Origin: Laburnicola sp. R22_1
Lineage: Eukaryota; Ascomycota; Dothideomycetes; Pleosporales; Didymosphaeriaceae
Direction: 5' to 3'
NCBI GenBank assembly: GCA_014281115.1
Contig: JACONQ010000015.1
Location: 2,170,001 to 2,234,000 of the forward strand
DNA length: 64,000 bases
Every line of letters begins with the position of its first letter. Positions within the stretch are counted from its first letter, which is position 1. A program made the position numbers and the translations under genes. Below, one piece after another: positions 1-64,000 of this stretch. Below the pieces are notes generated by a model that was not told the DNA's origin, did no database searches, and saw nothing but the letters and a program-made list of their open reading frames with translations.

Positions 1-2784
1 GGAAGCCGAAAGTGAAGATGGACGGGCCAGCGTCTTCGCGGTAGTCTCTCAGGATGTGGTGGGGGTCGTTGCGGATGCCGAGATTAGTTCTGCAGTGCAG
101 CTGGCGCCAGCTTTCTTCTGCGACGCCCGGTGCGATCGGGGCGACCATTCGGAGAAGTTGGACGGTGGCGAGCCATTTGAACCAGGGTGTGAGGAGGGAG
201 ACGTGTCGGGTATCAGCGATCGTGTTGGTCAAAGTCATGAGGTCGCTGACTATGGTGTTCAACGAGTACGTTTCAGCGTAGGACTTCGCCACGCTGGCGA
301 TAGTCTCCTGTATGGTGGACAGGAGTTGCATCTCTTCGGGCTTCAGCACACCCAGAATCGCATCCTCCTTTGTCAGCCGCTTCCTAATTAGAGGTTTCAT
401 AATGCCCTGAGGACGAACTAGCTCCTTTAGCAATGTCATCACGCTGCTGTCTAAATCGCACGGTGATTTGAAGCGGGGAAGGTCCTGAAAAGGAAACCAA
501 GTCGCTTTCGAAAGCCTAAGAACCCTCGTAAGCCAGCGCTGCACCCCAGTAATCTTCTGCTCGTCCCATTCGAGGACCTCACTGACTGGTGCTTGGAAGA
601 GCATGTGGGCTCGCGTAACATCAGCGCCATACGTGGCGATCGTAGTGCCCGGATCAACACCGTTGTACTTGCTCTTGGACATTTTCTCGTAGCTGATCTT
701 TGGAACCTGCTCAGTTCCTCTGACAACAGGCTCTGACGGTTTACTGAAGTCCACCTCTTCTGGGCGCAGGAATCGTCCGGTCTCCGGGTGCGAGTATGTT
801 TTGCCGTGTACCATACCTTGAGTGATGAGACGTTTGAAAGGCTCGCCAAGCGCCTCCTTCCCGTTTGGCCACAGCGGCGTCGTTGCAAGGAACTTCGATA
901 TGAATCGTGCGTACAGAAGATGCAGAATGGCATGCTCCACGCCTCCGACATACACATCCACGGGCATGCTTTCGTTTGCTTTCGCAGGGTCCACGAGTTG
1001 CTCCTTGTTCAGTGGGTCGAGGAACCTGAAGAAGTACCATGAAGAGTCCATGAAGGTGTCCATAGTATCAGTCTCGCGCTCGGCAGGCCCAGAGCATTTG
1101 GGGCAAGTGGTCTCCTTGAATTCCTTGTCGTCTGCAAGCGGATTGCCCTTTTTGCCCTGGAAGAAGGAATCAGGTAGGTCAGGAAGTTCTATCGGTAAGG
1201 CATGTTCGTGCTCGGGAACTGGCCCACAAGAACTACAGTGGACGATGGGAATGGGGCAGCCCCAGTAGCGTTGTCGACTGATCAGCCAGTCTCGTAAGCG
1301 CCAGTTCTCGGTTCGCTCGACATGTTTGCCGGCCTGTTGCAATCGCTTAGTGATTTCTTCGACAGCCTGGTCTGAGGAGAGGCCGTTGAGCTTGGCATCG
1401 AGAGATGTAACAAACCCCTTTTCAAGGAAGGGCCCATCCTCCATCACGTCGATATGGCCATTGAAAGGAGGTGTGGAGCATGGTTCATTCCGGACGACAG
1501 TTCTCACACGGCGACTGCTTTGATTCTGTCGCCAAAAAGCATGGTCTCGTGTGTCATGAGCTGGTACTCCCATTACAGCGCCAGATCCGTAGTCATTGAG
1601 CACGTAAGGGGCAACGAAGACTGGTAGGTATTCTTCGATCTCGCTGCGGTCAATCAAGTCCGCCAACGGATGCTTGGCCCGCAAGCCCTGCAGCTGCCAC
1701 CCTTGTTTGGATTCGGGGGGAAACTCGTCGGCTCGATTAAGGAAGTCTTGCAGTTCCCTATCGTCTTTGGCTAGACGCTGTACAATGGGATGGTTCAGCG
1801 ACAAGGCGACATAGATTACGGCGGGCAGAGTGTCAGCCCGGGTGGTGAATACCTCGACCGGCTCAAACTTGGGCCGCTCGACGCCAGTCTCGTCACTGCC
1901 TATCTCGAAGCTCAACTTGGTGCCCTCGGATCGGCCTATCCAGTTCTTCTGCATGGCCAGCACCGACTCGGGCCATCTGCCATTCTCCGCCAGTGCTTCC
2001 ATATCCTTCAGCAGCGGTTCCTGGAACTCCTTGATTTTCAGAAACCACTGCTTGAGCATCTTCTTCTCCACCTTGGCACCAGACCGCCACGAATAGCCGT
2101 TCTTGTCCACCTGTTCGTTTGCGAGGACCGTCTCGTCGATGGGATCCCAGTTGACGAGCGACTCGGCTTGGTAGGCCAGGCCGCGCTCGAAGAGCATGAG
2201 GAAGAGGCGCTGGGTGTGCTTGTAGAAGGCAGGGTCGCAGGTTCGAAATTCCTAGCACAGGGCGTCAGTGGAGCCCACAGCGGGGGATCCTACGTGTGCA
2301 TTACCCGGTCCCATGACCACTGGCCGCCCATCAGCTTCATCTGCGCCTTCATGGCCCCGATGTTCTGCAAGGTCCATTTCGCCGGATGGACGCCCCGTTC
2401 GATGGCCGCATTTTCAGCAGGCAGGCCAAAGGCATCCCATCCGATTGGGTGCAGGACGTCGAAGCCCTGCATCTGCTTGAAGCGCGCCAGGACATCCGAG
2501 ATGGTGTAGACGCGCAAGTGGCCCAGATGCAGGGTGCCGGAGGGGTAGGGGAACATGGGCAGGATGTAGGCCTTTTCGCGGGGCTGCTCCTTCCATTGCG
2601 GCAGTTTCGACTCATCCGACTCCCAAAAGGGCTGCCACTTGGCCGTGAGGCCGCTCAATGCGTCTTGCGCCGCCTGTTGCGCGTGTTTACCACCGGACGG
2701 CCGCGTCGAGAGGTGGCATCGCGGCGGCAACAGAGGGCGGAGGGCGCGCCGGCAGCCTAGGCGGTGCAAACTGAGGCCGCGCAT
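1..2784 (-). CDS. NAM2: mitochondrial leucyl-tRNA synthetase, 3' end beyond the window
   Basis: Charges mitochondrial tRNA-Leu with leucine (class Ia synthetase). Exon 1 is 2784-2305 and exon 2 runs open from 2251 to the left edge; together 910 residues are visible of a family that is usually about 900-1000 aa, so only the C-terminal end is missing. The N-terminus is Arg/Ser/Leu-rich and nearly free of acidic residues, as expected of a mitochondrial presequence. Seen motifs: HIGH-type HLGH at residues 86-89; the editing (CP1) domain T-rich motif TTRADTLP near residue 295 and [12 protein letters not shown] near 385; [13 protein letters not shown] and [17 protein letters not shown] of the catalytic core; KMSKS at 671-685 (about residue 683). 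The start at 2784 is the first Met before the conserved region. No stop or frameshift was found. It is divergent from the permease across 312 bp. The symbol is given by analogy with the yeast mitochondrial enzyme. Confidence 0.93.
2252..2304 (-). other. intron of mitochondrial LeuRS (53 nt)
   Basis: Donor GTAATG directly after the CGG codon of WSWDR, acceptor TAG directly before GAATTTCG. Phase 0. Removing it joins WSWDR to [14 protein letters not shown], a sequence continuous in LeuRS proteins; read through, the frame meets a stop four codons later. A CTGAC branch-point-like site lies within the intron. Confidence 0.9.
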
Positions 2785-3096
2785 CACCTGGGACGAAGTG
2801 CATCTCGCGAAGGCGGTGACAAGGAGATGCGCATGTTCAATGGTGTTTCGGGTGCTCTTGTGCAAAGTGCAAACCAACGGGATCCACACTAGCTCTTCGC
2901 GGCATCTCCGAACTCGTGTACACGGCCGCATCGACGGGCATTGGACGGCCATCCGCAAGCAAGCACACATTGTAAAGAGGGGGCCACTGTATAGCATAGC
3001 CCTGCACTCGTCCGCATTCATTCTCCTATCCTCCTGTCCTCCTCCGTCCATGGCGCTTCGGCCCCGCGTCTCCAGGTAGCAGCCCGCACGCGCATC
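2785..3096. promoter_or_regulatory. shared divergent promoter region, LeuRS / permease
   Basis: 312 bp between two divergent start codons. A reverse-orientation CCAAT box is seen as ATTGG at 2940-2944, an AGGGG stress-element-like run lies near 2977-2983, and a C/T-rich tract covers about 3015-3050 just upstream of the permease ATG, as is common in ascomycete promoters. An open frame across 2639-3079 is antisense to LeuRS at its start and is not called as a gene. Function of the boxes is inferred only. Confidence 0.45.
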
Positions 3097-5021
3097 ATGG
3101 CCGCCCGCTACGCCAGCCTCCCTCCCCCGAACCGCGACTCGCTCGAGCTCGCGTCGCTGGCCTCGTCGTCGCATGGGTCGCGCCGCTCCTCGATCGAGTC
3201 GTCCGACTCCGGCGCGCGCTCCTCGCAGCGCCTGTCCTTCGACGACGAGGACCCCCTCTCCGCCCTCAATCCCGCCGCCCATGACGGCAGCCGCCCGCGC
3301 CACAACCGCTCCTACAGCGTCTCCTCCGCGTTCGACTTTGCCCCGAGCCTGTTCCCGCTGTCGAGCACAGCGCAGAGCTACACTGCGCTGGGCGCGCCCT
3401 CGAACCCGGCGCTGGATCCCTCCAATGCGCTCAACGGCGGCTCGTTGGAGAAGAACAAGAGCCTGACCTATCTGAACGGACTATCACTGGTCGTCGGACT
3501 CATCATAGGGAGCGGCATCTTTTCGTCGCCGTCGCAGGTCAACAGAAACGCGGGGTCGCCGGGCGCCTCGCTGCTGGTCTGGGTGGGTGCTGGCATATTA
3601 GCATGGACGGGAGCGGCGAGCTATGCGGAGCTGGGAGGCGCCATCCCCTTGAACGGCGGCGCGCAGGTCTATCTTTCCAAGATATTCGGCGAGTGGGCGG
3701 GTTTCCTATTCACCTGGTGCGCCGTCGTTGTCCTCAAACCTGGTTCGGCGGCCCTCATCGCCATTGTTTTTGGCGAGTACATTGTTCGCGCCATCGTCGG
3801 CGCAGACGCCGCCGAAGCGAGCATGTGGATAGAGAAGGGCATCGCTATCGCAGGACTGGTGCTTGTGACACTTTTGAACTGCATATCTACGAAGCTGGGG
3901 ACACGGAGCGCCGATGTCTTCATGTTCCTGAAATTCTTTGCCCTCGTTGGAGTTGCTGTAATAGGCATCGTGGTTGCCGCCACGGGTTTCTCGTACAAAG
4001 GGCACGCGAGCGACGACTGGAAAAAGCAAGGCTGGTTTGACGGGACCAGTACGCACGTCAGCAACTGGGCTGTAGCCCTCTACGCCGGCTTGTGGGCGTT
4101 CGATGGCTGGGACAATGTGAGACTGCTGTCGAGTGTAGCACCACGCCCTGCTAATCCCTCCAGGTGAACTATGTGACGGCCGAGTTCAAGAACCCAACCC
4201 GCGACCTCCCTCGGGTGATACACACATCACTCCCTCTTGTCATCCTATGCTTCGTTATGGCGAACGTAGCTTACTTTCTGGTGCTACCCAGCGAACTTAT
4301 CATTGAATCTGATACCGTCGCCGTCGCCTTCGGCCACCAAGTCTTTGGTCCCATTGGCTCCCTCATTTTCGCGCTCCTCGTTTCAGGCTCGTGCTTCGGA
4401 GCTCTCAACGCAACAACATTCACCTCGGGTCGTCTAGTCTACGCTGCCGGCAAAGAAGGCTACTTTCCCGAGATTTTCGGGACCATTGGTCTAGGCAAGA
4501 GCCACCGAGCCATCCGCCTTCACAGCCTAAACGCAAACCCGGGAAAGAGCAGGATTCCACGCAAATTCGTGGACTGGTTCGCCGACGCAGACGCCGGCTT
4601 CTTCTTCACCCCAATTGCCGCCATGTCGCTCAACGCCCTTCTGACCGCCGTATACATCCTCATCGGCTCCTTTGACACGCTGCTGACCTTCTACGGCGTC
4701 GCCGGCTACACGTTCTACTTCCTCGTCGTGCTCGGCCTCATCATCCTCCGCGTCAGGGAACCTACGCTCGAGCGTCCGTATAAGACGTGGATCACAACGC
4801 CTGTTATTTTCTGCTGCGTGAGCTTGTTTTTGCTCAGTGGGGCGGTGTTTGCGGAGCCGCTGCAGACGCTGTTGGTTGTGGCGTTTATGGTGGCGGGGTT
4901 GGTTATCTGGTTTGCGTGGGTGGGGAGGAGAAGGGGGAAGGAGATGAGTAGGTTTAGGAGGGGGGAGGAGCAGGGGGTTGAGGTGGTGGGGTGGCGGTTT
5001 TGGAAGAGGTGGAGAGGGTAG
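3097..5021 (+). CDS. LAT-family (APC superfamily) amino-acid permease
   Basis: Predicted plasma-membrane amino-acid transporter of the L-type/LAT branch of the APC superfamily, close to fungal Mup1-type methionine permeases; the substrate cannot be read from the sequence. Exon 1 is 3097-4116 and exon 2 is 4164-5021, giving 625 aa. Residues 1-120 form a long Ser-rich, hydrophilic cytosolic tail, typical of fungal members and a likely site of phosphorylation. TM1 carries the substrate-backbone motif GSGIF at 138-142, followed by about 12 hydrophobic segments. Family blocks seen: [75 protein letters not shown] and [12 protein letters not shown]. The ATG at 3097 (context ATCATGG) is the first in frame. 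The C-terminal tail is short and basic. The protein seems intact. Confidence 0.9.
4117..4163 (+). other. intron of LAT permease (47 nt)
   Basis: GTGAGA donor after GAC AAT, CTAAT branch site at 4151-4155, CAG acceptor at 4161-4163. Phase 0. Splicing yields the conserved GWDNVNYVT block; unspliced, the frame ends within a few codons of the acceptor. Confidence 0.9.
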
Positions 5022-5610
5022 GGGCGGAGTGGGGAGGGGAGGGCGTTGGAGTGTTGTGTGGGGATGACTTTGGGTAAGGTAATGATAGCGTAGACGCTTT
5101 GAATGAATCGCTGCGCGGCTTGGCGCAGCGCAGCGCAGCGATTACATGTTCTTTGTGGTTTTTTGATTGTGTAGTTGGAGCTGTGTGTTAAGGAGGGAAG
5201 ATTGTAGCTCCAAGGAGAGGGAAGGCACGATGGCGTCACACAGCGCAAGCTACTGAAGTGAAGGTAGGTGCGCCCCATGGTTCCACTCTCGTCACGCAGG
5301 CTTCCGTCTTTCAACACTCCCACTCCCGCGCCCAGGGACTCGCTCGAAAACCACGACTGCTACCACAAACAACTAGATACTAGTTACTTACTTCTATGGC
5401 AAGAGCAAGGGGTGGGATAGCCTAGCCGCGAAAGGCTGACTGCGGGGCTTTTTGCAAGGCTGAAGACGGTGGTACGAGGAGGGGGCTGTGGGCTGAAGAC
5501 GTTTCGTCTCCATCCTCTTTCTGACTTTCTCTTTCTCTAACCCTTCGTATCTCATCACGCATAACCCTCCAGCATTACGGCAAAAGTAGGATGGATCCGG
5601 CTGCGCTGCC
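5022..5610. other. intergenic region after permease
   Basis: 589 bp with no supported gene. It holds the permease 3' UTR (G-rich to about 5060), a short GCGCAGCGCAGCGCA tandem run near 5124-5140 and, before 5611, a pyrimidine-rich stretch (about 5505-5545) that may belong to the promoter of the next gene. Minus-strand open frames here (4715-5323, 5394-5783) have no recognisable domain and overlap coding DNA in antisense. Confidence 0.6.
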
Positions 5611-6561
5611 ATGGCCGACCCTCTCACGATAATTGGATCCCTAGGCGCGCTTTGCAATGTCATCGATGCAGTCGGCAAGACCATCACGGTCATCAACGCC
5701 CTGCGTGGCCGCTGGAAGAACGGCGATCTCATCTTCGTCAGCCTAGCATCACAACTCGTTGCACTGCGAGCCGCGCTATCCAAAGTGCAAGAATGGATGA
5801 CGGCTGAGGGTGCGGAAATCCACGATCAGCTCGCCATGGACCTCGACGTTTCCATCTCCTGTTGCAAGGTGCTGGTCGACAGTATGGATACGTTCTTCAG
5901 CCAAATCGATCGCTCGACCGAGAAACCGCTCGATGTCCTAGGGAAACTCAAAGTCACGTTCGGCGCGGGTGGCATCGACGAGTTACAGAAACTTGTTGAA
6001 CGGCAAACGAGCGCGTTGACACTACTTCTGACTGCATGCAATTGGTGAGCACATAACACATTCCTCAAGAGGTATCATATCTAATTCTAGACAAGCAAAG
6101 CGCTTTCCGAACAGAAACAATTACTCGAGACACCGAAATCGCGCCAGACACTTGAACGAGCGAAAGCAGACTCTGCATCGCTGATTGTGCATCTCGATAG
6201 TATTTCTTTCAGGAGCAAGTGCACCGATACCATGTCGAAGATATCTGTCATCTTTGGCTTCGACAACGCAGTGTTCTCATCGAAGGTTTATGAGCGAGTG
6301 TTTCGCTCTTCCCTAAAGCATGACTTGCGACGGCGACAAGAGCGACATGTACAGCAATCTGTACAGCGACCTCACTTGCCCAACGTGCAGGTAGATGAGC
6401 TGCATCTCAATTTGGAAGAACCAAAAAACGGCATGGCGGCCAGGCGACCACAGACCCGCACTTCTAGCCTCCTTGCTCATTATCCGACGCGCTTATGGAA
6501 AGGCTCCTTTACAACGGCCGAGGTTATCGCATCCAGGTCTGACGTATCATCAGTCAAGTAG
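5611..6561 (+). CDS. truncated Fungal_N-domain protein (N-terminal half of a Fungal_N/G-alpha fusion)
   Basis: Exon 1 is 5611-6044, exon 2 is 6096-6561; the product is 299 aa. Residues 1-145 (MADPLTIIGSLGALCNVID...) match the fungal N-terminal regulatory domain found in front of STAND and G-alpha domains. The next block, KALSEQKQLLETPKSRQTLE to SSLKHDLRRRQ, is the linker I know from fungal proteins in which this domain precedes a G-alpha domain. The P-loop GAGESGKST of G-alpha never appears. From about residue 255 (near 6430) the reading frame becomes the antisense of the inverted G-alpha remnant at 6480-7271, so the last ~45 residues are probably not original. Start ATG in good context (GCCATGG). 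Possibly expressed, but I infer loss of function. Family assignment is from memory of homologues. Confidence 0.72.
6045..6095 (+). other. intron of Fungal_N gene (51 nt)
   Basis: Donor GTGAGC. Two acceptors lie five bases apart: TAG at 6090 gives an immediate TGA stop, whereas AAG at 6095 restores the frame as TACNC-KALSEQKQ, the sequence expected for the family. A CTAAT branch site lies at 6081-6085. The AAG acceptor is chosen on frame and family grounds. Confidence 0.75.
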
Positions 6562-7271
6562 CAACAAGTCACCCTCTCAAAATCCACTATCAAACTAGGG
6601 TCGAGAAATTTCCGCTCAAGATACCTCGTAGCTTCGTCGACATCAGCACCTCCGGCGTAACCCAGGAATTAGCGCTGTAGCGGTGATTTGTGTAATTTTT
6701 CCGCAAAACGATGCTTGTTGTTGAACAATAGGACGATCGGAGACTTGCTGTAAATTGTGAGATTGGCCGCATGTCGAAAATTAAGTAATGATGCAGTTAG
6801 CTTTTTGTACGGAGTCTTGGGTATGTCATGGTCGTAAGAGACCAAGCTGAAGACGAATAGGATGGTGGGAGGATCGAAGAAGGGATGAGGGGTTGCGTTA
6901 CTCCAGTAGATGCCCGTGGCTGTAGCATCGATGTCGTGTAATAAGTACTCTGTATTGTTTATGAAAAAAGTCGCTTTGTGTGTTGAAGGAGAGGTTAACA
7001 TGGCCAGGTAGGGTGGCTGAAATGTAAAAGCCCTGTCTAGGTAATGGACGACTTTGCGGTTTGCATCTTCATCACCAGTCAATATGACGGCCCTGGGACC
7101 GGAAAGATGCGGTTTCACTGGATAGGCCTCGAGGATTACAATTCGCCTTGCGTATATATTGCTTAAGAGGAAGTAGACGCTTGGCAATCTTCGTTTATAA
7201 TCGTCAATGCACGATGTATCAGGTAGCTTATAGGAAACAGCATTGGGTTCTTCACTTACACTCCATTGCAT
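6480..7271 (-). pseudogene. inverted, degraded C-terminal half of a G-alpha-like protein
   Basis: A 200-codon open frame runs from 7271 to a TAA at 6669-6671, and homology continues in the same frame for 62 more codons to the stop at 6480-6482. Seen: TILFVFSLVSYD (residues 136-147; G-alpha has ILFVVSLSEYD), SPIVLLFNNKHRFAEKL (177-193; the NKxD guanine-binding motif is damaged, with one residue lost and no Asp), then after the stop GYAGGADVDEATRYLERKF (G-alpha YTGG-D-A-Y-RF block) and DTSDLDAITSAVVKE (the C-terminal DT...V..AVKE block). The switch II DVGGQ motif is replaced by DIDAT. The internal TAA sits where family members have Tyr (RYF). No P-loop upstream. It lies tail-to-tail with, and overlaps, the Fungal_N gene. 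Interpretation as the inverted second half of that gene is inference. Confidence 0.68.
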
Positions 7272-7530
7272 GGTTGGACATGGTGTTATCTAACCTCGTC
7301 GTCGAGTTGAAAATAATGCTTTTAGCGACATAGTAGGTGACGAGAATCCCTGACACTTTAGGTTGGTAGATGATCGTGTTACTCTGGCATATATACTGCA
7401 AAACCTAGGCCTATGAAGATTTACCCCTATAGGTGTATAGAATTTTCTCTACCTTATGGATGCCAAGGTACTTACCGTACTAACGATCCAATATGCCTAG
7501 CTTAGCTCTTTGTTATAACCCCGCCTATAC
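7272..7530. other. transition from genic to AT-rich repeat DNA
   Basis: 259 bp with no gene. Composition begins to shift to AT-rich here. Upstream of 7271 on the minus strand no continuation of the G-alpha frame could be followed beyond a few codons; a GTAAGT-like donor next to the apparent start leaves room for a lost exon. Confidence 0.5.
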
Positions 7531-7544
7531 ATGTGACTCAGTTA
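7531..7544 (+). repeat. gamma-family fragment, left piece
   Basis: TGTGACTCAGTTA matches the internal gamma sequence TGTAACTTAGTTATGC seen in reverse near 14,050-14,075, and continues at 9435 after the Fot-1 insertion. It ends in the TA target site (7543-7544). A less RIP-altered version than the other copies. Confidence 0.5.
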
Positions 7545-9434
7545 ACGTACTCCACAACCGAGCGACTCACCCAACCGAGCGACTCACCCAACCGAGCGAC
7601 TCACTTTTGCCAAGACCCCACCAAAACGTGCTACCATCAATAGTACAACGCGATGCCTTAACAACACAACGAACTACTAGCGTCAAACGAAGCTTGTATA
7701 CAGCTTGCGATCCAGGCTATTAAACAAGACGCGTCACTTTTGCAAAGACGCGCTGCCGCCATCTATAACATCCCTTAAAAGACCCTTAGCCGACGACGCG
7801 CTGGAATCGCCTTCTGACGCGACTGCCCACCCAACACAATGAAGCTCACTGTAAGAGAGGAGAAGGCGATTATACAGCATGTACTCGATCTAGACTTGCG
7901 AGGATTCCCGCCACAGCTTGCTGCTGTGGAGGATATGGCCAATTCTTTGCTAGCTGAGCGGCATCGCGACCCTGTGGGCCATAACTGGGCTCTAAACTTT
8001 GTTAAGCGCCAGCCAGAGCTTAAAGTCAAGTTTAATCGAAAGTACGACTATAAGAGAGCCCTCCAGGAGGATCCTAAGGTGATACAAGGCTGGTTCCGGC
8101 TTGTGGAGAACATGAAGGCTAAGTATGGTATCCTAGATAAGGACACCTACAATTTCGACGAGTCTGGCTTTATGATAGGCATAATATTAACTGGAGCGGT
8201 AGTTACAGGCTCTAAGCGTTGAGGACGGCCAAAGTAGGTGCAGCAGGGCAATAGGGAGTGGACAACAGTCATCTAAGGCATCAACGCAATGGGGTGGTGG
8301 ATCCCACCCTTCATTATCTTTGGGGGCAAGCACCACCTCTCCGCCTGGTATAAGGAGAAGGATCTACCTTATGATTGGGTTATTGCAGTCTCTAAGAACG
8401 GCTGGATAACAAATGAGCTTAGTCTGCAATGGCTAAAGCACTTTAATAAGTATACAAAGAGGCGTACTATTAGTGGAGCACGTTTGCTTATTATTAATGG
8501 CCACAAAAGTCACAACTTGCTTGAATTCCAGGATTACTGCAAAAAGAGTAATATTATTACTCTCTGTATGCCTCCACATTCGTCGCACCTCTTGCAGCCA
8601 CTTAACGTGGGTTGTTTTGCGCCGTTAAAGAAGGCGTATGGGCGCCAAGCCGAGAATCTGATGCGCAACCACATCACGCACATCACCAAAATCGAGTTCC
8701 TACCTTACTTTATTACTGCTTTTAAGGCTTCAATTACTAAAAGTAATATCAAAGAAGGCTTTCGAGGTGCTGGCCTAGTGCCCCACGACCTAGAGGCTAT
8801 ACTATCGCAGCTTGACGTCCGCCTGCGTACGCCTCCAGAATGTACTATTCGCGATAGTACATGGGAGTCGCAAACTCCGCGAAATAGTACAGAACTTGGG
8901 TCACAATTAATGCTGGTTAAGCAGAGGATTCAAAGGCATGTGGATAGTTCCCTAACTTATATGGTTGAGGCGGTGGAAAAGCTCGTCAAAGGCGCCAAGC
9001 TGATGGGGCATTCTTTGGTGTTGATGACCAAACGCAACGCCAAACTTTAAGCTGCTAATAAGGCCGCCACGCGACGTAAATCGCACAAAAGAAAGCAATT
9101 GCAGTAAGAAGGAGCTCTTACAGCTAAAGAGGGCTAGCGGCTGGCTACTCTAAAGGACTTTGCGGCGCGCAGTGATGGCAAGAAGGCAAAGAAGAGGGCG
9201 CGCGTTAATGGAGGCGAGCCAACTTAACGGCGCTGTAGACGCTGCGGCGAGCCTGGGCACAATAGAACAACGTGTAAATAACCTGCAGAAGTAGATTCTG
9301 AATAGATTGGCCTATTTAGACTATTGATAATAGTTCGTATTGACTCTGTACTGTCGTGAATAGTACATGTTTTGGTGGGGTCTTGGCAAAAGTGAGTCGC
9401 TCGGTTGGGTGAGTCGCTCGGTTGTGGAGTACGT
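7545..9434 (+). mobile_element. Fot-1: Fot1/pogo-type DNA transposon
   Basis: 1890 bp flanked by TA (7543-7544 and 9435-9436). Terminal inverted repeats start ACGTACTCCACAACCGAGCG and contain a 17-bp direct repeat built on ACCGAGCGACTCACCCA, about three units at the left end and two at the right; TTTGCCAAGACCCCACCAAAAC follows at both ends. It encodes one plus-strand transposase (7653-9281). It is the least mutated of the plus-oriented Fot copies and so probably a recent arrival. It is inserted in a gamma-family repeat. Confidence 0.93.
7653..9281 (+). pseudogene. Fot1/pogo transposase, RIP-inactivated (Fot-1)
   Basis: One frame of 543 codons from ATG 7653 to TAA 9279-9281 is recognisable, interrupted by about ten stops, all explained by C-to-T on either strand (for example CAA-to-TAA at codon 3 and CGA-to-TGA at 8220). 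Order: N-terminal HTH (QLAIQAIKQDASL...RRAAAIYNIP), second HTH/CENP-B-like part (KLTVREEKAIIQHVLDLD, GFPPQLAAVEDMANSLLAER), then the DDE_1 nuclease. Acidic triad: NFDESGF keeps Asp, but LLIINGHKSH and QPLNVGCF have Asn where active enzymes have Asp. C-terminal zinc knuckle CRRCGEPGHNRTTC (CX2CX4HX4C). Two long sub-frames survive (7839-8222, 8289-9050). Not functional. Confidence 0.93.
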
Positions 9435-9436
9435 TA

Positions 9437-9517
9437 TGCTAGATAGTAGACTGTCTATTAACTGCTGTCGACAATGCTGTTGTGCAGAACGCTAACAACA
9501 AAATTATTATTATTTTA
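9437..9517 (+). repeat. gamma-family fragment, continuation
   Basis: Matches gamma 3'-half sequence (GCTAGATAGTAGACTGTCTA ... CAAAATTATTATTATTTT), also present near 32,400, 34,900 and 14,030. It ends at the TA site of Fot-2. The expected remainder of gamma is not found on the far side of Fot-2 (see findings). Confidence 0.7.
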
Positions 9518-11200
9518 TAACGTACTTTGCACTCGAGTCGATCATTCTATCAAGTCAATCACTTTGCCAAGACCCCACTAAAACGTACTATCAGCAATAG
9601 TATAACGCGATGCCTTAACTACACAACAAACTACTAGCGTTAAAAGAAGCGTGTATATAGCTTACAATCTAGGCTATTAAATAAGACGCGACACTCTTTT
9701 AGCGACGCGCTGCAGCCCTCTATAATGTCTCTTAAAGTACACTTAGCAACTAACGCGCCAGAAAGACGTTTAGACGTAACTGCGCACCTAACAAAATAAG
9801 ACTTACTATAAGAGAGGAGCAGGTAATTGTGCAGCATATACTCGACCTAGACGCGCAAGGATTTCCGCCCCAGCTTGATGCTATAAAAGATATGGCTGAT
9901 TCTTTACTAGCTACACGCTACTATAAGCCAGTTGGCTAGAGGTGGCCTTATAACTTTGTTAAGCGCCAGCTAAAGCTTTAAGTTAAGTTTAATTAAAAGT
10001 ACGACTATAAGAGAGCCCTCTAGGAGGATTCTAAGGTAATATAAGGCTGGTTCTAGCTTGTAGAGAACATAAAGGCCAAGTATAGTATTCTGGATAAGGA
10101 CACTTATAATTTTAACAAGTCTGGCTTTATAATAGGCATAATATTAACTAGAGCGGTAGTTATAGACTCTAAGTGTTAAGGATGGCCAAAGTAGGTGCAG
10201 TAGGACAATAGGAAGTGAACAACAGTTATCCAAGGCATTAACGCAATAGGGTGGTAGATCCCACCCTTTATTATCTTTAGGGGCAAGCACCACCTCTTCG
10301 CCTAGTATAAGGAGAAGAATCTACCTTATAATTAGGTTATTGCAGTCTCTAAGAACAGCTAGACAACAAATAAGCTTAGTCTATAATGGCTAAAGCACTT
10401 TAATAAGCATACAAAGAGGCGTACTACTAGTAGAGTACGTTTACTTATTATTAATAGCTATAAAAGTCATAACTCGCTCGAATTCCAAAATTACTACAAA
10501 AAGAGTAATATTATTACTCTCTATATGCCTCTACATTTATCGCACCTCTTATAGCTACTTAATATAGGTTGTTTTACGCTGTTAAAAAAGGCGTATAGGC
10601 GCTAAGCCAAGAATCTAATGCGTAACCACATTACGCACATCACTAAAATCGAGTTCCTACCTTGCTTTATTGCTGCTTTTAAGGCTTTAATTACTAAAAG
10701 TAATATTAAAGGAGCTTTCAAGGTGCTGGCCTAGTGTCCCACAACCTAGAAGTTGTAATATCGCAGCTTAACGTCTGCCTATATACGCCTCCACTTTGTA
10801 CTATTCGCGATAGTATATAGGAGTCGCAAACTCCGCGAAATAATATAGAACTTAGGTCGCAATTAACGCTAGTTAAGCAGAGGATTTAAAGGCATATAGA
10901 TAGTTCTCTAACTTATATAGTTAAGGTGGTAGAAAAGCTTATTAAAGGCGCTAAGCTAATAGGGCATTCTTTAGTGTTAATAACTAAACGCAACGCCAAA
11001 CTTTAAGCTACTAATAAGGCCGCCACGCAATATAAATTGCATAAAAGAAAGCGAGTACAGCGTAAAGAAGTCCTTACAGCTAAAGAGGGCCAGCGGCTAG
11101 CCACTCTAAAGGAGTTTGGGGCGCGTAGTAATAGGCAAAAGGCAAAGAAGAAGGTGCGCGCTAATAAAGGCGAATCTGCTCAACAGCGCTATAGACGCTA

Positions 11201-13326
11201 CCCTATCTTAGTAGTTAATGTGCACTATCACTTAATGCGCAACCCTAACGTAATCGCTTAGCTAGTAATATAAGGCTATAGAGCTCTACACAAAAGCTTT
11301 TATCGCGAGATTTTCTAGAGTTGGCTTCTTATAGAGCTATAGATAATTGCTAGCTAGTTAGATTATAGATATCTACTTAGTGTTCTAATTATACAGCCAC
11401 AGCACGATAATAGCGTTAATAGCGTAGACACTACCACATTAACGCGTATAGATACTAGCGTAGATTTCTTTCTCTTTATAACTATATAAGTAGCTTTTAA
11501 AGCTTTCTAACTTCCCTTTTTAGCAATTTTAAGACGTTTTTAAAGTTGTTGTTAAGTCTTGCGAGTCTGTTAACAAAGGCGTCGCTTAGCAGCTTAATTA
11601 GCTTTCTCCTTAGCGTGCGTATCTCTGGCTACTACCTACTTAATGCGCTTCTCCTGCTATAAATAAGCTTTAAGCTATTTATTAGCTATATAGATCTCTT
11701 ACTACTAAGCTTTTTAGAGTTATAACTGTTGTTTTTTAGCCTTCTACTAGCTAAGCGAGTTACGCGCCCTCTGTACGCGGGCAGGTGACTAGAAAACTAC
11801 TCCTCTATGCCACTCCTTAGGTTGCTCTAAGGGCAGAGTCTTGCCTTTTGTTTAACGCCGTTCCTGGTTTGCAAGAGCTTCTTAGAGACTCTTATTTTTA
11901 TACTCTAGGAGCTGCTTTTATATAGAGATTAAGTGTATTGTCTAGCTTAGCTTACGCGACTCCTTAGTCGCGATATCCTTTATAGTAGAGCATAACAGTT
12001 GCTCTATTTTATACTAATCTAACGCGCTAAGTACTAAGGTAGAGCTTACTAGTAATTTTGGCTCTAGTAAAGTGTCTTTGTTAAACCTTTTAAGGATAGG
12101 CGTTGGATCTGGCGGCGAGATACCTATACACTCAAAAGCTTTAGTAATTAACTGCGGCGTAACTAACGTTATCTAGGCCTTCTAGAATAGCGTAAAGAAG
12201 TCTCTTTTGGCAATTGTTAACAGTCCTTAACTCCTATATAGGTATCTGGAGAGCTTGTTAGAGTAGACAGCTAAGAGAGACTTAAATACGTAGACGTTAA
12301 GAGGCTGCAGCGTATAAGTTATATGAGGAGGAAATATCGCAAGGAGAATCTTATTCTAATCGCAGTAGTTAATTAAATCTATAGTAATATAAGATCCATG
12401 CCTATTAAGGACTAGAAGTTGCTACTACTATTAAGCCTTCTCCTTTATACAGCAATTAAATACCTATTTAAGCTATTAAAGTTCTATCTTATTGTTTAAC
12501 TATCTAGAGGTTAATAAGATAATGAAGACTCTGTAAGAATTAATATTAATTTCTTTAACCCAGCTTAATTATAGAGTCGTAGCGTTAGATTAATAGATTA
12601 GCGCTAGATTAATAGTAGATCTGTTGGCGCATATATATACAATGAGCGAGATTTACTTATAGCTGCTGTCCTATATAAATTGCCTTACTTAGCGACTCTT
12701 ATATAGAGGCCTATCGAAGATCCTTTTTAAGCGGCTAGTGATACTAAGAAGGAAGCCTTTCTTATCTATATTGTACGTATGCTAAGGCTCTACACTATAC
12801 TCTATAATTTTCTTGTGTAGAAGCTTAAAGTAGAGCCTGTATTTTGCCTCTAAATTAGCCTTGTGGCGATTGCTGTTAAGTCTAGTCGTCTATTATACGA
12901 TTAAGAAGTTAGGGTTGCGCCTAACAAAGCGATTAACCTAGAATATGCTAACGTCTCTTTTTGCCATATAAAAAGCAAAATTTTGTATTATCTGCTGTGT
13001 AGGAGGAAGGCCACACTTAGTAAGGTAGGTAATATATTATAGAAGCCCCTTTTCTTATTGTGGATAGAGTAGACAATGTGTACTATTAGTGATAGTACGC
13101 GCCTACGTAACGCGTTGGTGCCTGTGCGTTAACGTAGAGCGTACAACACCAAATTCTTTGGCGATTTTATTGTATAATAAAAATTCTCCTAGTTCTTACG
13201 CTTTAATTGCTGCTATCGCGGCGTTAATTAGATCCATATTGGTGGAGTTAGGGCGCGTTAAAGTTGGGGCGCATTATGTTAGAGTTGCGCATTGAGTGAC
13301 GGTGCGCATTAACTGCTAAGATAGGA
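11201..13326 (-). mobile_element. Fot-7: second-lineage Fot1-type transposon nested in Fot-2
   Basis: 2126 bp. Inverted repeats begin CCCTATCTTAGTAGTTAATG at the left and TCCTATCTTAGCAGTTAATG (read in reverse) at the right, continuing through TGCGCA and CTAAC blocks for about 50 bp; TA duplication at 11199-11200 and 13327-13328. Termini and transposase differ from the other Fot copies, so this is a distinct lineage. Confidence 0.87.
11300..13290 (-). pseudogene. Fot1-type transposase of Fot-7, RIP-degraded
   Basis: Boundaries approximate. Minus-strand reading shows YNIDKKGFLL then ITSRLKRIF near 12,725-12,785 (active enzymes: NxDEKGFLIG), LLVLNRHGSY near 12,400 (Asp-to-Asn in LDGHGSH) and QPLNVYVFKSLLAVYSNKL near 12,265-12,310 (Asp-to-Asn in QPLDV). 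Many TAA/TAG codons in place of Gln/Trp. The DEKGF and FPPH..TLQPL style is that of the classical Fot1/Flipper branch rather than the GHKSH branch of Fot-1. Confidence 0.82.
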
Positions 13327-13519
13327 TACGGCAAGCCTAGGCATAACAAAACAACCTGTAGGCAGTCTATAGAAGTAGATTCTAAATAGATTGGCCTATT
13401 TAGACTATTAAAAATAGTTTGTGTTAACTCTATACTATTGTGAATAGTATAGAACTTAGTGAGGTCTTGGCAAAGTAATTAACTTAATAGAATAATTAAC
13501 TCGAGTGCAAAGTACGTTA

Positions 13520-13844
13520 ATCTATATATAAAATAATTTAGACTAACACTTAGCTTTATGTAGTTTAATTATGCCTTTAACTCTTATACGTGCTAGTATT
13601 TTAAACTAATATTTAAACTACTATTTTATATTAGTGTTTTATATGCAATAGTGTTTTATATATAAGCTATTATTTTATATACAAACTAGTGTTTTATATA
13701 TAAGCTATTATTTTATATATAAACTAGTATTTTATATATAGGTTATTATTTTAACTTTATTTTACTATTACTTAGTTATAACCTTAATAACAAATATCTT
13801 ATTTTTAAAATAATTTATTACTTCTTAGTTTATTATACGCTAAT
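13520..13844. repeat. R3: AT-rich repeat with tandem TTTTATATATAAGCTA units
   Basis: Shared with 61,560-61,811 and 63,667-63,973. A unique-looking start (TTTAGACTAACACTTAGC...ATACGTGCTAGTATTTTAAAC) precedes about ten imperfect ~20-bp units alternating ..TATTTTATATATAAAC / AAGCTAT.., then TTTTACTATTACTTAGTTAT. No coding potential seen. Origin unknown; the units contain almost no C or G and so are immune to RIP. Confidence 0.75.
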
Positions 13845-13858
13845 ATATTTTATATTAT

Positions 13859-14275
13859 TAAAGATCTTTATTATATAGAGATTCTAACTAAGGTTAAGTC
13901 TATACTATACACAAAGAGGAGTAAAATAGAAGGCTCTAAAACCTAGTACCTAGCACATAGTAGTAGTAATAAAATATATATAAAATAATAATAATTTATT
14001 ATTAACTTTCTATATAGTAGTATTATTAATAGTAGTTAATAAATAGTTAGCTATCTAGCATAACTAAGTTACATATTATCTCTTAACTAGTAGACTATTA
14101 GAGAGCTATAGTAAACTGCAGAGTCGCAACCGCGGGAGCAGTGTGGACAATAGGACGCTTAACTATAGTTTAGTTATTATGCTTGCGATCTAGTAGCTAT
14201 AGCGTAATTATAGTTTGCTGTACGCATAGCGTATAAAGTCTGCCTACTCTTATAACGTTAGGAATGCCCAGGATA
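13859..14275 (-). mobile_element. gamma-family retroposon-like element, short copy (417 bp)
   Basis: Flanked by a 14-bp perfect direct repeat ATATTTTATATTAT (13845-13858 and 14276-14289). Its end next to 13859 is the gamma 3' end, AATAAAGATCTTTA when read on the minus strand, shared with the copies ending at 34,746 and 40,371. It keeps the 3' end and lacks the 5' two thirds seen in the 34.7-37.7 kb copy, as expected of 5' truncation. No reading frame. Confidence 0.8.
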
Positions 14276-14305
14276 ATATTTTATATTATAAAATAAGTCT
14301 TTTAT

Positions 14306-14427
14306 GTAGCGTTATTTTATCTACTAAGGGGTAGGACAATAAAGACTTTTATCTTAAATAACATAATAAAAAAAGCAGAGCCCCCTACTTAGTAATTAAA
14401 AAAGGCGTAAAAAGGTAATGAAAAAAA
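14306..14427 (-). mobile_element. beta-family short copy (122 bp)
   Basis: Direct repeat AAGTCTTTTAT at 14295-14305 and 14428-14438. On the minus strand it begins in a T-run and ends CCTACCCC...AACGCTAC, the beta 3' end. Same ~125-bp form as 16580-16705 and 33159-33287. Confidence 0.85.
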
Positions 14428-14616
14428 AAGTCTTTTATATATTATATTTTATTTTTAGTAATAAGTAATTTAATATATATAATATTGCCTTGTTTAGTAT
14501 ATTATTTTTAATATTTTTAATAATTACTCAAAATTATTAAAGCGCTTAATTACGATAAGTTATTAAAAGTTATTAATTTTAAAAATTAATTACAAGCTTA
14601 TTTATATTATAATAGC

Positions 14617-15982
14617 GGTTACATTGTTTATTTAGTATTAATAATCTTTTTTAATTTTTTTAATTTAAGCCTACGTAGATTAGAATAGAAAGACTGCTCT
14701 AGTCTAGCACCTAAAAATATAGTCTACTCCTAGTCTTCTTTACTAACGTAATAATAGTTTATAAGAATAGTTTATAAACTATACACTTACTTCTTATTAT
14801 CTATAAGCGCTCTAATAGCTATTAAATTTACTTAAAGCGTGTATAGAAAACTAACTTACTTTATTATTACTATTATTAGTAATTACGCTATATTTACGCG
14901 CTGCTATATAGTATACTTATATAATACGCTTACTACCTAATACTATAACTATAAAGATCTAATATATCTACGCAATACTTTTTTCTCCTAGCAACTTAAT
15001 AATAAATATCTTCTTCTTTTTCCTTTAATCCTACTCTTTATTACCGCCTTCCTAACTAGTAATAATATAAGAAACTGTAGTAGGAACTTTATATATCTAT
15101 TATTATACCTTAAGTTACTAATCTATTACTAGCCTAATTAGTACACTAGGACCGCCTTATATAGAGTAAAGTATACCTATTTTCTATTAATAATTTTATA
15201 AATAGAGCAATACTCTAGTATAGATTTAATAACTTTAAGCAGACAAATTATTAGAGCGTACTTTTAGGCGGCGTTAATAGTAGTATTAGTATTAAGGTTT
15301 AGAAAGATAGTAGAAAATAGAGTAATAGTAAAAGTCTTATTAAGGTTAACTTTAATATAAAAATAGAGTATTAGTATATCTATAGTATATATAAGCTCCT
15401 ACCTAGTATATATCTTATAAGTAGCACAAACCTACTAATATAATAGCTATTACTTCTAGCAATTTTTAAAGATAATAGTGAAGGATAATAATAGTATAAT
15501 TTTTATCTCTCTTCTAAAGTTCTAATCGTGGCCTCTTTGTAAATCGACTTTGCATATGGGAGCTATGCGCGCCAAGACCGCCAAGCTCGCTTAGCAGTTC
15601 AAACGCGCTTTTTTTTTATTATTACCTTTTTACGCCTTTTTTAATTACTAAGTAGGGTACTCTGCTTTTTTTATTATATTATTTAAGATAAAAGCCTTTA
15701 TTATCCTACCCCTAGGTAGATAAAATAACGTCACATAGTATAATAAGCACCTTTTTATTTCTTCCCTCTATTCTAAACTAGTATGACGAAGTAGCCTTAC
15801 TATATTTTGTATATAGATTTTTTTAGTTAAAGTAGATACGCTAAGCCTACTAAGCTCGGTTATAACGTGCTAATTTCTTTTTATTAACACCTTAAAACGC
15901 TTTTCTATGTATATAATAGTAGGAGGAATATTTGCTATTATTATAATATTTTTATTAGAAACCCCTTAGTCGCAAAAAAACC
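14617..15982 (+). mobile_element. alpha-family element, full length, with a nested beta copy
   Basis: Direct repeat ATATTATAATAGCG (14603-14616 and 15983-15996, 14 bp). Starts GTTACATTGTTTATTTAG, a RIP form of the alpha start GGTCGCATTATTTACTTAG; ends CCCCTTAGTCGCAAAAAAA, an A-tail. Without the nested beta (15501-15734 plus its 10-bp duplication) it is 1122 bp. No intact frame. Confidence 0.85.
15501..15734 (+). mobile_element. beta-family mid-length copy (234 bp) nested in alpha
   Basis: Direct repeat ATAGTATAAT at 15491-15500 and 15735-15744. Contains the beta 3' half: GAGGCCACGATTAGAACTTT (read in reverse), GCGCGCCAAGACCGCCAAGC, the T-run, TTTAAGATAAAAGCC and the end CCTACCCCTAGGTAG...ACGTCACA. 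Confidence 0.85.
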
Positions 15983-15996
15983 ATATTATAATAGCG

Positions 15997-16192
15997 TATT
16001 TTATAATATTTATTAGGTTAGTTTTATATTATATTTTGTTTTTAGTTTTAAGTAATTTAATATATATAATATTAGATTTCTTATAATTATATTTTAGTAA
16101 ACTTTTTATATATTACTTAAAGTTAACTTTAGCTTTAATTATAACTTATTATTAGAATAATTATTTTAGTTATTTTAGGTAGCTTATCTATT
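15997..16192. other. AT-rich DNA without recognised feature
   Basis: About 200 bp, more than 80% A+T. Partly similar to 14,440-14,600 (AAGTAATTTAATATATATAA), so it belongs to the older repeat around the alpha and beta insertions. Nothing else seen. Confidence 0.5.
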
Positions 16193-16205
16193 TATCTTTT
16201 ATTAT

Positions 16206-16445
16206 GTGACGTTATTTTATCTACCTAGGGGTAGGACGATAAAGGCTTTTATCTTAAATAATATAACAAAAAAAGCAGAGCCCCCTACTTAGTAATTAAA
16301 AAAGGCGTAAAAAGGTGATGATAAAAAAAAGCGCGTTCGAACTACTAAGCGAGCTTGGCGGTCTTAGCGCATAGCTCCCACACATATGCAAAGTTTTTAC
16401 GAAGAGGCCACTTGGAACTTTGGGGGAGATATAACTTCGACACGA
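16206..16445 (-). mobile_element. beta-family mid-length copy (240 bp)
   Basis: Direct repeat TATCTTTTATTAT (13 bp) at 16193-16205 and 16446-16458. Minus strand; nearly the same extent as the 15501-15734 copy, with an additional ~10 bp at its 5' end. Confidence 0.85.
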
Positions 16446-16579
16446 TATCTTTTATTATAACAGCAAAATTCTAATATGGTATTTTATTATTTATTTTGCT
16501 TATTAGTATAGTTTTAACACGTTTCTATAAGCAATATATACTTTTTTTAGGATATTTTACTTATTACTATTATAGTTTT

Positions 16580-16705
16580 GTGTAGCGTTAAATTAACTAT
16601 CTAGAGATAGCACGATACAGACTTTTATCTCAAATAACATAATAAAAAAGCAGAGCCCCTACTTAGTAATTAAAAAAAGCGTGAAAAGGTGGTTACAAAA
16701 ATGCA
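16580..16705 (-). mobile_element. beta-family short copy (126 bp)
   Basis: Direct repeat TATTATAGTTTT (12 bp) at 16568-16579 and 16706-16717. Same short form as at 14306 and 33159, ending (minus strand) GTGCTATCTCTAGATAGTTA...ACGCTACAC. Confidence 0.85.
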
Positions 16706-16740
16706 TATTATAGTTTTAACTTTATTTATTTTATATTAAG

Positions 16741-17289
16741 GTTTTAAAATATATAGTTTTTTTAAATAAAGCTACATCTCGTAACTATACTATAGTAAAA
16801 ACATCTAGATATAATCTTTTTTTCTATTTACTAGCTCTATAAGATACTATGTAAATATACGTAACTAAGTTAATAATACGCGCATCTTTAGCTTTCCGTC
16901 TTCTAGCGTAAGCTAGAGTAAGCTATTTATAGTTTAAGTTATAGTAACTCTAAATAGCTCTATATTATTTAAAAACTTTAAATAGACTATAAGTTTTTAG
17001 CTGCGTATAAGAGAATCTTCTCTAGTTATTTAGCTCTGTCTACCTACTATAATAATTAACTAACTTAAGTAAAACTAAACTATAAAGTAATTAAGATAAT
17101 ACGCTCCTACTATAAAGTAAATTTTAATATCTTCTATGCTATATTTAAGTTCCTAAACTACACTCTAGAAATAGTTGCACTATTTACTAGAAAGCTAAAG
17201 CTAAGATAGGCAATAGATAATAAGTAACTAGTAAAATTACTTATTTTAGACTGCTACTATATATAAAAATATAGTTTATTACCTATTAT
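16741..17289. repeat. R8: degenerate repeat, inverted copy flanks copia-2
   Basis: CGTAACTATACTATAGTAAA, TACTAGCTCTATAAGATA and CGTAACTAAGTTAATAA recur as the reverse complement at about 60,400-60,500 and just left of 51,876; the copia-2 target site lies within it. No reading frame recovered and the origin is unknown. Confidence 0.5.
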
Positions 17290-17426
17290 TACGCTTTTTT
17301 ATAATTACATTACCTTTTTTACGCCCTTTTTAATTACTAAGCAGGGGGCTCTGCTTTTTTATTATGTTATTTAAGATAAAAGCCTTTGTCGTCCTACCCC
17401 TAGATAGATAAAATAACGCCACACAC
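17290..17426 (+). mobile_element. beta-family short copy (about 137 bp)
   Basis: Ends CCTACCCCTAGATAGATAAAATAACGCCACAC with the usual beta 3' end; begins near the T-run. The duplication is short or decayed (ATTATT on both sides), so boundaries are +/-10 bp. Probably inserted in the 3' part of the old copia-3. Confidence 0.65.
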
Positions 17427-17467
17427 ATTATTTAAATCTAGATTTTTAGAATCTATAGTTTGCTCTA

Positions 17468-17470
<3 letters not shown>

Positions 17471-17496
<26 letters not shown>
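17471..17496. repeat. TTA trinucleotide microsatellite, left part
   Basis: About eight TTA units, continued at 19343-19370 after the Fot-5 insertion, which used one of the TA dinucleotides in the array. Confidence 0.85.
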
Positions 17497-17498
<2 letters not shown>

Positions 17499-19342
17499 GT
17501 GAGTGTTAAGCGAGTGCCATACTAGGCAAGTGGCCACCCCTAATAAACTTTTAGGCCTTCTACACATACTTACTCAATACTATAACAACCTACTACAATG
17601 CGTAATATATAGAATTAATTAGTAATCTCTACTCTATCTTTTTCGCACGTGCGCGAATTATATCCTATCTCTCTGCAGCGCTTATAGTGCCTTTTACGCT
17701 GCTTATCTGCACCTACTTGCGCTTTACCTTCACGCGTTTCCCCCTCTACCTGCGCCCTAATGTCTAATTGGGCTACTAAATCCTCTGCCTCTTCCTTTAA
17801 TAGGTCTCCGCCCTTCTAAATCCGCTTTCTTTTGCGCAATTTACGCTTAGAAGCTGCTCTGTTTAACGCTTTAAGCTGCAGCACTTAGGTAGCTAGCAAC
17901 GTCTATAAATGCAGTATTATCTTAGAGCCCTTTCTAAGTTAATTAACTATCTTAACTATAGAAGAAGGTAAGGAACCCTAATGTTTTTAAATGCGATCGC
18001 GAAGCAGCGTAGATTAAGCCTCTACTTTAGCGGCGTTGCTTAGTGTTTTGGAGTTCTATTAGGTGGTCCCTAGTGCGGGCGGTGTTGGCGTGCGAAGTTT
18101 GACTTTAAGCTTTAATAGCACTACTAATAGGTTATAAGGCACTAAGCCAGTTACTCTAAAGCTTAATTAGGTATTTATCTTTAAGAACACAGGCTTAAAA
18201 ACCTTTGCAAAGAAGGTAATAAAGGCCTTTTTATTAATTTAGCCAATGTGGTCTATTACTAAGACTCTGATCTCTTTGCTGTATGCCTACTTTAAGGGGG
18301 CAAAACACCTAATATTAGGCGGCTGTAAGATGTGCGATAAGTGTAGAGGCATATAGAGGGTAATTATCTTGTTCTCCTTATAGAGATCCTAGAAGGCAAG
18401 CGACTTGTAGCTCTTATAGCTGTTAATAATAAGCAGCACATAGCTACTCACTTTTTGCTCTCTTATCTGCTTAATAAAGTGCCTTAACTAGGCTATACTA
18501 ATCTTGTTTGTAGTCTAGCCATTATCGCTAACCCTAATACGCTATTAGGGCTTTAAATTAGGGTACTAGGACGTGTTATGGTTCTTTGCTTTAAAGATAA
18601 GGTAGGGCGCAATTGCCTAGCCCATCGCGTTAACGGCGGCAATAAGAGGCACCTACTCACAGTCTCTCTGCTAGACGCCAATAGGCTTAGTGCGTCTCTC
18701 TAAAGTAGTAACTACTTTAACTCGGTTTCTAACGCCCATAGTAAAGCCAGTCTTATTAAAGTTATAGGTATCTTCGTCTAGTATACTGTACTTAGTCTTA
18801 ATATTTAGTACAAGGTTAAACTAGGGTCTAATAACCTCTGGATCGCTACACAAGACTCTCTAACAATCACGCTATTAATTTAAATAGAATTTAAGCTTGC
18901 CCTCGCGTTTAATAAAGTTTAAGGCCTATTTTAGGCTAATAGACTTATTACTACGCGCAGCACGTAGTTGGTTAGCTATATCTTCTACAGAACGCAGTGT
19001 TGGCGCAAATCCTTACGCATCTAGCTTCTTAATATAGTGTCTAAGCGCCTCCTCTTTAGTCTTTTAAAGGCTTAATAATTTAGAATAAGTATCGCGTAGT
19101 GACATCTTCCCAACGCATTGGCGGCGAAGGGTCGTTTAAGACACGTTGTAGATAGTAGCAGCGCGTTGCACACTTAGTTTTTCGGGCGATTTAATTGCCT
19201 AGAGGGCTAATTTAATCCTGTCTTCTTTTAAGAGCTATTCGAGGTTAGGTGATTAAGACATTAAGGTTTGAAGTTCAAAAGCCCCAAAAGTTTATTAGGG
19301 GTAGCCACTCGCCTAGCATGGCCACTCGCTTAACACTCACGT
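17497..19342 (-). mobile_element. Fot-5: Fot1/pogo-type DNA transposon in a TTA array
   Basis: 1846 bp, TA at 17495-17496 and 19343-19344. Inverted repeats start ACGTGAGTGTTAAGCGAGTG and extend about 60 bp to TAATAAACTTTT. One minus-strand transposase. Composition is less AT-extreme than Fot-2. Confidence 0.92.
17650..19261 (-). pseudogene. Fot1/pogo transposase, RIP-inactivated (Fot-5)
   Basis: ATG at 19259-19261. Minus-strand reading: VQRAATIYNVS followed by TLRRQC (HTH), EEALRHYIKKLDA then GFAPTLRSVEDIANQLRAAR, and an ALNFIKR block, matching the Fot-1 order, with stops at former Gln/Trp codons throughout. The C-terminal Cys/His knuckle (CRE-GYN-RT) is still discernible near 17,650-17,690. 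3' boundary approximate. Confidence 0.82.
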
Positions 19343-19468
19343 TATTATTATTATTATTATTATTATCTAGGTGTATATTGTTATTACTATAAAATAGTAT
19401 ATTAATTTCTTTATTAGAGTTATTATTAAAGTTATAAAAGTAATTTTTAAGAATTTTAATATCTCTAG

Positions 19469-19662
19469 TATAAGGGAGTAATCGGACTTAATTGTTAAAT
19501 AGGTTAAATTACTATAATAAGGATACTAGGTGCCGCATATTACCTATATAGTAGCGGTCCTAAGGGCGCGCTAGTACTGCCTAATTGGGACTAGCGCGCG
19601 GGGCCGGATTAACGTCGGGCCAACCAGAGGTTCGATGGGCCAATGGGTAGTAATCTCTAACA
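19469..19662 (-). repeat. gypsy 3' LTR (194 bp)
   Basis: Pairs with 26561-26754 base for base in length; differences are mostly transitions of RIP type. Ends in CA at 19661-19662 (start TG on the minus strand). Confidence 0.9.
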
Positions 19663-19800
19663 TTACCCCCCCCTCTAAAAGCCTTAGCTTTAGCGAGGCA
19701 AACTAAGAAAAACTATATTAGAGGCGCTAATCGCGTGGCTTAATAAATATTATAAACTATTGTAATTTATTATAAACTATTATAGACTATTATAGACTAT

Positions 19801-19920
19801 TTAAGACTATTTAAGACTATTTAAGACTATTTAAGACTATTTAAGACTATTTAAGACTATTTAAGACTATTTAAGACTATTTAAGACTATTTAAGACTAT
19901 TTAAGACTATTTAAGACTAT
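19801..19920. repeat. 12 perfect tandem copies of TTAAGACTAT
   Basis: Decanucleotide array in the 3' untranslated part of the gypsy element, with two or three degenerate units upstream (19741-19800). Perfect copies despite RIP in the surroundings suggest expansion after RIP. Confidence 0.95.
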
Positions 19921-20199
19921 CTAGAAATATTATAATAAGTAAAATAACTATTAGATAACCTTCTCTAGTACACAAGCTAGTAAAGTGAGCGCTCTACTAC
20001 TGCGCATTATAGTAGTTACGTCTAATAAGACGACTTAGGCGTCTCCTTAGGTATAGCCTAGAGAGAGGCCTATTACTTAAAAAGGTTATCTAAAACAGCC
20101 AGTGAGCGGGCGCTTTACATGCCTGTCCTAGCAGTCTCGAGATATAATATTATATTAAGAGGTATCTTAATCTCACGCATGTGCGTACGTAAGGACTAG

Positions 20200-23100
20200 A
20201 AGCTTAGAATCCCTAACTCTATTATTCTAGAGATACATAACTATATAATCCTTATATAACGCCAGATCTTTATATAGGGCATATAGGCTAGGTTTCCCAT
20301 TATTATCTCTATAATATGCTTTAATAGCTTTCTTGCAACCTAATATGTCTATATAGGGCTACTACTTAGGGTTAGCGTTCCACTTAGAGGAGTTTTTATA
20401 CTAGACTCTATATATAAGTAGCCCCTTATTGCCTATTAAAGAATTTTTACAGCGATAGTTAATTTTACTATTAACTATAGAGTTAATGTAGTAGTTCTAC
20501 AATCCTGCTAGTAGGGTAATAGGCGCGTTTATCGCGACTATACTCTTTTTATTAGGAAGCTAAATGGCCTTAGGGGCGTTATATAATAGCCAGGCGTAAA
20601 ACCATAGGTGTACGTTATAGTAACTTATAGGAAGCTCTAACTAGTATATATAGTCGCGAAAGACCTCTGCGATAGGAAATAGTTCTAAATTCTTAACATC
20701 TAGACCTTTGTTAGAATAGAGGGATAGAATATTACGCGTGTCTAAATAAACCATATCCCTAATAGCATATGCTAGTGCGGGTTGTTAACTCTTATTTGCG
20801 TAAAACTCTATTTTTAATTAGGCCTAGACTAGATTTTTATTTATAAAGCGCATAACATCTTTAATATAATAAACTATCTGCTAGGCATCTTTATATTATA
20901 ACTTCTTATAATAGTCTATTACTATAACTAGGGTAATAGGTTTAAAGCCCTATTATAGTAAGTAGCCCTTAGTTATAAGTAATAGCGTAACTTTAGTAGA
21001 CACGCTTTCTTTATAATTTGTGGCGAGTTGCGTAATAGGCAACTAGTTAACCTAGTTATTCTATATATAATTAATGTAACAATGCAAATACGCCTTTAGA
21101 ATGGCATTTATAATTTTTGTCTGCCTATTACCCTTTGGGTAAAAAGCTATTGTAAGCGCGGGTTGCGTACCTACCTGTCTATAGAGCTTCCTCTAAAAGT
21201 AGGACGTGAACTAGGCATCGTGGTTAGAGATAATAGTGTTGGAAAACCCCTCCTCGCGCTATACGTACTTAATAAAGGCTCTAATAATAACCTTAACGTC
21301 TAGTAATAGAAGCATAATATACTTATATTACTTAGATAGGCAGTTAACCACCACTATAATATAATAATAGGTAACTCCGTCGCGTATGCAATCTGGCAAC
21401 AGAGTAATAAAATTAATAGAGATATCTTTCTAGAAACGCTTTAGCACTAGTAGCGGGCGAAGAAGTCCTTATTTTTATTCCTTAAATAGCTTTAAGCGAT
21501 AGTAGGTAATATAATCGCGTGTATAATAAGTAACTATATCTGTTATACTAGACTAGTAATAGTGCTGGCTAACCTCATAGTACGTTCCTCTTTTCCCTGC
21601 GTATTCTGCCCCTAGGGGTTTATAATATGACTATACAATGTCTATACAAAGAATATTATTAAAGAGAATAAAAATCTGTTTCTAGAAAAACACCAAACTA
21701 TTAGTAATATTATAGTCTTATAATTCTACCTTAACGTTATGGTTATGTATTACCGCTACTAGGAGATATTATATACTCTATTGCTTTGCCGTAACAATCT
21801 ATTATAGGATAGAATTCTTAGCGATTGCCTATTTTAACTAGTCTGTTATACTAACGTGACTCTATATACAGGGATCCTTGCTTAGTAACTCTGCCTATCC
21901 TGGCGAAGTGGCCTTGCGACTCTCTAGAGGGCTATTGTCGACTATTCTGTCTTTAATAGATTCCTCCTCACTAAGATAGTATAACCTTGCAATGAGACTA
22001 ACTACTAACTCCTCTATTCTTACTAGCATTTATACGAGGTAAGCAGTATATAATACTTCTTTAGCGGGACACTCTATAAGTAGTATAACTATCTTTAAGA
22101 TAGGTTCGGATGTGACTACTAGTGGGGTAGATTTAATATAGTTAGGTGTAAGAATTGTTTACACTTAGTGTTAAAGACAATTGTCTAGTACGTTACGTGG
22201 CAAGTTACCCAGACGATAGGTAAGAGAATTAGGCTTTTTACTCTGCCTATCTGGCTAGTAAGTAATCTTAAAGTTAAACTTAGAGAGGAATTCCGCCTAG
22301 TAAGCCTAATAACAGTTTAACTATTTTGTAGTTATAAACCACTCTAGTGCTTTGTAGTCTAATATTATATTAATAAGCGACCTATTAGATAGCTCGGGTC
22401 GCTAGTCTTTAAAAGTCTTAATAATTATAAGAAGTTTCTTATTATAAATCGCGTAGTTACACTTCACTAGTATTATTTTTTATAGATATAAAGGCGATAG
22501 AATATAGAACGCTCTTATATATCTAAGATAAGACTGTAGTAATAATAAAGTCTAACGCGTCTATCTTAACCCACGTCTCTAGGTCTAGGTTAAAATGTGC
22601 CAGGATTGGGGCTATTATAAACGCGTTCTTAAGCTACTTAAATACTTTGACAGCGGGACCTTACAGGTTAAGAGGGAACTCCGCAGAAGCCTCTTTGCGG
22701 GTTAGGTCTATTAGCGCTCTTACTAAGCTTAAGTAGCCAATAATAAATTGCCTATAAAAGTTCGCAAATCCTAGAAATAACTGCACCTTACGCACGTTAG
22801 TGGAGAGCTGCCATTTAGTTATAATGCGGATCTTAGCGAGATCTATCTTAATACTATTAACAATAAGGATAAGTTTTAGGTATTTAACCTTCTTAACCGC
22901 GAACTCGCACTTATTAATATTAAGATATAGCCTAGCCTTTTTTAAGTGTTAATAGACTCTACGGATGTGGTTCTTATATTTGACTAATGTCTTACTAAAG
23001 ACTAGAACATTATTAATATATGCCAAACAAAATTCATCTAGGCATTTCTATAGCATCTTATTAATATAAGACTAGAAAGTCGCTAGTATGTTGCATAATC

Positions 23101-26100
23101 CAAAAGGCATAATAAGGTATTTAAATAACTTATACTATATTGCAAAGGCGGTTTTATATTTATCTCTATTCTTAATGCGCATTTTATAGAAGGCTGTAAT
23201 AATGTTAAGAATGCTAAACCACTATACCCCAAATAGTCAGAAGAGCGTCTTATAGATATTAAGTAGCGCGTTCTTGTTTTTTACTGTAGTGGCGTTTAGC
23301 TAATAGTAGTTAACACAGATACGTAGGCCTCTATTAGGCTTCTTAATAACTAGCACTAGAGCTATAAAATCTAAGGTGCTGTGTTGCACCTTACCTATAC
23401 TAAGCTTCTTATTAACGTACGCCTTTACCGCCAGAGCCTTCTTTTTGCTCATACTATATAGCCGGGCGGCGGAGTGCTTTGCCCTAGATTCTAAGTTGAT
23501 CTTATAGTCTACCCTAGGCCGATGAGGCGGGAGCTAGTCTTCTGGCACTATAAAAGCCTCTTACTTATCCTGAAGCCAGGTAGGTAGTAACTTTAGTATC
23601 TTCTCCTTTATCTTATTAGGTTAATTTATCTTCTAATAAAACTTATTAAAGTCTTCTTAAGTTAAAGCTACAAGATTAATACAAAACAGCTGCGTAAACA
23701 TAGTCTTAATATTAGCGGCGTTGTCTAACTCACTCTTATTATTAACCCTACTAAGCTTCTCAAGTAGCTATATATATTCGGAATATAGCCAGGTAGTATA
23801 GTGGTCGGCCTTAAGGGCTATAAGCGAAGCGGCGTACCTAAAGACAACTTTAATATCCATTCTGGCATATGTAGGGTACGGTGTTCTTAATTTAGGCAAC
23901 TGTTATTAATAACCCTTACTAGTAATAATAACTAGGAGCCCCTTTATATAGTTGTTACTTATGCAATAGGGCTTATTAAAGGTTATAGTCTTGTCTTTCT
24001 AATTAATATTCGAGTTGTGAGCACTTAACTATAATATGCTAAAGATAATATTGTATTCTAATATATTAATAATGTATGCTAACTTCTTAGAGAAGTGGTT
24101 TCTATAGTATATAGGTAACACTACCGTCTTTATAAGTACTTATTTTATAACGCTATTATTAAGATATAGGCGGATAGGCTTCTTAAGCGAGACTATATAG
24201 AGTTTGTAATAAGCGACGTAGTTTTTACTTATATATGTGTTTATTACGCCCAAATCTATAAGACTATTAATAGTAATTCTGCCTATCTAAAGCTAACACT
24301 TAAAGACAAATTATGCCCTATATATTAGTGGTGTGTTCTTATTAAGTAAGTTTGCGCGGAGTTTAATAACCTTCTAAGACTATAATAACTATTAAGTTAG
24401 CCGTAGCTCTAGCTCTTTAATCTTATATAAAAGTTTTGGTAATAACTCTTAAGGTTCCTACTAATGACTTTTAATAGGGACATCTAGTTTTCTAATAGGT
24501 CGGCTTTAGTTAACGCGGTAGAAGCTAGTAATAAAGGTTAGATGTTAATCGCAGTAAGGCCTGCGTTAACAAGGGCCTTAATTTTATTAACTAGTTGCTG
24601 CGGTTTACCCTTGCACAAAGCGTCCTTATCCTTATAATAGTGGCCTTTTTCGCCACATTTAATATAGCGTCCTTTGTCTATTAGTAACTTAACCTGAGTG
24701 TTAGTACAACTAGAAATGTTGCCACTAGTATTATTGCTTTTACCGCGATTGCCTCCCCCACTACAACTATCTTAATTATTATTATTATTGCCCTACTACT
24801 ACGCAGGGCCCTATAGCTTTAAGATTATGGCCTGATAACATATCTTTTCGATAAATAATAACCATAAGTCCGAGTTTAACTATTGCTTGTCGGCCTCTAA
24901 CTGCGATGGTTTTAAGAGTTAGATAGCAGTAATAATTTTCTACTAATTAGGAATGTTAACAGGTGCAATTGCAATTTTAAATTAGGATAGCCATCCTTTA
25001 AAGCTTTCGTAGTCTCTGATTTTTACCTAGTTGCCCTGCATAGCTGCGTACGCCTTACCCATAGGATTCGCTGCCATATAGCTACGGTCTAATATGTCAA
25101 AAATGTCTTTAGTAGACTAAAAGGCACTAGGCTTATCAAAGTCCATATAATGCTCCAAGCGTTAATACGCTACGTTAAGGGTGTAATTAATAATAAACTC
25201 CATCTTAACGTATTTAGTTATAAAGATATAGTTATATACGCTTAGGTATAAGTGTATAGAACTCTTCTATAGTTTATAATTCTTATAGTTATCTAAGCCT
25301 TTAAACTTGTTAGGCTTATAAAGACAATAGTTAGAAGTCTAACTAATGTCTATTAACGCGGACGTTGACTAGCTATTAGGCGTGTTAGTATGAGCGGCAC
25401 AGCTAGTGTTTATAGTAGGTATTATAGATTGTAGAGTGCCTACTTATAATGCGGCGTATGTCTAAGTATGGCGCTGTTAGATAATCTTAAGATCTTTAGC
25501 GTTTAGATCTTATTATACATATAGTGGTACGTTAGGTAGAGCAAATATTGCCGCCTTTAGCTAATTTTTTAGATCCACAACTTTCCGTTCTTATTTCTTT
25601 GCGCAGGCATAGTATAGTTCTTTAAGCTTCTTTAACTAGTTAATATAAGTGAGCGCCTTTATTACCTAGGTTTTACGCTGGGCTAAATAATAACACTTAA
25701 CCTATAGGTTGCGCTTTACTTCTAATAGGGAAAGTTATGCACATTTTGCCAACTCTATAGTGTAGTTACAGCAATCTTCTAACTTAGCCTTCCGCTAATA
25801 TTCTTAGTAAACCTTATCTTCTAACTTAGCGGCGCTATTAGCGTGCCCTACAAAATGGCTAAAAAGCAACTTTGGCTATTTGCGGGTAAACGTAGCTTTT
25901 TATAATAACTCGTTGTTGCAAATGTCTACTACTATCTTCTATTCTGGCTTAGTACCTTTAGTAGGTAAGCGAAAGACTTTAAAATAGAGTAGTAGTGTAT
26001 TAGTATTCTTATTATATTAAAGTCGCAGCTGCGTATTCCTAGTGGGCTGCTCTATAATATTAAAAATAGATTTTCTACTAAAACCGCGACGCCATTTACG

Positions 26101-26300
26101 CGACGGCCTATCTATTATTAGTTTGGGGTACTTTACTATGTCACTAATAGGGATTTCTATAGGCTAGCTATCTAAGGTAATATACTTGCTAGCGCCGCTT
26201 ACGCCACCTACACTAAGTATGTTTAAGTCCTCCTTATCTAGATCTTCTATAATGCGAGACGTAGGAGTCTATAGGGCAGTTCTAAACTATTAGGTCGCGC
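20200..26300 (-). pseudogene. gypsy gag-pol, RIP-degraded
   Basis: Boundaries approximate. Minus strand: a gag zinc knuckle (IKCGEKGHYYKD, first Cys lost) near 24,640-24,680; reverse transcriptase near 23,000-23,220 with LFKYLIMPFGLCNILATF, INKML, CLDEFCLAYINNVLVFSKT, where YINN (23009-23020) stands for the catalytic YLDD; RNase H and integrase then extend toward 20-22 kb. Stops throughout. Not functional. Confidence 0.82.
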
Positions 26301-26560
26301 TCTTGTTAGTTGGGATAGCGTGCCCACTTGTGCGCTACCCCCTAGGGATGTTTCTATAGTTTGCCATCTTATTAGTGGTACTAATAGTGTTGTAAGATTT
26401 AACTAATAGTTTAGGGTTGTTAAGCCTAGCCATACACTATTATAGGTGCGGTCCCTCTTACTATAAAAGCGTAATTTATATTATCGCGAGTTGTAAGTTA
26501 ATTAAAAGCCTATTATGGCTTACGCTCTATTATAAGCGTACTTTTATTAATCTAGTATAA

Positions 26561-26754
26561 TATAAGAAAGTAAGTAGGCTTAATTGTTAAATAGGTTAAA
26601 TTGCTATAATGAGGATACTAGGTGCCGCATACTACCTATATAGTAGTGGTCCTAAGGGCGCGTTAGTACTACCTAATTGGGACTAGCGCGCGGGGCTGAA
26701 TTAACGTCGGGCCGATCGGAGGTCCGATGGGCTAATAGGCGGCGATCCCTAACA
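26561..26754 (-). repeat. gypsy 5' LTR (194 bp)
   Basis: See the 3' LTR. Contains GGGACTAGCGCGCGGGG and GACTAGC blocks shared with 19469-19662. Followed on the right by the CTAG duplication. Confidence 0.9.
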
Positions 26755-26758
26755 CTAG

Positions 26759-27228
26759 TGTATACTAGTTTATTATCTTTTAGATCTAATATTTTATAAT
26801 TATAGTTATTATAACCTACTAGTATACCTATTTTAGGTTTAGGTTCTAGTTTAGTTAATTGTTTTTTAACTAAGTAGTAACTTAGTAAGCCCTAGATTTT
26901 AATATTATTATAGTTAGGTTTTCTTTATAAAGTTTTTATTTGGGCTTATACAATTTATATTACTATGTAGTGTAATATTATATATATATACTGCGTTTTT
27001 AACAGCGTATTACTAGTAACTAGTTAGCAAATTACTATAAAATAATAAGCTTTTAGCTATTTCTATTATAGTTCTCTTTATTCTTTTAAATAAACTATTT
27101 TGTTTAGGTGTATATAGAGAATTAAATTAGTAAATAATACTATTTTATTTATTAAATAGCGTAAAATTACTATTAGCAAATTCCGTACCATTATCTATTT
27201 TAATAATATTAATTTTTTAATTACTTTA
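26759..27228 (-). pseudogene. copia-3 fragment: Ty1/copia integrase core
   Basis: Minus-strand reading gives KIDNGTEFANSNF, FNSLYTPKQNSLFKRIKRTI, EIAKSLLFYSNLL, YAVKNAVYI and PKPKIGILVGYNNYNY, the SDNGGEF, YTPQQNGVAERxNRT and KIGYLVGY blocks of copia integrase. It continues beyond R1 at 49,318-49,715 (upstream part) and beyond the gypsy at 19,345-19,464 (downstream part). Confidence 0.82.
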
Positions 27229-27233
27229 GTTTT

Positions 27234-27521
27234 TATAATAGTACTTGCTAGCCTTCCTACTAAGCACGCCCTATTACCTTTCTTTTACACTCTATTTCCC
27301 CCTATTTGCACCTTTTACCTTCTTAAAAGCGCCTTTTCTAGTTAGTATTAGCGTGGTGGTTAGTGTGGACCTATACTCTTACACTACTCTTTATATAAGA
27401 AAGGGCTCCCTATATCCTTTTTTATTTACTATCTTAGAATAGTATTAATTTAACTAGCTCTTTTAACTATTCTAGCTATCTCTAATAGGTTAGCCCTATA
27501 AGGCTATGTATCGCCTTTATA
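27234..27521 (+). repeat. R1 left LTR
   Basis: Aligned over its length with 40786-41060 and 49027-49312. Holds a TATATAAG promoter-like box near 27,390. A 65-codon open frame in it (27245-27442) is non-coding chance. Confidence 0.75.
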
Positions 27522-27609
27522 TTATTCTACAACTAACCTTTTTATTTAGCTATAAATAGTAATATAATATCTACTCCTCTTTTAAGACGCTGCCTATAGA
27601 TAGTTAAGT

Positions 27610-28060
27610 TAGTAGAAGTTTTATCTTATTAGTTACTAGTTATGCTAGGTAGTTATTATACTACGCTAAGGTCTATAAGACTGCTATTATAACTCCTTTG
27701 CCTACTATAAGTAAGTAAGAGTATATTAGTTTATTAGTTACTAGTTATGCTAAGCAGTTATTATACTATACTAAGGTTTATTAAGAAAGGCTACTTCTAT
27801 ACTCTTCTATCTACTATAAGTTAGTAAGGGTGTATTAGTTTATTAGTTACTTTAGTGCTAAGCAGCTATTATACTACACTAAGGTCTATTAAGAAAGGCT
27901 ATTTCTAAGTCCCTCCTCTACTTATTATATAAGGGTACGAACTTTGTTAGTTACTAGAAAGGATTTTTAGCGCTAAGGAGTTTATATTTTACTACTTTAA
28001 GGTCTATTAAGAAAGGCTGCTTTTAAGTCCCTTCTCTACTTAACGTATAAGGGTAGGAAC
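27610..28060 (+). repeat. R1 internal ~105-bp tandem repeats (unit A)
   Basis: About four or five imperfect units, each carrying TAGTTACTAGTTATGCTA, CTAAGGTCTAT and CTACTATAAGT. The same array occurs in unit B at about 41,165-41,610. Confidence 0.75.
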
Positions 28061-28360
28061 TTTGTTAGTTACTTCTATAAGAGACTAGTTTAATAGGTTG
28101 CGCTACTATAGTCTATTAAAAAAGATTACTCTAAGTTATAATAGTAGTAGTACTACTTTATACTAGTAGAACTAAGACACTACTAAGGCCTATTTAGAGA
28201 GGCTAGAATTCTAAGTCTACTAGCTACTAGTTATAGCATAAGTAGTAGAAAGTTCTATTAGTTACCTCTATAAGACTTTATACTTTAGTTTATTAGGTTG
28301 TACCTAGATTTACTAAAAGAAATTCTCTTAATCTATTAAAAGGCTACTCTAAATATTAAT

Positions 28361-28709
28361 AAATAATAATAAATAATAATAAATAATAATAAATAATAAT
28401 AAATAATAATAAATAATAATAAATAATAATAAATAATAATAAATAATAATAAATAATAATAAATAATAATAAATAATAATAAATAATAATAAATAATAAT
28501 AAATAATAATAAATAATAATAAATAATAATAAATAATAATAAATAATAATAAATAATAATAAATAATAATAAATAATAATAAATAATAATAAATAATAAT
28601 AAATAATAATAAATAATAATAAATAATAATAAATAATAATAAATAATAATAAATAATAATAAATAATAATAAATAATAATAAATAATAATAAATAATAAT
28701 AAATAATAA
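28361..28709. repeat. (AAATAATAAT)n array, about 35 copies
   Basis: 34 perfect decamers plus a partial one. At the same place in R1 unit B (about 41,650-41,685) only one or two units exist, so the array expanded in unit A after the two units formed. It has no C or G. Confidence 0.97.
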
Positions 28710-30327
28710 CTACGTTACCTCTAAAGACTAATTTGCCTATAACACCTAACTAGCATTATACTATAAGGGCTAAAGACACTAAGTAAGAAGAATTAGAATT
28801 AAGCTCTAGAAGCGCTATAGCGCTATTTATAAAATTTTTATATAAGTAATACTTTTATCTTTTTTATAAGGCGCCTTATCTTACTTACTAAGCGTGCTAT
28901 TTTGCACTTATAAGATACCTAGACCTACTAAATCTAGGTACCATATTGCGCCTAACTATTAACCTTTTAAGTATTTCTTCTTATTTTTTTTTTTACTTTT
29001 TTTATAATAGACGCCTCTTATAAACCGCTTAGCTACTTAGAAAACCTAGATACTAGATTGCCCTAGCACTAACCTTACTAAGTAGCTCTATTTAGTTTAC
29101 CTTAATTTTTTACTACTTTACCTTACTAAGTAGCCTTATATACTCTACCCTAATTTTTTACTACTTTAGACCTTAGTTAAGCTTATATTTAAACTAGAGT
29201 AGCACTAGTTATAAAAACCTACTTTTTTTACCGCAACTACTCTAGCTCTTACCTATTACTTATTAAGTATTTAGCTAGATAACTAATTACTAGACTATTA
29301 ATATTACCTAGCTACCTTATAGTTTAGCTTATTAATAAATTATAGTTAAACGTCTCTATTATAACTTTACTTTTATCTTAAACTTACTAGTAGTTAGCCT
29401 TTAAATTTATTAACTCTATACTATTATTTTCTAAAGGTCCTAAAATTAATATATATTAGGCAACCCTAACTACTTTTTCTAATAATAAAGACTTTAAAGT
29501 AAAGCCTAAGGCTAATTACTTTAGCTAACTACTCCCTACTACCCTTTTATAGCTATTACTAGAATAGCTAGATAAGCTAAAAGACGCCTAACCTAGTAAG
29601 AACTATAGTAATTACACTAGAGAAGAGACGCTTAATAAGAATAATCTTTATAAACGTAGTATTACTTATTATAATAATAGCCTAGAAGATAATAACACTA
29701 CCTATTATAGTAGTAGATTAGAAGATAAAGAGCCTATCTATTATAATAACCTCTCTAATAATAATCCTAAATTTACTAACTCTTAACCCTAAGTTTAACT
29801 CCCTATAGAAAGAATACTTAGGCAATAAATCTAATAGTAAACTACCTAATAAAATCTCCTAAAAAGCTAATAATTAAGAGCCGCCTCCTAACTATTAGCC
29901 TTTACTCTAATATACTAGTTACTTAACTTATTCTACCCCTAGGGGCACCCTAAGCTACTAAAATAGGTAGCCTAGTTTACTACTAGTTAAGTAGCTTTCT
30001 AGCTAGCCTACTATATATAGGCACCTATTACTTTTAGTATTCTTACCCCTAGCTATCTCTTTTCTAGCTAGCTTACTACTTCTTTAGTAGCTTCCTAACT
30101 ATTATATATATAAGGCACCTTTTAGCACTTCTATTCTACTATGCTAGTAGCCCCTATAGCTTTATAAGCTGCCCTACTCTAATTAAAAACTATATAGTTA
30201 GGTTAATATTTTTTTTAAAATACTTTTCTATAGTACTAAAGAATCTTATATAATATAATTGCGCTAGCGCGTAATAAACTAACTAGAAAATCTTTAGCTA
30301 ACTATATTTTTATATAGTATTAGAGCT
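28710..30327 (+). other. R1 unit A internal region
   Basis: Aligns with 41,690-42,565 plus 47,734-48,746. Recurrent short AT-rich phrases (CTAACTTACTAAGTAGCC) and TA-rich decay. No protein family recognised in six frames. Confidence 0.6.
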
Positions 30328-31179
30328 TCTCTCCTAGGATTAATCCGTAATATTATATAATTCTAGACTAGCTGTTTAACTAACTACTGTGTTACGTAAT
30401 TAATAATTTCTTTAATAATATTTTTTACTATAATAATAATAATAATAAGTATAATAGTAACTAACCTAACTATTTTATTACTCTTCTATAGTAAATCTTT
30501 TCTTATAACTAGTAAGCTATATACTACCCCCTAGGACCTTACTACTACCTATCTTCTTTATACTTCTTCTACTACTACTTACTTCTATCTTTATTATGCT
30601 ACTACTCTTACTTCTTATTATTTTTATACGCTTATAAAATCTTAACTACTACTAAGAGCTTTTTCTACTATAGCTATGCGCGCGCACTCTAGTAATATAT
30701 AAGAAATACTCTCTTCTCCTTTAATAGTTATCTACTACTATATCTTAGTATATTCTCTAGCTTTACTAATAATATAATAGTAAAAGCTATTATTATTATA
30801 CAAATATTACTATATTATTACTTAGGCCTCTATATAAAAGAATAGTCTTGCACTTAAAGATCTAGAGTTGCGTAAAAATAGTATATAGCCTAAATAAATC
30901 ATTAGTTATATTCTCTAGAATAGTATAATTAATATAGTCCTCTAGTAGACCTACCTTAACTATATCTTATAGTAGGTAGGCTAGATAGCTAATATTGCCT
31001 AGCTAGTTGTCTATACTAGTTTTAAATTCTCTAGCAGCTATCTAACTATAGGTATTAGATAACTTAATTTTAGGATACTAGAAAGCTAGCTCGCTATATA
31101 TATTAAAAAGTTAGATTTAAAAGACTTAGTATTATACATATTAAAGGGAAAGAATTTTTAAATATTATAAATATTATAA

Positions 31180-32288
31180 GGTCGACTTACCAAACACCTT
31201 TTTTAACCTGTTTCTTTAGTTTAAAGTTAAAGTAGGTTAAGATAGAAGATTATTATATACTATGTATAGCACCTAATTCTAATTAAAGACTAACCTTAAA
31301 CACTACCTAATAACGCGATAATAGTTTAAACTTACTTGCACTCTATTTATACCTTATAAGCTTCTAACCTATATAAGGTTTACTTATACTATATATAGTA
31401 TACCTGGCTTATTATTACTACTATTATTAGTTATCTGCGCTTATATGCCGCTTACGCGGCATACTTGCTTAGATAAGCTAACTTAATAGTAATAATAGCT
31501 AGAAGGATCTTATAGATTTATGCGACACTCTTGCCACACTAAAGCTTATTAATAAAGACCTTATTGTCCTTCTTTTACGTTCCCTACTAGAGGATTCTAG
31601 TACTAATAAGAAGCAATTACGTTTACTAGAGTAGAAATATAGTACTATTATTCTTTGTAAACTAGACTAGCTGCTAGTCTAACTAGTATATAAGGATGGC
31701 CTTATAAATAGTTAAGTATATCTATTTCTTACGCTAATACGTATCTTATAGACAGAATAGAACTTTAGCGTGGCTATATTAGTAGTAGTAGCGCAAAACT
31801 ATAGCATGTACTCTTTAGTAATAGTAAGTACTTCTTTAGAAATAATATTAATGCCTAGATAGATAGTAGGGTATAAAGTAATAGTGGGGGCTTTGTCTAG
31901 AATAATCTTAATAATGTGGTAATAAAGCGATAAATATGTATCTAGTATATATTACCCTTATTCTACTTATAAGCATAGTAGTATATATCTATTAATATGT
32001 TGACTTATATTATTTATAATAATTAAAATAGTAGAAAAGATAGCTTATAGCGTGGCTGCGCCTAAGTTTTATTCCCTAAAGTTCTAAGTGGCCTCTTTGT
32101 AAAGATTTTGCTTATGGGAGCCTCGCGCTAAGACTGCGAAGCTTGCTTAGCAGTTTGAACGCGCTTTTTTTGTGCCTAAATACCTTTTTACACTCTTTTT
32201 AATTACTAAGCAGAGGGCTCTGCTTTTTTTATCATATTATTTAAGATAAAAGCCTTTGTCGTCCTACCCCTAGATAGAATTAACGCCA
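31180..32288 (+). mobile_element. beta-family element, full length (1109 bp)
   Basis: Perfect 14-bp duplication TATAAATATTATAA (31166-31179 and 32289-32302). Starts GGTCGACTTACCAAACACC, ends CCTACCCCTAGATAGAATTA...GCCATA. Aligns over its full length with 49725-50842. A plus-strand frame with an INKDLIVLLLRSLLED block is shared between the two copies but is interrupted by stops. Inserted in gamma. Confidence 0.87.
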
Positions 32289-32827
32289 TATAAATATTAT
32301 AAAAGTAGGTAGACTTATATAATATATATATAGTAAACTATAGTTATAACTCTACATAGCTCTACTATAGCTCTCTAATAGTTTACTAGTTAAGAAATAA
32401 TATATAACTTAGTTATACTAGATAGTAGACTATTTATTAACTATCTCTTCTAGGCAAGAGTTATAAACTATCTCTACTTATTTAGTTTTTAAGTGGCCCC
32501 ACTACGTTTAATTACTACGTTTTTTTATTACGTTACTAGCGCCTATATAATATGATATTATGTGCGAGCGCTAAGCCCTAGAACTAAAGTGCGTTAAAAT
32601 TTTGCTAATATTCTCCCCCTAGCTTTTAAGATAATAAACTTATAATAATAACACCCTAACTTACTTATCTGCCTACTATATTACTAGATAATAAATAATC
32701 TACTATACGCACGCTTTACTACTACTATAATATATAATAAATTACACGCGTGCTCTTTACTTCTAATACTAAATAGCACTCTACTATTCTTTACTAATAA
32801 TCTATTAACTTATTAATCTCTAGTATA

Positions 32828-34140
32828 GTTTTTTATTTTGCGACTAAGGGGTTTCTAATAAAAATAGTATAATAATAGCAGATATTTCTCCTACTATTAT
32901 ATACATAGAAAAGCGTTTTAAGATAGTATTAATAAAAATAGTTAGCGTGTTATAAGCACGCTAAGCGAGCTTAGCGCGCCTACTCTAACTAAAAAAAATA
33001 TATATACAAAACTATAGGTAAGGCTATATTACTATACTAGTTTAGAGTTAGGGGGGGAGAAGATAAAATAATAGCGCTGGCGCCATAACTAGTATAATGC
33101 TGCAATTATTATCTCCTTTACTATTATCCCTAAAGATATTGCTAGAAGTAATAGCTATGTGTATAGCGTTAAATTAACTATCTAGGGGTAGCACGACAAA
33201 GGCTTTCATCTTAAATAACATGACAAAAAAAGCAGAGCCCCCTGCTTAGTAATTAAAAAGAGCGTAAAAAAGGTAATAACAAAAAAAAAGTAATAGCTAT
33301 ATTAGTAGGTTTATACTACTTATAAGATATATGCTAAGTAGAAGCTTATATATACTATAGGTACACTAACACTCTATCTCTATATTAAAGTTAACCTTAA
33401 GACTTCTACTACTATTTCTATTATCCTATTTTCTACTATCTTTCTAGGCCCTAATACTAAAGTTACTATTAACGCCGCCTAAAAGTATACTCTAATCTGT
33501 CTACTTAAAGTTACTAGGCCTACACTAAAATATCGCTCTATCTAGGGCATTATTAATAGAAGTAAAAGGTATATCTTACTCTATATAACGCGGTCCTAGT
33601 ATACTAACTAGACTAGTAATAGATTAGTAACTATAGACGTAGTAATAGATATAGAAACTTCCTACTATACCTATATTGCCTTGTATTACTATATATTAGA
33701 AAGAAGATAAATAAAAATAGAATTAAAGGTAATAAAGAGAAGATAAAGATGTTTATTAATAAGTTACTAGGGGAGAAGAGTGTTGCGTAGATACGCCAAA
33801 TCCTTATAGTTATAGCGTTAAATAGTAAGCGCGATACATAAGTGCGCTAGGACAGTAGCGCGCTTATAGCGCAATTGCTAATAATAGTAATAATATAGTA
33901 AGTTAGTTTACTATGCACGCTTTAAGTAAATTTTAATAGGTGTTAGAGTGCTTATAAATAATAGGGCAAGTGCACAGTTTATAAACTATTATAAACTGTT
34001 ATTATATTAGCGAAGACTAGAAGTAGACTATGTTTTTAGGCGCAAGACTAGAGCGGCCTTTCCATCCCAATCTACGCAGGCTCAAATTAAAAATAATGTG
34101 ATTAAAAAGGGTAATTAACACTAAATAAACAATGCGACTA
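32828..34140 (-). mobile_element. alpha-family element, full length, with nested beta
   Basis: Duplication AAYCTCTAGTATA (13 bp, one C/T difference) at 32815-32827 and 34141-34153. Minus strand from GTCGCATTGTTTATTTAG at the right to CCCTTAGTCGCAAAATAAAA at the left (A-tail). 1171 bp after removing beta at 33159-33287 and its duplication. Matches 14617-15982 and 55807-56980. Confidence 0.83.
33159..33287 (-). mobile_element. beta-family short copy (129 bp) nested in alpha
   Basis: Perfect 13-bp duplication AAGTAATAGCTAT (33146-33158 and 33288-33300). Best-preserved short copy: minus strand T-run, TTACGCTCTTTTTAATTAC, GGGGGCTCTGC, TTTAAGATGAAAGCC, then GTGCTACCCCTAGATAGTTA and the end CGCTATACAC. 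Confidence 0.9.
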
Positions 34141-35747
34141 AACCTCTAGTATACTTTTCTAGTGTTAACCTTACTTTATCTATCTTTTATAAAAATCCTA
34201 TAGTATAAATACGTACCTATATATGCCTAACACCTCTTATAGCTACTTTATATAGATCTTACCCTAGAAATTATACTATAGCTTCTTTAGATTATATAGC
34301 CTTATATTATTCTTTTAGAGTCTTTTATAACCTTTGCCTATTATCTTTTACTACTTTTAAAATTATATTTAGTAACTCTTATTAATATAGCTAAGTATAA
34401 GACAGCTAAACTAGTAAAGAGTAAGCTATAAGTTAAAATCTATAGTCCTATAGTTATTATTACTATAAAATAAACTAGCTAAGACAATCGATTTACTATA
34501 TAACATATATTATACTACTATATTATTAGTAATATTAAAAGGCGTTTAACCTTTACTATACTAATTCTAGCTATTTTTATTATTTTTATCTTTCTTATTA
34601 TACACGTATTGACGTGTAACTGTCTGCCTAGTAGTAATAGTATTGTTAGGACAAGAAATAGCTATACTAGATTATAACTTTAAGGTCTCTAGCTTGCGCA
34701 ATAATTAAATATATTATATAATAGATAAATAAATACTTAATTTATTAAAGATCTTTATTATGTGGAGATTCTAACTAAGGTCGAGTCTATACTATATAAA
34801 AGAGAAGTAAAATAGAAGGCACTATAACCTAGTACCTAGTATATAGTAGTAGTAATAAAATATATACAAAATAATAATAATATTATTATTAGCGTTCTGC
34901 ATAATAGCATTATTAATAGTAGTTAATAGATAGTCTGCTATCTGGCATAACTAAGTTATATATTATCTCTTAACTAGTAGACTATTAGAGAGCTATAGTA
35001 AAGCATAGAGTTATAACTATAGTTTACTATACGTATATTATATAAGTCTGCCTACTCTTATAATATCTATAATATCTAAAAATTCTTTTTCTTTAATACA
35101 TATAATACTAAGTCTTTTAAATCTAACTCTTTAATATATATAGTAAGCTAGCTTTCTAGCGTTCTAAGATTAAGTTGTCTAATACTTATAGTTAGATAGC
35201 TATTAGAGAATTTAAAACTAGCATAAATAACTAGCTAGGTAATATTAGCTATCTAGCCTACCTGCTACAAAATATAGTTAAGGCAAGCCTACTAAAGAAC
35301 TAGATTAATTATACTATTCTAGAAGTTATAACTAATAATCTATTTAGGCTATATACTATCTTTACGCAACTTTAGATTCTTAAGTACAAAACTATCCTTT
35401 TATATAAAGGCCTAAGCGATAATATAGTCATATTTATATAATAATAATAGCTCCTTACTATTATATTATTAGTAAGGCTAAAAAATAGACTAAGATATAG
35501 TAGTAGACGACTATTAAAGAAGGAGAAGATATTCTTTATATATTGCTAGAGCGCGCGCGCAGCTATAGTAGGAGAAGCTCCTAGTAGCAGTTAAGATCTT
35601 GCAAGCGCATAAGAATAATAAGAAGTAAGAGCGGCGGCGCAATAAGGGTAAGAGTAAGTAGTAGTAAGGAAAGTATAGAGGAGATAGGTGGCGGCGAGAT
35701 CCTAGGGGGCAGTATATAGCTCGCTAGTTGTAAGAGAAGATCTACTA

Positions 35748-37618
35748 ACATACTTTGCACTCGAGTCGATTATTCTATCGAGTCGATTACTTTGCCAAGA
35801 CCCTACTAAGTTCTGTACTATTTACAATAGTATAGAGTCAACATAAACTATTTTTAATAGTCTAAATAGGCTAATCTATTTAGAATCTACTTCTATAGGC
35901 TACCTATAGGTTATTTTGTTATACCCAGGCTTGCCGCAGCGTCTACAGTGCTATTAAGCAGATTTGCCTCTATTAGTGCGCACTCTCTTCTTCGCCTTTT
36001 GCCCATTACTGCGCGCCCTAAACTCCTTTAAAGTGGCTAGCCGCTAGCCCTCTTTAGCTATAAGGACTTCTTTACGCTGTACTCGCTTTCTTTTATATAA
36101 TTTATGTTGTGTGGCAGCCTTATTAGTAGGTTAAAGTTTGGCGTTGCGTTTAGTTATTAACACTAAAGAATGCCCTATTAGCTTAGCGCCTTTAATAAGC
36201 TTTTCTACCGCCTTAACTATATAAGTTAGGGAACTATCTATATGCGTTTAAATCCTCTGCTTAACCAGCGTTAATTGCGACCTAAGTTCTATACTATTGT
36301 GCAGAGTTTGCAACTTCTATATACTATTATAAATAGTATAAAGTAAAGGCGTACGTAGGCGGATATTAAGCTGCGATATTACAACTTCTAGATTGTGGGG
36401 CACTAGGCCAGCACCTTAAAAGCCTTCTTTAATATTACTTTTAGTAATTAAAGCCTTAAAAGCAGCAATAAAGCAAGATAGGAACTCGATTTTAGTAATG
36501 TGCGTAATGTGGTTGCGTATTAGATTCTTAGCTTAGCGTCTATACGCGTTCTTTAATAGCGTAAAACAATCTATATTAAGTGGCTATAAGAGGTGCAATA
36601 AATGTAGAGGCATATAGAGAGTAATAATATTACTCTTTTTATAGTAATTCTAGAATTTAAGCGAGTTATAACTTTTATAGCTATTAATAATAAGTAAATA
36701 TAATTTACTAGTAGTACGCCTCTTTATATACTTATTAAAGTACTTTAGCTATTGTAGACTAAGCTTATTTATTATCTAGCCATTCTTAAAGACTACAATA
36801 ACCTAATTATAAGGTAGATCCTTCTTCTTATACTAGGCGAAGAGGTAGTACTTGCCCCCAAAGATAATAAAGGGTGGGATCTACCATCCTATTACGTTAA
36901 TGCCTTGGATAACTATTATCCACTCCCTATTGTCCTACTGTACCTACTTTAGCCATTCTTAACGCTTGGAGCCTATAACTACTACTCTAGTTAATATTAT
37001 GCCTATTATAAAGCCAGACTTGTTAAAATTATAGGTATTCTTATTTAGGATACTATACTTAGCCTTTATATTCTCTATAAGCCAGAACTAGTCTTATATT
37101 ACCTTAGGATCCTTCTAGAGAGCTCTCTTATAGTTGTACTTTTAATTAAACTTAACTTAAAGCTTTAGCTGGCGCTTAACAGAGTTATAAAGCCACCTCT
37201 AGCTAACTAGCTTGTAGTGGCGTGCAGCTAGTAAAGAATTGGCCATATCTTTTATAGTATTAAGCTAGGGCAGAAATTCTTACACATTTAGGTTAAGTAT
37301 ATACTGCACAATTACCTGCTTCTCTCTTATAGTAAGTCTTATTTTATTAGGTGCGCAGTCGCGTCTAAACGTCTTTCTGGCGTATTAGTTACTAAGTGTA
37401 CTTTAAGAGACGTTATAGAGGGCTATAGCGCGTCGCTAAGAGAGTGTCGCGTCTTATTTAATAGTCTAGATTGCAAGCAATATACGCACTTCTTTTAACG
37501 CTAGTAGTTTATTATATAGATAAGATATCGCGTTATACTATTACTAATAGTACGTTTTAGTAGAGTCTTGGCAAAGTAATTAACTTAATAGAATAATCGA
37601 CTCGAGTGTAAAGTATGT
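35748..37618 (-). mobile_element. Fot-3: Fot1/pogo-type transposon, sister of Fot-2
   Basis: 1871 bp, TA at 35746-35747 and 37619-37620; ends ACATACTTTGCACTCGAGTC / ACATACTTTACACTCGAG. Inserted in the gamma copy: the uninterrupted site (TTTACTATAGAAGAG on the minus strand) is seen at about 30,480-30,500. Confidence 0.92.
35890..37540 (-). pseudogene. Fot1/pogo transposase, heavily RIP-degraded (Fot-3)
   Basis: Minus-strand alignment to the Fot-1 and Fot-2 transposases throughout; start codon now ATA. A knuckle remnant CRRCGKPGYNK lies near 35,920-35,950. Dozens of in-frame TAA/TAG. Boundaries approximate. Confidence 0.82.
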
Positions 37619-38021
37619 TATAGAAGAGTAATAGAATAGTTAAGTTAGTTACTATTATAATTATTGTTATTATTACTATAGCAAAAATATTATTAAAGAA
37701 ATTATTAATTATATAATATAGTGGTTGGTTAAACAGCCGACCAAATACTTAATTTATATCTAGTTATAGATTTTATATTACGTATACATAGGTAACTATA
37801 TATTATATTATTAACTATCTCTAGTATAAGAGGCTAATTTGCACGTGCTAATAAATACTTATAATAAATAGTCTCTAGTCTAACCTATTTCTAAGTAGCT
37901 TTACTTTTTTTAATATGATTTTAGTACACCTATAGCTTTTTTTTATAGTATTATACTATATACTAAAAGGTCTACAATATTTTTCTTCTAGATCTATTAA
38001 CTACTATTAATAATACTATTA

Positions 38022-40212
38022 ACATATTCTATTAGTAGTTCGAACAAATTAGTCCGCCGAATAGTTTTTGCCAAGACTACAACACTTCACTATAAATTAT
38101 AATGTCTTAATAACACGACGCGTTATTATCTAATTATAAAGGTAGAATTAAGCTTGCCCTTCACGCCTATTAGAATAAGCAAATTTTAAGCCTGCGACGC
38201 GCTGCTATAGTATATAATATCCCAAAGTCTACACTAAGTAATTAAATTAACAGAATTACCGCCTAAGTAAATACACAATTAGGCATGGCAAAGCTTACTA
38301 TAACTAAAGAGCAGATGCTTATATAGTATATCCTTAACCTAGATTCGCGAGGATTTGCACTCTAGCTAGGTAAGGTAGAAGATATAGCTAATAAACTACT
38401 AGCTGCGTGGTATAAAGACCCTATAGAATAATACTAGGCTTAGCGCTTTGTAAAGCGCATACCTAAGCTTAAAATGGCTTTTAATTAAGCGAGGGACTAA
38501 TAGAGAATATAATAGAAAGACCTAGAGATTATAAACACGTGATTTTAGCTAGTAAAGGACACAAAAGCCAAGTATAGAGTGTAGGATAAAGACATCTATA
38601 ACTTTAATAAGACAGGCTTCTAGATAGAAGTTATTAGCTTAATAAAGGTTATAACTAGTTTAGAAAGACGTTCTTAACCTACGCTTATTTAGCTAGGCAA
38701 TTGCGAGTAGGTTATAGTAATTTAGAGTATTTGTGCTACTAAATATACTACTCTACCCTTTATTATCTATAAAGGGCGAGTCCACATCTTAGCGTAGTAT
38801 AAGAAGACTAGTATCTCCTACAATTAGAAGCTCTTAGTCTCTAAGACTGGCTAGACTAACAGCGAGCTTAAAGTTGTGTAGTTAAAGCACTTTAACGCGT
38901 ATATAAGGCCGCGCATAGTAAGGTTATAGAGGTTACTTATTCTAAACAGCCATAAGAGTTACCACTCCTAGGATTTTAAGGATTATTGCCTAGAATAGAA
39001 GATCCTAACACTCTGTATGTTAGCGCACTTATCTTATATCCTCCAGCCGCTTAATATAGTCTGTTTCGCGCCACTAAAGCTAAAGTACTCCTAGCGCGTA
39101 CGGGACTTAGCGCGCTAACGCGTCTTTTATATTAATAAAGAGGGCTTTCTACTAGTCTTTTATAACGCGTTTTTTAATGTGTTTACACTAGAAAACTATA
39201 AGAAAGTCTTTAAGGCCTCTAGGCTTATTTCTTTAGATACGTTAGTAGTAGTAAATCGCCTTAATGTGCGTATTTATACTCCACCTTAGGGTACCCTACT
39301 AGATACACTATAGTAAGCCAAGACCCTAAGCAATACCCCTAAGTTTAGATCCTAGTTAAAGCTCGTACGCAACTCTTTTATTTAGTCTCTATCTAATACT
39401 AAATCGAGTTACTTACAGCTTATAAAAAGTGCTAAACTTATGCTCTACCATAGTGTACTTTAAGAGACCCGCATTAAGAAACTTAAGGAGTAAATTAAGG
39501 TTCTAACAAAGTAAAAAACGCGTAAAAAAAGCGCATTTAGAAAAGTAGGACGCTAGGCTTTACTTAGGAAGCAGATTTAGGAGTAGAAAGCCCTTTTATT
39601 AGGGTAAAGTTATTAAAAAGGGCGCGAGGTAGTAGTAAGAAAGCGGCAGGTTCCTTAACACAACGCCACTGTAGGAGGTGTAGAGAGCCTAGGCATAATA
39701 CAAGGACCTATTAGATAGATAAAGAGATAGAGGAGGAGTTAGATATTACCCTTAGCGGCTTATTTTTAGATAGTGTTAATAGTAAATTAGAGTAATTTTA
39801 TTATAGGTTACTATAAGGCCAAAAATAACGAGTTAACTTTATCTTATAATAGTATGCACTTAGTGACTAAAAATTAGATAAAGTACTACTTAAGATATAG
39901 TATACTTTACTGCGAATCACAATAAGTATACTATATATTACCTATATATAGTATGGTAGATAATATATCGTATATTATAGAGAGTCTTGTTGTAAGTTCG
40001 TACTGCTAAGAAAGACTTCTTAGCTTTACGCGGCTGCACGACGTAAAAAGTAGATTAAATAGTAACTTAGTATATTATAAGTTATAGTAGATTATTATGA
40101 GTCACTATAAAGTAACGTTAGTGGTGTTCTATAATAAGTTATAAGGGACCTCGAAGTTGCTAAGAAAAACTATCCGGCGGACTAATCTATTCGGGCTACT
40201 AATAGAATATAT
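38022..40212 (+). mobile_element. Fot-4: Fot1/pogo-type transposon, divergent lineage
   Basis: 2191 bp, TA at 38020-38021 and 40213-40214; ends ACATATTCTATTAGTAG and (reverse) ATATATTCTATTAGTAG, then ATTAGTCCGCCG in both arms. Inserted in gamma, whose sequence is continuous across it. Confidence 0.87.
38102..39795 (+). pseudogene. Fot1/pogo transposase, RIP-inactivated (Fot-4)
   Basis: ATG 38102 followed at once by TCT TAA TAA. Then MAKLTITKEQMLI (38286 on), ILNLDSRGFAL, GKVEDIANKLLAAWYKDP, FVKRIPKLKMAFN; nuclease motifs NFNKTGF, LLILNSHKSY and QPLNIVCF, all three Asp changed to Asn; zinc knuckle CRRCREPRHNTRT near 39,665-39,705. The protein is longer at its C-terminus than in Fot-1. End approximate. 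Confidence 0.82.
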
Positions 40213-40665
40213 TATATAGAATACTAATAATAAAATTATTATTATTTTGTATATATTTTATTACTACTACTAGGTACTAGGTACTAGGTTATAGTGCCTT
40301 CTATTTTACTCCTCTTTATATATAGTGCGGACTTAATCTTAGTTAGAATCTTTACATAATAAAGATTTTTAATAGTATTAAAGCTAAGAATATACTTTAT
40401 TAGCAAAATACTAAATGTTAAAATATAGTTTCTACTACGTTTTTCTACTAATTTACTAATTTACTCTTAATAACTTTTTTAATATCTCTACTAAATAGTA
40501 CCTAAATTAAAAACTAAGGCCACCGCTAGAACTATAGGGGCCTATTACTCCTATTCTAGCCCTCTTTAGCCTAAAAATAGTGCTAGTTACATTAAAAATC
40601 CACTAAAACACCCTATTTTTATATACTTTTATTTTTATTTTTAGGCCTTAAAAGGGGAGTTATAT

Positions 40666-41060
40666 AATAGTACTTACTAGTCTTCTTACTAAGCACACAC
40701 TATTACCTTTCTTTTATACCCTATTTTTTCTTATTTATGTCTTTTACCTTTCTAAAGACGTCTTTTCTAGTTAGTATTAGCGTAGTGTAATAGTACTTAC
40801 TAGCCTCCCTACTAAGCACGTCCTATTACCTTTTTTTTATACCCTATTTCCTCTATTTACTCCTTTTACCTTTCTAAAAACGCCTTTTCTAGTTAGTATT
40901 AGCGTAGGCCTATGTCCTACACTGTCCTCTATATAAGAAATGGCCTTTTATATCTCTTTCGTATCTACTATTTTAGAATAGTATTAATTTAACTAGCTCT
41001 TTTAACTATTCTAGTTATTCCTAATAGGTTAGCCCTATAAGACTATATACCGCCTTTATA
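40666..41060 (+). repeat. R1 middle LTR with a 120-bp partial duplication
   Basis: A partial LTR (40666-40785) is followed directly by a full one (40786-41060) that still starts TGTAATAGTAC. Both carry ACCTTTCTAAAGACG/AACGCC and TTCTAGTTAGTATTAGCGTAG. Confidence 0.78.
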
Positions 41061-42570
41061 TTATTCTAAGACTAACCTTTTTATTTAGCTATAGATAGTA
41101 ATATAATATCTACTCCTTCCTTAAAACACTACCTATAGGTAGTTAAATTAGTAAAAGTTTTATCTTATTAGTTACTAGTTATACTAGGCAATTGCCTAAG
41201 ATTTATAAAACTACTAATATAACTTCTTTGCCTACTATAAGTAGATAAGGGTATATTAGTTTATTAGTTACTAGTTATACTAGGTAGTAGTTCTGTGCTA
41301 AGGTTTATAAAACTACTAATATAACTCCTTTGCCTACTATAAGTAGGTAAAAGTGTATTAGGTTAGTTACTAGTTATACTAAATAGTTATTATACTATCT
41401 AAGGTCTATAAAACTACTAATATAACTTCTCTACCTACTATAAGTTAGTAAGAGTGTATTAGGTTAGTTACTAGTTATACTAGGTAGTTATTACACTATC
41501 TAAGGTCTATAAAACTACTAATATAACTTCTTTATCTATTATAAGTTAGTAAGGGTATATTAGTTTGTTAGTTACTAGTTATACTAGGTAGTTATTATAC
41601 TATACTAAGGTCTATTTATAAAGGCCGCCCTAAAAGTCCTACTATTTTAAATACAAATAATAATTAATAAATAATAACTATATTACCTCTAAAGACTAAT
41701 TTGCCTATAATACCTAACTAGCGTTATATTATAAGAGCTAAAGGCACTGAGTAAGAAAAATTAAAATTAGGCTCTAGAGGCGCTATAGTACTATTTACAA
41801 AGATTTTATATAAGTAATACTTTTACTCTCTCTATAAGGCGCCCTACCTTGTTTACTAAGCGCGCTATTTTGCACTTATAAGATACCTAGACCTACTAAA
41901 TCTAAGTACTCTACTACGCCTAACTATTAATTTCTTAGGTATTTTTTCTTATTTTCTCTTACTTTTTTTATAATAGACGCCTCTTATAAACTACTTAGCT
42001 ACTTAAAAAACCTAGATACTAGGTTGCCCTAGCACTAATCTTACTAAGTAGTTCTATCTAGTTTATTCTAATCTTTTATTACTCTACCTTACTAAGTAGC
42101 CTTATATACTCTACTCTAATCTTTTACTATTTTAAACCTTAGTTAAGCTTATATTTAAACTACAGTAGCACTAGTTATAGAAACCTACTCTTTTTACTAT
42201 AACTACTCTAACTCTTACCTACTACCTATTAAGTATTTAGCTAGGCAACTAATTACTAGGCTATTAATATTATCTAGCTACCTTCTAATTTAGCTTATTA
42301 ATAGATTATAATTAAATATCTTTATTATAACCTAACTTCTATCTTAAACTTACTAGTATTTAGTCTTTAAATCTAATAACTCTATACTATTATCTCCTGA
42401 AGGTCCTAAAATTAATATATATTAGGTAATCCTAACTATTCTTTCTAATAATAAAGACTTTAAAGTAGAGCCTAAGCCTAATTACTTTAGCGAACTACTC
42501 TTTGCTATTATTCTCTAGCTATTACTAAAATAGCTAAATAAGCTAAAAGACGCCTAACCTAGTAAGGACT

Positions 42571-42733
42571 TATCAGATTTGAGCACTATTTGAGCTTATT
42601 GAGATGGGGGGTCTAATAGATAAGATGGATGAATAGTTGTATTGTGTATTCTGTGACTTGTTGGCTCTAGGTCTAATTTAGAGGGTGGAGCCGACTACGT
42701 GCCCTCGTTCGGCAACACGGCTCTAATCTGACA
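42571..42733 (-). repeat. copia-1 3' LTR (163 bp)
   Basis: Aligned without gaps to 47566-47728; differences are mostly C/T or G/A. Shared GGTGGAGCCGACTACGTGCC / GTAGAGCCGACCACGTGCC block. Confidence 0.92.
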
Positions 42734-42779
42734 TACTCCCTTAGCTTAGGCTTATCCTTAAGCTGGACCCCTTGTAGCT

Positions 42780-45700
42780 GTCGTTTATTCTAGAGTAATA
42801 GCCTCTATTCTTTGTTCTAGCTTGTTAATTTGTACCTCCTTTCTGTTAAGATCCTTTACTATATTAATAAGTCCTAGTTAATCTAGAAATTTGCTCTATT
42901 TGTTGATAGGAAGGGCCTTTGTAAGCCTATTAGCTATTATTTTATTTGACTAAGTGTAAGTAACTCTAATCCTTTCTTACGCTACCTTTTGCCTTAACTA
43001 ATAGTTATAAATATCTACATAGCGGAGTTTAGTATTAAGCTGCGCAGTCTCCTTAGCGACAAGCTATATTGTCTGCCAGTTGTCGTATTTAATAGTAATT
43101 GTTTAATCCGCGAGCTTAACCTAGAGCTTATTAAGTAGGCGTGATGTAAATAGTGCCTTCTTGGCTATCTGTGATAGGGCTAGTAGCTCGGCTTTAGTAG
43201 TAGATGTGGTAATAGTATCTTGCTTACTTACTTTCTATATAATTAGTCTACTAAACAGTTTAATAATATATTCTTAAGAACTCTTTTAGTCTAGTGTATT
43301 GTCTGCAAATAAGGTATTACTTACTACCTTAAAACTGTCTTCTCTACCTAACTGTAACGCCCTTGTGTGTGTTTCTTAGAGGTATAGTAGGACTTAATTA
43401 GCGGCATTTTAATATTGGCTGCTAGGGTTAGTAAGAAATTATGCTAATTGGGAGGACGCGAAAGTAGTGTCTGGCTAGGTGGTAACTGTGGTAAATAGGA
43501 TCGATCTGACCTTGCGTTAGTATCTATTAATCTCGGATGGACTAGCGAAGCCTAATTATAGAGTAAGCTTAATGCTACTTATTAGGGTATTATGCCTAAG
43601 GCTTTGGTTATTAACTAGCCTAGTGATCTTATTAACATATAACGCTTGTAAGAGCTAGATTTTTTGTTGCGGGCGGTTTCTAAGAATCTTAACCTCTAGG
43701 AACCATTAGAGATCTTTTCCTCCTATAAGGGTGTACTTTTCTTATAGCTGCTTAATAACTAGCTTAGCCTAGGGTTTGTTCTCCTGTTTATAGGCAATAA
43801 TAATATTATCTACGTAGAAGAAGATAATTACGCCTTGTTTAATTATATAGCAAGGTTTATAGAGTATGCTAATAAGGCCTAAGTCTCGCAGTGTTAAAGT
43901 GAACTCTCTCTGCCAGAGTAGTGGTAAGATCCAGAGTCTGTATAGCGCCTTATTAAGCTTTAGAGTTGTCCTAGGTTTATTGTAGCCTTGTAGCATCCTT
44001 ATGTATATATCTTGGTTAATCTTCGCGTGAACAAAGGCATTCGTGACGTTGTATTAAAGGAGCTCTAGGTCGAATCGCGCCGCAATCGCCATAAGCATGC
44101 GAAATAATTGTTCGGCCAATGTTGCCGCATATGTATCTTGTAACGTGATATTTCTCTGTTAATTGCTACGAACAATAAGGCGTGCTTTGCACTTTTTAAA
44201 TTGGTAATATTTATTAAACTTGTAGGTGTATACCTATATATAGTTAAGAATTTGTTTTCTAGTCAGCTTAATTATTTTAGCTGGTATCTTAGTCTAGGAT
44301 CTTATGTCCTGGTGACTGTTTAGGTGCTGTTTCTTAGCTTCCTTAAATATATCGCATAGTAGATGTTCTTTAAGCTTATTACGTTAGGAAGGTGGCATAG
44401 GCAACTGGCTCCTATATAGCTTTAATTCTTTAGAGAGCAATCTTTTTAACTGCGCCTTATCTAATATTTTCCTATTAAAGTTCCCTGCGTTTGCCGCTTT
44501 AGTGCTAGCTATAAATACTGCGGTCTATAGGCATATTGTTAATAATAAGGGTTAGTAGTCTTTTTCTTTGTCTTTCTTTACTAGTAATTGTGCAAGGAGT
44601 GTTACTAGTAGTAGTGTGATTAGCGGAGTAGAATAAGTATAGTCCACTTTCCTATCTTGTTAATATCTAGGCTAGTCTTTATCCTGCGAGTTATCTTAAA
44701 TTGTCTTATCTTTATAGAACAACTCTGTCTCTAATTTAGTTAGTTTAGCTGTGAATAGTAGTTTAACTAATTGGACCTATGCGGCGATTTCTTTAAGGAT
44801 ATTATGTATAAGATTATCTATAAGGTCCTTTGTCTTTTTGCTAAAGGTGCTGTCTTTGTTAAATATTACGTCCTGGATGCTGATTACTTTTCTAAGTAAG
44901 GGTATCCATATTTAAAAGATGTTAGAGGATTGGTATCCTACTAGATATCTAATCCACGTCTTTGGGTTGAGATATTATAGCCTACTCTTACTATAGTGGG
45001 TATTATTTGTTATTGCAAAAGCTTTACACCTATATGCCTTAAGATAGGTTTAATTTGGCTTTTATAGTGCTATAACTACTCTATTCTAGAAGGCCACTAT
45101 TGTAAAGAAGACTTTGTATAGTATTCTCTAGTAATTCGTATAGTTTAGCGTTTAATTATAGAGGTAGATAGCTAATTAGATAATCTCTAGTCATATCTCC
45201 TATAGTAGGTTAGTATTAAGTTGCATTGCCCGGGCTTTGTCTTTTATTACACCCCTTAAGCGTTTAGCTTCCCTATTCTGTGCTTATATATTAGGTGCTA
45301 AAGGCTTAATTATAATCCCCTAGGCTATGCACTATTAATTGACTTTTTATTTAACTATAAATATTTCGTTATTCGCTTTAATTACCTTAACTATAAGGTT
45401 AAATTGGTTCTTTATAAACTTTGTAAAAGTGGCCAAAGTTTAAATAATAGTTTAAGCTATGCGATTATTCTTAAAGTAAAAATCTCATATTAGTCCTGAG
45501 TATTAATTAGTAATTAGTATTTGGCTCTTTTCTTTTGTTAAGCTGCTATCTTTGTAGCTGTGGAAGTCTATTATAACTTATTCTCTTAATCCTTTATTAA
45601 TTAGTTGTAATGTTTGGCGGATTAACCTTTTAGATTTGGCTTGTCTGCAGGCGTTATACTGTACTATAGTAATGCCTTTAATTCACACCCTCTTAGATTA

Positions 45701-47450
45701 CTGCACTAGGTACTTAAGAGTACTAGGGCCTAGATGCCCTAGTTGCTTATGCTATCGCAGTGCGTCTGCCTTTTGCGGGAATCTCTTGGTGCGTGAGGTA
45801 ATTCTGTGGGTGTGGAAGATTGCCTATTCTATTAGTTTTGGTTAGTATTCTAGAACCTATTAGTTGTAGAACTCTTGCAGCTTAGCAATAACTATATTGT
45901 CTGCTCGCTTTAGGCTTATAGGTTCTAATTTGGTATCCTACTATAGTCCTTAACGCTATAGTATCCTAAAAGATACTAGGTTGCATAGAAGGTCTGAGTA
46001 ATAGGCTATATTGTTAAGACGTAGTATTCACTATTTAGCTGGGCTCTTTAGTTTAAGGTAAACTATACTATATTCTTTAACCTATATTTGTGTATTTCTA
46101 GCCTATATAAAGTCTCTAGGCGATAGAGGGCGAAATGAGACAAATTAATTAAGGTTGTTCGCGATGTGGCAGGTGGTGCCTAAATTAAGAATCAAGGAGT
46201 ATTATAGTGGGTAGCTTGTAGAATTGGATTAATATAATGCCGCATTGAAGCTGGCTTAGATAGTAGAAATTTTCTGTCTATTTAGTTAATTATTATTAAT
46301 CTTAGGAGTAGGGGTATGTGAGTTCTTAATTTGTGGGGTTTGAGACCTTAGTCTCTTTACCTTCCTTATCTCCTCTTATAGATCTAAATTATTTCTAATC
46401 CTATATTGTACTATGTCTATAAAGCCAAGTTGTGGCCTAAACCACTTTAGTGTATATTTTAGATATGCGTAGAAGTAGTCTTTTAGACTATGCCTTTGTT
46501 TATAAGTAGGGCATTTTTTGCCTTTAATTACTATTGTATCCTCTATTAAGGACTGCTTAGATATAGTACTTTGACTAAAGGATTGTTTTTATTAAGGTCT
46601 CCCCTGTCTATGTTAGTTATTTGTGAAAGATGGCGCGTCTTTAGTAGTGTAAGAGGCGTCCCTATTAGTGCCTGGGGTGGATACACTACTAGCAGCAAGA
46701 GATGGCTTACTAGTAGTAAAGACGCCCCTATGCTATTTGCCCTTAATTAGGTAAAGTATTACTATATATTCTTAAAAGCGTTTTATTATCTTCTTCCTTA
46801 TTATATCTGTGTCTTAGCGTCTAGTTTCTTAAAAGGACACGCCCTAGGTAGGGGCAGCCTTTATAATTATAGTTAGGAAGTCCTTTATAGTATTATGAAT
46901 TAATTATACTTTAGCGATATTATTTATCTCTGCTTCTATAGCTGCCTAATTATACTTAGTTAGCTAGGTATCCTAGTTTAAGGGTTGTTTTATCGGCTTA
47001 AGAGCCTGTAGGTATCGCGCTTTCGCCCTATCCTGCTTATCTTCCTTATTAACGCCTACTATCTGCGTTAGAGATTTAATCTATTGCTAGATCTACTCTT
47101 TAGGCTTGCAGTAGTTATGTTGCAGGTGTTATAATATAGTTAATTAGATATAGATAACTACTTTCTTAAGACTTATTCTCTCCTCTTAGTATTTCTTATC
47201 CTTAATCTTATAGTCCTTAAGCTGTATCTTATAGAACTTAATGTCCTCCTTATATGCCTTAAGGCCTAAATTTAATAGCTCTAATGGGCGTATTGGAGGG
47301 TTTTGTTAATTGTTGTTATTTACGCGGATAATTGGCTGGTAACTCGCTATTTCTAGCGGCGACGGCGGTGTCGGCTTTTCGCGTGGAAGTTTGGCTCCAT
47401 CTAGATTAATAATGGGCCATATATTCATTGGCTCGCATCGCGCTTTTAGC
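42780..47450 (-). pseudogene. copia-1 gag-pol polyprotein, RIP-degraded
   Basis: Boundaries approximate. RNase H region near 43,180-43,400 (FADNTLD, TTSTTKAELLALS); reverse transcriptase at 43,769-43,996 (LKLNKALYRLW, PLLWQREFTLTLRDLG, GVIIFFYVDNIIIAY, where YVDN at 43805-43816 stands for YVDD); integrase and gag to the right (44-47.4 kb). Numerous stops from Gln/Trp codons. A plus-strand 69-codon frame at 45636-45845 is antisense noise. Confidence 0.83.
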
Positions 47451-47565
47451 TGCAGCAGCTATGGTGTATAGTTGGTGTAATTAGTTAACACGATTGTTGA
47501 GTCGCGGAGTGTTAATAGCGACATTGTCTTTTCTTAGGGTCGATTAAGGTAGTAAGACTCTTAAT

Positions 47566-47728
47566 TATTAGATTTGAGCACTATTTAAGCTCATTAAGAT
47601 GAGGAGTCTAATAGATAAATTGGATAAATAGTTATATTGTGTGTTCTGTGACTTGTTGGCTCCAGGTCTAATTTAGAGAGTAGAGCCGACCACGTGCCCT
47701 CGTTTAGTAACACGGCTCTAATCTGACA
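47566..47728 (-). repeat. copia-1 5' LTR (163 bp)
   Basis: Partner of 42571-42733. Confidence 0.92.
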
Positions 47729-47922
47729 GGACTATAGTAATTATATTAGAAAAAAGGCGCTTAAGAAAAATAATTTTTATAAACTTAGTATTACTTATTA
47801 TAATAATAGCCTAGAAGATAATAACACTACCTATTATAGTAGTAAATTAGAAGATAAAAAGCCTATCTATTATAATAACCTCTCTAATAATAACTCTAAA
47901 TTTACTAATCTAATTAACCTTA

Positions 47923-48109
47923 GTAGTAGTTTGTTTTCTTTTGCGACTAAGGAATTTCTAATAAAAATTACAATAATAGCAGATATTTCTTTTACTATAT
48001 ACACAGAAAAGCGTTTTAAAGTGTTAATAAAAAGAAATTAGCACACTTACTCTAACTAAAAAAATCCATATGTAAAACTATAGGTAAGGCCACATCGCTA
48101 TACTACGGT
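47923..48109 (-). mobile_element. alpha-family short copy (187 bp) in R1 unit B
   Basis: Perfect 14-bp duplication TCTAATTAACCTTA (47909-47922 and 48110-48123); the empty site is visible in R1 unit A near 29,770. It keeps the alpha 3' end (minus strand ...TTCCTTAGTCGCAAAAGAAAAC) and about 180 bp upstream of it. Confidence 0.9.
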
Positions 48110-49026
48110 TCTAATTAACCTTAAGTCTAACTTCTTATAAAAAGAATACTTAGGTAATAAATTTAATAGTAAACTATCTAATAAAATTTCCTAGAACGCT
48201 AATAATTAGGAGCTACCTCTTAAGTATTAGCTCTTACTCTAATCTACTAGTTACCTAACTTATTCTACCCCTAGGGGCACCTTAAGCTACTAAAATAGGT
48301 AGTCTAGTTTACTACTAGTTAAGTAGTTTCCTAGCTAGCCTACTATGCATAAACACCAATTACTTTTAGTACTCGTATTTTTAGCTATTCTCTTCTTAGC
48401 TAACTTACTACTAATTTAGTAGCTTTTTAACTATTATGTTTATAGGATACCTTTTAGCACCTTTGCCCCTAGCTATCCTCTTTCTAGCTAACTTACTACT
48501 AATTTAGCAGCTTCCTAATTACTATGCATATAGGGCACCTTTTAGTACCCCTATCTTACTACACTAGTAGCTCCTATAGCTTTATAAGCTACTCTATCCT
48601 AATTAAAAACTATATAGTTAGGTTAATATATTTTTTTAAAATACATTTCTATAGTACTAAGAAACCTAATAAAATATAATTGCGCTAGCGCGTAATAAAT
48701 TAACTAGAATTTTTTTTAGCTAACTATATTTTTATATAGTATTAGAGCTAAAGATGCGCTCTATTAGTAAAACACTTAATACTAAGATATAGTTTCTACT
48801 ATACTTTTCTACTAATTTACTAATTTACTCTTAATAATTTTTCTTAATATCTTTACTAAATAGTATCTAAATTAAAAACTAAGACTACTACTAGAACTAT
48901 AGGGGCCTATTACTCCTATTCTAGTCCTCTTTAGCCTAAAAATAGTGCTAGTTATATTAAAAATCCGCTAAAATACCCTATTTTTATATACTTTCCTTTC
49001 TATTTCTAGGCCTTAAAAGGGGGTTA

Positions 49027-49312
49027 TATAATAGTACTTACTAGTCTCCCTACTAAGTATGCCTTATTACCTTTCTTTTATACTTTATTTCCCCTATTTA
49101 CGCCTTTTACCTTTCTAAAGGCGCCTTTTCTGTTAGTGTTAGCGTAGGAGTTAGTATAGGCCTATGCCCTACGCCGCCCTCTATATAAGAAAGGGTCTCC
49201 TACGTCTCTTTCTTATCCACTATCTTAGAATAGTATTAATTTAACTAACTCTTTTAACTATTCTGGCTATCCCTAATAGGTTAGCCCTATAAGGCCGTGC
49301 ACCGCCCTTATA
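49027..49312 (+). repeat. R1 right LTR
   Basis: See the R1 entry. Preceded by the purine tract AAAAGGGGG (about 49,015-49,023) and followed by GTTTT and copia-3 sequence. Confidence 0.78.
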
Positions 49313-49317
49313 GTTTT

Positions 49318-49715
49318 TAACTTTTGTTTTAAAGTCTTTAAAGGCTTTAAATAATTCTAATTTATATCTTAATAGTTAAATTCTAAATTTCTAGTAGCAG
49401 AGACTAGAAAGAATATAATATATTTATAATTATTTTTAGAGAGGGTAATAGACCTATATAAATTAATTACTATTTTATCTAAGTAATTATCTACTTTAGT
49501 AGTAATTTCATTACTATTATTATTTATTAGTTTAGATTTTATACAACTTAAGCAATAAATTTTATAGTTAGTAGGTTTAGTTATACCTAGTATTTTATAT
49601 ATAACGTCTAGATTTTTATGTCTACAATAATTATGATTTTTTTTTACAACTAAGGGGTTTCTAATAGTTTTATTTTAATTAGTAACCTTTTTAGCAAATA
49701 GAATAATATCTATTT
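49318..49715 (-). pseudogene. copia-3 fragment: N-terminal integrase
   Basis: Minus-strand reading: YKILGITKPTNYKIYCLSC, IKSKLINNNSNEITTKV, YLDKIVINLYRSITLS, YIIFFLVSATRNLEF and KAFKDFKTKVKN, i.e. the zinc-binding CEPC part and the start of the copia integrase core. It joins the fragment at 26,759-27,228 when R1 is removed. A ~35-bp piece of an alpha 3' end seems to lie at 49,637-49,672. Confidence 0.8.
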
Positions 49716-49724
49716 TTATTATAT

Positions 49725-50842
49725 GGTCGGCTTGCCGAATACCTTTTTTAACTTATTTTTTTAGTTTAAGGTTAAAGTAGGTTAATATAAAAGGTTATTA
49801 TATACTATGTACAGTATCTAATTCTAATTAAAAACTAATTTTAAACATTACCTAATAATATAATAATAGTTTAAGCCTTAAACTTACTCGCACTTTGTCT
49901 ACACCCTATAAGCTTTCTACTCACATAAGATTTGCTCATACTATGTATAGTCTACCTAGATTATTGCTATTAGCATTATTAACTATCCGCGCTCGCATAC
50001 TACTATAATAGCCAGAAGAATCTCGCAGATCTATATAACACTCTTGCTACACTAGAGCTTATTAATAAAAATCTTATTATCTTTCTTTTACGTTCTCTAC
50101 TAGAGAATTCTATAACTAATAAAGAGCAATTATGCCTACTAGAGTGGGAATTTAATCTTATAGTCCTTTGCAAACTAGATAAGCTATTAACCTAACTAGT
50201 ACACTAGAACTACCTTATGGATAGCTAAGTATACCTATTTCTCGCGCTAAATAAGTATCTAATAAATAGAATAAAACTCTAGCGTAGTTACCTTAAGGGC
50301 AGCGTCGCAAATCTTTAGTGTGTACTCTTTAGTATTAGTAAGTATATTAGCGTTAGATAATTTAGGGTTAATACTTAAGTAAATAATAGGGCGTAAAGTA
50401 ATAGTAGAGATTTTGTTAAGGATAACCTTAATATGGCAATAGAGCAATAGTGTATCTAGTACATGTTACTCTTATACTACTTATAAGAAATAGTACATAC
50501 CTATTAATATATTAACTTGTGTTATTTATAATAATCTAAATAGTAAGTTTGCAATAATTAGAATAATAGAGGAAGAATGGCTTATAGTGTTGCTGCGCTA
50601 AAGTTTTATCCCTCTCCTAAAGTTCTAACTATGGCCTTTTTATAAATTAACTTTGTATATAAGAGCTATGCGCGCTAAGACGGCTAAGCTTACTTAGTAG
50701 TTTAAACGCGCTTTTTTTGTAATTACTACCTTTTTTACGCTCTTTTTAATTACTAAGCAAGGGGCTCTACTTTTTTTATTATATTATTTAAGATAAAAGC
50801 CTTTGTCGTGCTACCCCTAGGTAGTTAGTAGAACGCCACACA
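49725..50842 (+). mobile_element. beta-family element, full length (1118 bp)
   Basis: Duplication TTATTATAT (9 bp; 49716-49724 and 50843-50851). Starts GGTCGGCTTGCCGAATACC, in which CGGC-TT-GCCG can form a small hairpin; ends GTGCTACCCCTAGGTAGTTAG...CGCCACA. Inserted in copia-3 between protease and integrase. Co-linear with 31180-32288. Confidence 0.87.
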
Positions 50843-50851
50843 TTATTATAT

Positions 50852-51600
50852 TATCTATATATATTATATAAACATTATTAATTAGAGTTACTTCTAATAT
50901 TATTTTAGTATTCTTTTTAATTATAGCTTTGTCTTTTATAAAGTTTACTACAAAGTCTTTTTAACTAATTTCTTTACTAAAATAATATTTATATTAAATT
51001 TAGGCAAATAAAGATAGTTATTTAAAACTATCTTAGTATTATTATATATAAAACTCACGATGCTAATAAATTACAAAGTTAAAATATTGTTATTTCCTAT
51101 TATATTTATATAGTTTTTCTAACTAACAAATTTTCTATAAATAGATTTTTGTTAGAGATAATATAAGATAAACCATCTAAATTTAGTATTAGATTAGGGC
51201 TTTTTAACTTAGTAGTTATAAATATCTTAGTAGTTTTCGATCCTTGTTTAGGATTTCTAGAACTAAATTCTAGATTTTAAGTATTTTAATATTCTTTTTC
51301 GTATTAGTTTGTTTTTATTTAAAGTAGTTAATAATACCTTTTTAACTTCTATTAGTTTAGATAACTTAGCTATTTTATCTAATAGCTTTCGATCTAATTA
51401 ATCGAATAGAGATTCGGATTCACAATTTAATAGATTTTTATCTATTTTTTATCCTTTTTAGATTTATAATCGTAATTTATTTTAAACTATTTAGGTTTAT
51501 TTTTAGAATGTAAATACTAAAACTTATTACTAAAGTGGGTATTTATTTTACACTTATTATAAAATCATTTACACTTTATAACTTTATATTATAGTAAATT
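50852..51600 (-). pseudogene. copia-3 fragment: protease / pre-integrase region
   Basis: Minus strand: LDGLSYIISNKNLFIENLL (protease, for a copia DSGATSHMTxxKxLF block), VLYIIILR, PKFNINIILVKKLVKK and ILEVTLINNVY. Upstream (51.3-51.6 kb) is AT-rich gag-like sequence. No LTR of copia-3 was identified. Confidence 0.65.
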
Positions 51601-51875
51601 AGACATACTTAAGATTAAACTTCGCTTTACAATGCAGTCGCATCTTTATCTTATTTAATTTAGCTATAGTTATTAGTTGCGGTAGTGCATAAGATAATAG
51701 CAGGATTAGGCTCTCTTTATATAGGCGATAAGTACCCTAACCTTATTACTACCTATATAGACAAGATAAGTTACTACTTACTAATAGTTCTAAACTATAG
51801 TTAAGTTAATCCTATCTATATACATAATATCCTTATAGAGTACTAAGTAATAAGCGCGTTATTAACTTAGTTACG

Positions 51876-52162
51876 TGTTAAATAGGCTCTACAGCTAGCT
51901 ATACAGACATTAATATCTAATACTCTATACTAGCAAGTGTGGAGAGTGTATAGGATAATTATATAAGAAAAGAAAATAATATAATAGAACTAACTTAGTA
52001 TTAATTGCTTATCTCTAAAGAGGGTGTAGATAGAAAGAAAAAGATCCTGCGATGCATACGCTATAGCACATAGGCATTATATAATCCCTATATAATACTA
52101 TTATATAGCAATATTAAAACCTTAAGATCCTTAGATGCCCTTGCCTATATAGTATATAGACA
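51876..52162 (-). repeat. copia-2 LTR, left (3')
   Basis: Same length as 60107-60393. Keeps the TG terminus; the right copy starts TA. Confidence 0.9.
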
Positions 52163-52299
52163 CTAGCAACTTTTTATTTTTAAGATTACTATTAGTAGTT
52201 CTCCCTTTCTCTATATAAACTATCTACTTACTAATATTTACCTTATCTATTTATTATTCCCCTATTTGTATATCTCCTACTCTAGCTAGTTTACTCTAG

Positions 52300-55200
52300 T
52301 TAATAAAAAGATTCTATTAAGTAACTATTTATTATACTTTACTACTATTTATTAGAGGCGTAATTAGGCTTATTAGTAGTAAAGTAGTAGTCTAGCTAAT
52401 AGCGGTTAAGAGTAAGATTACGTAGTTAATAATAAGATTACAGCAATAATATATTATTTATACAAAGTTCTTTTTACTTAGTTTATTTTTATATAATAAG
52501 TAAACCTATTTATCTTATCTATTTAGGTAGAAATATTAGGCAATTATGTAATATTAGATAAGGGAAGACAAACACTAATAAGGAGTAGAAATTAAGACTC
52601 TAGATAGAAGGGAGAGACATATAAGGTAGGCTTTCCTTTTTTTATTCTTCTCTCTCTTATCCTCTACTTTAAATATCTCTCTATATATATCTCTTCTCTC
52701 TAGCTTTTTTCTCTTTTTATTAAGCTAATCCCCTATTTTATATAATACTAACTTAGTATAAATAATAGCGCTTATACTAGTACGTCTTAACTAGCTAGGC
52801 CTCCCTAGCTTTAATGCTACTATAGTAGCTCTTCTAGACAGAAAAATACGCATTACTCTCCTAACTAGTTCCTAGGCAAACTATATATTTATTTAGGGCA
52901 TTTCTATTAATATAAGTTCCTCTATTCTTTACTTTTTATATAAATACTAACTATAAAAATAGGCTAAAGAGTTGCGTGTCGCATATCTGCCTTTATATAA
53001 TATTAATATTATTCTTATAGCTAGTATAGACCTGCATTTATAGGTTACTAAGCTTATTTAGCGTAAGGGCTATTTTTGCGCGCTCCTTATCTAGTTATAT
53101 AGTATCCTTAGGGGCACTATATACGCTTACTACTATAGTAGTAATTTTGGCCCTAGGCCCTTTACTAAGTGTTGTATAATAGTAAACTTTTAGGCAGGAT
53201 TATATAGTTCTTATATATAGTAGAGCTATAGTGCTAGATGCAATTATCGCACAGAATAGAGCTAAATAGTAGAATAGACACTTTTAAACATTATTTATAA
53301 GTACTAAAATAAAAACTCCTCTCTAAATAAATGTGTGCTATATCTCTTCTCTTTCTATACAAATAATAAATAGGAAAATACGTATTTTTACGTAATATAT
53401 ACGTGTAAAAAGAATTAAATAAATATATTGCGTAAAAGAATAGACAATTAATAAAGAAATAGTACTATATAAAGACTAGAAAGAGCTTATATAGGCGGGC
53501 TTAAGGCAATTTACTAATACTTTAATAGTAATTATTAAGGTGTTGCTAGAGATTAAGAACTCTAGAGTCTAGTTTAGGGCCTTCTTTATATAGGCATTAG
53601 TAGGGTTATCCTTTCTATTAATCTATCTAATCTTAAAAAATCTTCTAGTGCTTATACAATTCGCAGAGTAACATAATATTAATTATAAGGCGCTTCTTAT
53701 TTATAGTTTCTAGTTATATAAGGCAGTTATAAAGAGACTTTAAATCTATATAAATAATTATAAAAATTAGTAACAGACTAAGTATACATATAATTCTCTA
53801 GAGGGTTATACTAATAGTAATAGTATTATTCAAGCCTCCTATTATACTATATAGCTTACTAGTAAGAATACTTCTTATTACTTTCTTATACTTAGTTAAA
53901 TTCTAGTATATAATATTTGTCAAAATATTAAAGTTATTGCTATTATCTATATAATACTTATTACCTAAAGCGATTAGAAATTCTAGCTATAAGCTTAGGT
54001 CCTTATTATTAGCGAATAAGCTATTAGTAAAGATAAATAGCTTTGTATAATAGAAATCTAATAGTATAATAATAAGACTATACTTACTATTATTAATCTG
54101 CTATTAGATTTATATATTTAATACCTTAATATCTTTATATAAGGGTAATATAGTCTAAGTAGTAATAGATAAATTAAATACGACTTCTAGTTAGTATATA
54201 GATATAATATAGACGTCTCTTATACGCTGTTCTATATATCTCTACGCAGTATTCTTATCTTCTAGATTAATTATATAAAGGCCCTTTACTTAGCCTTTTT
54301 ATATAAGAACTATAGTGTTATATATAAGCCGAATTCTTCTACTATTAAACTTAATAGGTTGGTCCTTAATAAGGATAGTCTTATTCTTTGCATAGAAGGC
54401 TACTTTCTTTAGCTCTTATTTTTCTTTTTATATAAAGTTCTTATTAATAATACTAAGAGTAGTATCTATCTAAAGGCTAGTAATCCTAAAGGTGTGCTCT
54501 TCTTTATTAGTAATAAGTAAATATAAGTTATATAATAAAGTCTTTATACTAAGTCTTTCTTCATAGTAGTTATAGTAGGTCTTAAACTAGTAAAGATCTA
54601 ATTTAGCTACACTATAGAGTAGTTATATAATATAGAAGATTATGTCTTATAGAAAGTTTATATATAGTTCCTTAGGTAGTCTAGTATAGAGCGTGTAGTT
54701 TAGTTTATTAGTAGACTAAATACAGGCCTAGATAATATCTTATAGTTTAAAATATATTTTATATATTGCCTAAAGGCTTACTCCTAATATAAGGAGTAGG
54801 CGCTGGCTTATCCTTTCGATAGTAAGTAATTAGGTAAGAATTTTATCCTTCTTCTTATTAGAGTGGCTAGTAAACACAAGGCAGAATTTCTTATATAGTT
54901 AAGTAGTCTTGCCCTTAACTTCTTATATAAGGCGGAGGTTAAAGATTCTACCCTTATACTTAAGTAGGTTAAAGAGAAGAATCTTAAATATGCTATTAGC
55001 AATAAAAGCGTCTATTTCAATATAATCTAACTCTTTAAAAGGTGCTCTAGGTATTGTAATTACACCTTCTATATAGAGCTTTAGAGATAATTTCTAATTA
55101 CTTATCTCTTTTTAGAAAATAAATGCAGCATTTTTTCTTAGGCGGCCTCTTTTCCTCTTCTCTAAAGGATTTCTTTATATAGGGGCGATATTATCTACTT

Positions 55201-58200
55201 TATATAATAGTAGAGGAGTGTAATCTGTTTTATAATAGTATAGCTTAACTTATATATAATAAAACTTTACTAGACTATTCTCTAGTTTAAAGATTATATT
55301 TTTATTCTTAATGCTCTTAATCTTATATAGGCCTATCTATCTACCTTTTTCTCTCTAGGCTATAATCTTAAATTTAAGTAAAAGCTTAAGGACTTTGTAC
55401 GCTGCTAATAGACTATTATAGATATTTAGTATATAATTAATATTAGTCTTATCTCTTTCCTTCTATAGTATCTTTATTACTTTTTATATAGTATTCGCGT
55501 GTGTAATAATATTAGGTAATAGGAAGAGTCTATACTAATTCTAGAATATGCACTAAAGACTAGTAGTGTGGGTATAAGGCTATCTAGGCCTATAGTATTA
55601 TTAATAGGTTTAATAGCTATTTAAAGAATATTCTCTTTATTTATATAATCTTCTAGTTTAGCCTTAAGAATATTAAAGATTTTATAGAGAGGTGCATACA
55701 AATACTTAATCTTCTCTATTACCTAATATACTTCTATAGGCATCTGCCTATAGATTACGCTAATAATCTTTATATAGTTCCTAACCTTATCTAATATAAA
55801 GTTTATGGTCGCATTATTTACTTAGTGTTAATCACCTTTTTAATATATTTTTTAAATTAAGCCTGCGTAGGTTAGGATAGAAAGGCCGCTCTAGTCCAGC
55901 GCCTAAAAATACAATCTATTCTCAGTCTCCGCCAACGTAATAATAGTTTATAAGGACAGTTTATAAACTACGTACTTATTTCCTAATTATCTATAAGCGC
56001 TCTAACACCTATTAAGTTACTTAAAGCATGTATAAAAAACCAACTCTTACTCTATTATTACTATTATTAGCAATCGCGCCGCATTTGCGCGCCGCTATAT
56101 AGCACACTTATGCAACGCGCTTACTAGCTTACTATCTAATACTATAATAACTACAAGGATCTAATATATCCACGCAATGCTCTCCTCTCCTAGCAACTTA
56201 TTAATAAATATCTTCTTCTCTTTCTCCTTAATCCTGCCCTCTATTACCGCCTTTCTAACTAGCAGCAACGTAAGAAACTATGGTGGAAACTCCGTGCATC
56301 TATTATTACTACTCCTATAGTTACTAATCTATTACTAGCCTAACTAGTACACCAGAATCGCCTTGTATAGGGTAAGGTATACCTTCTACTTTCTATTAAT
56401 AATACTCTAGATTGAGCGGTATTCTAGTATAAACCTGGCAACAGCGGCGAGTGGATGGATCTTTAGAGCGTACTTTTGGGCGGCCTTAACAGCGGCATTA
56501 GTATTAAAGCTTAGAAAAATAGTAGGAAATAAAGCGGTGAAAGTCTCCTTAAGGTCGACTTTAATATAAAGATAGAGTGTTAGTATACCTATAGTGTATA
56601 AGCTTCTACCCAGCATATATCTTATAAGTAGCACAAATCTACTATTATGGCTGTTGCTAGCAATCTTTAGGAATAATAATAAAAAAGACAATAGTTACAG
56701 CGTTGTACTAGTTGCGGCGCTAGCGCTATCTTATATCTCTTTTCTCCCTACTCTAAACTGTGGTATAGCAATATGGCCTTACCTATAGTTTTGTATATAG
56801 ATTTTTTTTAGTTAGAGTAGGCGCGCCAAGTCTACTAAGCTCGCTTAGCTCGCTTATAACGCGCTAACCCCTTTTTATTAATATCTTAAAATGCTTTTCT
56901 GTGTATATAATAGTAGGAGGGATATCTACTATTATTGTAATATTTTTATTAGAAACCCCTTAGTCGTAAAAAAAAACATCTATAAAGTTTATACCTAGGT
57001 TATATATAATATAGTTAGGTAGACCTTAGTAGATATTAATTTAGCATCTATAAAGGGCTTCCTACGCATTTTATACAGATATTAATTTTAAGAAGATTAT
57101 AGCTTAAAATAATATATTTATATCTATAATATATAATGCGTCTCTAGTTCTAATACGTATAATGTTAATAATAATCTTATAGTTAAAGTGGGTATTATCC
57201 TTAATAGTAAACTTAAAGCGACGTAGAGTTTATTTATACAATTAATAGTAGTAGCAAAACTTCTAAAAAAATTTTAGTATAGTAGCATACACTTTATAGC
57301 TAGCATTAGTAAGCATCTTTTAAAGTCTTTCTATATAGGGATATTCGAATTATTAATAAAGATAATAGAGTTCTTGTATAGTAAAGAAAGATATAGTTTC
57401 TTTCTTACTAATATTAAAGAAAGAGTATTTCTATTTATATATCATAGGTATAGTTATGCCATTCTTTTATATAATAATATTTAGAATATTATTAAAGTAG
57501 GCACCTAGCTTATTAGCATCTGCTAGTAATAGCAGAAATAGTATTAGAGTGTCTAAGATATAATAGGTAACTATTTCTATTAAATTTATAATTTGTATAG
57601 TTCCTAGAGATCCTTATAGGTTCTAATTTCTAAAGCTAATATTAGTGTTGCTAGGTGTCTAATTAATCTTTATATAGAAGTTCTCTTATTCGTATATCTC
57701 TAGCTATACTTTGCTAATAGTAGAAATCCTTGCTACACCTATATCTTACAATTTATCTTAGTATATTATATAGTATTAATCTTTAAGAATAAACTATTTT
57801 ATACACTTCTCTAGCTCTATTTTATAGATATGGTCGCTAGTTATATAGTAAAGATAGGTAGTAGTAGTTAGATAGGACACTTAATTATTACCATTCTTAT
57901 TATTTTTACTCTGCTCCTCTTCTTTATGCAAAGTAGATTCCTTATTATTATACCCTTCTATATCCAAAATATAGAACTAAATTGTTTTGTACAAAGGCGT
58001 TTTATTATTATACTCTTTATAGAAGGTAATATACTACCTTATTACGCAGGTACACTAATCGCGCAGATAGTTAGAAGACTAATAACCTTTCTTATAGCAC
58101 ATAAAACACTTCTTTAGTCTTATACAAATATTATTTAATTAGAATCTAAATTGCAATAATAATAGTACAAATTGTCTACAAAATCCTTATTTATAAGGGG

Positions 58201-59900
58201 CTAGTAGTCTGCCTCTTTATATAAAAAAGTTATATTTGCAATTAGTATAGTATGTATTAACCTCTTATAGGTACTAATTAGATTGGCAATTAATTGCAAC
58301 TTAGATTAACACATAGAAATTAGCAAATAGAGCTTTATAGATAGGCTTAGGGGTAAATATAGCCTACTCTAGTTCTAGGTATCTATAGTATGCTTATATA
58401 ATAGTAGTATAAAAAGAAATTTCCCTAGTAAATTCTGCACCTAATACTCTCTATATAAGAGTAAGCCTATTAATTATTACCTCTAGAACTTTGTGCAGAC
58501 TCTTATTAGAGTTTTCGTACTAGTATTATACAAAAGTTGTTATAGTCTAGTCTATCTAATACTAGTTATAGTTAATAGTAGTATTAAAGTAATTATTAAG
58601 TGCTTTGTATAAGCACTTCTATAATTATTTAGGGCGAATAGTATAGAGGTAATACTATGCCGCACAGCTAGTAAGAATATCTAGAAAGATATTTAGGTAT
58701 TAATTCTTAGTAATATCTAGGCATCTATATAAATCTATAAAGATCCTAGTCTTATCTACTAGCATATTATATAGAGCTCTAGTATAGTTATTATTCTTAT
58801 TCTATCCCTTTTAAAATTAGATTATCTTATTAGCTAGAATTCTCTAATAAGATAGGTTATACTTGGACGAAAGCTTATATAAGTTAGATTATAGCATAGG
58901 CTTACTCTGTGTAGATTAGTATAGTGCCTATAATTTGCGTTTAACTAGTAGTGGCTCTATTCTGTATAGCGTTTAATAATTATAAGTAGATAGGCAGAAT
59001 AGTAGTTAGATACTATATATAAAGAGTAGTAAGTTATTTAGTTATTTATACAAATAAAATTGTTCTTAGTACTTATATAAAGGTTTTCTTAAAATGTCTA
59101 TAAGGACCTGCAGCTATATAGGTGCCTATAGTAATAGTAGCTTGCTCTATTTAGGTTTGTGCAATAGCCTAACTAGCTTAGATATCTTTAAGATTAGCCT
59201 TAGTATTTGCGTATAAGAAGTTAAGTAGGCTAGTAAGAGTAGTAATATATAAGTATTATCTATATTACCTTAGACTACTTTATATAGTTTACTAGCACTT
59301 ATAGCTCTAGCGTCTATCCTTAGTATAATGCCCTTTTCTCCTAGAACTATAATAAGCTCTCTTCTAAATGCATAGTTTAACTTTAAAAATAGTGTTCTTT
59401 CTATCCTTTAAAGTTTTTCTAGAATAATTCTAAGAACGCTGTCCCTTTTAGTATAACGTATAATAATTAGCAATAGTATATACTATATATAATTATATTT
59501 CTAATAGAGAGGAATTGTCTACTAGGCTAATCTTATCCTTCTAGTACTTAGATCTTATTCTCTTGCGCAGTGTTGCCTCTAATATTTCTATCCCTTTAAT
59601 ATACTTATTATATAGTCTAGTATATTTAGGTATATTAGTGTTATCTTATAAAATAGAGGTAGTAAAGGTGGGGGCTTTATACAAAGTAGTAGTAGGAGTA
59701 GTTATTACATAACTAGTTTATTTAATAGGTTAGTTATATAAAAAGTTGCGCTTTATTAGGGTTTATTATTATCTAACTATATATTTATATAGTTACTAGT
59801 AGTGTCCTTAGTACACTATCTTCTCTTAAATCTTATATAGTAGTAATATCTACTTACTAACTTAATAAAAGAGTTAATCTACTATCTCTATAAATAAGAA
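52300..59900 (-). pseudogene. copia-2 gag-pol, RIP-degraded
   Basis: Boundaries approximate. Minus strand near 54,300-55,100: DKKKDKILT, TIERISQRLLLILGVSL, LPKELYINF, LLYSVAKLDLYQFKTYYNYY, LYNLYLLIT, LKKVAFYAKNKTILIKDQP and NLEDKN, matching the reverse transcriptase of the fungal copia branch with PTIQR-SQR, RPP-E and QTDDTL blocks; the catalytic QTDD reads QIDT here. Integrase and gag lie to the right, split by the alpha insertion. Open frames at 54808-55002 and 57926-58117 are remnants or chance. Confidence 0.75.
55807..56980 (+). mobile_element. alpha-family element, full length (1174 bp)
   Basis: Perfect 12-bp duplication TATAAAGTTTAT (55795-55806 and 56981-56992). Starts GGTCGCATTATTTACTTAG, ends CCCCTTAGTCGTAAAAAAAAACATC. 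Least mutated alpha copy. A 94-codon minus-strand open frame (56407-56691) has a block (YIKVDL...AQKYALKI) that resembles one in beta, but no family was recognised. Confidence 0.88.
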
Positions 59901-60106
59901 TAGGTTTTATATATCTTATATAATCGCTTCCTTTATTTTATATAGTAGTAATAGTTACTTACTAACTCTATAAAGGTTTAATCTACTATTCTCTTACGTA
60001 TAAAGAATAGAGTATAATAAAACAAATTATATAGCTAATAATAACTTATATAATTTGTCTTCACTCTTGCTAATTTATAGTTAAGAGTTAGTTAATTACT
60101 ATTTAG

Positions 60107-60393
60107 TATTAAATAGGCTCTATAGCTAGCTATATAGACATTAATATCTAATACTCTATATTAGTAAGTGTAGAGAGTGTATAGAATAATTATATAAGAA
60201 AAGAAAATAATATAATAAAACTAACTTAGTATTAATTACTTATCTCTAGAGAGAGTACAAATAAAAAGGAGAAGATTCTATAGCGCATAGGCTGTGGCCC
60301 ATAGGCATTATATAATCCTTATATAATACTATTGTGCGGCAATATTAAAACCTTAACACCCTTAGGTGCCCTTGCCTATATAGTATATAGACA
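60107..60393 (-). repeat. copia-2 LTR, right (5')
   Basis: Partner of 51876-52162. Confidence 0.9.
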
Positions 60394-60398
60394 TTACG

Positions 60399-61559
60399 TG
60401 TATTTATAGAGTATTTATCTTATAGAGCTAGTATATAAAAAAATAGGTTATAGCTAGATTTTCTTTTTTACTATAGTATAGTTACGGAATGCAGCTTTGT
60501 TTATAAAAAAACTTTATATTAATTCTAGAATTTAGTATATAAAATCTTAGTTTTATTACTATCTAAGTGCGTCTAATAATAACTTTTATTAATTAAATTA
60601 GAGAATAAATTCTCTAAATTAATCTTTAAAGAATTATTCTAAAATAATTAAGTTACTAAAGTAATAAACCCCTTATAATTAGGAGTTAAATTGTTTAACA
60701 CCTAGGCCACAATAATCTATTTGGGTATTTTAATTAACTTATAGTTAAGATTTGTTGTTAAATATTTAATTTTATTAAGGTACTTCTCTATTAAATTAAA
60801 ATCTAATATGGTACTATTAAATAACTTCTTTAAAAGAAAAAAATTTAGAATAGTAACCTTTAGAAGAATAAAGATTTTCTAAACAAATTCACATCTTATT
60901 AGCTATAGATAAGTCCTTACTATATTATAAAGAACTATTTTTAACTAATAAAGTAATAATTGTTTATACTTTTAAATTAATATCTTTCGATACTAAATTA
61001 ATTACAATATTATTATCACTCTAAATTATAGCCATACAATTTTCTATTATAAGAATAGACATAGTCCTAGGCTTTTATATTTTATAGTTAGAAATATCCT
61101 TAAGTATCTCCTACTTAGAAATAGAAGAAATCTTAAAACTTATTATAAATAAGATAGATAGGCCTAAAAGAGTAAAAGAGCTTAGAAATCTAAGAAAAAT
61201 AAGGTATTCCTTAAAAAATTAATAAGGCTTGGCGAAATTGCCTAAAAAGGTAATAAACTAGTCTAGCAAGTAAAAGAGCTTAGAAAATTCTAAGAAAAAT
61301 AAGGTATTAGTTAAAATATCGATTTTGCCAAGATAGCTTAGTAAGCTAAAAGAACTAGACTAGCTAGTATAAAAGAATCAGAATCTTAAGAGAATTCTAA
61401 AAAATAAGATATATATTAAAATAATTAATAGAAGAATAGCTTAGTAAGCTAAAAAGTAGATAATAATAAATAATAAAATTATTAGAGCGCTAGACTCATA
61501 ACCTATAAAAAGTAAAAAAATTTAATTAAGTTAGTATTATTAAACTAGTTAATTAATCT
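60399..61559. other. AT-rich, unclassified degenerate repeat (includes R8)
   Basis: 60,400-60,530 is the inverted partner of R8 at 16,741-16,860. Beyond it sequence is more than 80% A+T; two similar stretches (AAGAGCTTAGAAA..TCTAAGAAAAATAAGGTATT) at about 61,175 and 61,270 and a weaker third near 61,370 form a ~95-bp tandem repeat. No protein family recognised. Confidence 0.45.
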
Positions 61560-61813
61560 TAATAAACTAGCTATCTAGTAATTTATATACAAAATAATTT
61601 AGACTAACTAATACTTAGCTTTATATAGTTTAATTTTATCTTTAACTTTTATACGTGCTAGTATTTTAAACTAATATTTAAAATATTATTTTATACTAGT
61701 ATTTTTATATATAATAGTATTTTATATATAATAGTATTTTATATATAATAGTATTTTATATATAATAGTATTTTATATATAATAGTATTTTATATATAAT
61801 AGTATTTTATATA

Positions 61814-63664
61814 ACGTGTTTATAAGCGAGCTGCGAATACAAGCGAGCTACGAACCCTACTAAGTCTCTGAGCCTTTTGCAGCATATAAATTCACAACGC
61901 ATTAATATTCTATTAATATAATAGCTATCCTAAATTAAGTAGTATCTATAGAAGCCTTCTTACACGTGCGCGAGTTGTGCCCAGGCTCCCTACAGCGCCT
62001 GCAGCGCGCAGAAGCCTGCTGGCTCGCACCTGACTGCGCCTTGCCTTGCTGTATTTCTCCCTCTAGTTGCTGCTCAACAGCCTTTTAAGCAATAATATCC
62101 TCTCCCTCTGCCTTTAATAGAGTGCCTCGCTTTTAGATCTGCTTCTTTTTGCGCTGTTTACGCGTTATAGCTGCCTTATTTGCCCTTTATAGAGTAGCTA
62201 TCTCCTCGCGCATAAGCACTATTAAATGCGCTATTCTCTTAGCGCCTCTTGTAAGCCAATTAAGCGACTAGATAACTGAGGTAGGAGAGGATCCCTAATG
62301 CCTTTAAATCCGCTCATAAACTAGAGTTAACTAAGCGCCTAGCTTGTGTGCGTTGCTTGGTGTTGCAGACTCCTATAGGGCCTCTAGTAGGGCTGCTGGC
62401 GACGGCGTACGAAGCTTCACATTAAGCTTTGATATTACCACCTCTGGATTGTGTGGGACTAGCCCAGCGCCTTAAAAGCTTGCGCAGATATTCTCCTTTA
62501 TAATTAACTAGTCGTAGGCGGCGCGGAAGGCTGGTAGGAACTTAAGCTTAGTGATATGGTTGATATGGTTGCGTATTAGGCCCTCGACCTGGCGCCCGTA
62601 CGCCCGCTTTAATGGCGAGAAACAGCCCACGTTAAGTGGCTGTAGGAGGTGTGACGAATGTGGTGGCATGCATAGGGTATAGATCTTGTTCTCCCTATAG
62701 ATCTTCTGGAATTCGAGTGAGTTGTGGCTCTTATGGCTGTTGAGTATTAGGAGTTGACGCGCGCCTACTCTACGCTCTACTGTATGCTTAATAAAGTGCC
62801 GTAGCTAGGCAATACTAAGCTTGTTCGTAGTCCACCTATTGTCGCTAAGACTAATAGTCTAGTCACCTGGTATATTATCGCCCTTGTACTAGGCCGAGAG
62901 GTGGTACTTGCCAGCGAAGATGACGAAGGGCGGGATTGCCCACCCAGCAGCGTTAATTCCGTGGATTGTTGTCACCCACTTACGATTGCCTGGCTGAATT
63001 GCTTTTGGCTGACCACGTCTCTCTAAGCCTGTAACAACTAGCTAGGAGGATATCTTGCCTATTAGAAAGCTAGTCTCGTTGAAGTTAAAGGTGTCCTTAT
63101 CGCAGATACCGTAGGTGGCCTTTATACGTGCTACTAGCTTAAACCAGGCCTGTATAGCTGTTGGGTCCTCGCAGAGGGCTCGCTGTCGATTGTAGGCTCG
63201 ATTAAATCGTGTTGTGAGGCTGTCTGTTCGCTTAACAAAGTTTCTAGGCTACTGCTGGCCAACGTAGCCTGCGCTACGCTTAGCGAGCAGCTTATTCGCC
63301 ATATCTCGTACAGCATCTAGAGTAGGCGCAAAGCCTCGCGAATCTAGGTTAAGTATATGCTTAATAATAACCTCCTCTTCTAGCTTAGTAAGCTTCTTTA
63401 ATTTAGGCTCACAATTGCGTCGCGTAGTAGTTCTAGCGCGTTGGCTGCGAAGCGTGCTTTTAGGAACGTTAAACGTCGCTGCAGCGCAATTAACGCTCTG
63501 GATCTGATTCTGATTAATAGCTAAGATAGCTAGGGAGACATTTGCTTTGTTATAGGGCAATTAAATAAGTGTTAGTTAAGTCATTATAGTTGATAGGTGA
63601 CGCGTTATAGAAAGTTAGTAGGGTTTGTAGCTCGCTTATATTCGTAGCTCGCTTGTAAACACGT
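61814..63664 (-). mobile_element. Fot-6: Fot1/pogo-type DNA transposon, least decayed minus copy
   Basis: 1851 bp; TA at 61812-61813 and 63665-63666. Inverted repeats ACGTGTTTATAAGCGAGCTG / ACGTGTTTACAAGCGAGC extend about 50 bp and include the doubled motif AAGCGAGCTACGAA. Higher G+C than its surroundings. Confidence 0.94.
61936..63584 (-). pseudogene. Fot1/pogo transposase, RIP-inactivated (Fot-6)
   Basis: ATG at 63582-63584. HTH CAAATFNVPKSTLRSQRAR; EEEVIIKHILNLDSRGFAP, LDAVRDMANKLLAKRSAGYV; nuclease NFNETSFLIGKISS, LLILNSHKSHNSLEFQ and HSSHLLQPLNVGCFSPLKRA, all three catalytic Asp read Asn; C-terminal zinc knuckle CRRCREPGHNSRTC at 61962-62003. About a dozen Gln/Trp-to-stop changes. Start of the minus frame and the 3' end approximate. 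Confidence 0.92.
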
Positions 63665-63973
63665 TATAAGCTATTATTTTATATACAAACTAGTGTTTTA
63701 TATATAAGCTATTATTTTATATACAAACTAGTATTTTATATATAAGCTATTATTTTATATATAAACTAGTGTTTTATAAATAAATTAGTGTTTTATATAT
63801 AAACTAGTATTTTATATATAAACTAGTATTTTATATATAAACTAGTGTTTATATATAGATTATTATTTTAACTTTATTTTACTATTACTTAGTTATAACC
63901 TTAATAATAAACGTCTTATTTTTAGAATAATTTATTACTCCTTAGTTTATTATACGCTAATATATTTTATATA

Positions 63974-64000
63974 TAGCGTTAATTAATCTATCTAGAGGTA
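63974..64000 (-). mobile_element. beta-family copy cut by the window edge
   Basis: ATAGCGTTAATTAATCTATC then TAGAGGTA is the beta 3' end in reverse, as at 16,580 and 33,159. Inserted in R3 (compare 13,845-13,850, where gamma sits at the same place). Confidence 0.65.

Follow-up and report, generated by a model that had tools for sequence, protein, structure and literature searches.

RIP-mutated, apparently noncoding retroposon-like families of about 1.15 kb in Laburnicola sp. R22_1 and their putative mobilisation by LINE machinery

The 64,000 nt stretch of Laburnicola sp. R22_1 analysed here (the window; bare coordinates count from its first base) carries copies of three repeat families, alpha, beta and gamma, and raises the question of what kind of element they are and what could have moved them. 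A preliminary description had taken them for one superfamily with a common GGTCG start, mobilised through target-primed reverse transcription by the LINE machinery of a single partner. Our reading, to which we assign a probability of about 0.8, is that they are non-autonomous non-LTR retroposons of pol II type, mutated by RIP, that a LINE moved in trans.

Families, ends and copies

The copies in the window are collected in Table 1; LTR and pogo-like elements are abundant beside them. When the nested beta pieces 15501-15734 and 33159-33287 and a ~1.87 kb pogo-like insert (~35751-37618) were subtracted, the net lengths of six named copies (three alpha, two beta and gamma 34746), calculated from window and flanking-repeat coordinates, reproduced the ~1109-1174 bp given earlier.

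Table 1. Alpha, beta and gamma copies in the window
Feature	Position	Strand	Duplication	Remarks
Alpha, full length	14617..15982	+	14 bp ATATTATAATAGCG at 14604/15983	Last G of duplication is first base of element; interrupted by 5'-truncated beta 15501-15734
Beta, 5'-truncated	15501..15734	+	10 bp ATAGTATAAT at 15491/15735	Nested in alpha
Alpha, full length	32828..34143	-	10 bp CTCTAGTATA at 32818/34144	Contains nested short beta
Beta, short, ~130 nt	33159..33287	-	13 bp	Nested in alpha
Alpha, full length, 1174 bp	55807..56980	+	12 bp TATAAAGTTTAT at 55795/56981	Uninterrupted
Beta, full length, 1109 bp	31180..32288	+	14 bp at 31166/32289	Inside gamma
Beta, full length, 1118 bp	49725..50842	+	9 bp TTATTATAT at 49716/50843	
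Gamma with true 5' end (TCTCTCCTAGGATTAATCC)	30328..32443	+		Split by beta; without 3' end
Gamma, 5'-truncated by ~40 nt at GGTCGG	34746..37742	-	15 bp AAATACTTAATTTAT at 34731/37743	1.87 kb pogo-like element inside
Gamma, 5'-truncated	13859..14275	-	14 bp at 13845/14276	Variant with extra internal sequence
Gamma, 5'-truncated, ~190 nt	40180..40372	+	8 bp, unconvincing	
Beta, short	14305..14430	-	11 bp	
Beta, 5'-truncated (~position 913 to end)	16205..16445	-	13 bp	
Beta, short	16579..16701	-	12 bp	
Beta, short	17295..17425	+	Not recovered	
Alpha 3' end, older, diverged	47934..48110	-		69% to majority sequence

Homology between alpha and beta runs from one end to the other (best nhmmer E-values 1.8e-85 and 3.9e-77) at ~37-40% divergence, yet both were amplified; full-length copies of the two families stop at GGTCG or close by and are flanked by duplications. 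No sequence relationship of gamma to either was detectable with nhmmer, and gamma starts otherwise: in all six gamma copies extended upstream a common start, TTCTCCCCTAGAGTTAATC, lies ~40 nt farther out, directly abutted in four of them (L070, L072, L077 and L078) by an exact 12-17 bp duplication, with no exact duplication found at the start of L073 and L080. Given this position of the real gamma 5' end, the GGTCG of gamma 34746 is a truncation point. The proposed superfamily with its GGTCG start thus holds for alpha plus beta and leaves gamma outside it. Gamma 30328 had passed for a complete copy, but its match ends at gamma position 953 (window 32443).

The 3' ends of the three families are unrelated, alpha closing with an A run plus CC, beta with ACGCCACACA and gamma with AAGATCTTTA. 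That each family has its own 3' end is correct to this extent, but beta has two, since a number of its short copies carry TAGTTAATTTAATAATA without ACGCCACACA.

Variation within the families is of the RIP type, the variable columns being mostly C/T or G/A only (369 of 474 in alpha, 365 of 468 in beta), alongside depletion of CpA/TpG. Escape of short copies from RIP was considered but not supported, with 4.2 CA plus TG per 110 nt tail in short versus 3.6 in full-length alpha copies, and 4.6 versus 7.0 in beta.

Target duplications, insertion site and truncation

Duplications were tabulated for 149 3'-anchored insertions, comprising the window copies and loci of the same genome that are best-scoring copies rather than a random draw, the chance control being made by pairing 5' and 3' flanks anew inside each family. 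Exact duplications of 9-18 bp flank 80 of the 149, compared with 7.9% when flanks were shuffled, and duplications of at least 11 bp flank 63 (42%), compared with 1.0%. Full-length (43 of 66) and short copies (36 of 65) both have duplications of at least 9 bp, and the lengths overlap among the three families. The duplications noted earlier at these copies are therefore well above chance, and variable in length as described, rather than fixed at 2, 5 or 8 bp or at the 4-6 bp of LTR-type insertion. In the other 69 insertions no exact duplication reaches 9 bp, for which RIP, nesting and wrongly placed ends are the likely explanation.

All three families insert at T|ATA. The duplication begins there in 58 of the 80 cases (alpha 20 of 29, beta 34 of 46 and gamma 4 of 5, the gamma motif being based on these five insertions), against 14 of 80 at the other, control end (alpha 4, beta 9, gamma 1), and a site common to all three suggests that one endonuclease served them. 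Pairing of a terminal AUA of the RNA with the nick was rejected as a source of this motif: the junction has no ATA wherever the target has none (beta 16579 and one in L026), so that the ATA seems to be target-derived.

Short copies were said always to keep the 3' end, which proved too strong; among 124 partial pieces inside loci, some of them fragments separated by nested insertions, 86 keep the 3' end only, 20 the 5' end only and 18 neither. Genome-wide counts, each made with a single pattern allowing up to 3 mismatches (reversed-pattern controls, 0), gave 1629 3' ends versus 226 5' ends for beta and 939 versus 221 for alpha, ratios that are only rough because the patterns differ in RIP-able sites; with 537 gamma 3' ends, the three families together have more than 3000. 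The 5' break positions of short copies are many and adjoin flanking duplications, and beta short copies concentrate at positions 1023-1028, so truncation is non-uniform. A stable hairpin was rejected as the cause of this hot spot, folds there being no more stable than shuffles. Hairpins 47-75 nt from the end are present in all three tails, the folds of which are no better than shuffles.

Coding capacity, promoter and search for a partner LINE

The 18 read-through frames searched, six from each of three copies (an alpha, a beta and 1001 bp of a gamma), contained no Pfam match above cut-off. The longest stop-free run is 117 aa in the least-RIPped gamma copy, as long in 1 of 300 shuffles, and 109 aa in the least-RIPped alpha copy, as long in 8 of 300; relative to shuffles, the gamma run is the longest. 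Variation is 3-periodic in parts of alpha and beta, and the alpha/beta transversion phase bias is weak (26, 11 and 19 of ~86 in one segment). The stop-free runs and the periodicity leave room for an ancient or short ORF, which the elements may contain. A coding gamma or beta was rejected: protein-like text, with stops read as residues, came out in any frame, fixed stops break every frame of the filtered alignments, and the Pfam result was as above.

Pol III boxes, suggested as a check in the preliminary description, were not borne out, the best A+B matches in alpha, beta and gamma being no better than those in shuffles; T runs occur within the elements. Terminal inverted repeats are absent, the first 25 positions agreeing with the reversed last 25 at 5, 8 and 9 of 25. 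HDV-type ribozymes begin with GG. An HDV-like ribozyme at GGTCG was considered and rejected, as simple pseudoknot-free folds were unconvincing and an Rfam search of the window with E up to 1 had no match, at a sensitivity reduced by RIP mutation of the copies. The same search, with the same reduced sensitivity, showed no tRNA-, 5S- or 7SL-related head.

The RT scoring covered 150 of 662 candidates in the genome, and 22 of the 150 have RVT_1 matches of at least 750 bp, a length that we take to indicate LINE-type elements. None of the best 40 alpha and 42 beta tails lies within 6 kb of these 22 matches, and no LINE with a 3' end matching alpha, beta or gamma was recognised in this comparison. 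One gamma tail (C1:2562914+) sits 3.1 kb downstream, on the same strand, of a LINE-length match (C1:2559048-2559809+), the rough expectation of such same-strand gamma cases being 0.07 for 100 listed tails and 0.37 for all 537; a second (C1:3766532+) is near the LINE-length match C1:3769824-, on the opposite strand. The 3'-anchored repeat at 51858-60396 in the window was tried as the LINE and resembles an LTR pair instead.

Proposed mobilisation, rival readings and related elements

Alpha/beta and gamma are high-copy, apparently noncoding families of ~1.11-1.18 kb. Target-primed reverse transcription in trans fits all three well because the duplications are variable (9-18 bp), truncation is mainly 5', no coding domain or inverted terminal repeat was found, and one T|ATA target recurs in three families. 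The LINE machinery of the preliminary description accordingly agrees well with duplications and truncation but lacks a partner with a matching tail in our search, and its single partner is favoured by the common site but not by any LINE with a matching 3' end.

We infer that each family would be transcribed, probably as an ordinary pol II-type RNA, and mobilised in trans by one common LINE partner. The LINE-encoded endonuclease would nick T|ATA in the bottom strand, the freed end would prime reverse transcription at the 3' end of the element, and second-strand cleavage 9-18 bp off would generate the duplication. Unfinished reverse transcription would leave the many 3'-only copies, often the last 80-250 nt, and RIP would mutate the copies after insertion. 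It is possible, at what we judge to be slightly under even odds, that a single T|ATA-nicking LINE machinery amplified at least two unrelated long noncoding RNA lineages with three different 3' ends to hundreds of copies or more each.

Each family might instead have had a LINE of its own with a coincidentally similar target preference. The unrelated 3' ends would suit this, as would the roughly three length groups that we distinguish among the LINE-length RT matches, but all three families show a strong T|ATA start and their duplication lengths overlap, and we regard separate LINEs as rather unlikely. We find it improbable that gamma, and perhaps alpha/beta too, is no independent element but the 3' untranslated region of some longer LINE: the same-strand match upstream of one gamma tail and the gamma stop-free run speak for this, but the defined gamma 5' end, abutted by 12-17 bp duplications in four of the six copies extended upstream, the stop of full-length alpha/beta copies at or near GGTCG with duplications, and the opposite-strand orientation at the second gamma tail speak against it.

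Processed retrocopies of abundant host noncoding RNAs, as opposed to self-sustaining families, would account for the absence of pol III boxes and the A run of alpha; given the Rfam result in the window, with its RIP-lowered sensitivity, the total of 3' ends and the amplification of both alpha and beta despite their divergence, we hold this to be quite improbable. The abundance of LTR and pogo-like elements alongside could have led to a misreading of LTR, TIR or Helitron-type elements or solo LTRs, which the variable duplication lengths, the absence of terminal inverted repeats and the mainly 3'-anchored truncation make very improbable indeed.

By the usual definition, SINE-like elements combine a pol III head with a LINE-matched tail. 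According to PMC5063351, classical fungal SINEs such as MgSINE and AfuSINE derive from tRNA or 5S RNA and have pol III promoter features, and those of A. fumigatus are 140-493 bp long and of low copy number; they are non-autonomous like our families, AfuSINE2 with duplications of 4-14 bp, whereas in ours the box matches do not exceed shuffles. A closer likeness is offered by Eg-R1 and Egh24 of Blumeria graminis, described in PMC6022598 and PMC5063351 as SINE-like non-LTR elements, with more than 3000 insertions suggested and pol II transcription proposed for Eg-R1. As an Ascomycete, non-autonomous element with internal T runs and, in these accounts, without A/B boxes, Eg-R1 resembles alpha, beta and gamma; it is without genomic poly(A), as are beta and gamma, whereas alpha has its A run. 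Eg-R1 and Egh24 are shorter (700 and 900 bp, cited in PMC5063351, versus 1.11-1.18 kb), and Blumeria is described as without RIP (PMC6022598, PMC5063351), whereas our copies are heavily RIPped. Our families may be comparable in kind to Eg-R1, the likeness being one of description.

The trypanosomatid RIME, NARTc and SIDER elements (PMC2323293) are short non-autonomous partners of LINE-type elements, RIME and NARTc deriving by deletion from ingi/L1Tc. SIDERs are degenerate (785 and 1073 copies), with vestiges of 11-19 bp duplications in a minority of SIDER2, and active families of this type show some target specificity. Alpha, beta and gamma are similarly non-autonomous, with duplications and a target preference. 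The trypanosomatid families, however, have a 79 nt 5' signature in common with their autonomous partners (PMC2323293), whereas no such LINE relative turned up here, and the common start of alpha and beta is part of their full-length homology and absent from gamma.

This kind of genomic parasite is known, and alpha, beta and gamma seem to be an unusually long and abundant example of it. They would make up some of the AT-rich repeat content that goes unclassified in such genomes, and annotators could misread them where nesting is heavy. Families longer than 1 kb that follow a common site rule, for which neither a pol III head nor a LINE-matched tail was found, and that are present at high copy in a genome with RIP, would directly test which features a fungal LINE needs in its passenger RNA. 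If the proposed single machinery is real, its reverse transcriptase would need neither a common 3' tail nor poly(A), and its passengers would be united by the choice of target site rather than by homology of their RNA tails.

Insertion signatures of the three families

The genome spans 64 Mb in 26 contigs, and the window (C7:2170001-2234000) has AT-rich, RIP-type blocks adjoining genes of 55-62% GC, a composition suggestive of a filamentous ascomycete. Beyond the window we fetched 30 of 40 scored loci for alpha, plus 8 from a first alpha search, 30 of 40 for beta and 12 of 40 for gamma, these being the three families of retroposon-like elements; the fetched loci are the top-scoring copies and are thus biased to long, well-preserved ones. 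Five loci that overlap the window or one another (L001, L003, L004, L009, L039) were left out of the insertion, duplication and partial-piece counts.

Six of the seven copies named in the preliminary description indeed combine a net length of ~1109-1174 bp with exact flanking repeats of 9-15 bp, the exception being gamma 30328, which is without its 3' end. Among 149 insertions, all 3'-anchored (78 beta, 55 alpha, 16 gamma), exact duplications of 9-18 bp were found in 80 and of at least 11 bp in 63, against 7.9% (at least 9 bp) and 1.0% (at least 11 bp) in a control with flanks re-paired within family; the other 69 had no exact duplication of at least 9 bp. Duplications accompanied 43/66 full-length copies and 36/65 short copies (start past position 900).

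That short copies always keep the 3' end was an overstatement, since among 124 partial pieces inside loci 86 had the 3' end only (alpha 25, beta 51, gamma 10), 20 the 5' end only and 18 neither. Genome-wide, single short patterns with up to 3 mismatches gave 1629 3' versus 226 5' ends for beta, 939 versus 221 for alpha, and 537 3' ends for gamma, with 0 matches to reversed-pattern controls; the 3'/5' ratios are rough because RIP-able sites are unequal between patterns. The 5' break points of short copies are spread over many positions, and those of beta pile up at beta 1023-1028, where a T run and a stretch rich in GC lie directly upstream and fold stability is not unusual. A beta subtype ends 3' in TAGTTAATTTAATAATA in place of TTAACGCCACACA, with short copies in L031, L033, L037, L038, L064 and L067.

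Family relationships, age and target site

Alpha aligns with beta from one end to the other, at ~60-63% identity (blastn, cross-family matches, nested beta left out), with best nhmmer E values of 1.8e-85 and 3.9e-77. The shared GGTCG start proposed earlier holds for these two, not for gamma: in six gamma copies extended upstream the common start is TTCTCCCCTAGAGTTAATC, ~40 nt upstream of the supposed GGTCG, and an exact 12-17 bp duplication abuts it in L070, L072, L077 and L078, with no exact one in L073 and L080. Cross-profile matches involving gamma loci (best two per search) mapped to flanks or to nested sequence; the gamma profile's single match on an alpha locus was marginal (E 8e-4).

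Variable columns contain C/T or G/A only in 369/474 cases for alpha and 365/468 for beta, and TpA/ApT is 1.68-1.78. Median pairwise transversion divergence is 2.5% in alpha, 2.3% in beta and 1.0% in gamma, which looks the youngest family, although its 12 copies are all close matches to one query.

Duplications in all three families start at T|ATA. Scored within -2 to +4 of the duplication start, TATA was present in 20/29 alpha, 34/46 beta and 4/5 gamma insertions, against 4, 9 and 1 at the opposite end and 8-9% of random positions in the window's AT-rich part. Because the rule extends to the unrelated gamma sequence, it points to shared machinery, gamma's part being five insertions only.

Neighbouring repeats

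Other repeats surround these copies. One DDE/pogo-like stretch is nested within gamma, alpha 55807 appears nested in the probable LTR element, and two alpha copies (L037, L038) carry a 10 bp repeat similar to the tabulated one, expanded near alpha position 136.

Repeats neighbouring the three families (window positions)
Feature	Position	Strand	Details
DDE/pogo-like element, ~1.9 kb, six mutually similar stretches	6500-13328, 17428-19332, 35751-37618, 38089-40179, 61504-64000		DDE_1 match at 8289-9050
Gypsy-type LTR element, RIP-mutated	19300-26757	-	Protease, RT and RNase H matches; repeat pair 19466-19665/26558-26757, 87%
10 bp tandem repeat TATTTAAGAC/TATTATAAAC	19718-19947		
Further repeated family	26801-30220, 40373-49724		LTR-looking pairs 40475-40657/48840-49022 and 40899-41065/49151-49317; few frames scanned, all without a Pfam match
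Probable LTR element	51858-60396		Repeat pair 51858-52165/60091-60396, 87%; no Pfam domain above cut-off in scanned parts

Coding capacity, putative LINE partner and classification

No Pfam family exceeded its cut-off (E up to 1) in 18 read-through frames, taken as six per copy from one alpha, one beta and 1001 bp of one gamma. The longest stop-free run was 117 aa in the least-RIPped gamma (equalled by 1/300 shuffles) and 109 aa in the least-RIPped alpha (8/300); being longer than most shuffles, these runs count against a noncoding reading. For beta 165/300 shuffles equalled the longest run. The pol III boxes raised in the preliminary description did not materialize, A/B boxes in alpha, beta and gamma not going beyond shuffles; the elements have internal T runs and no terminal inverted repeats.

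Of 662 reverse transcriptase (RVT_1) candidates 150 were scored, and the 22 matches of at least 750 bp were taken as LINE-type on the basis of length. No tail (3' end) among 40 alpha and 42 beta rows lay within 6 kb of any of these. For gamma, the first 100 of 537 tails included two near a LINE-type match: C1:2562914+ is on the same strand as C1:2559048-2559809+ and 3.1 kb downstream of it; C1:3766532+ and C1:3769824- are 3.3 kb apart on opposite strands. The rough chance expectation for a same-strand pair is 0.07 for those 100 tails and 0.37 for all 537. We regard the same-strand pair as a candidate partner locus, a lead.

Eg-R1 of Blumeria, which resembles our families in kind, is described in passages of PMC6022598 as non-LTR and non-autonomous, lacking A/B boxes and having internal T runs, with pol II transcription proposed and a suggested >3000 insertions. 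The fungal SINEs that PMC5063351 cites include MgSINE at 472 bp and EGH24 at 900 bp. The trypanosomatid RIME/NARTc/SIDER families serve as our working analogue, SIDER2 having duplication vestiges of 11-19 bp according to PMC2323293. From these comparisons we class the three families as new LINE-dependent retroposons, not classical SINEs, with a putative LINE partner.
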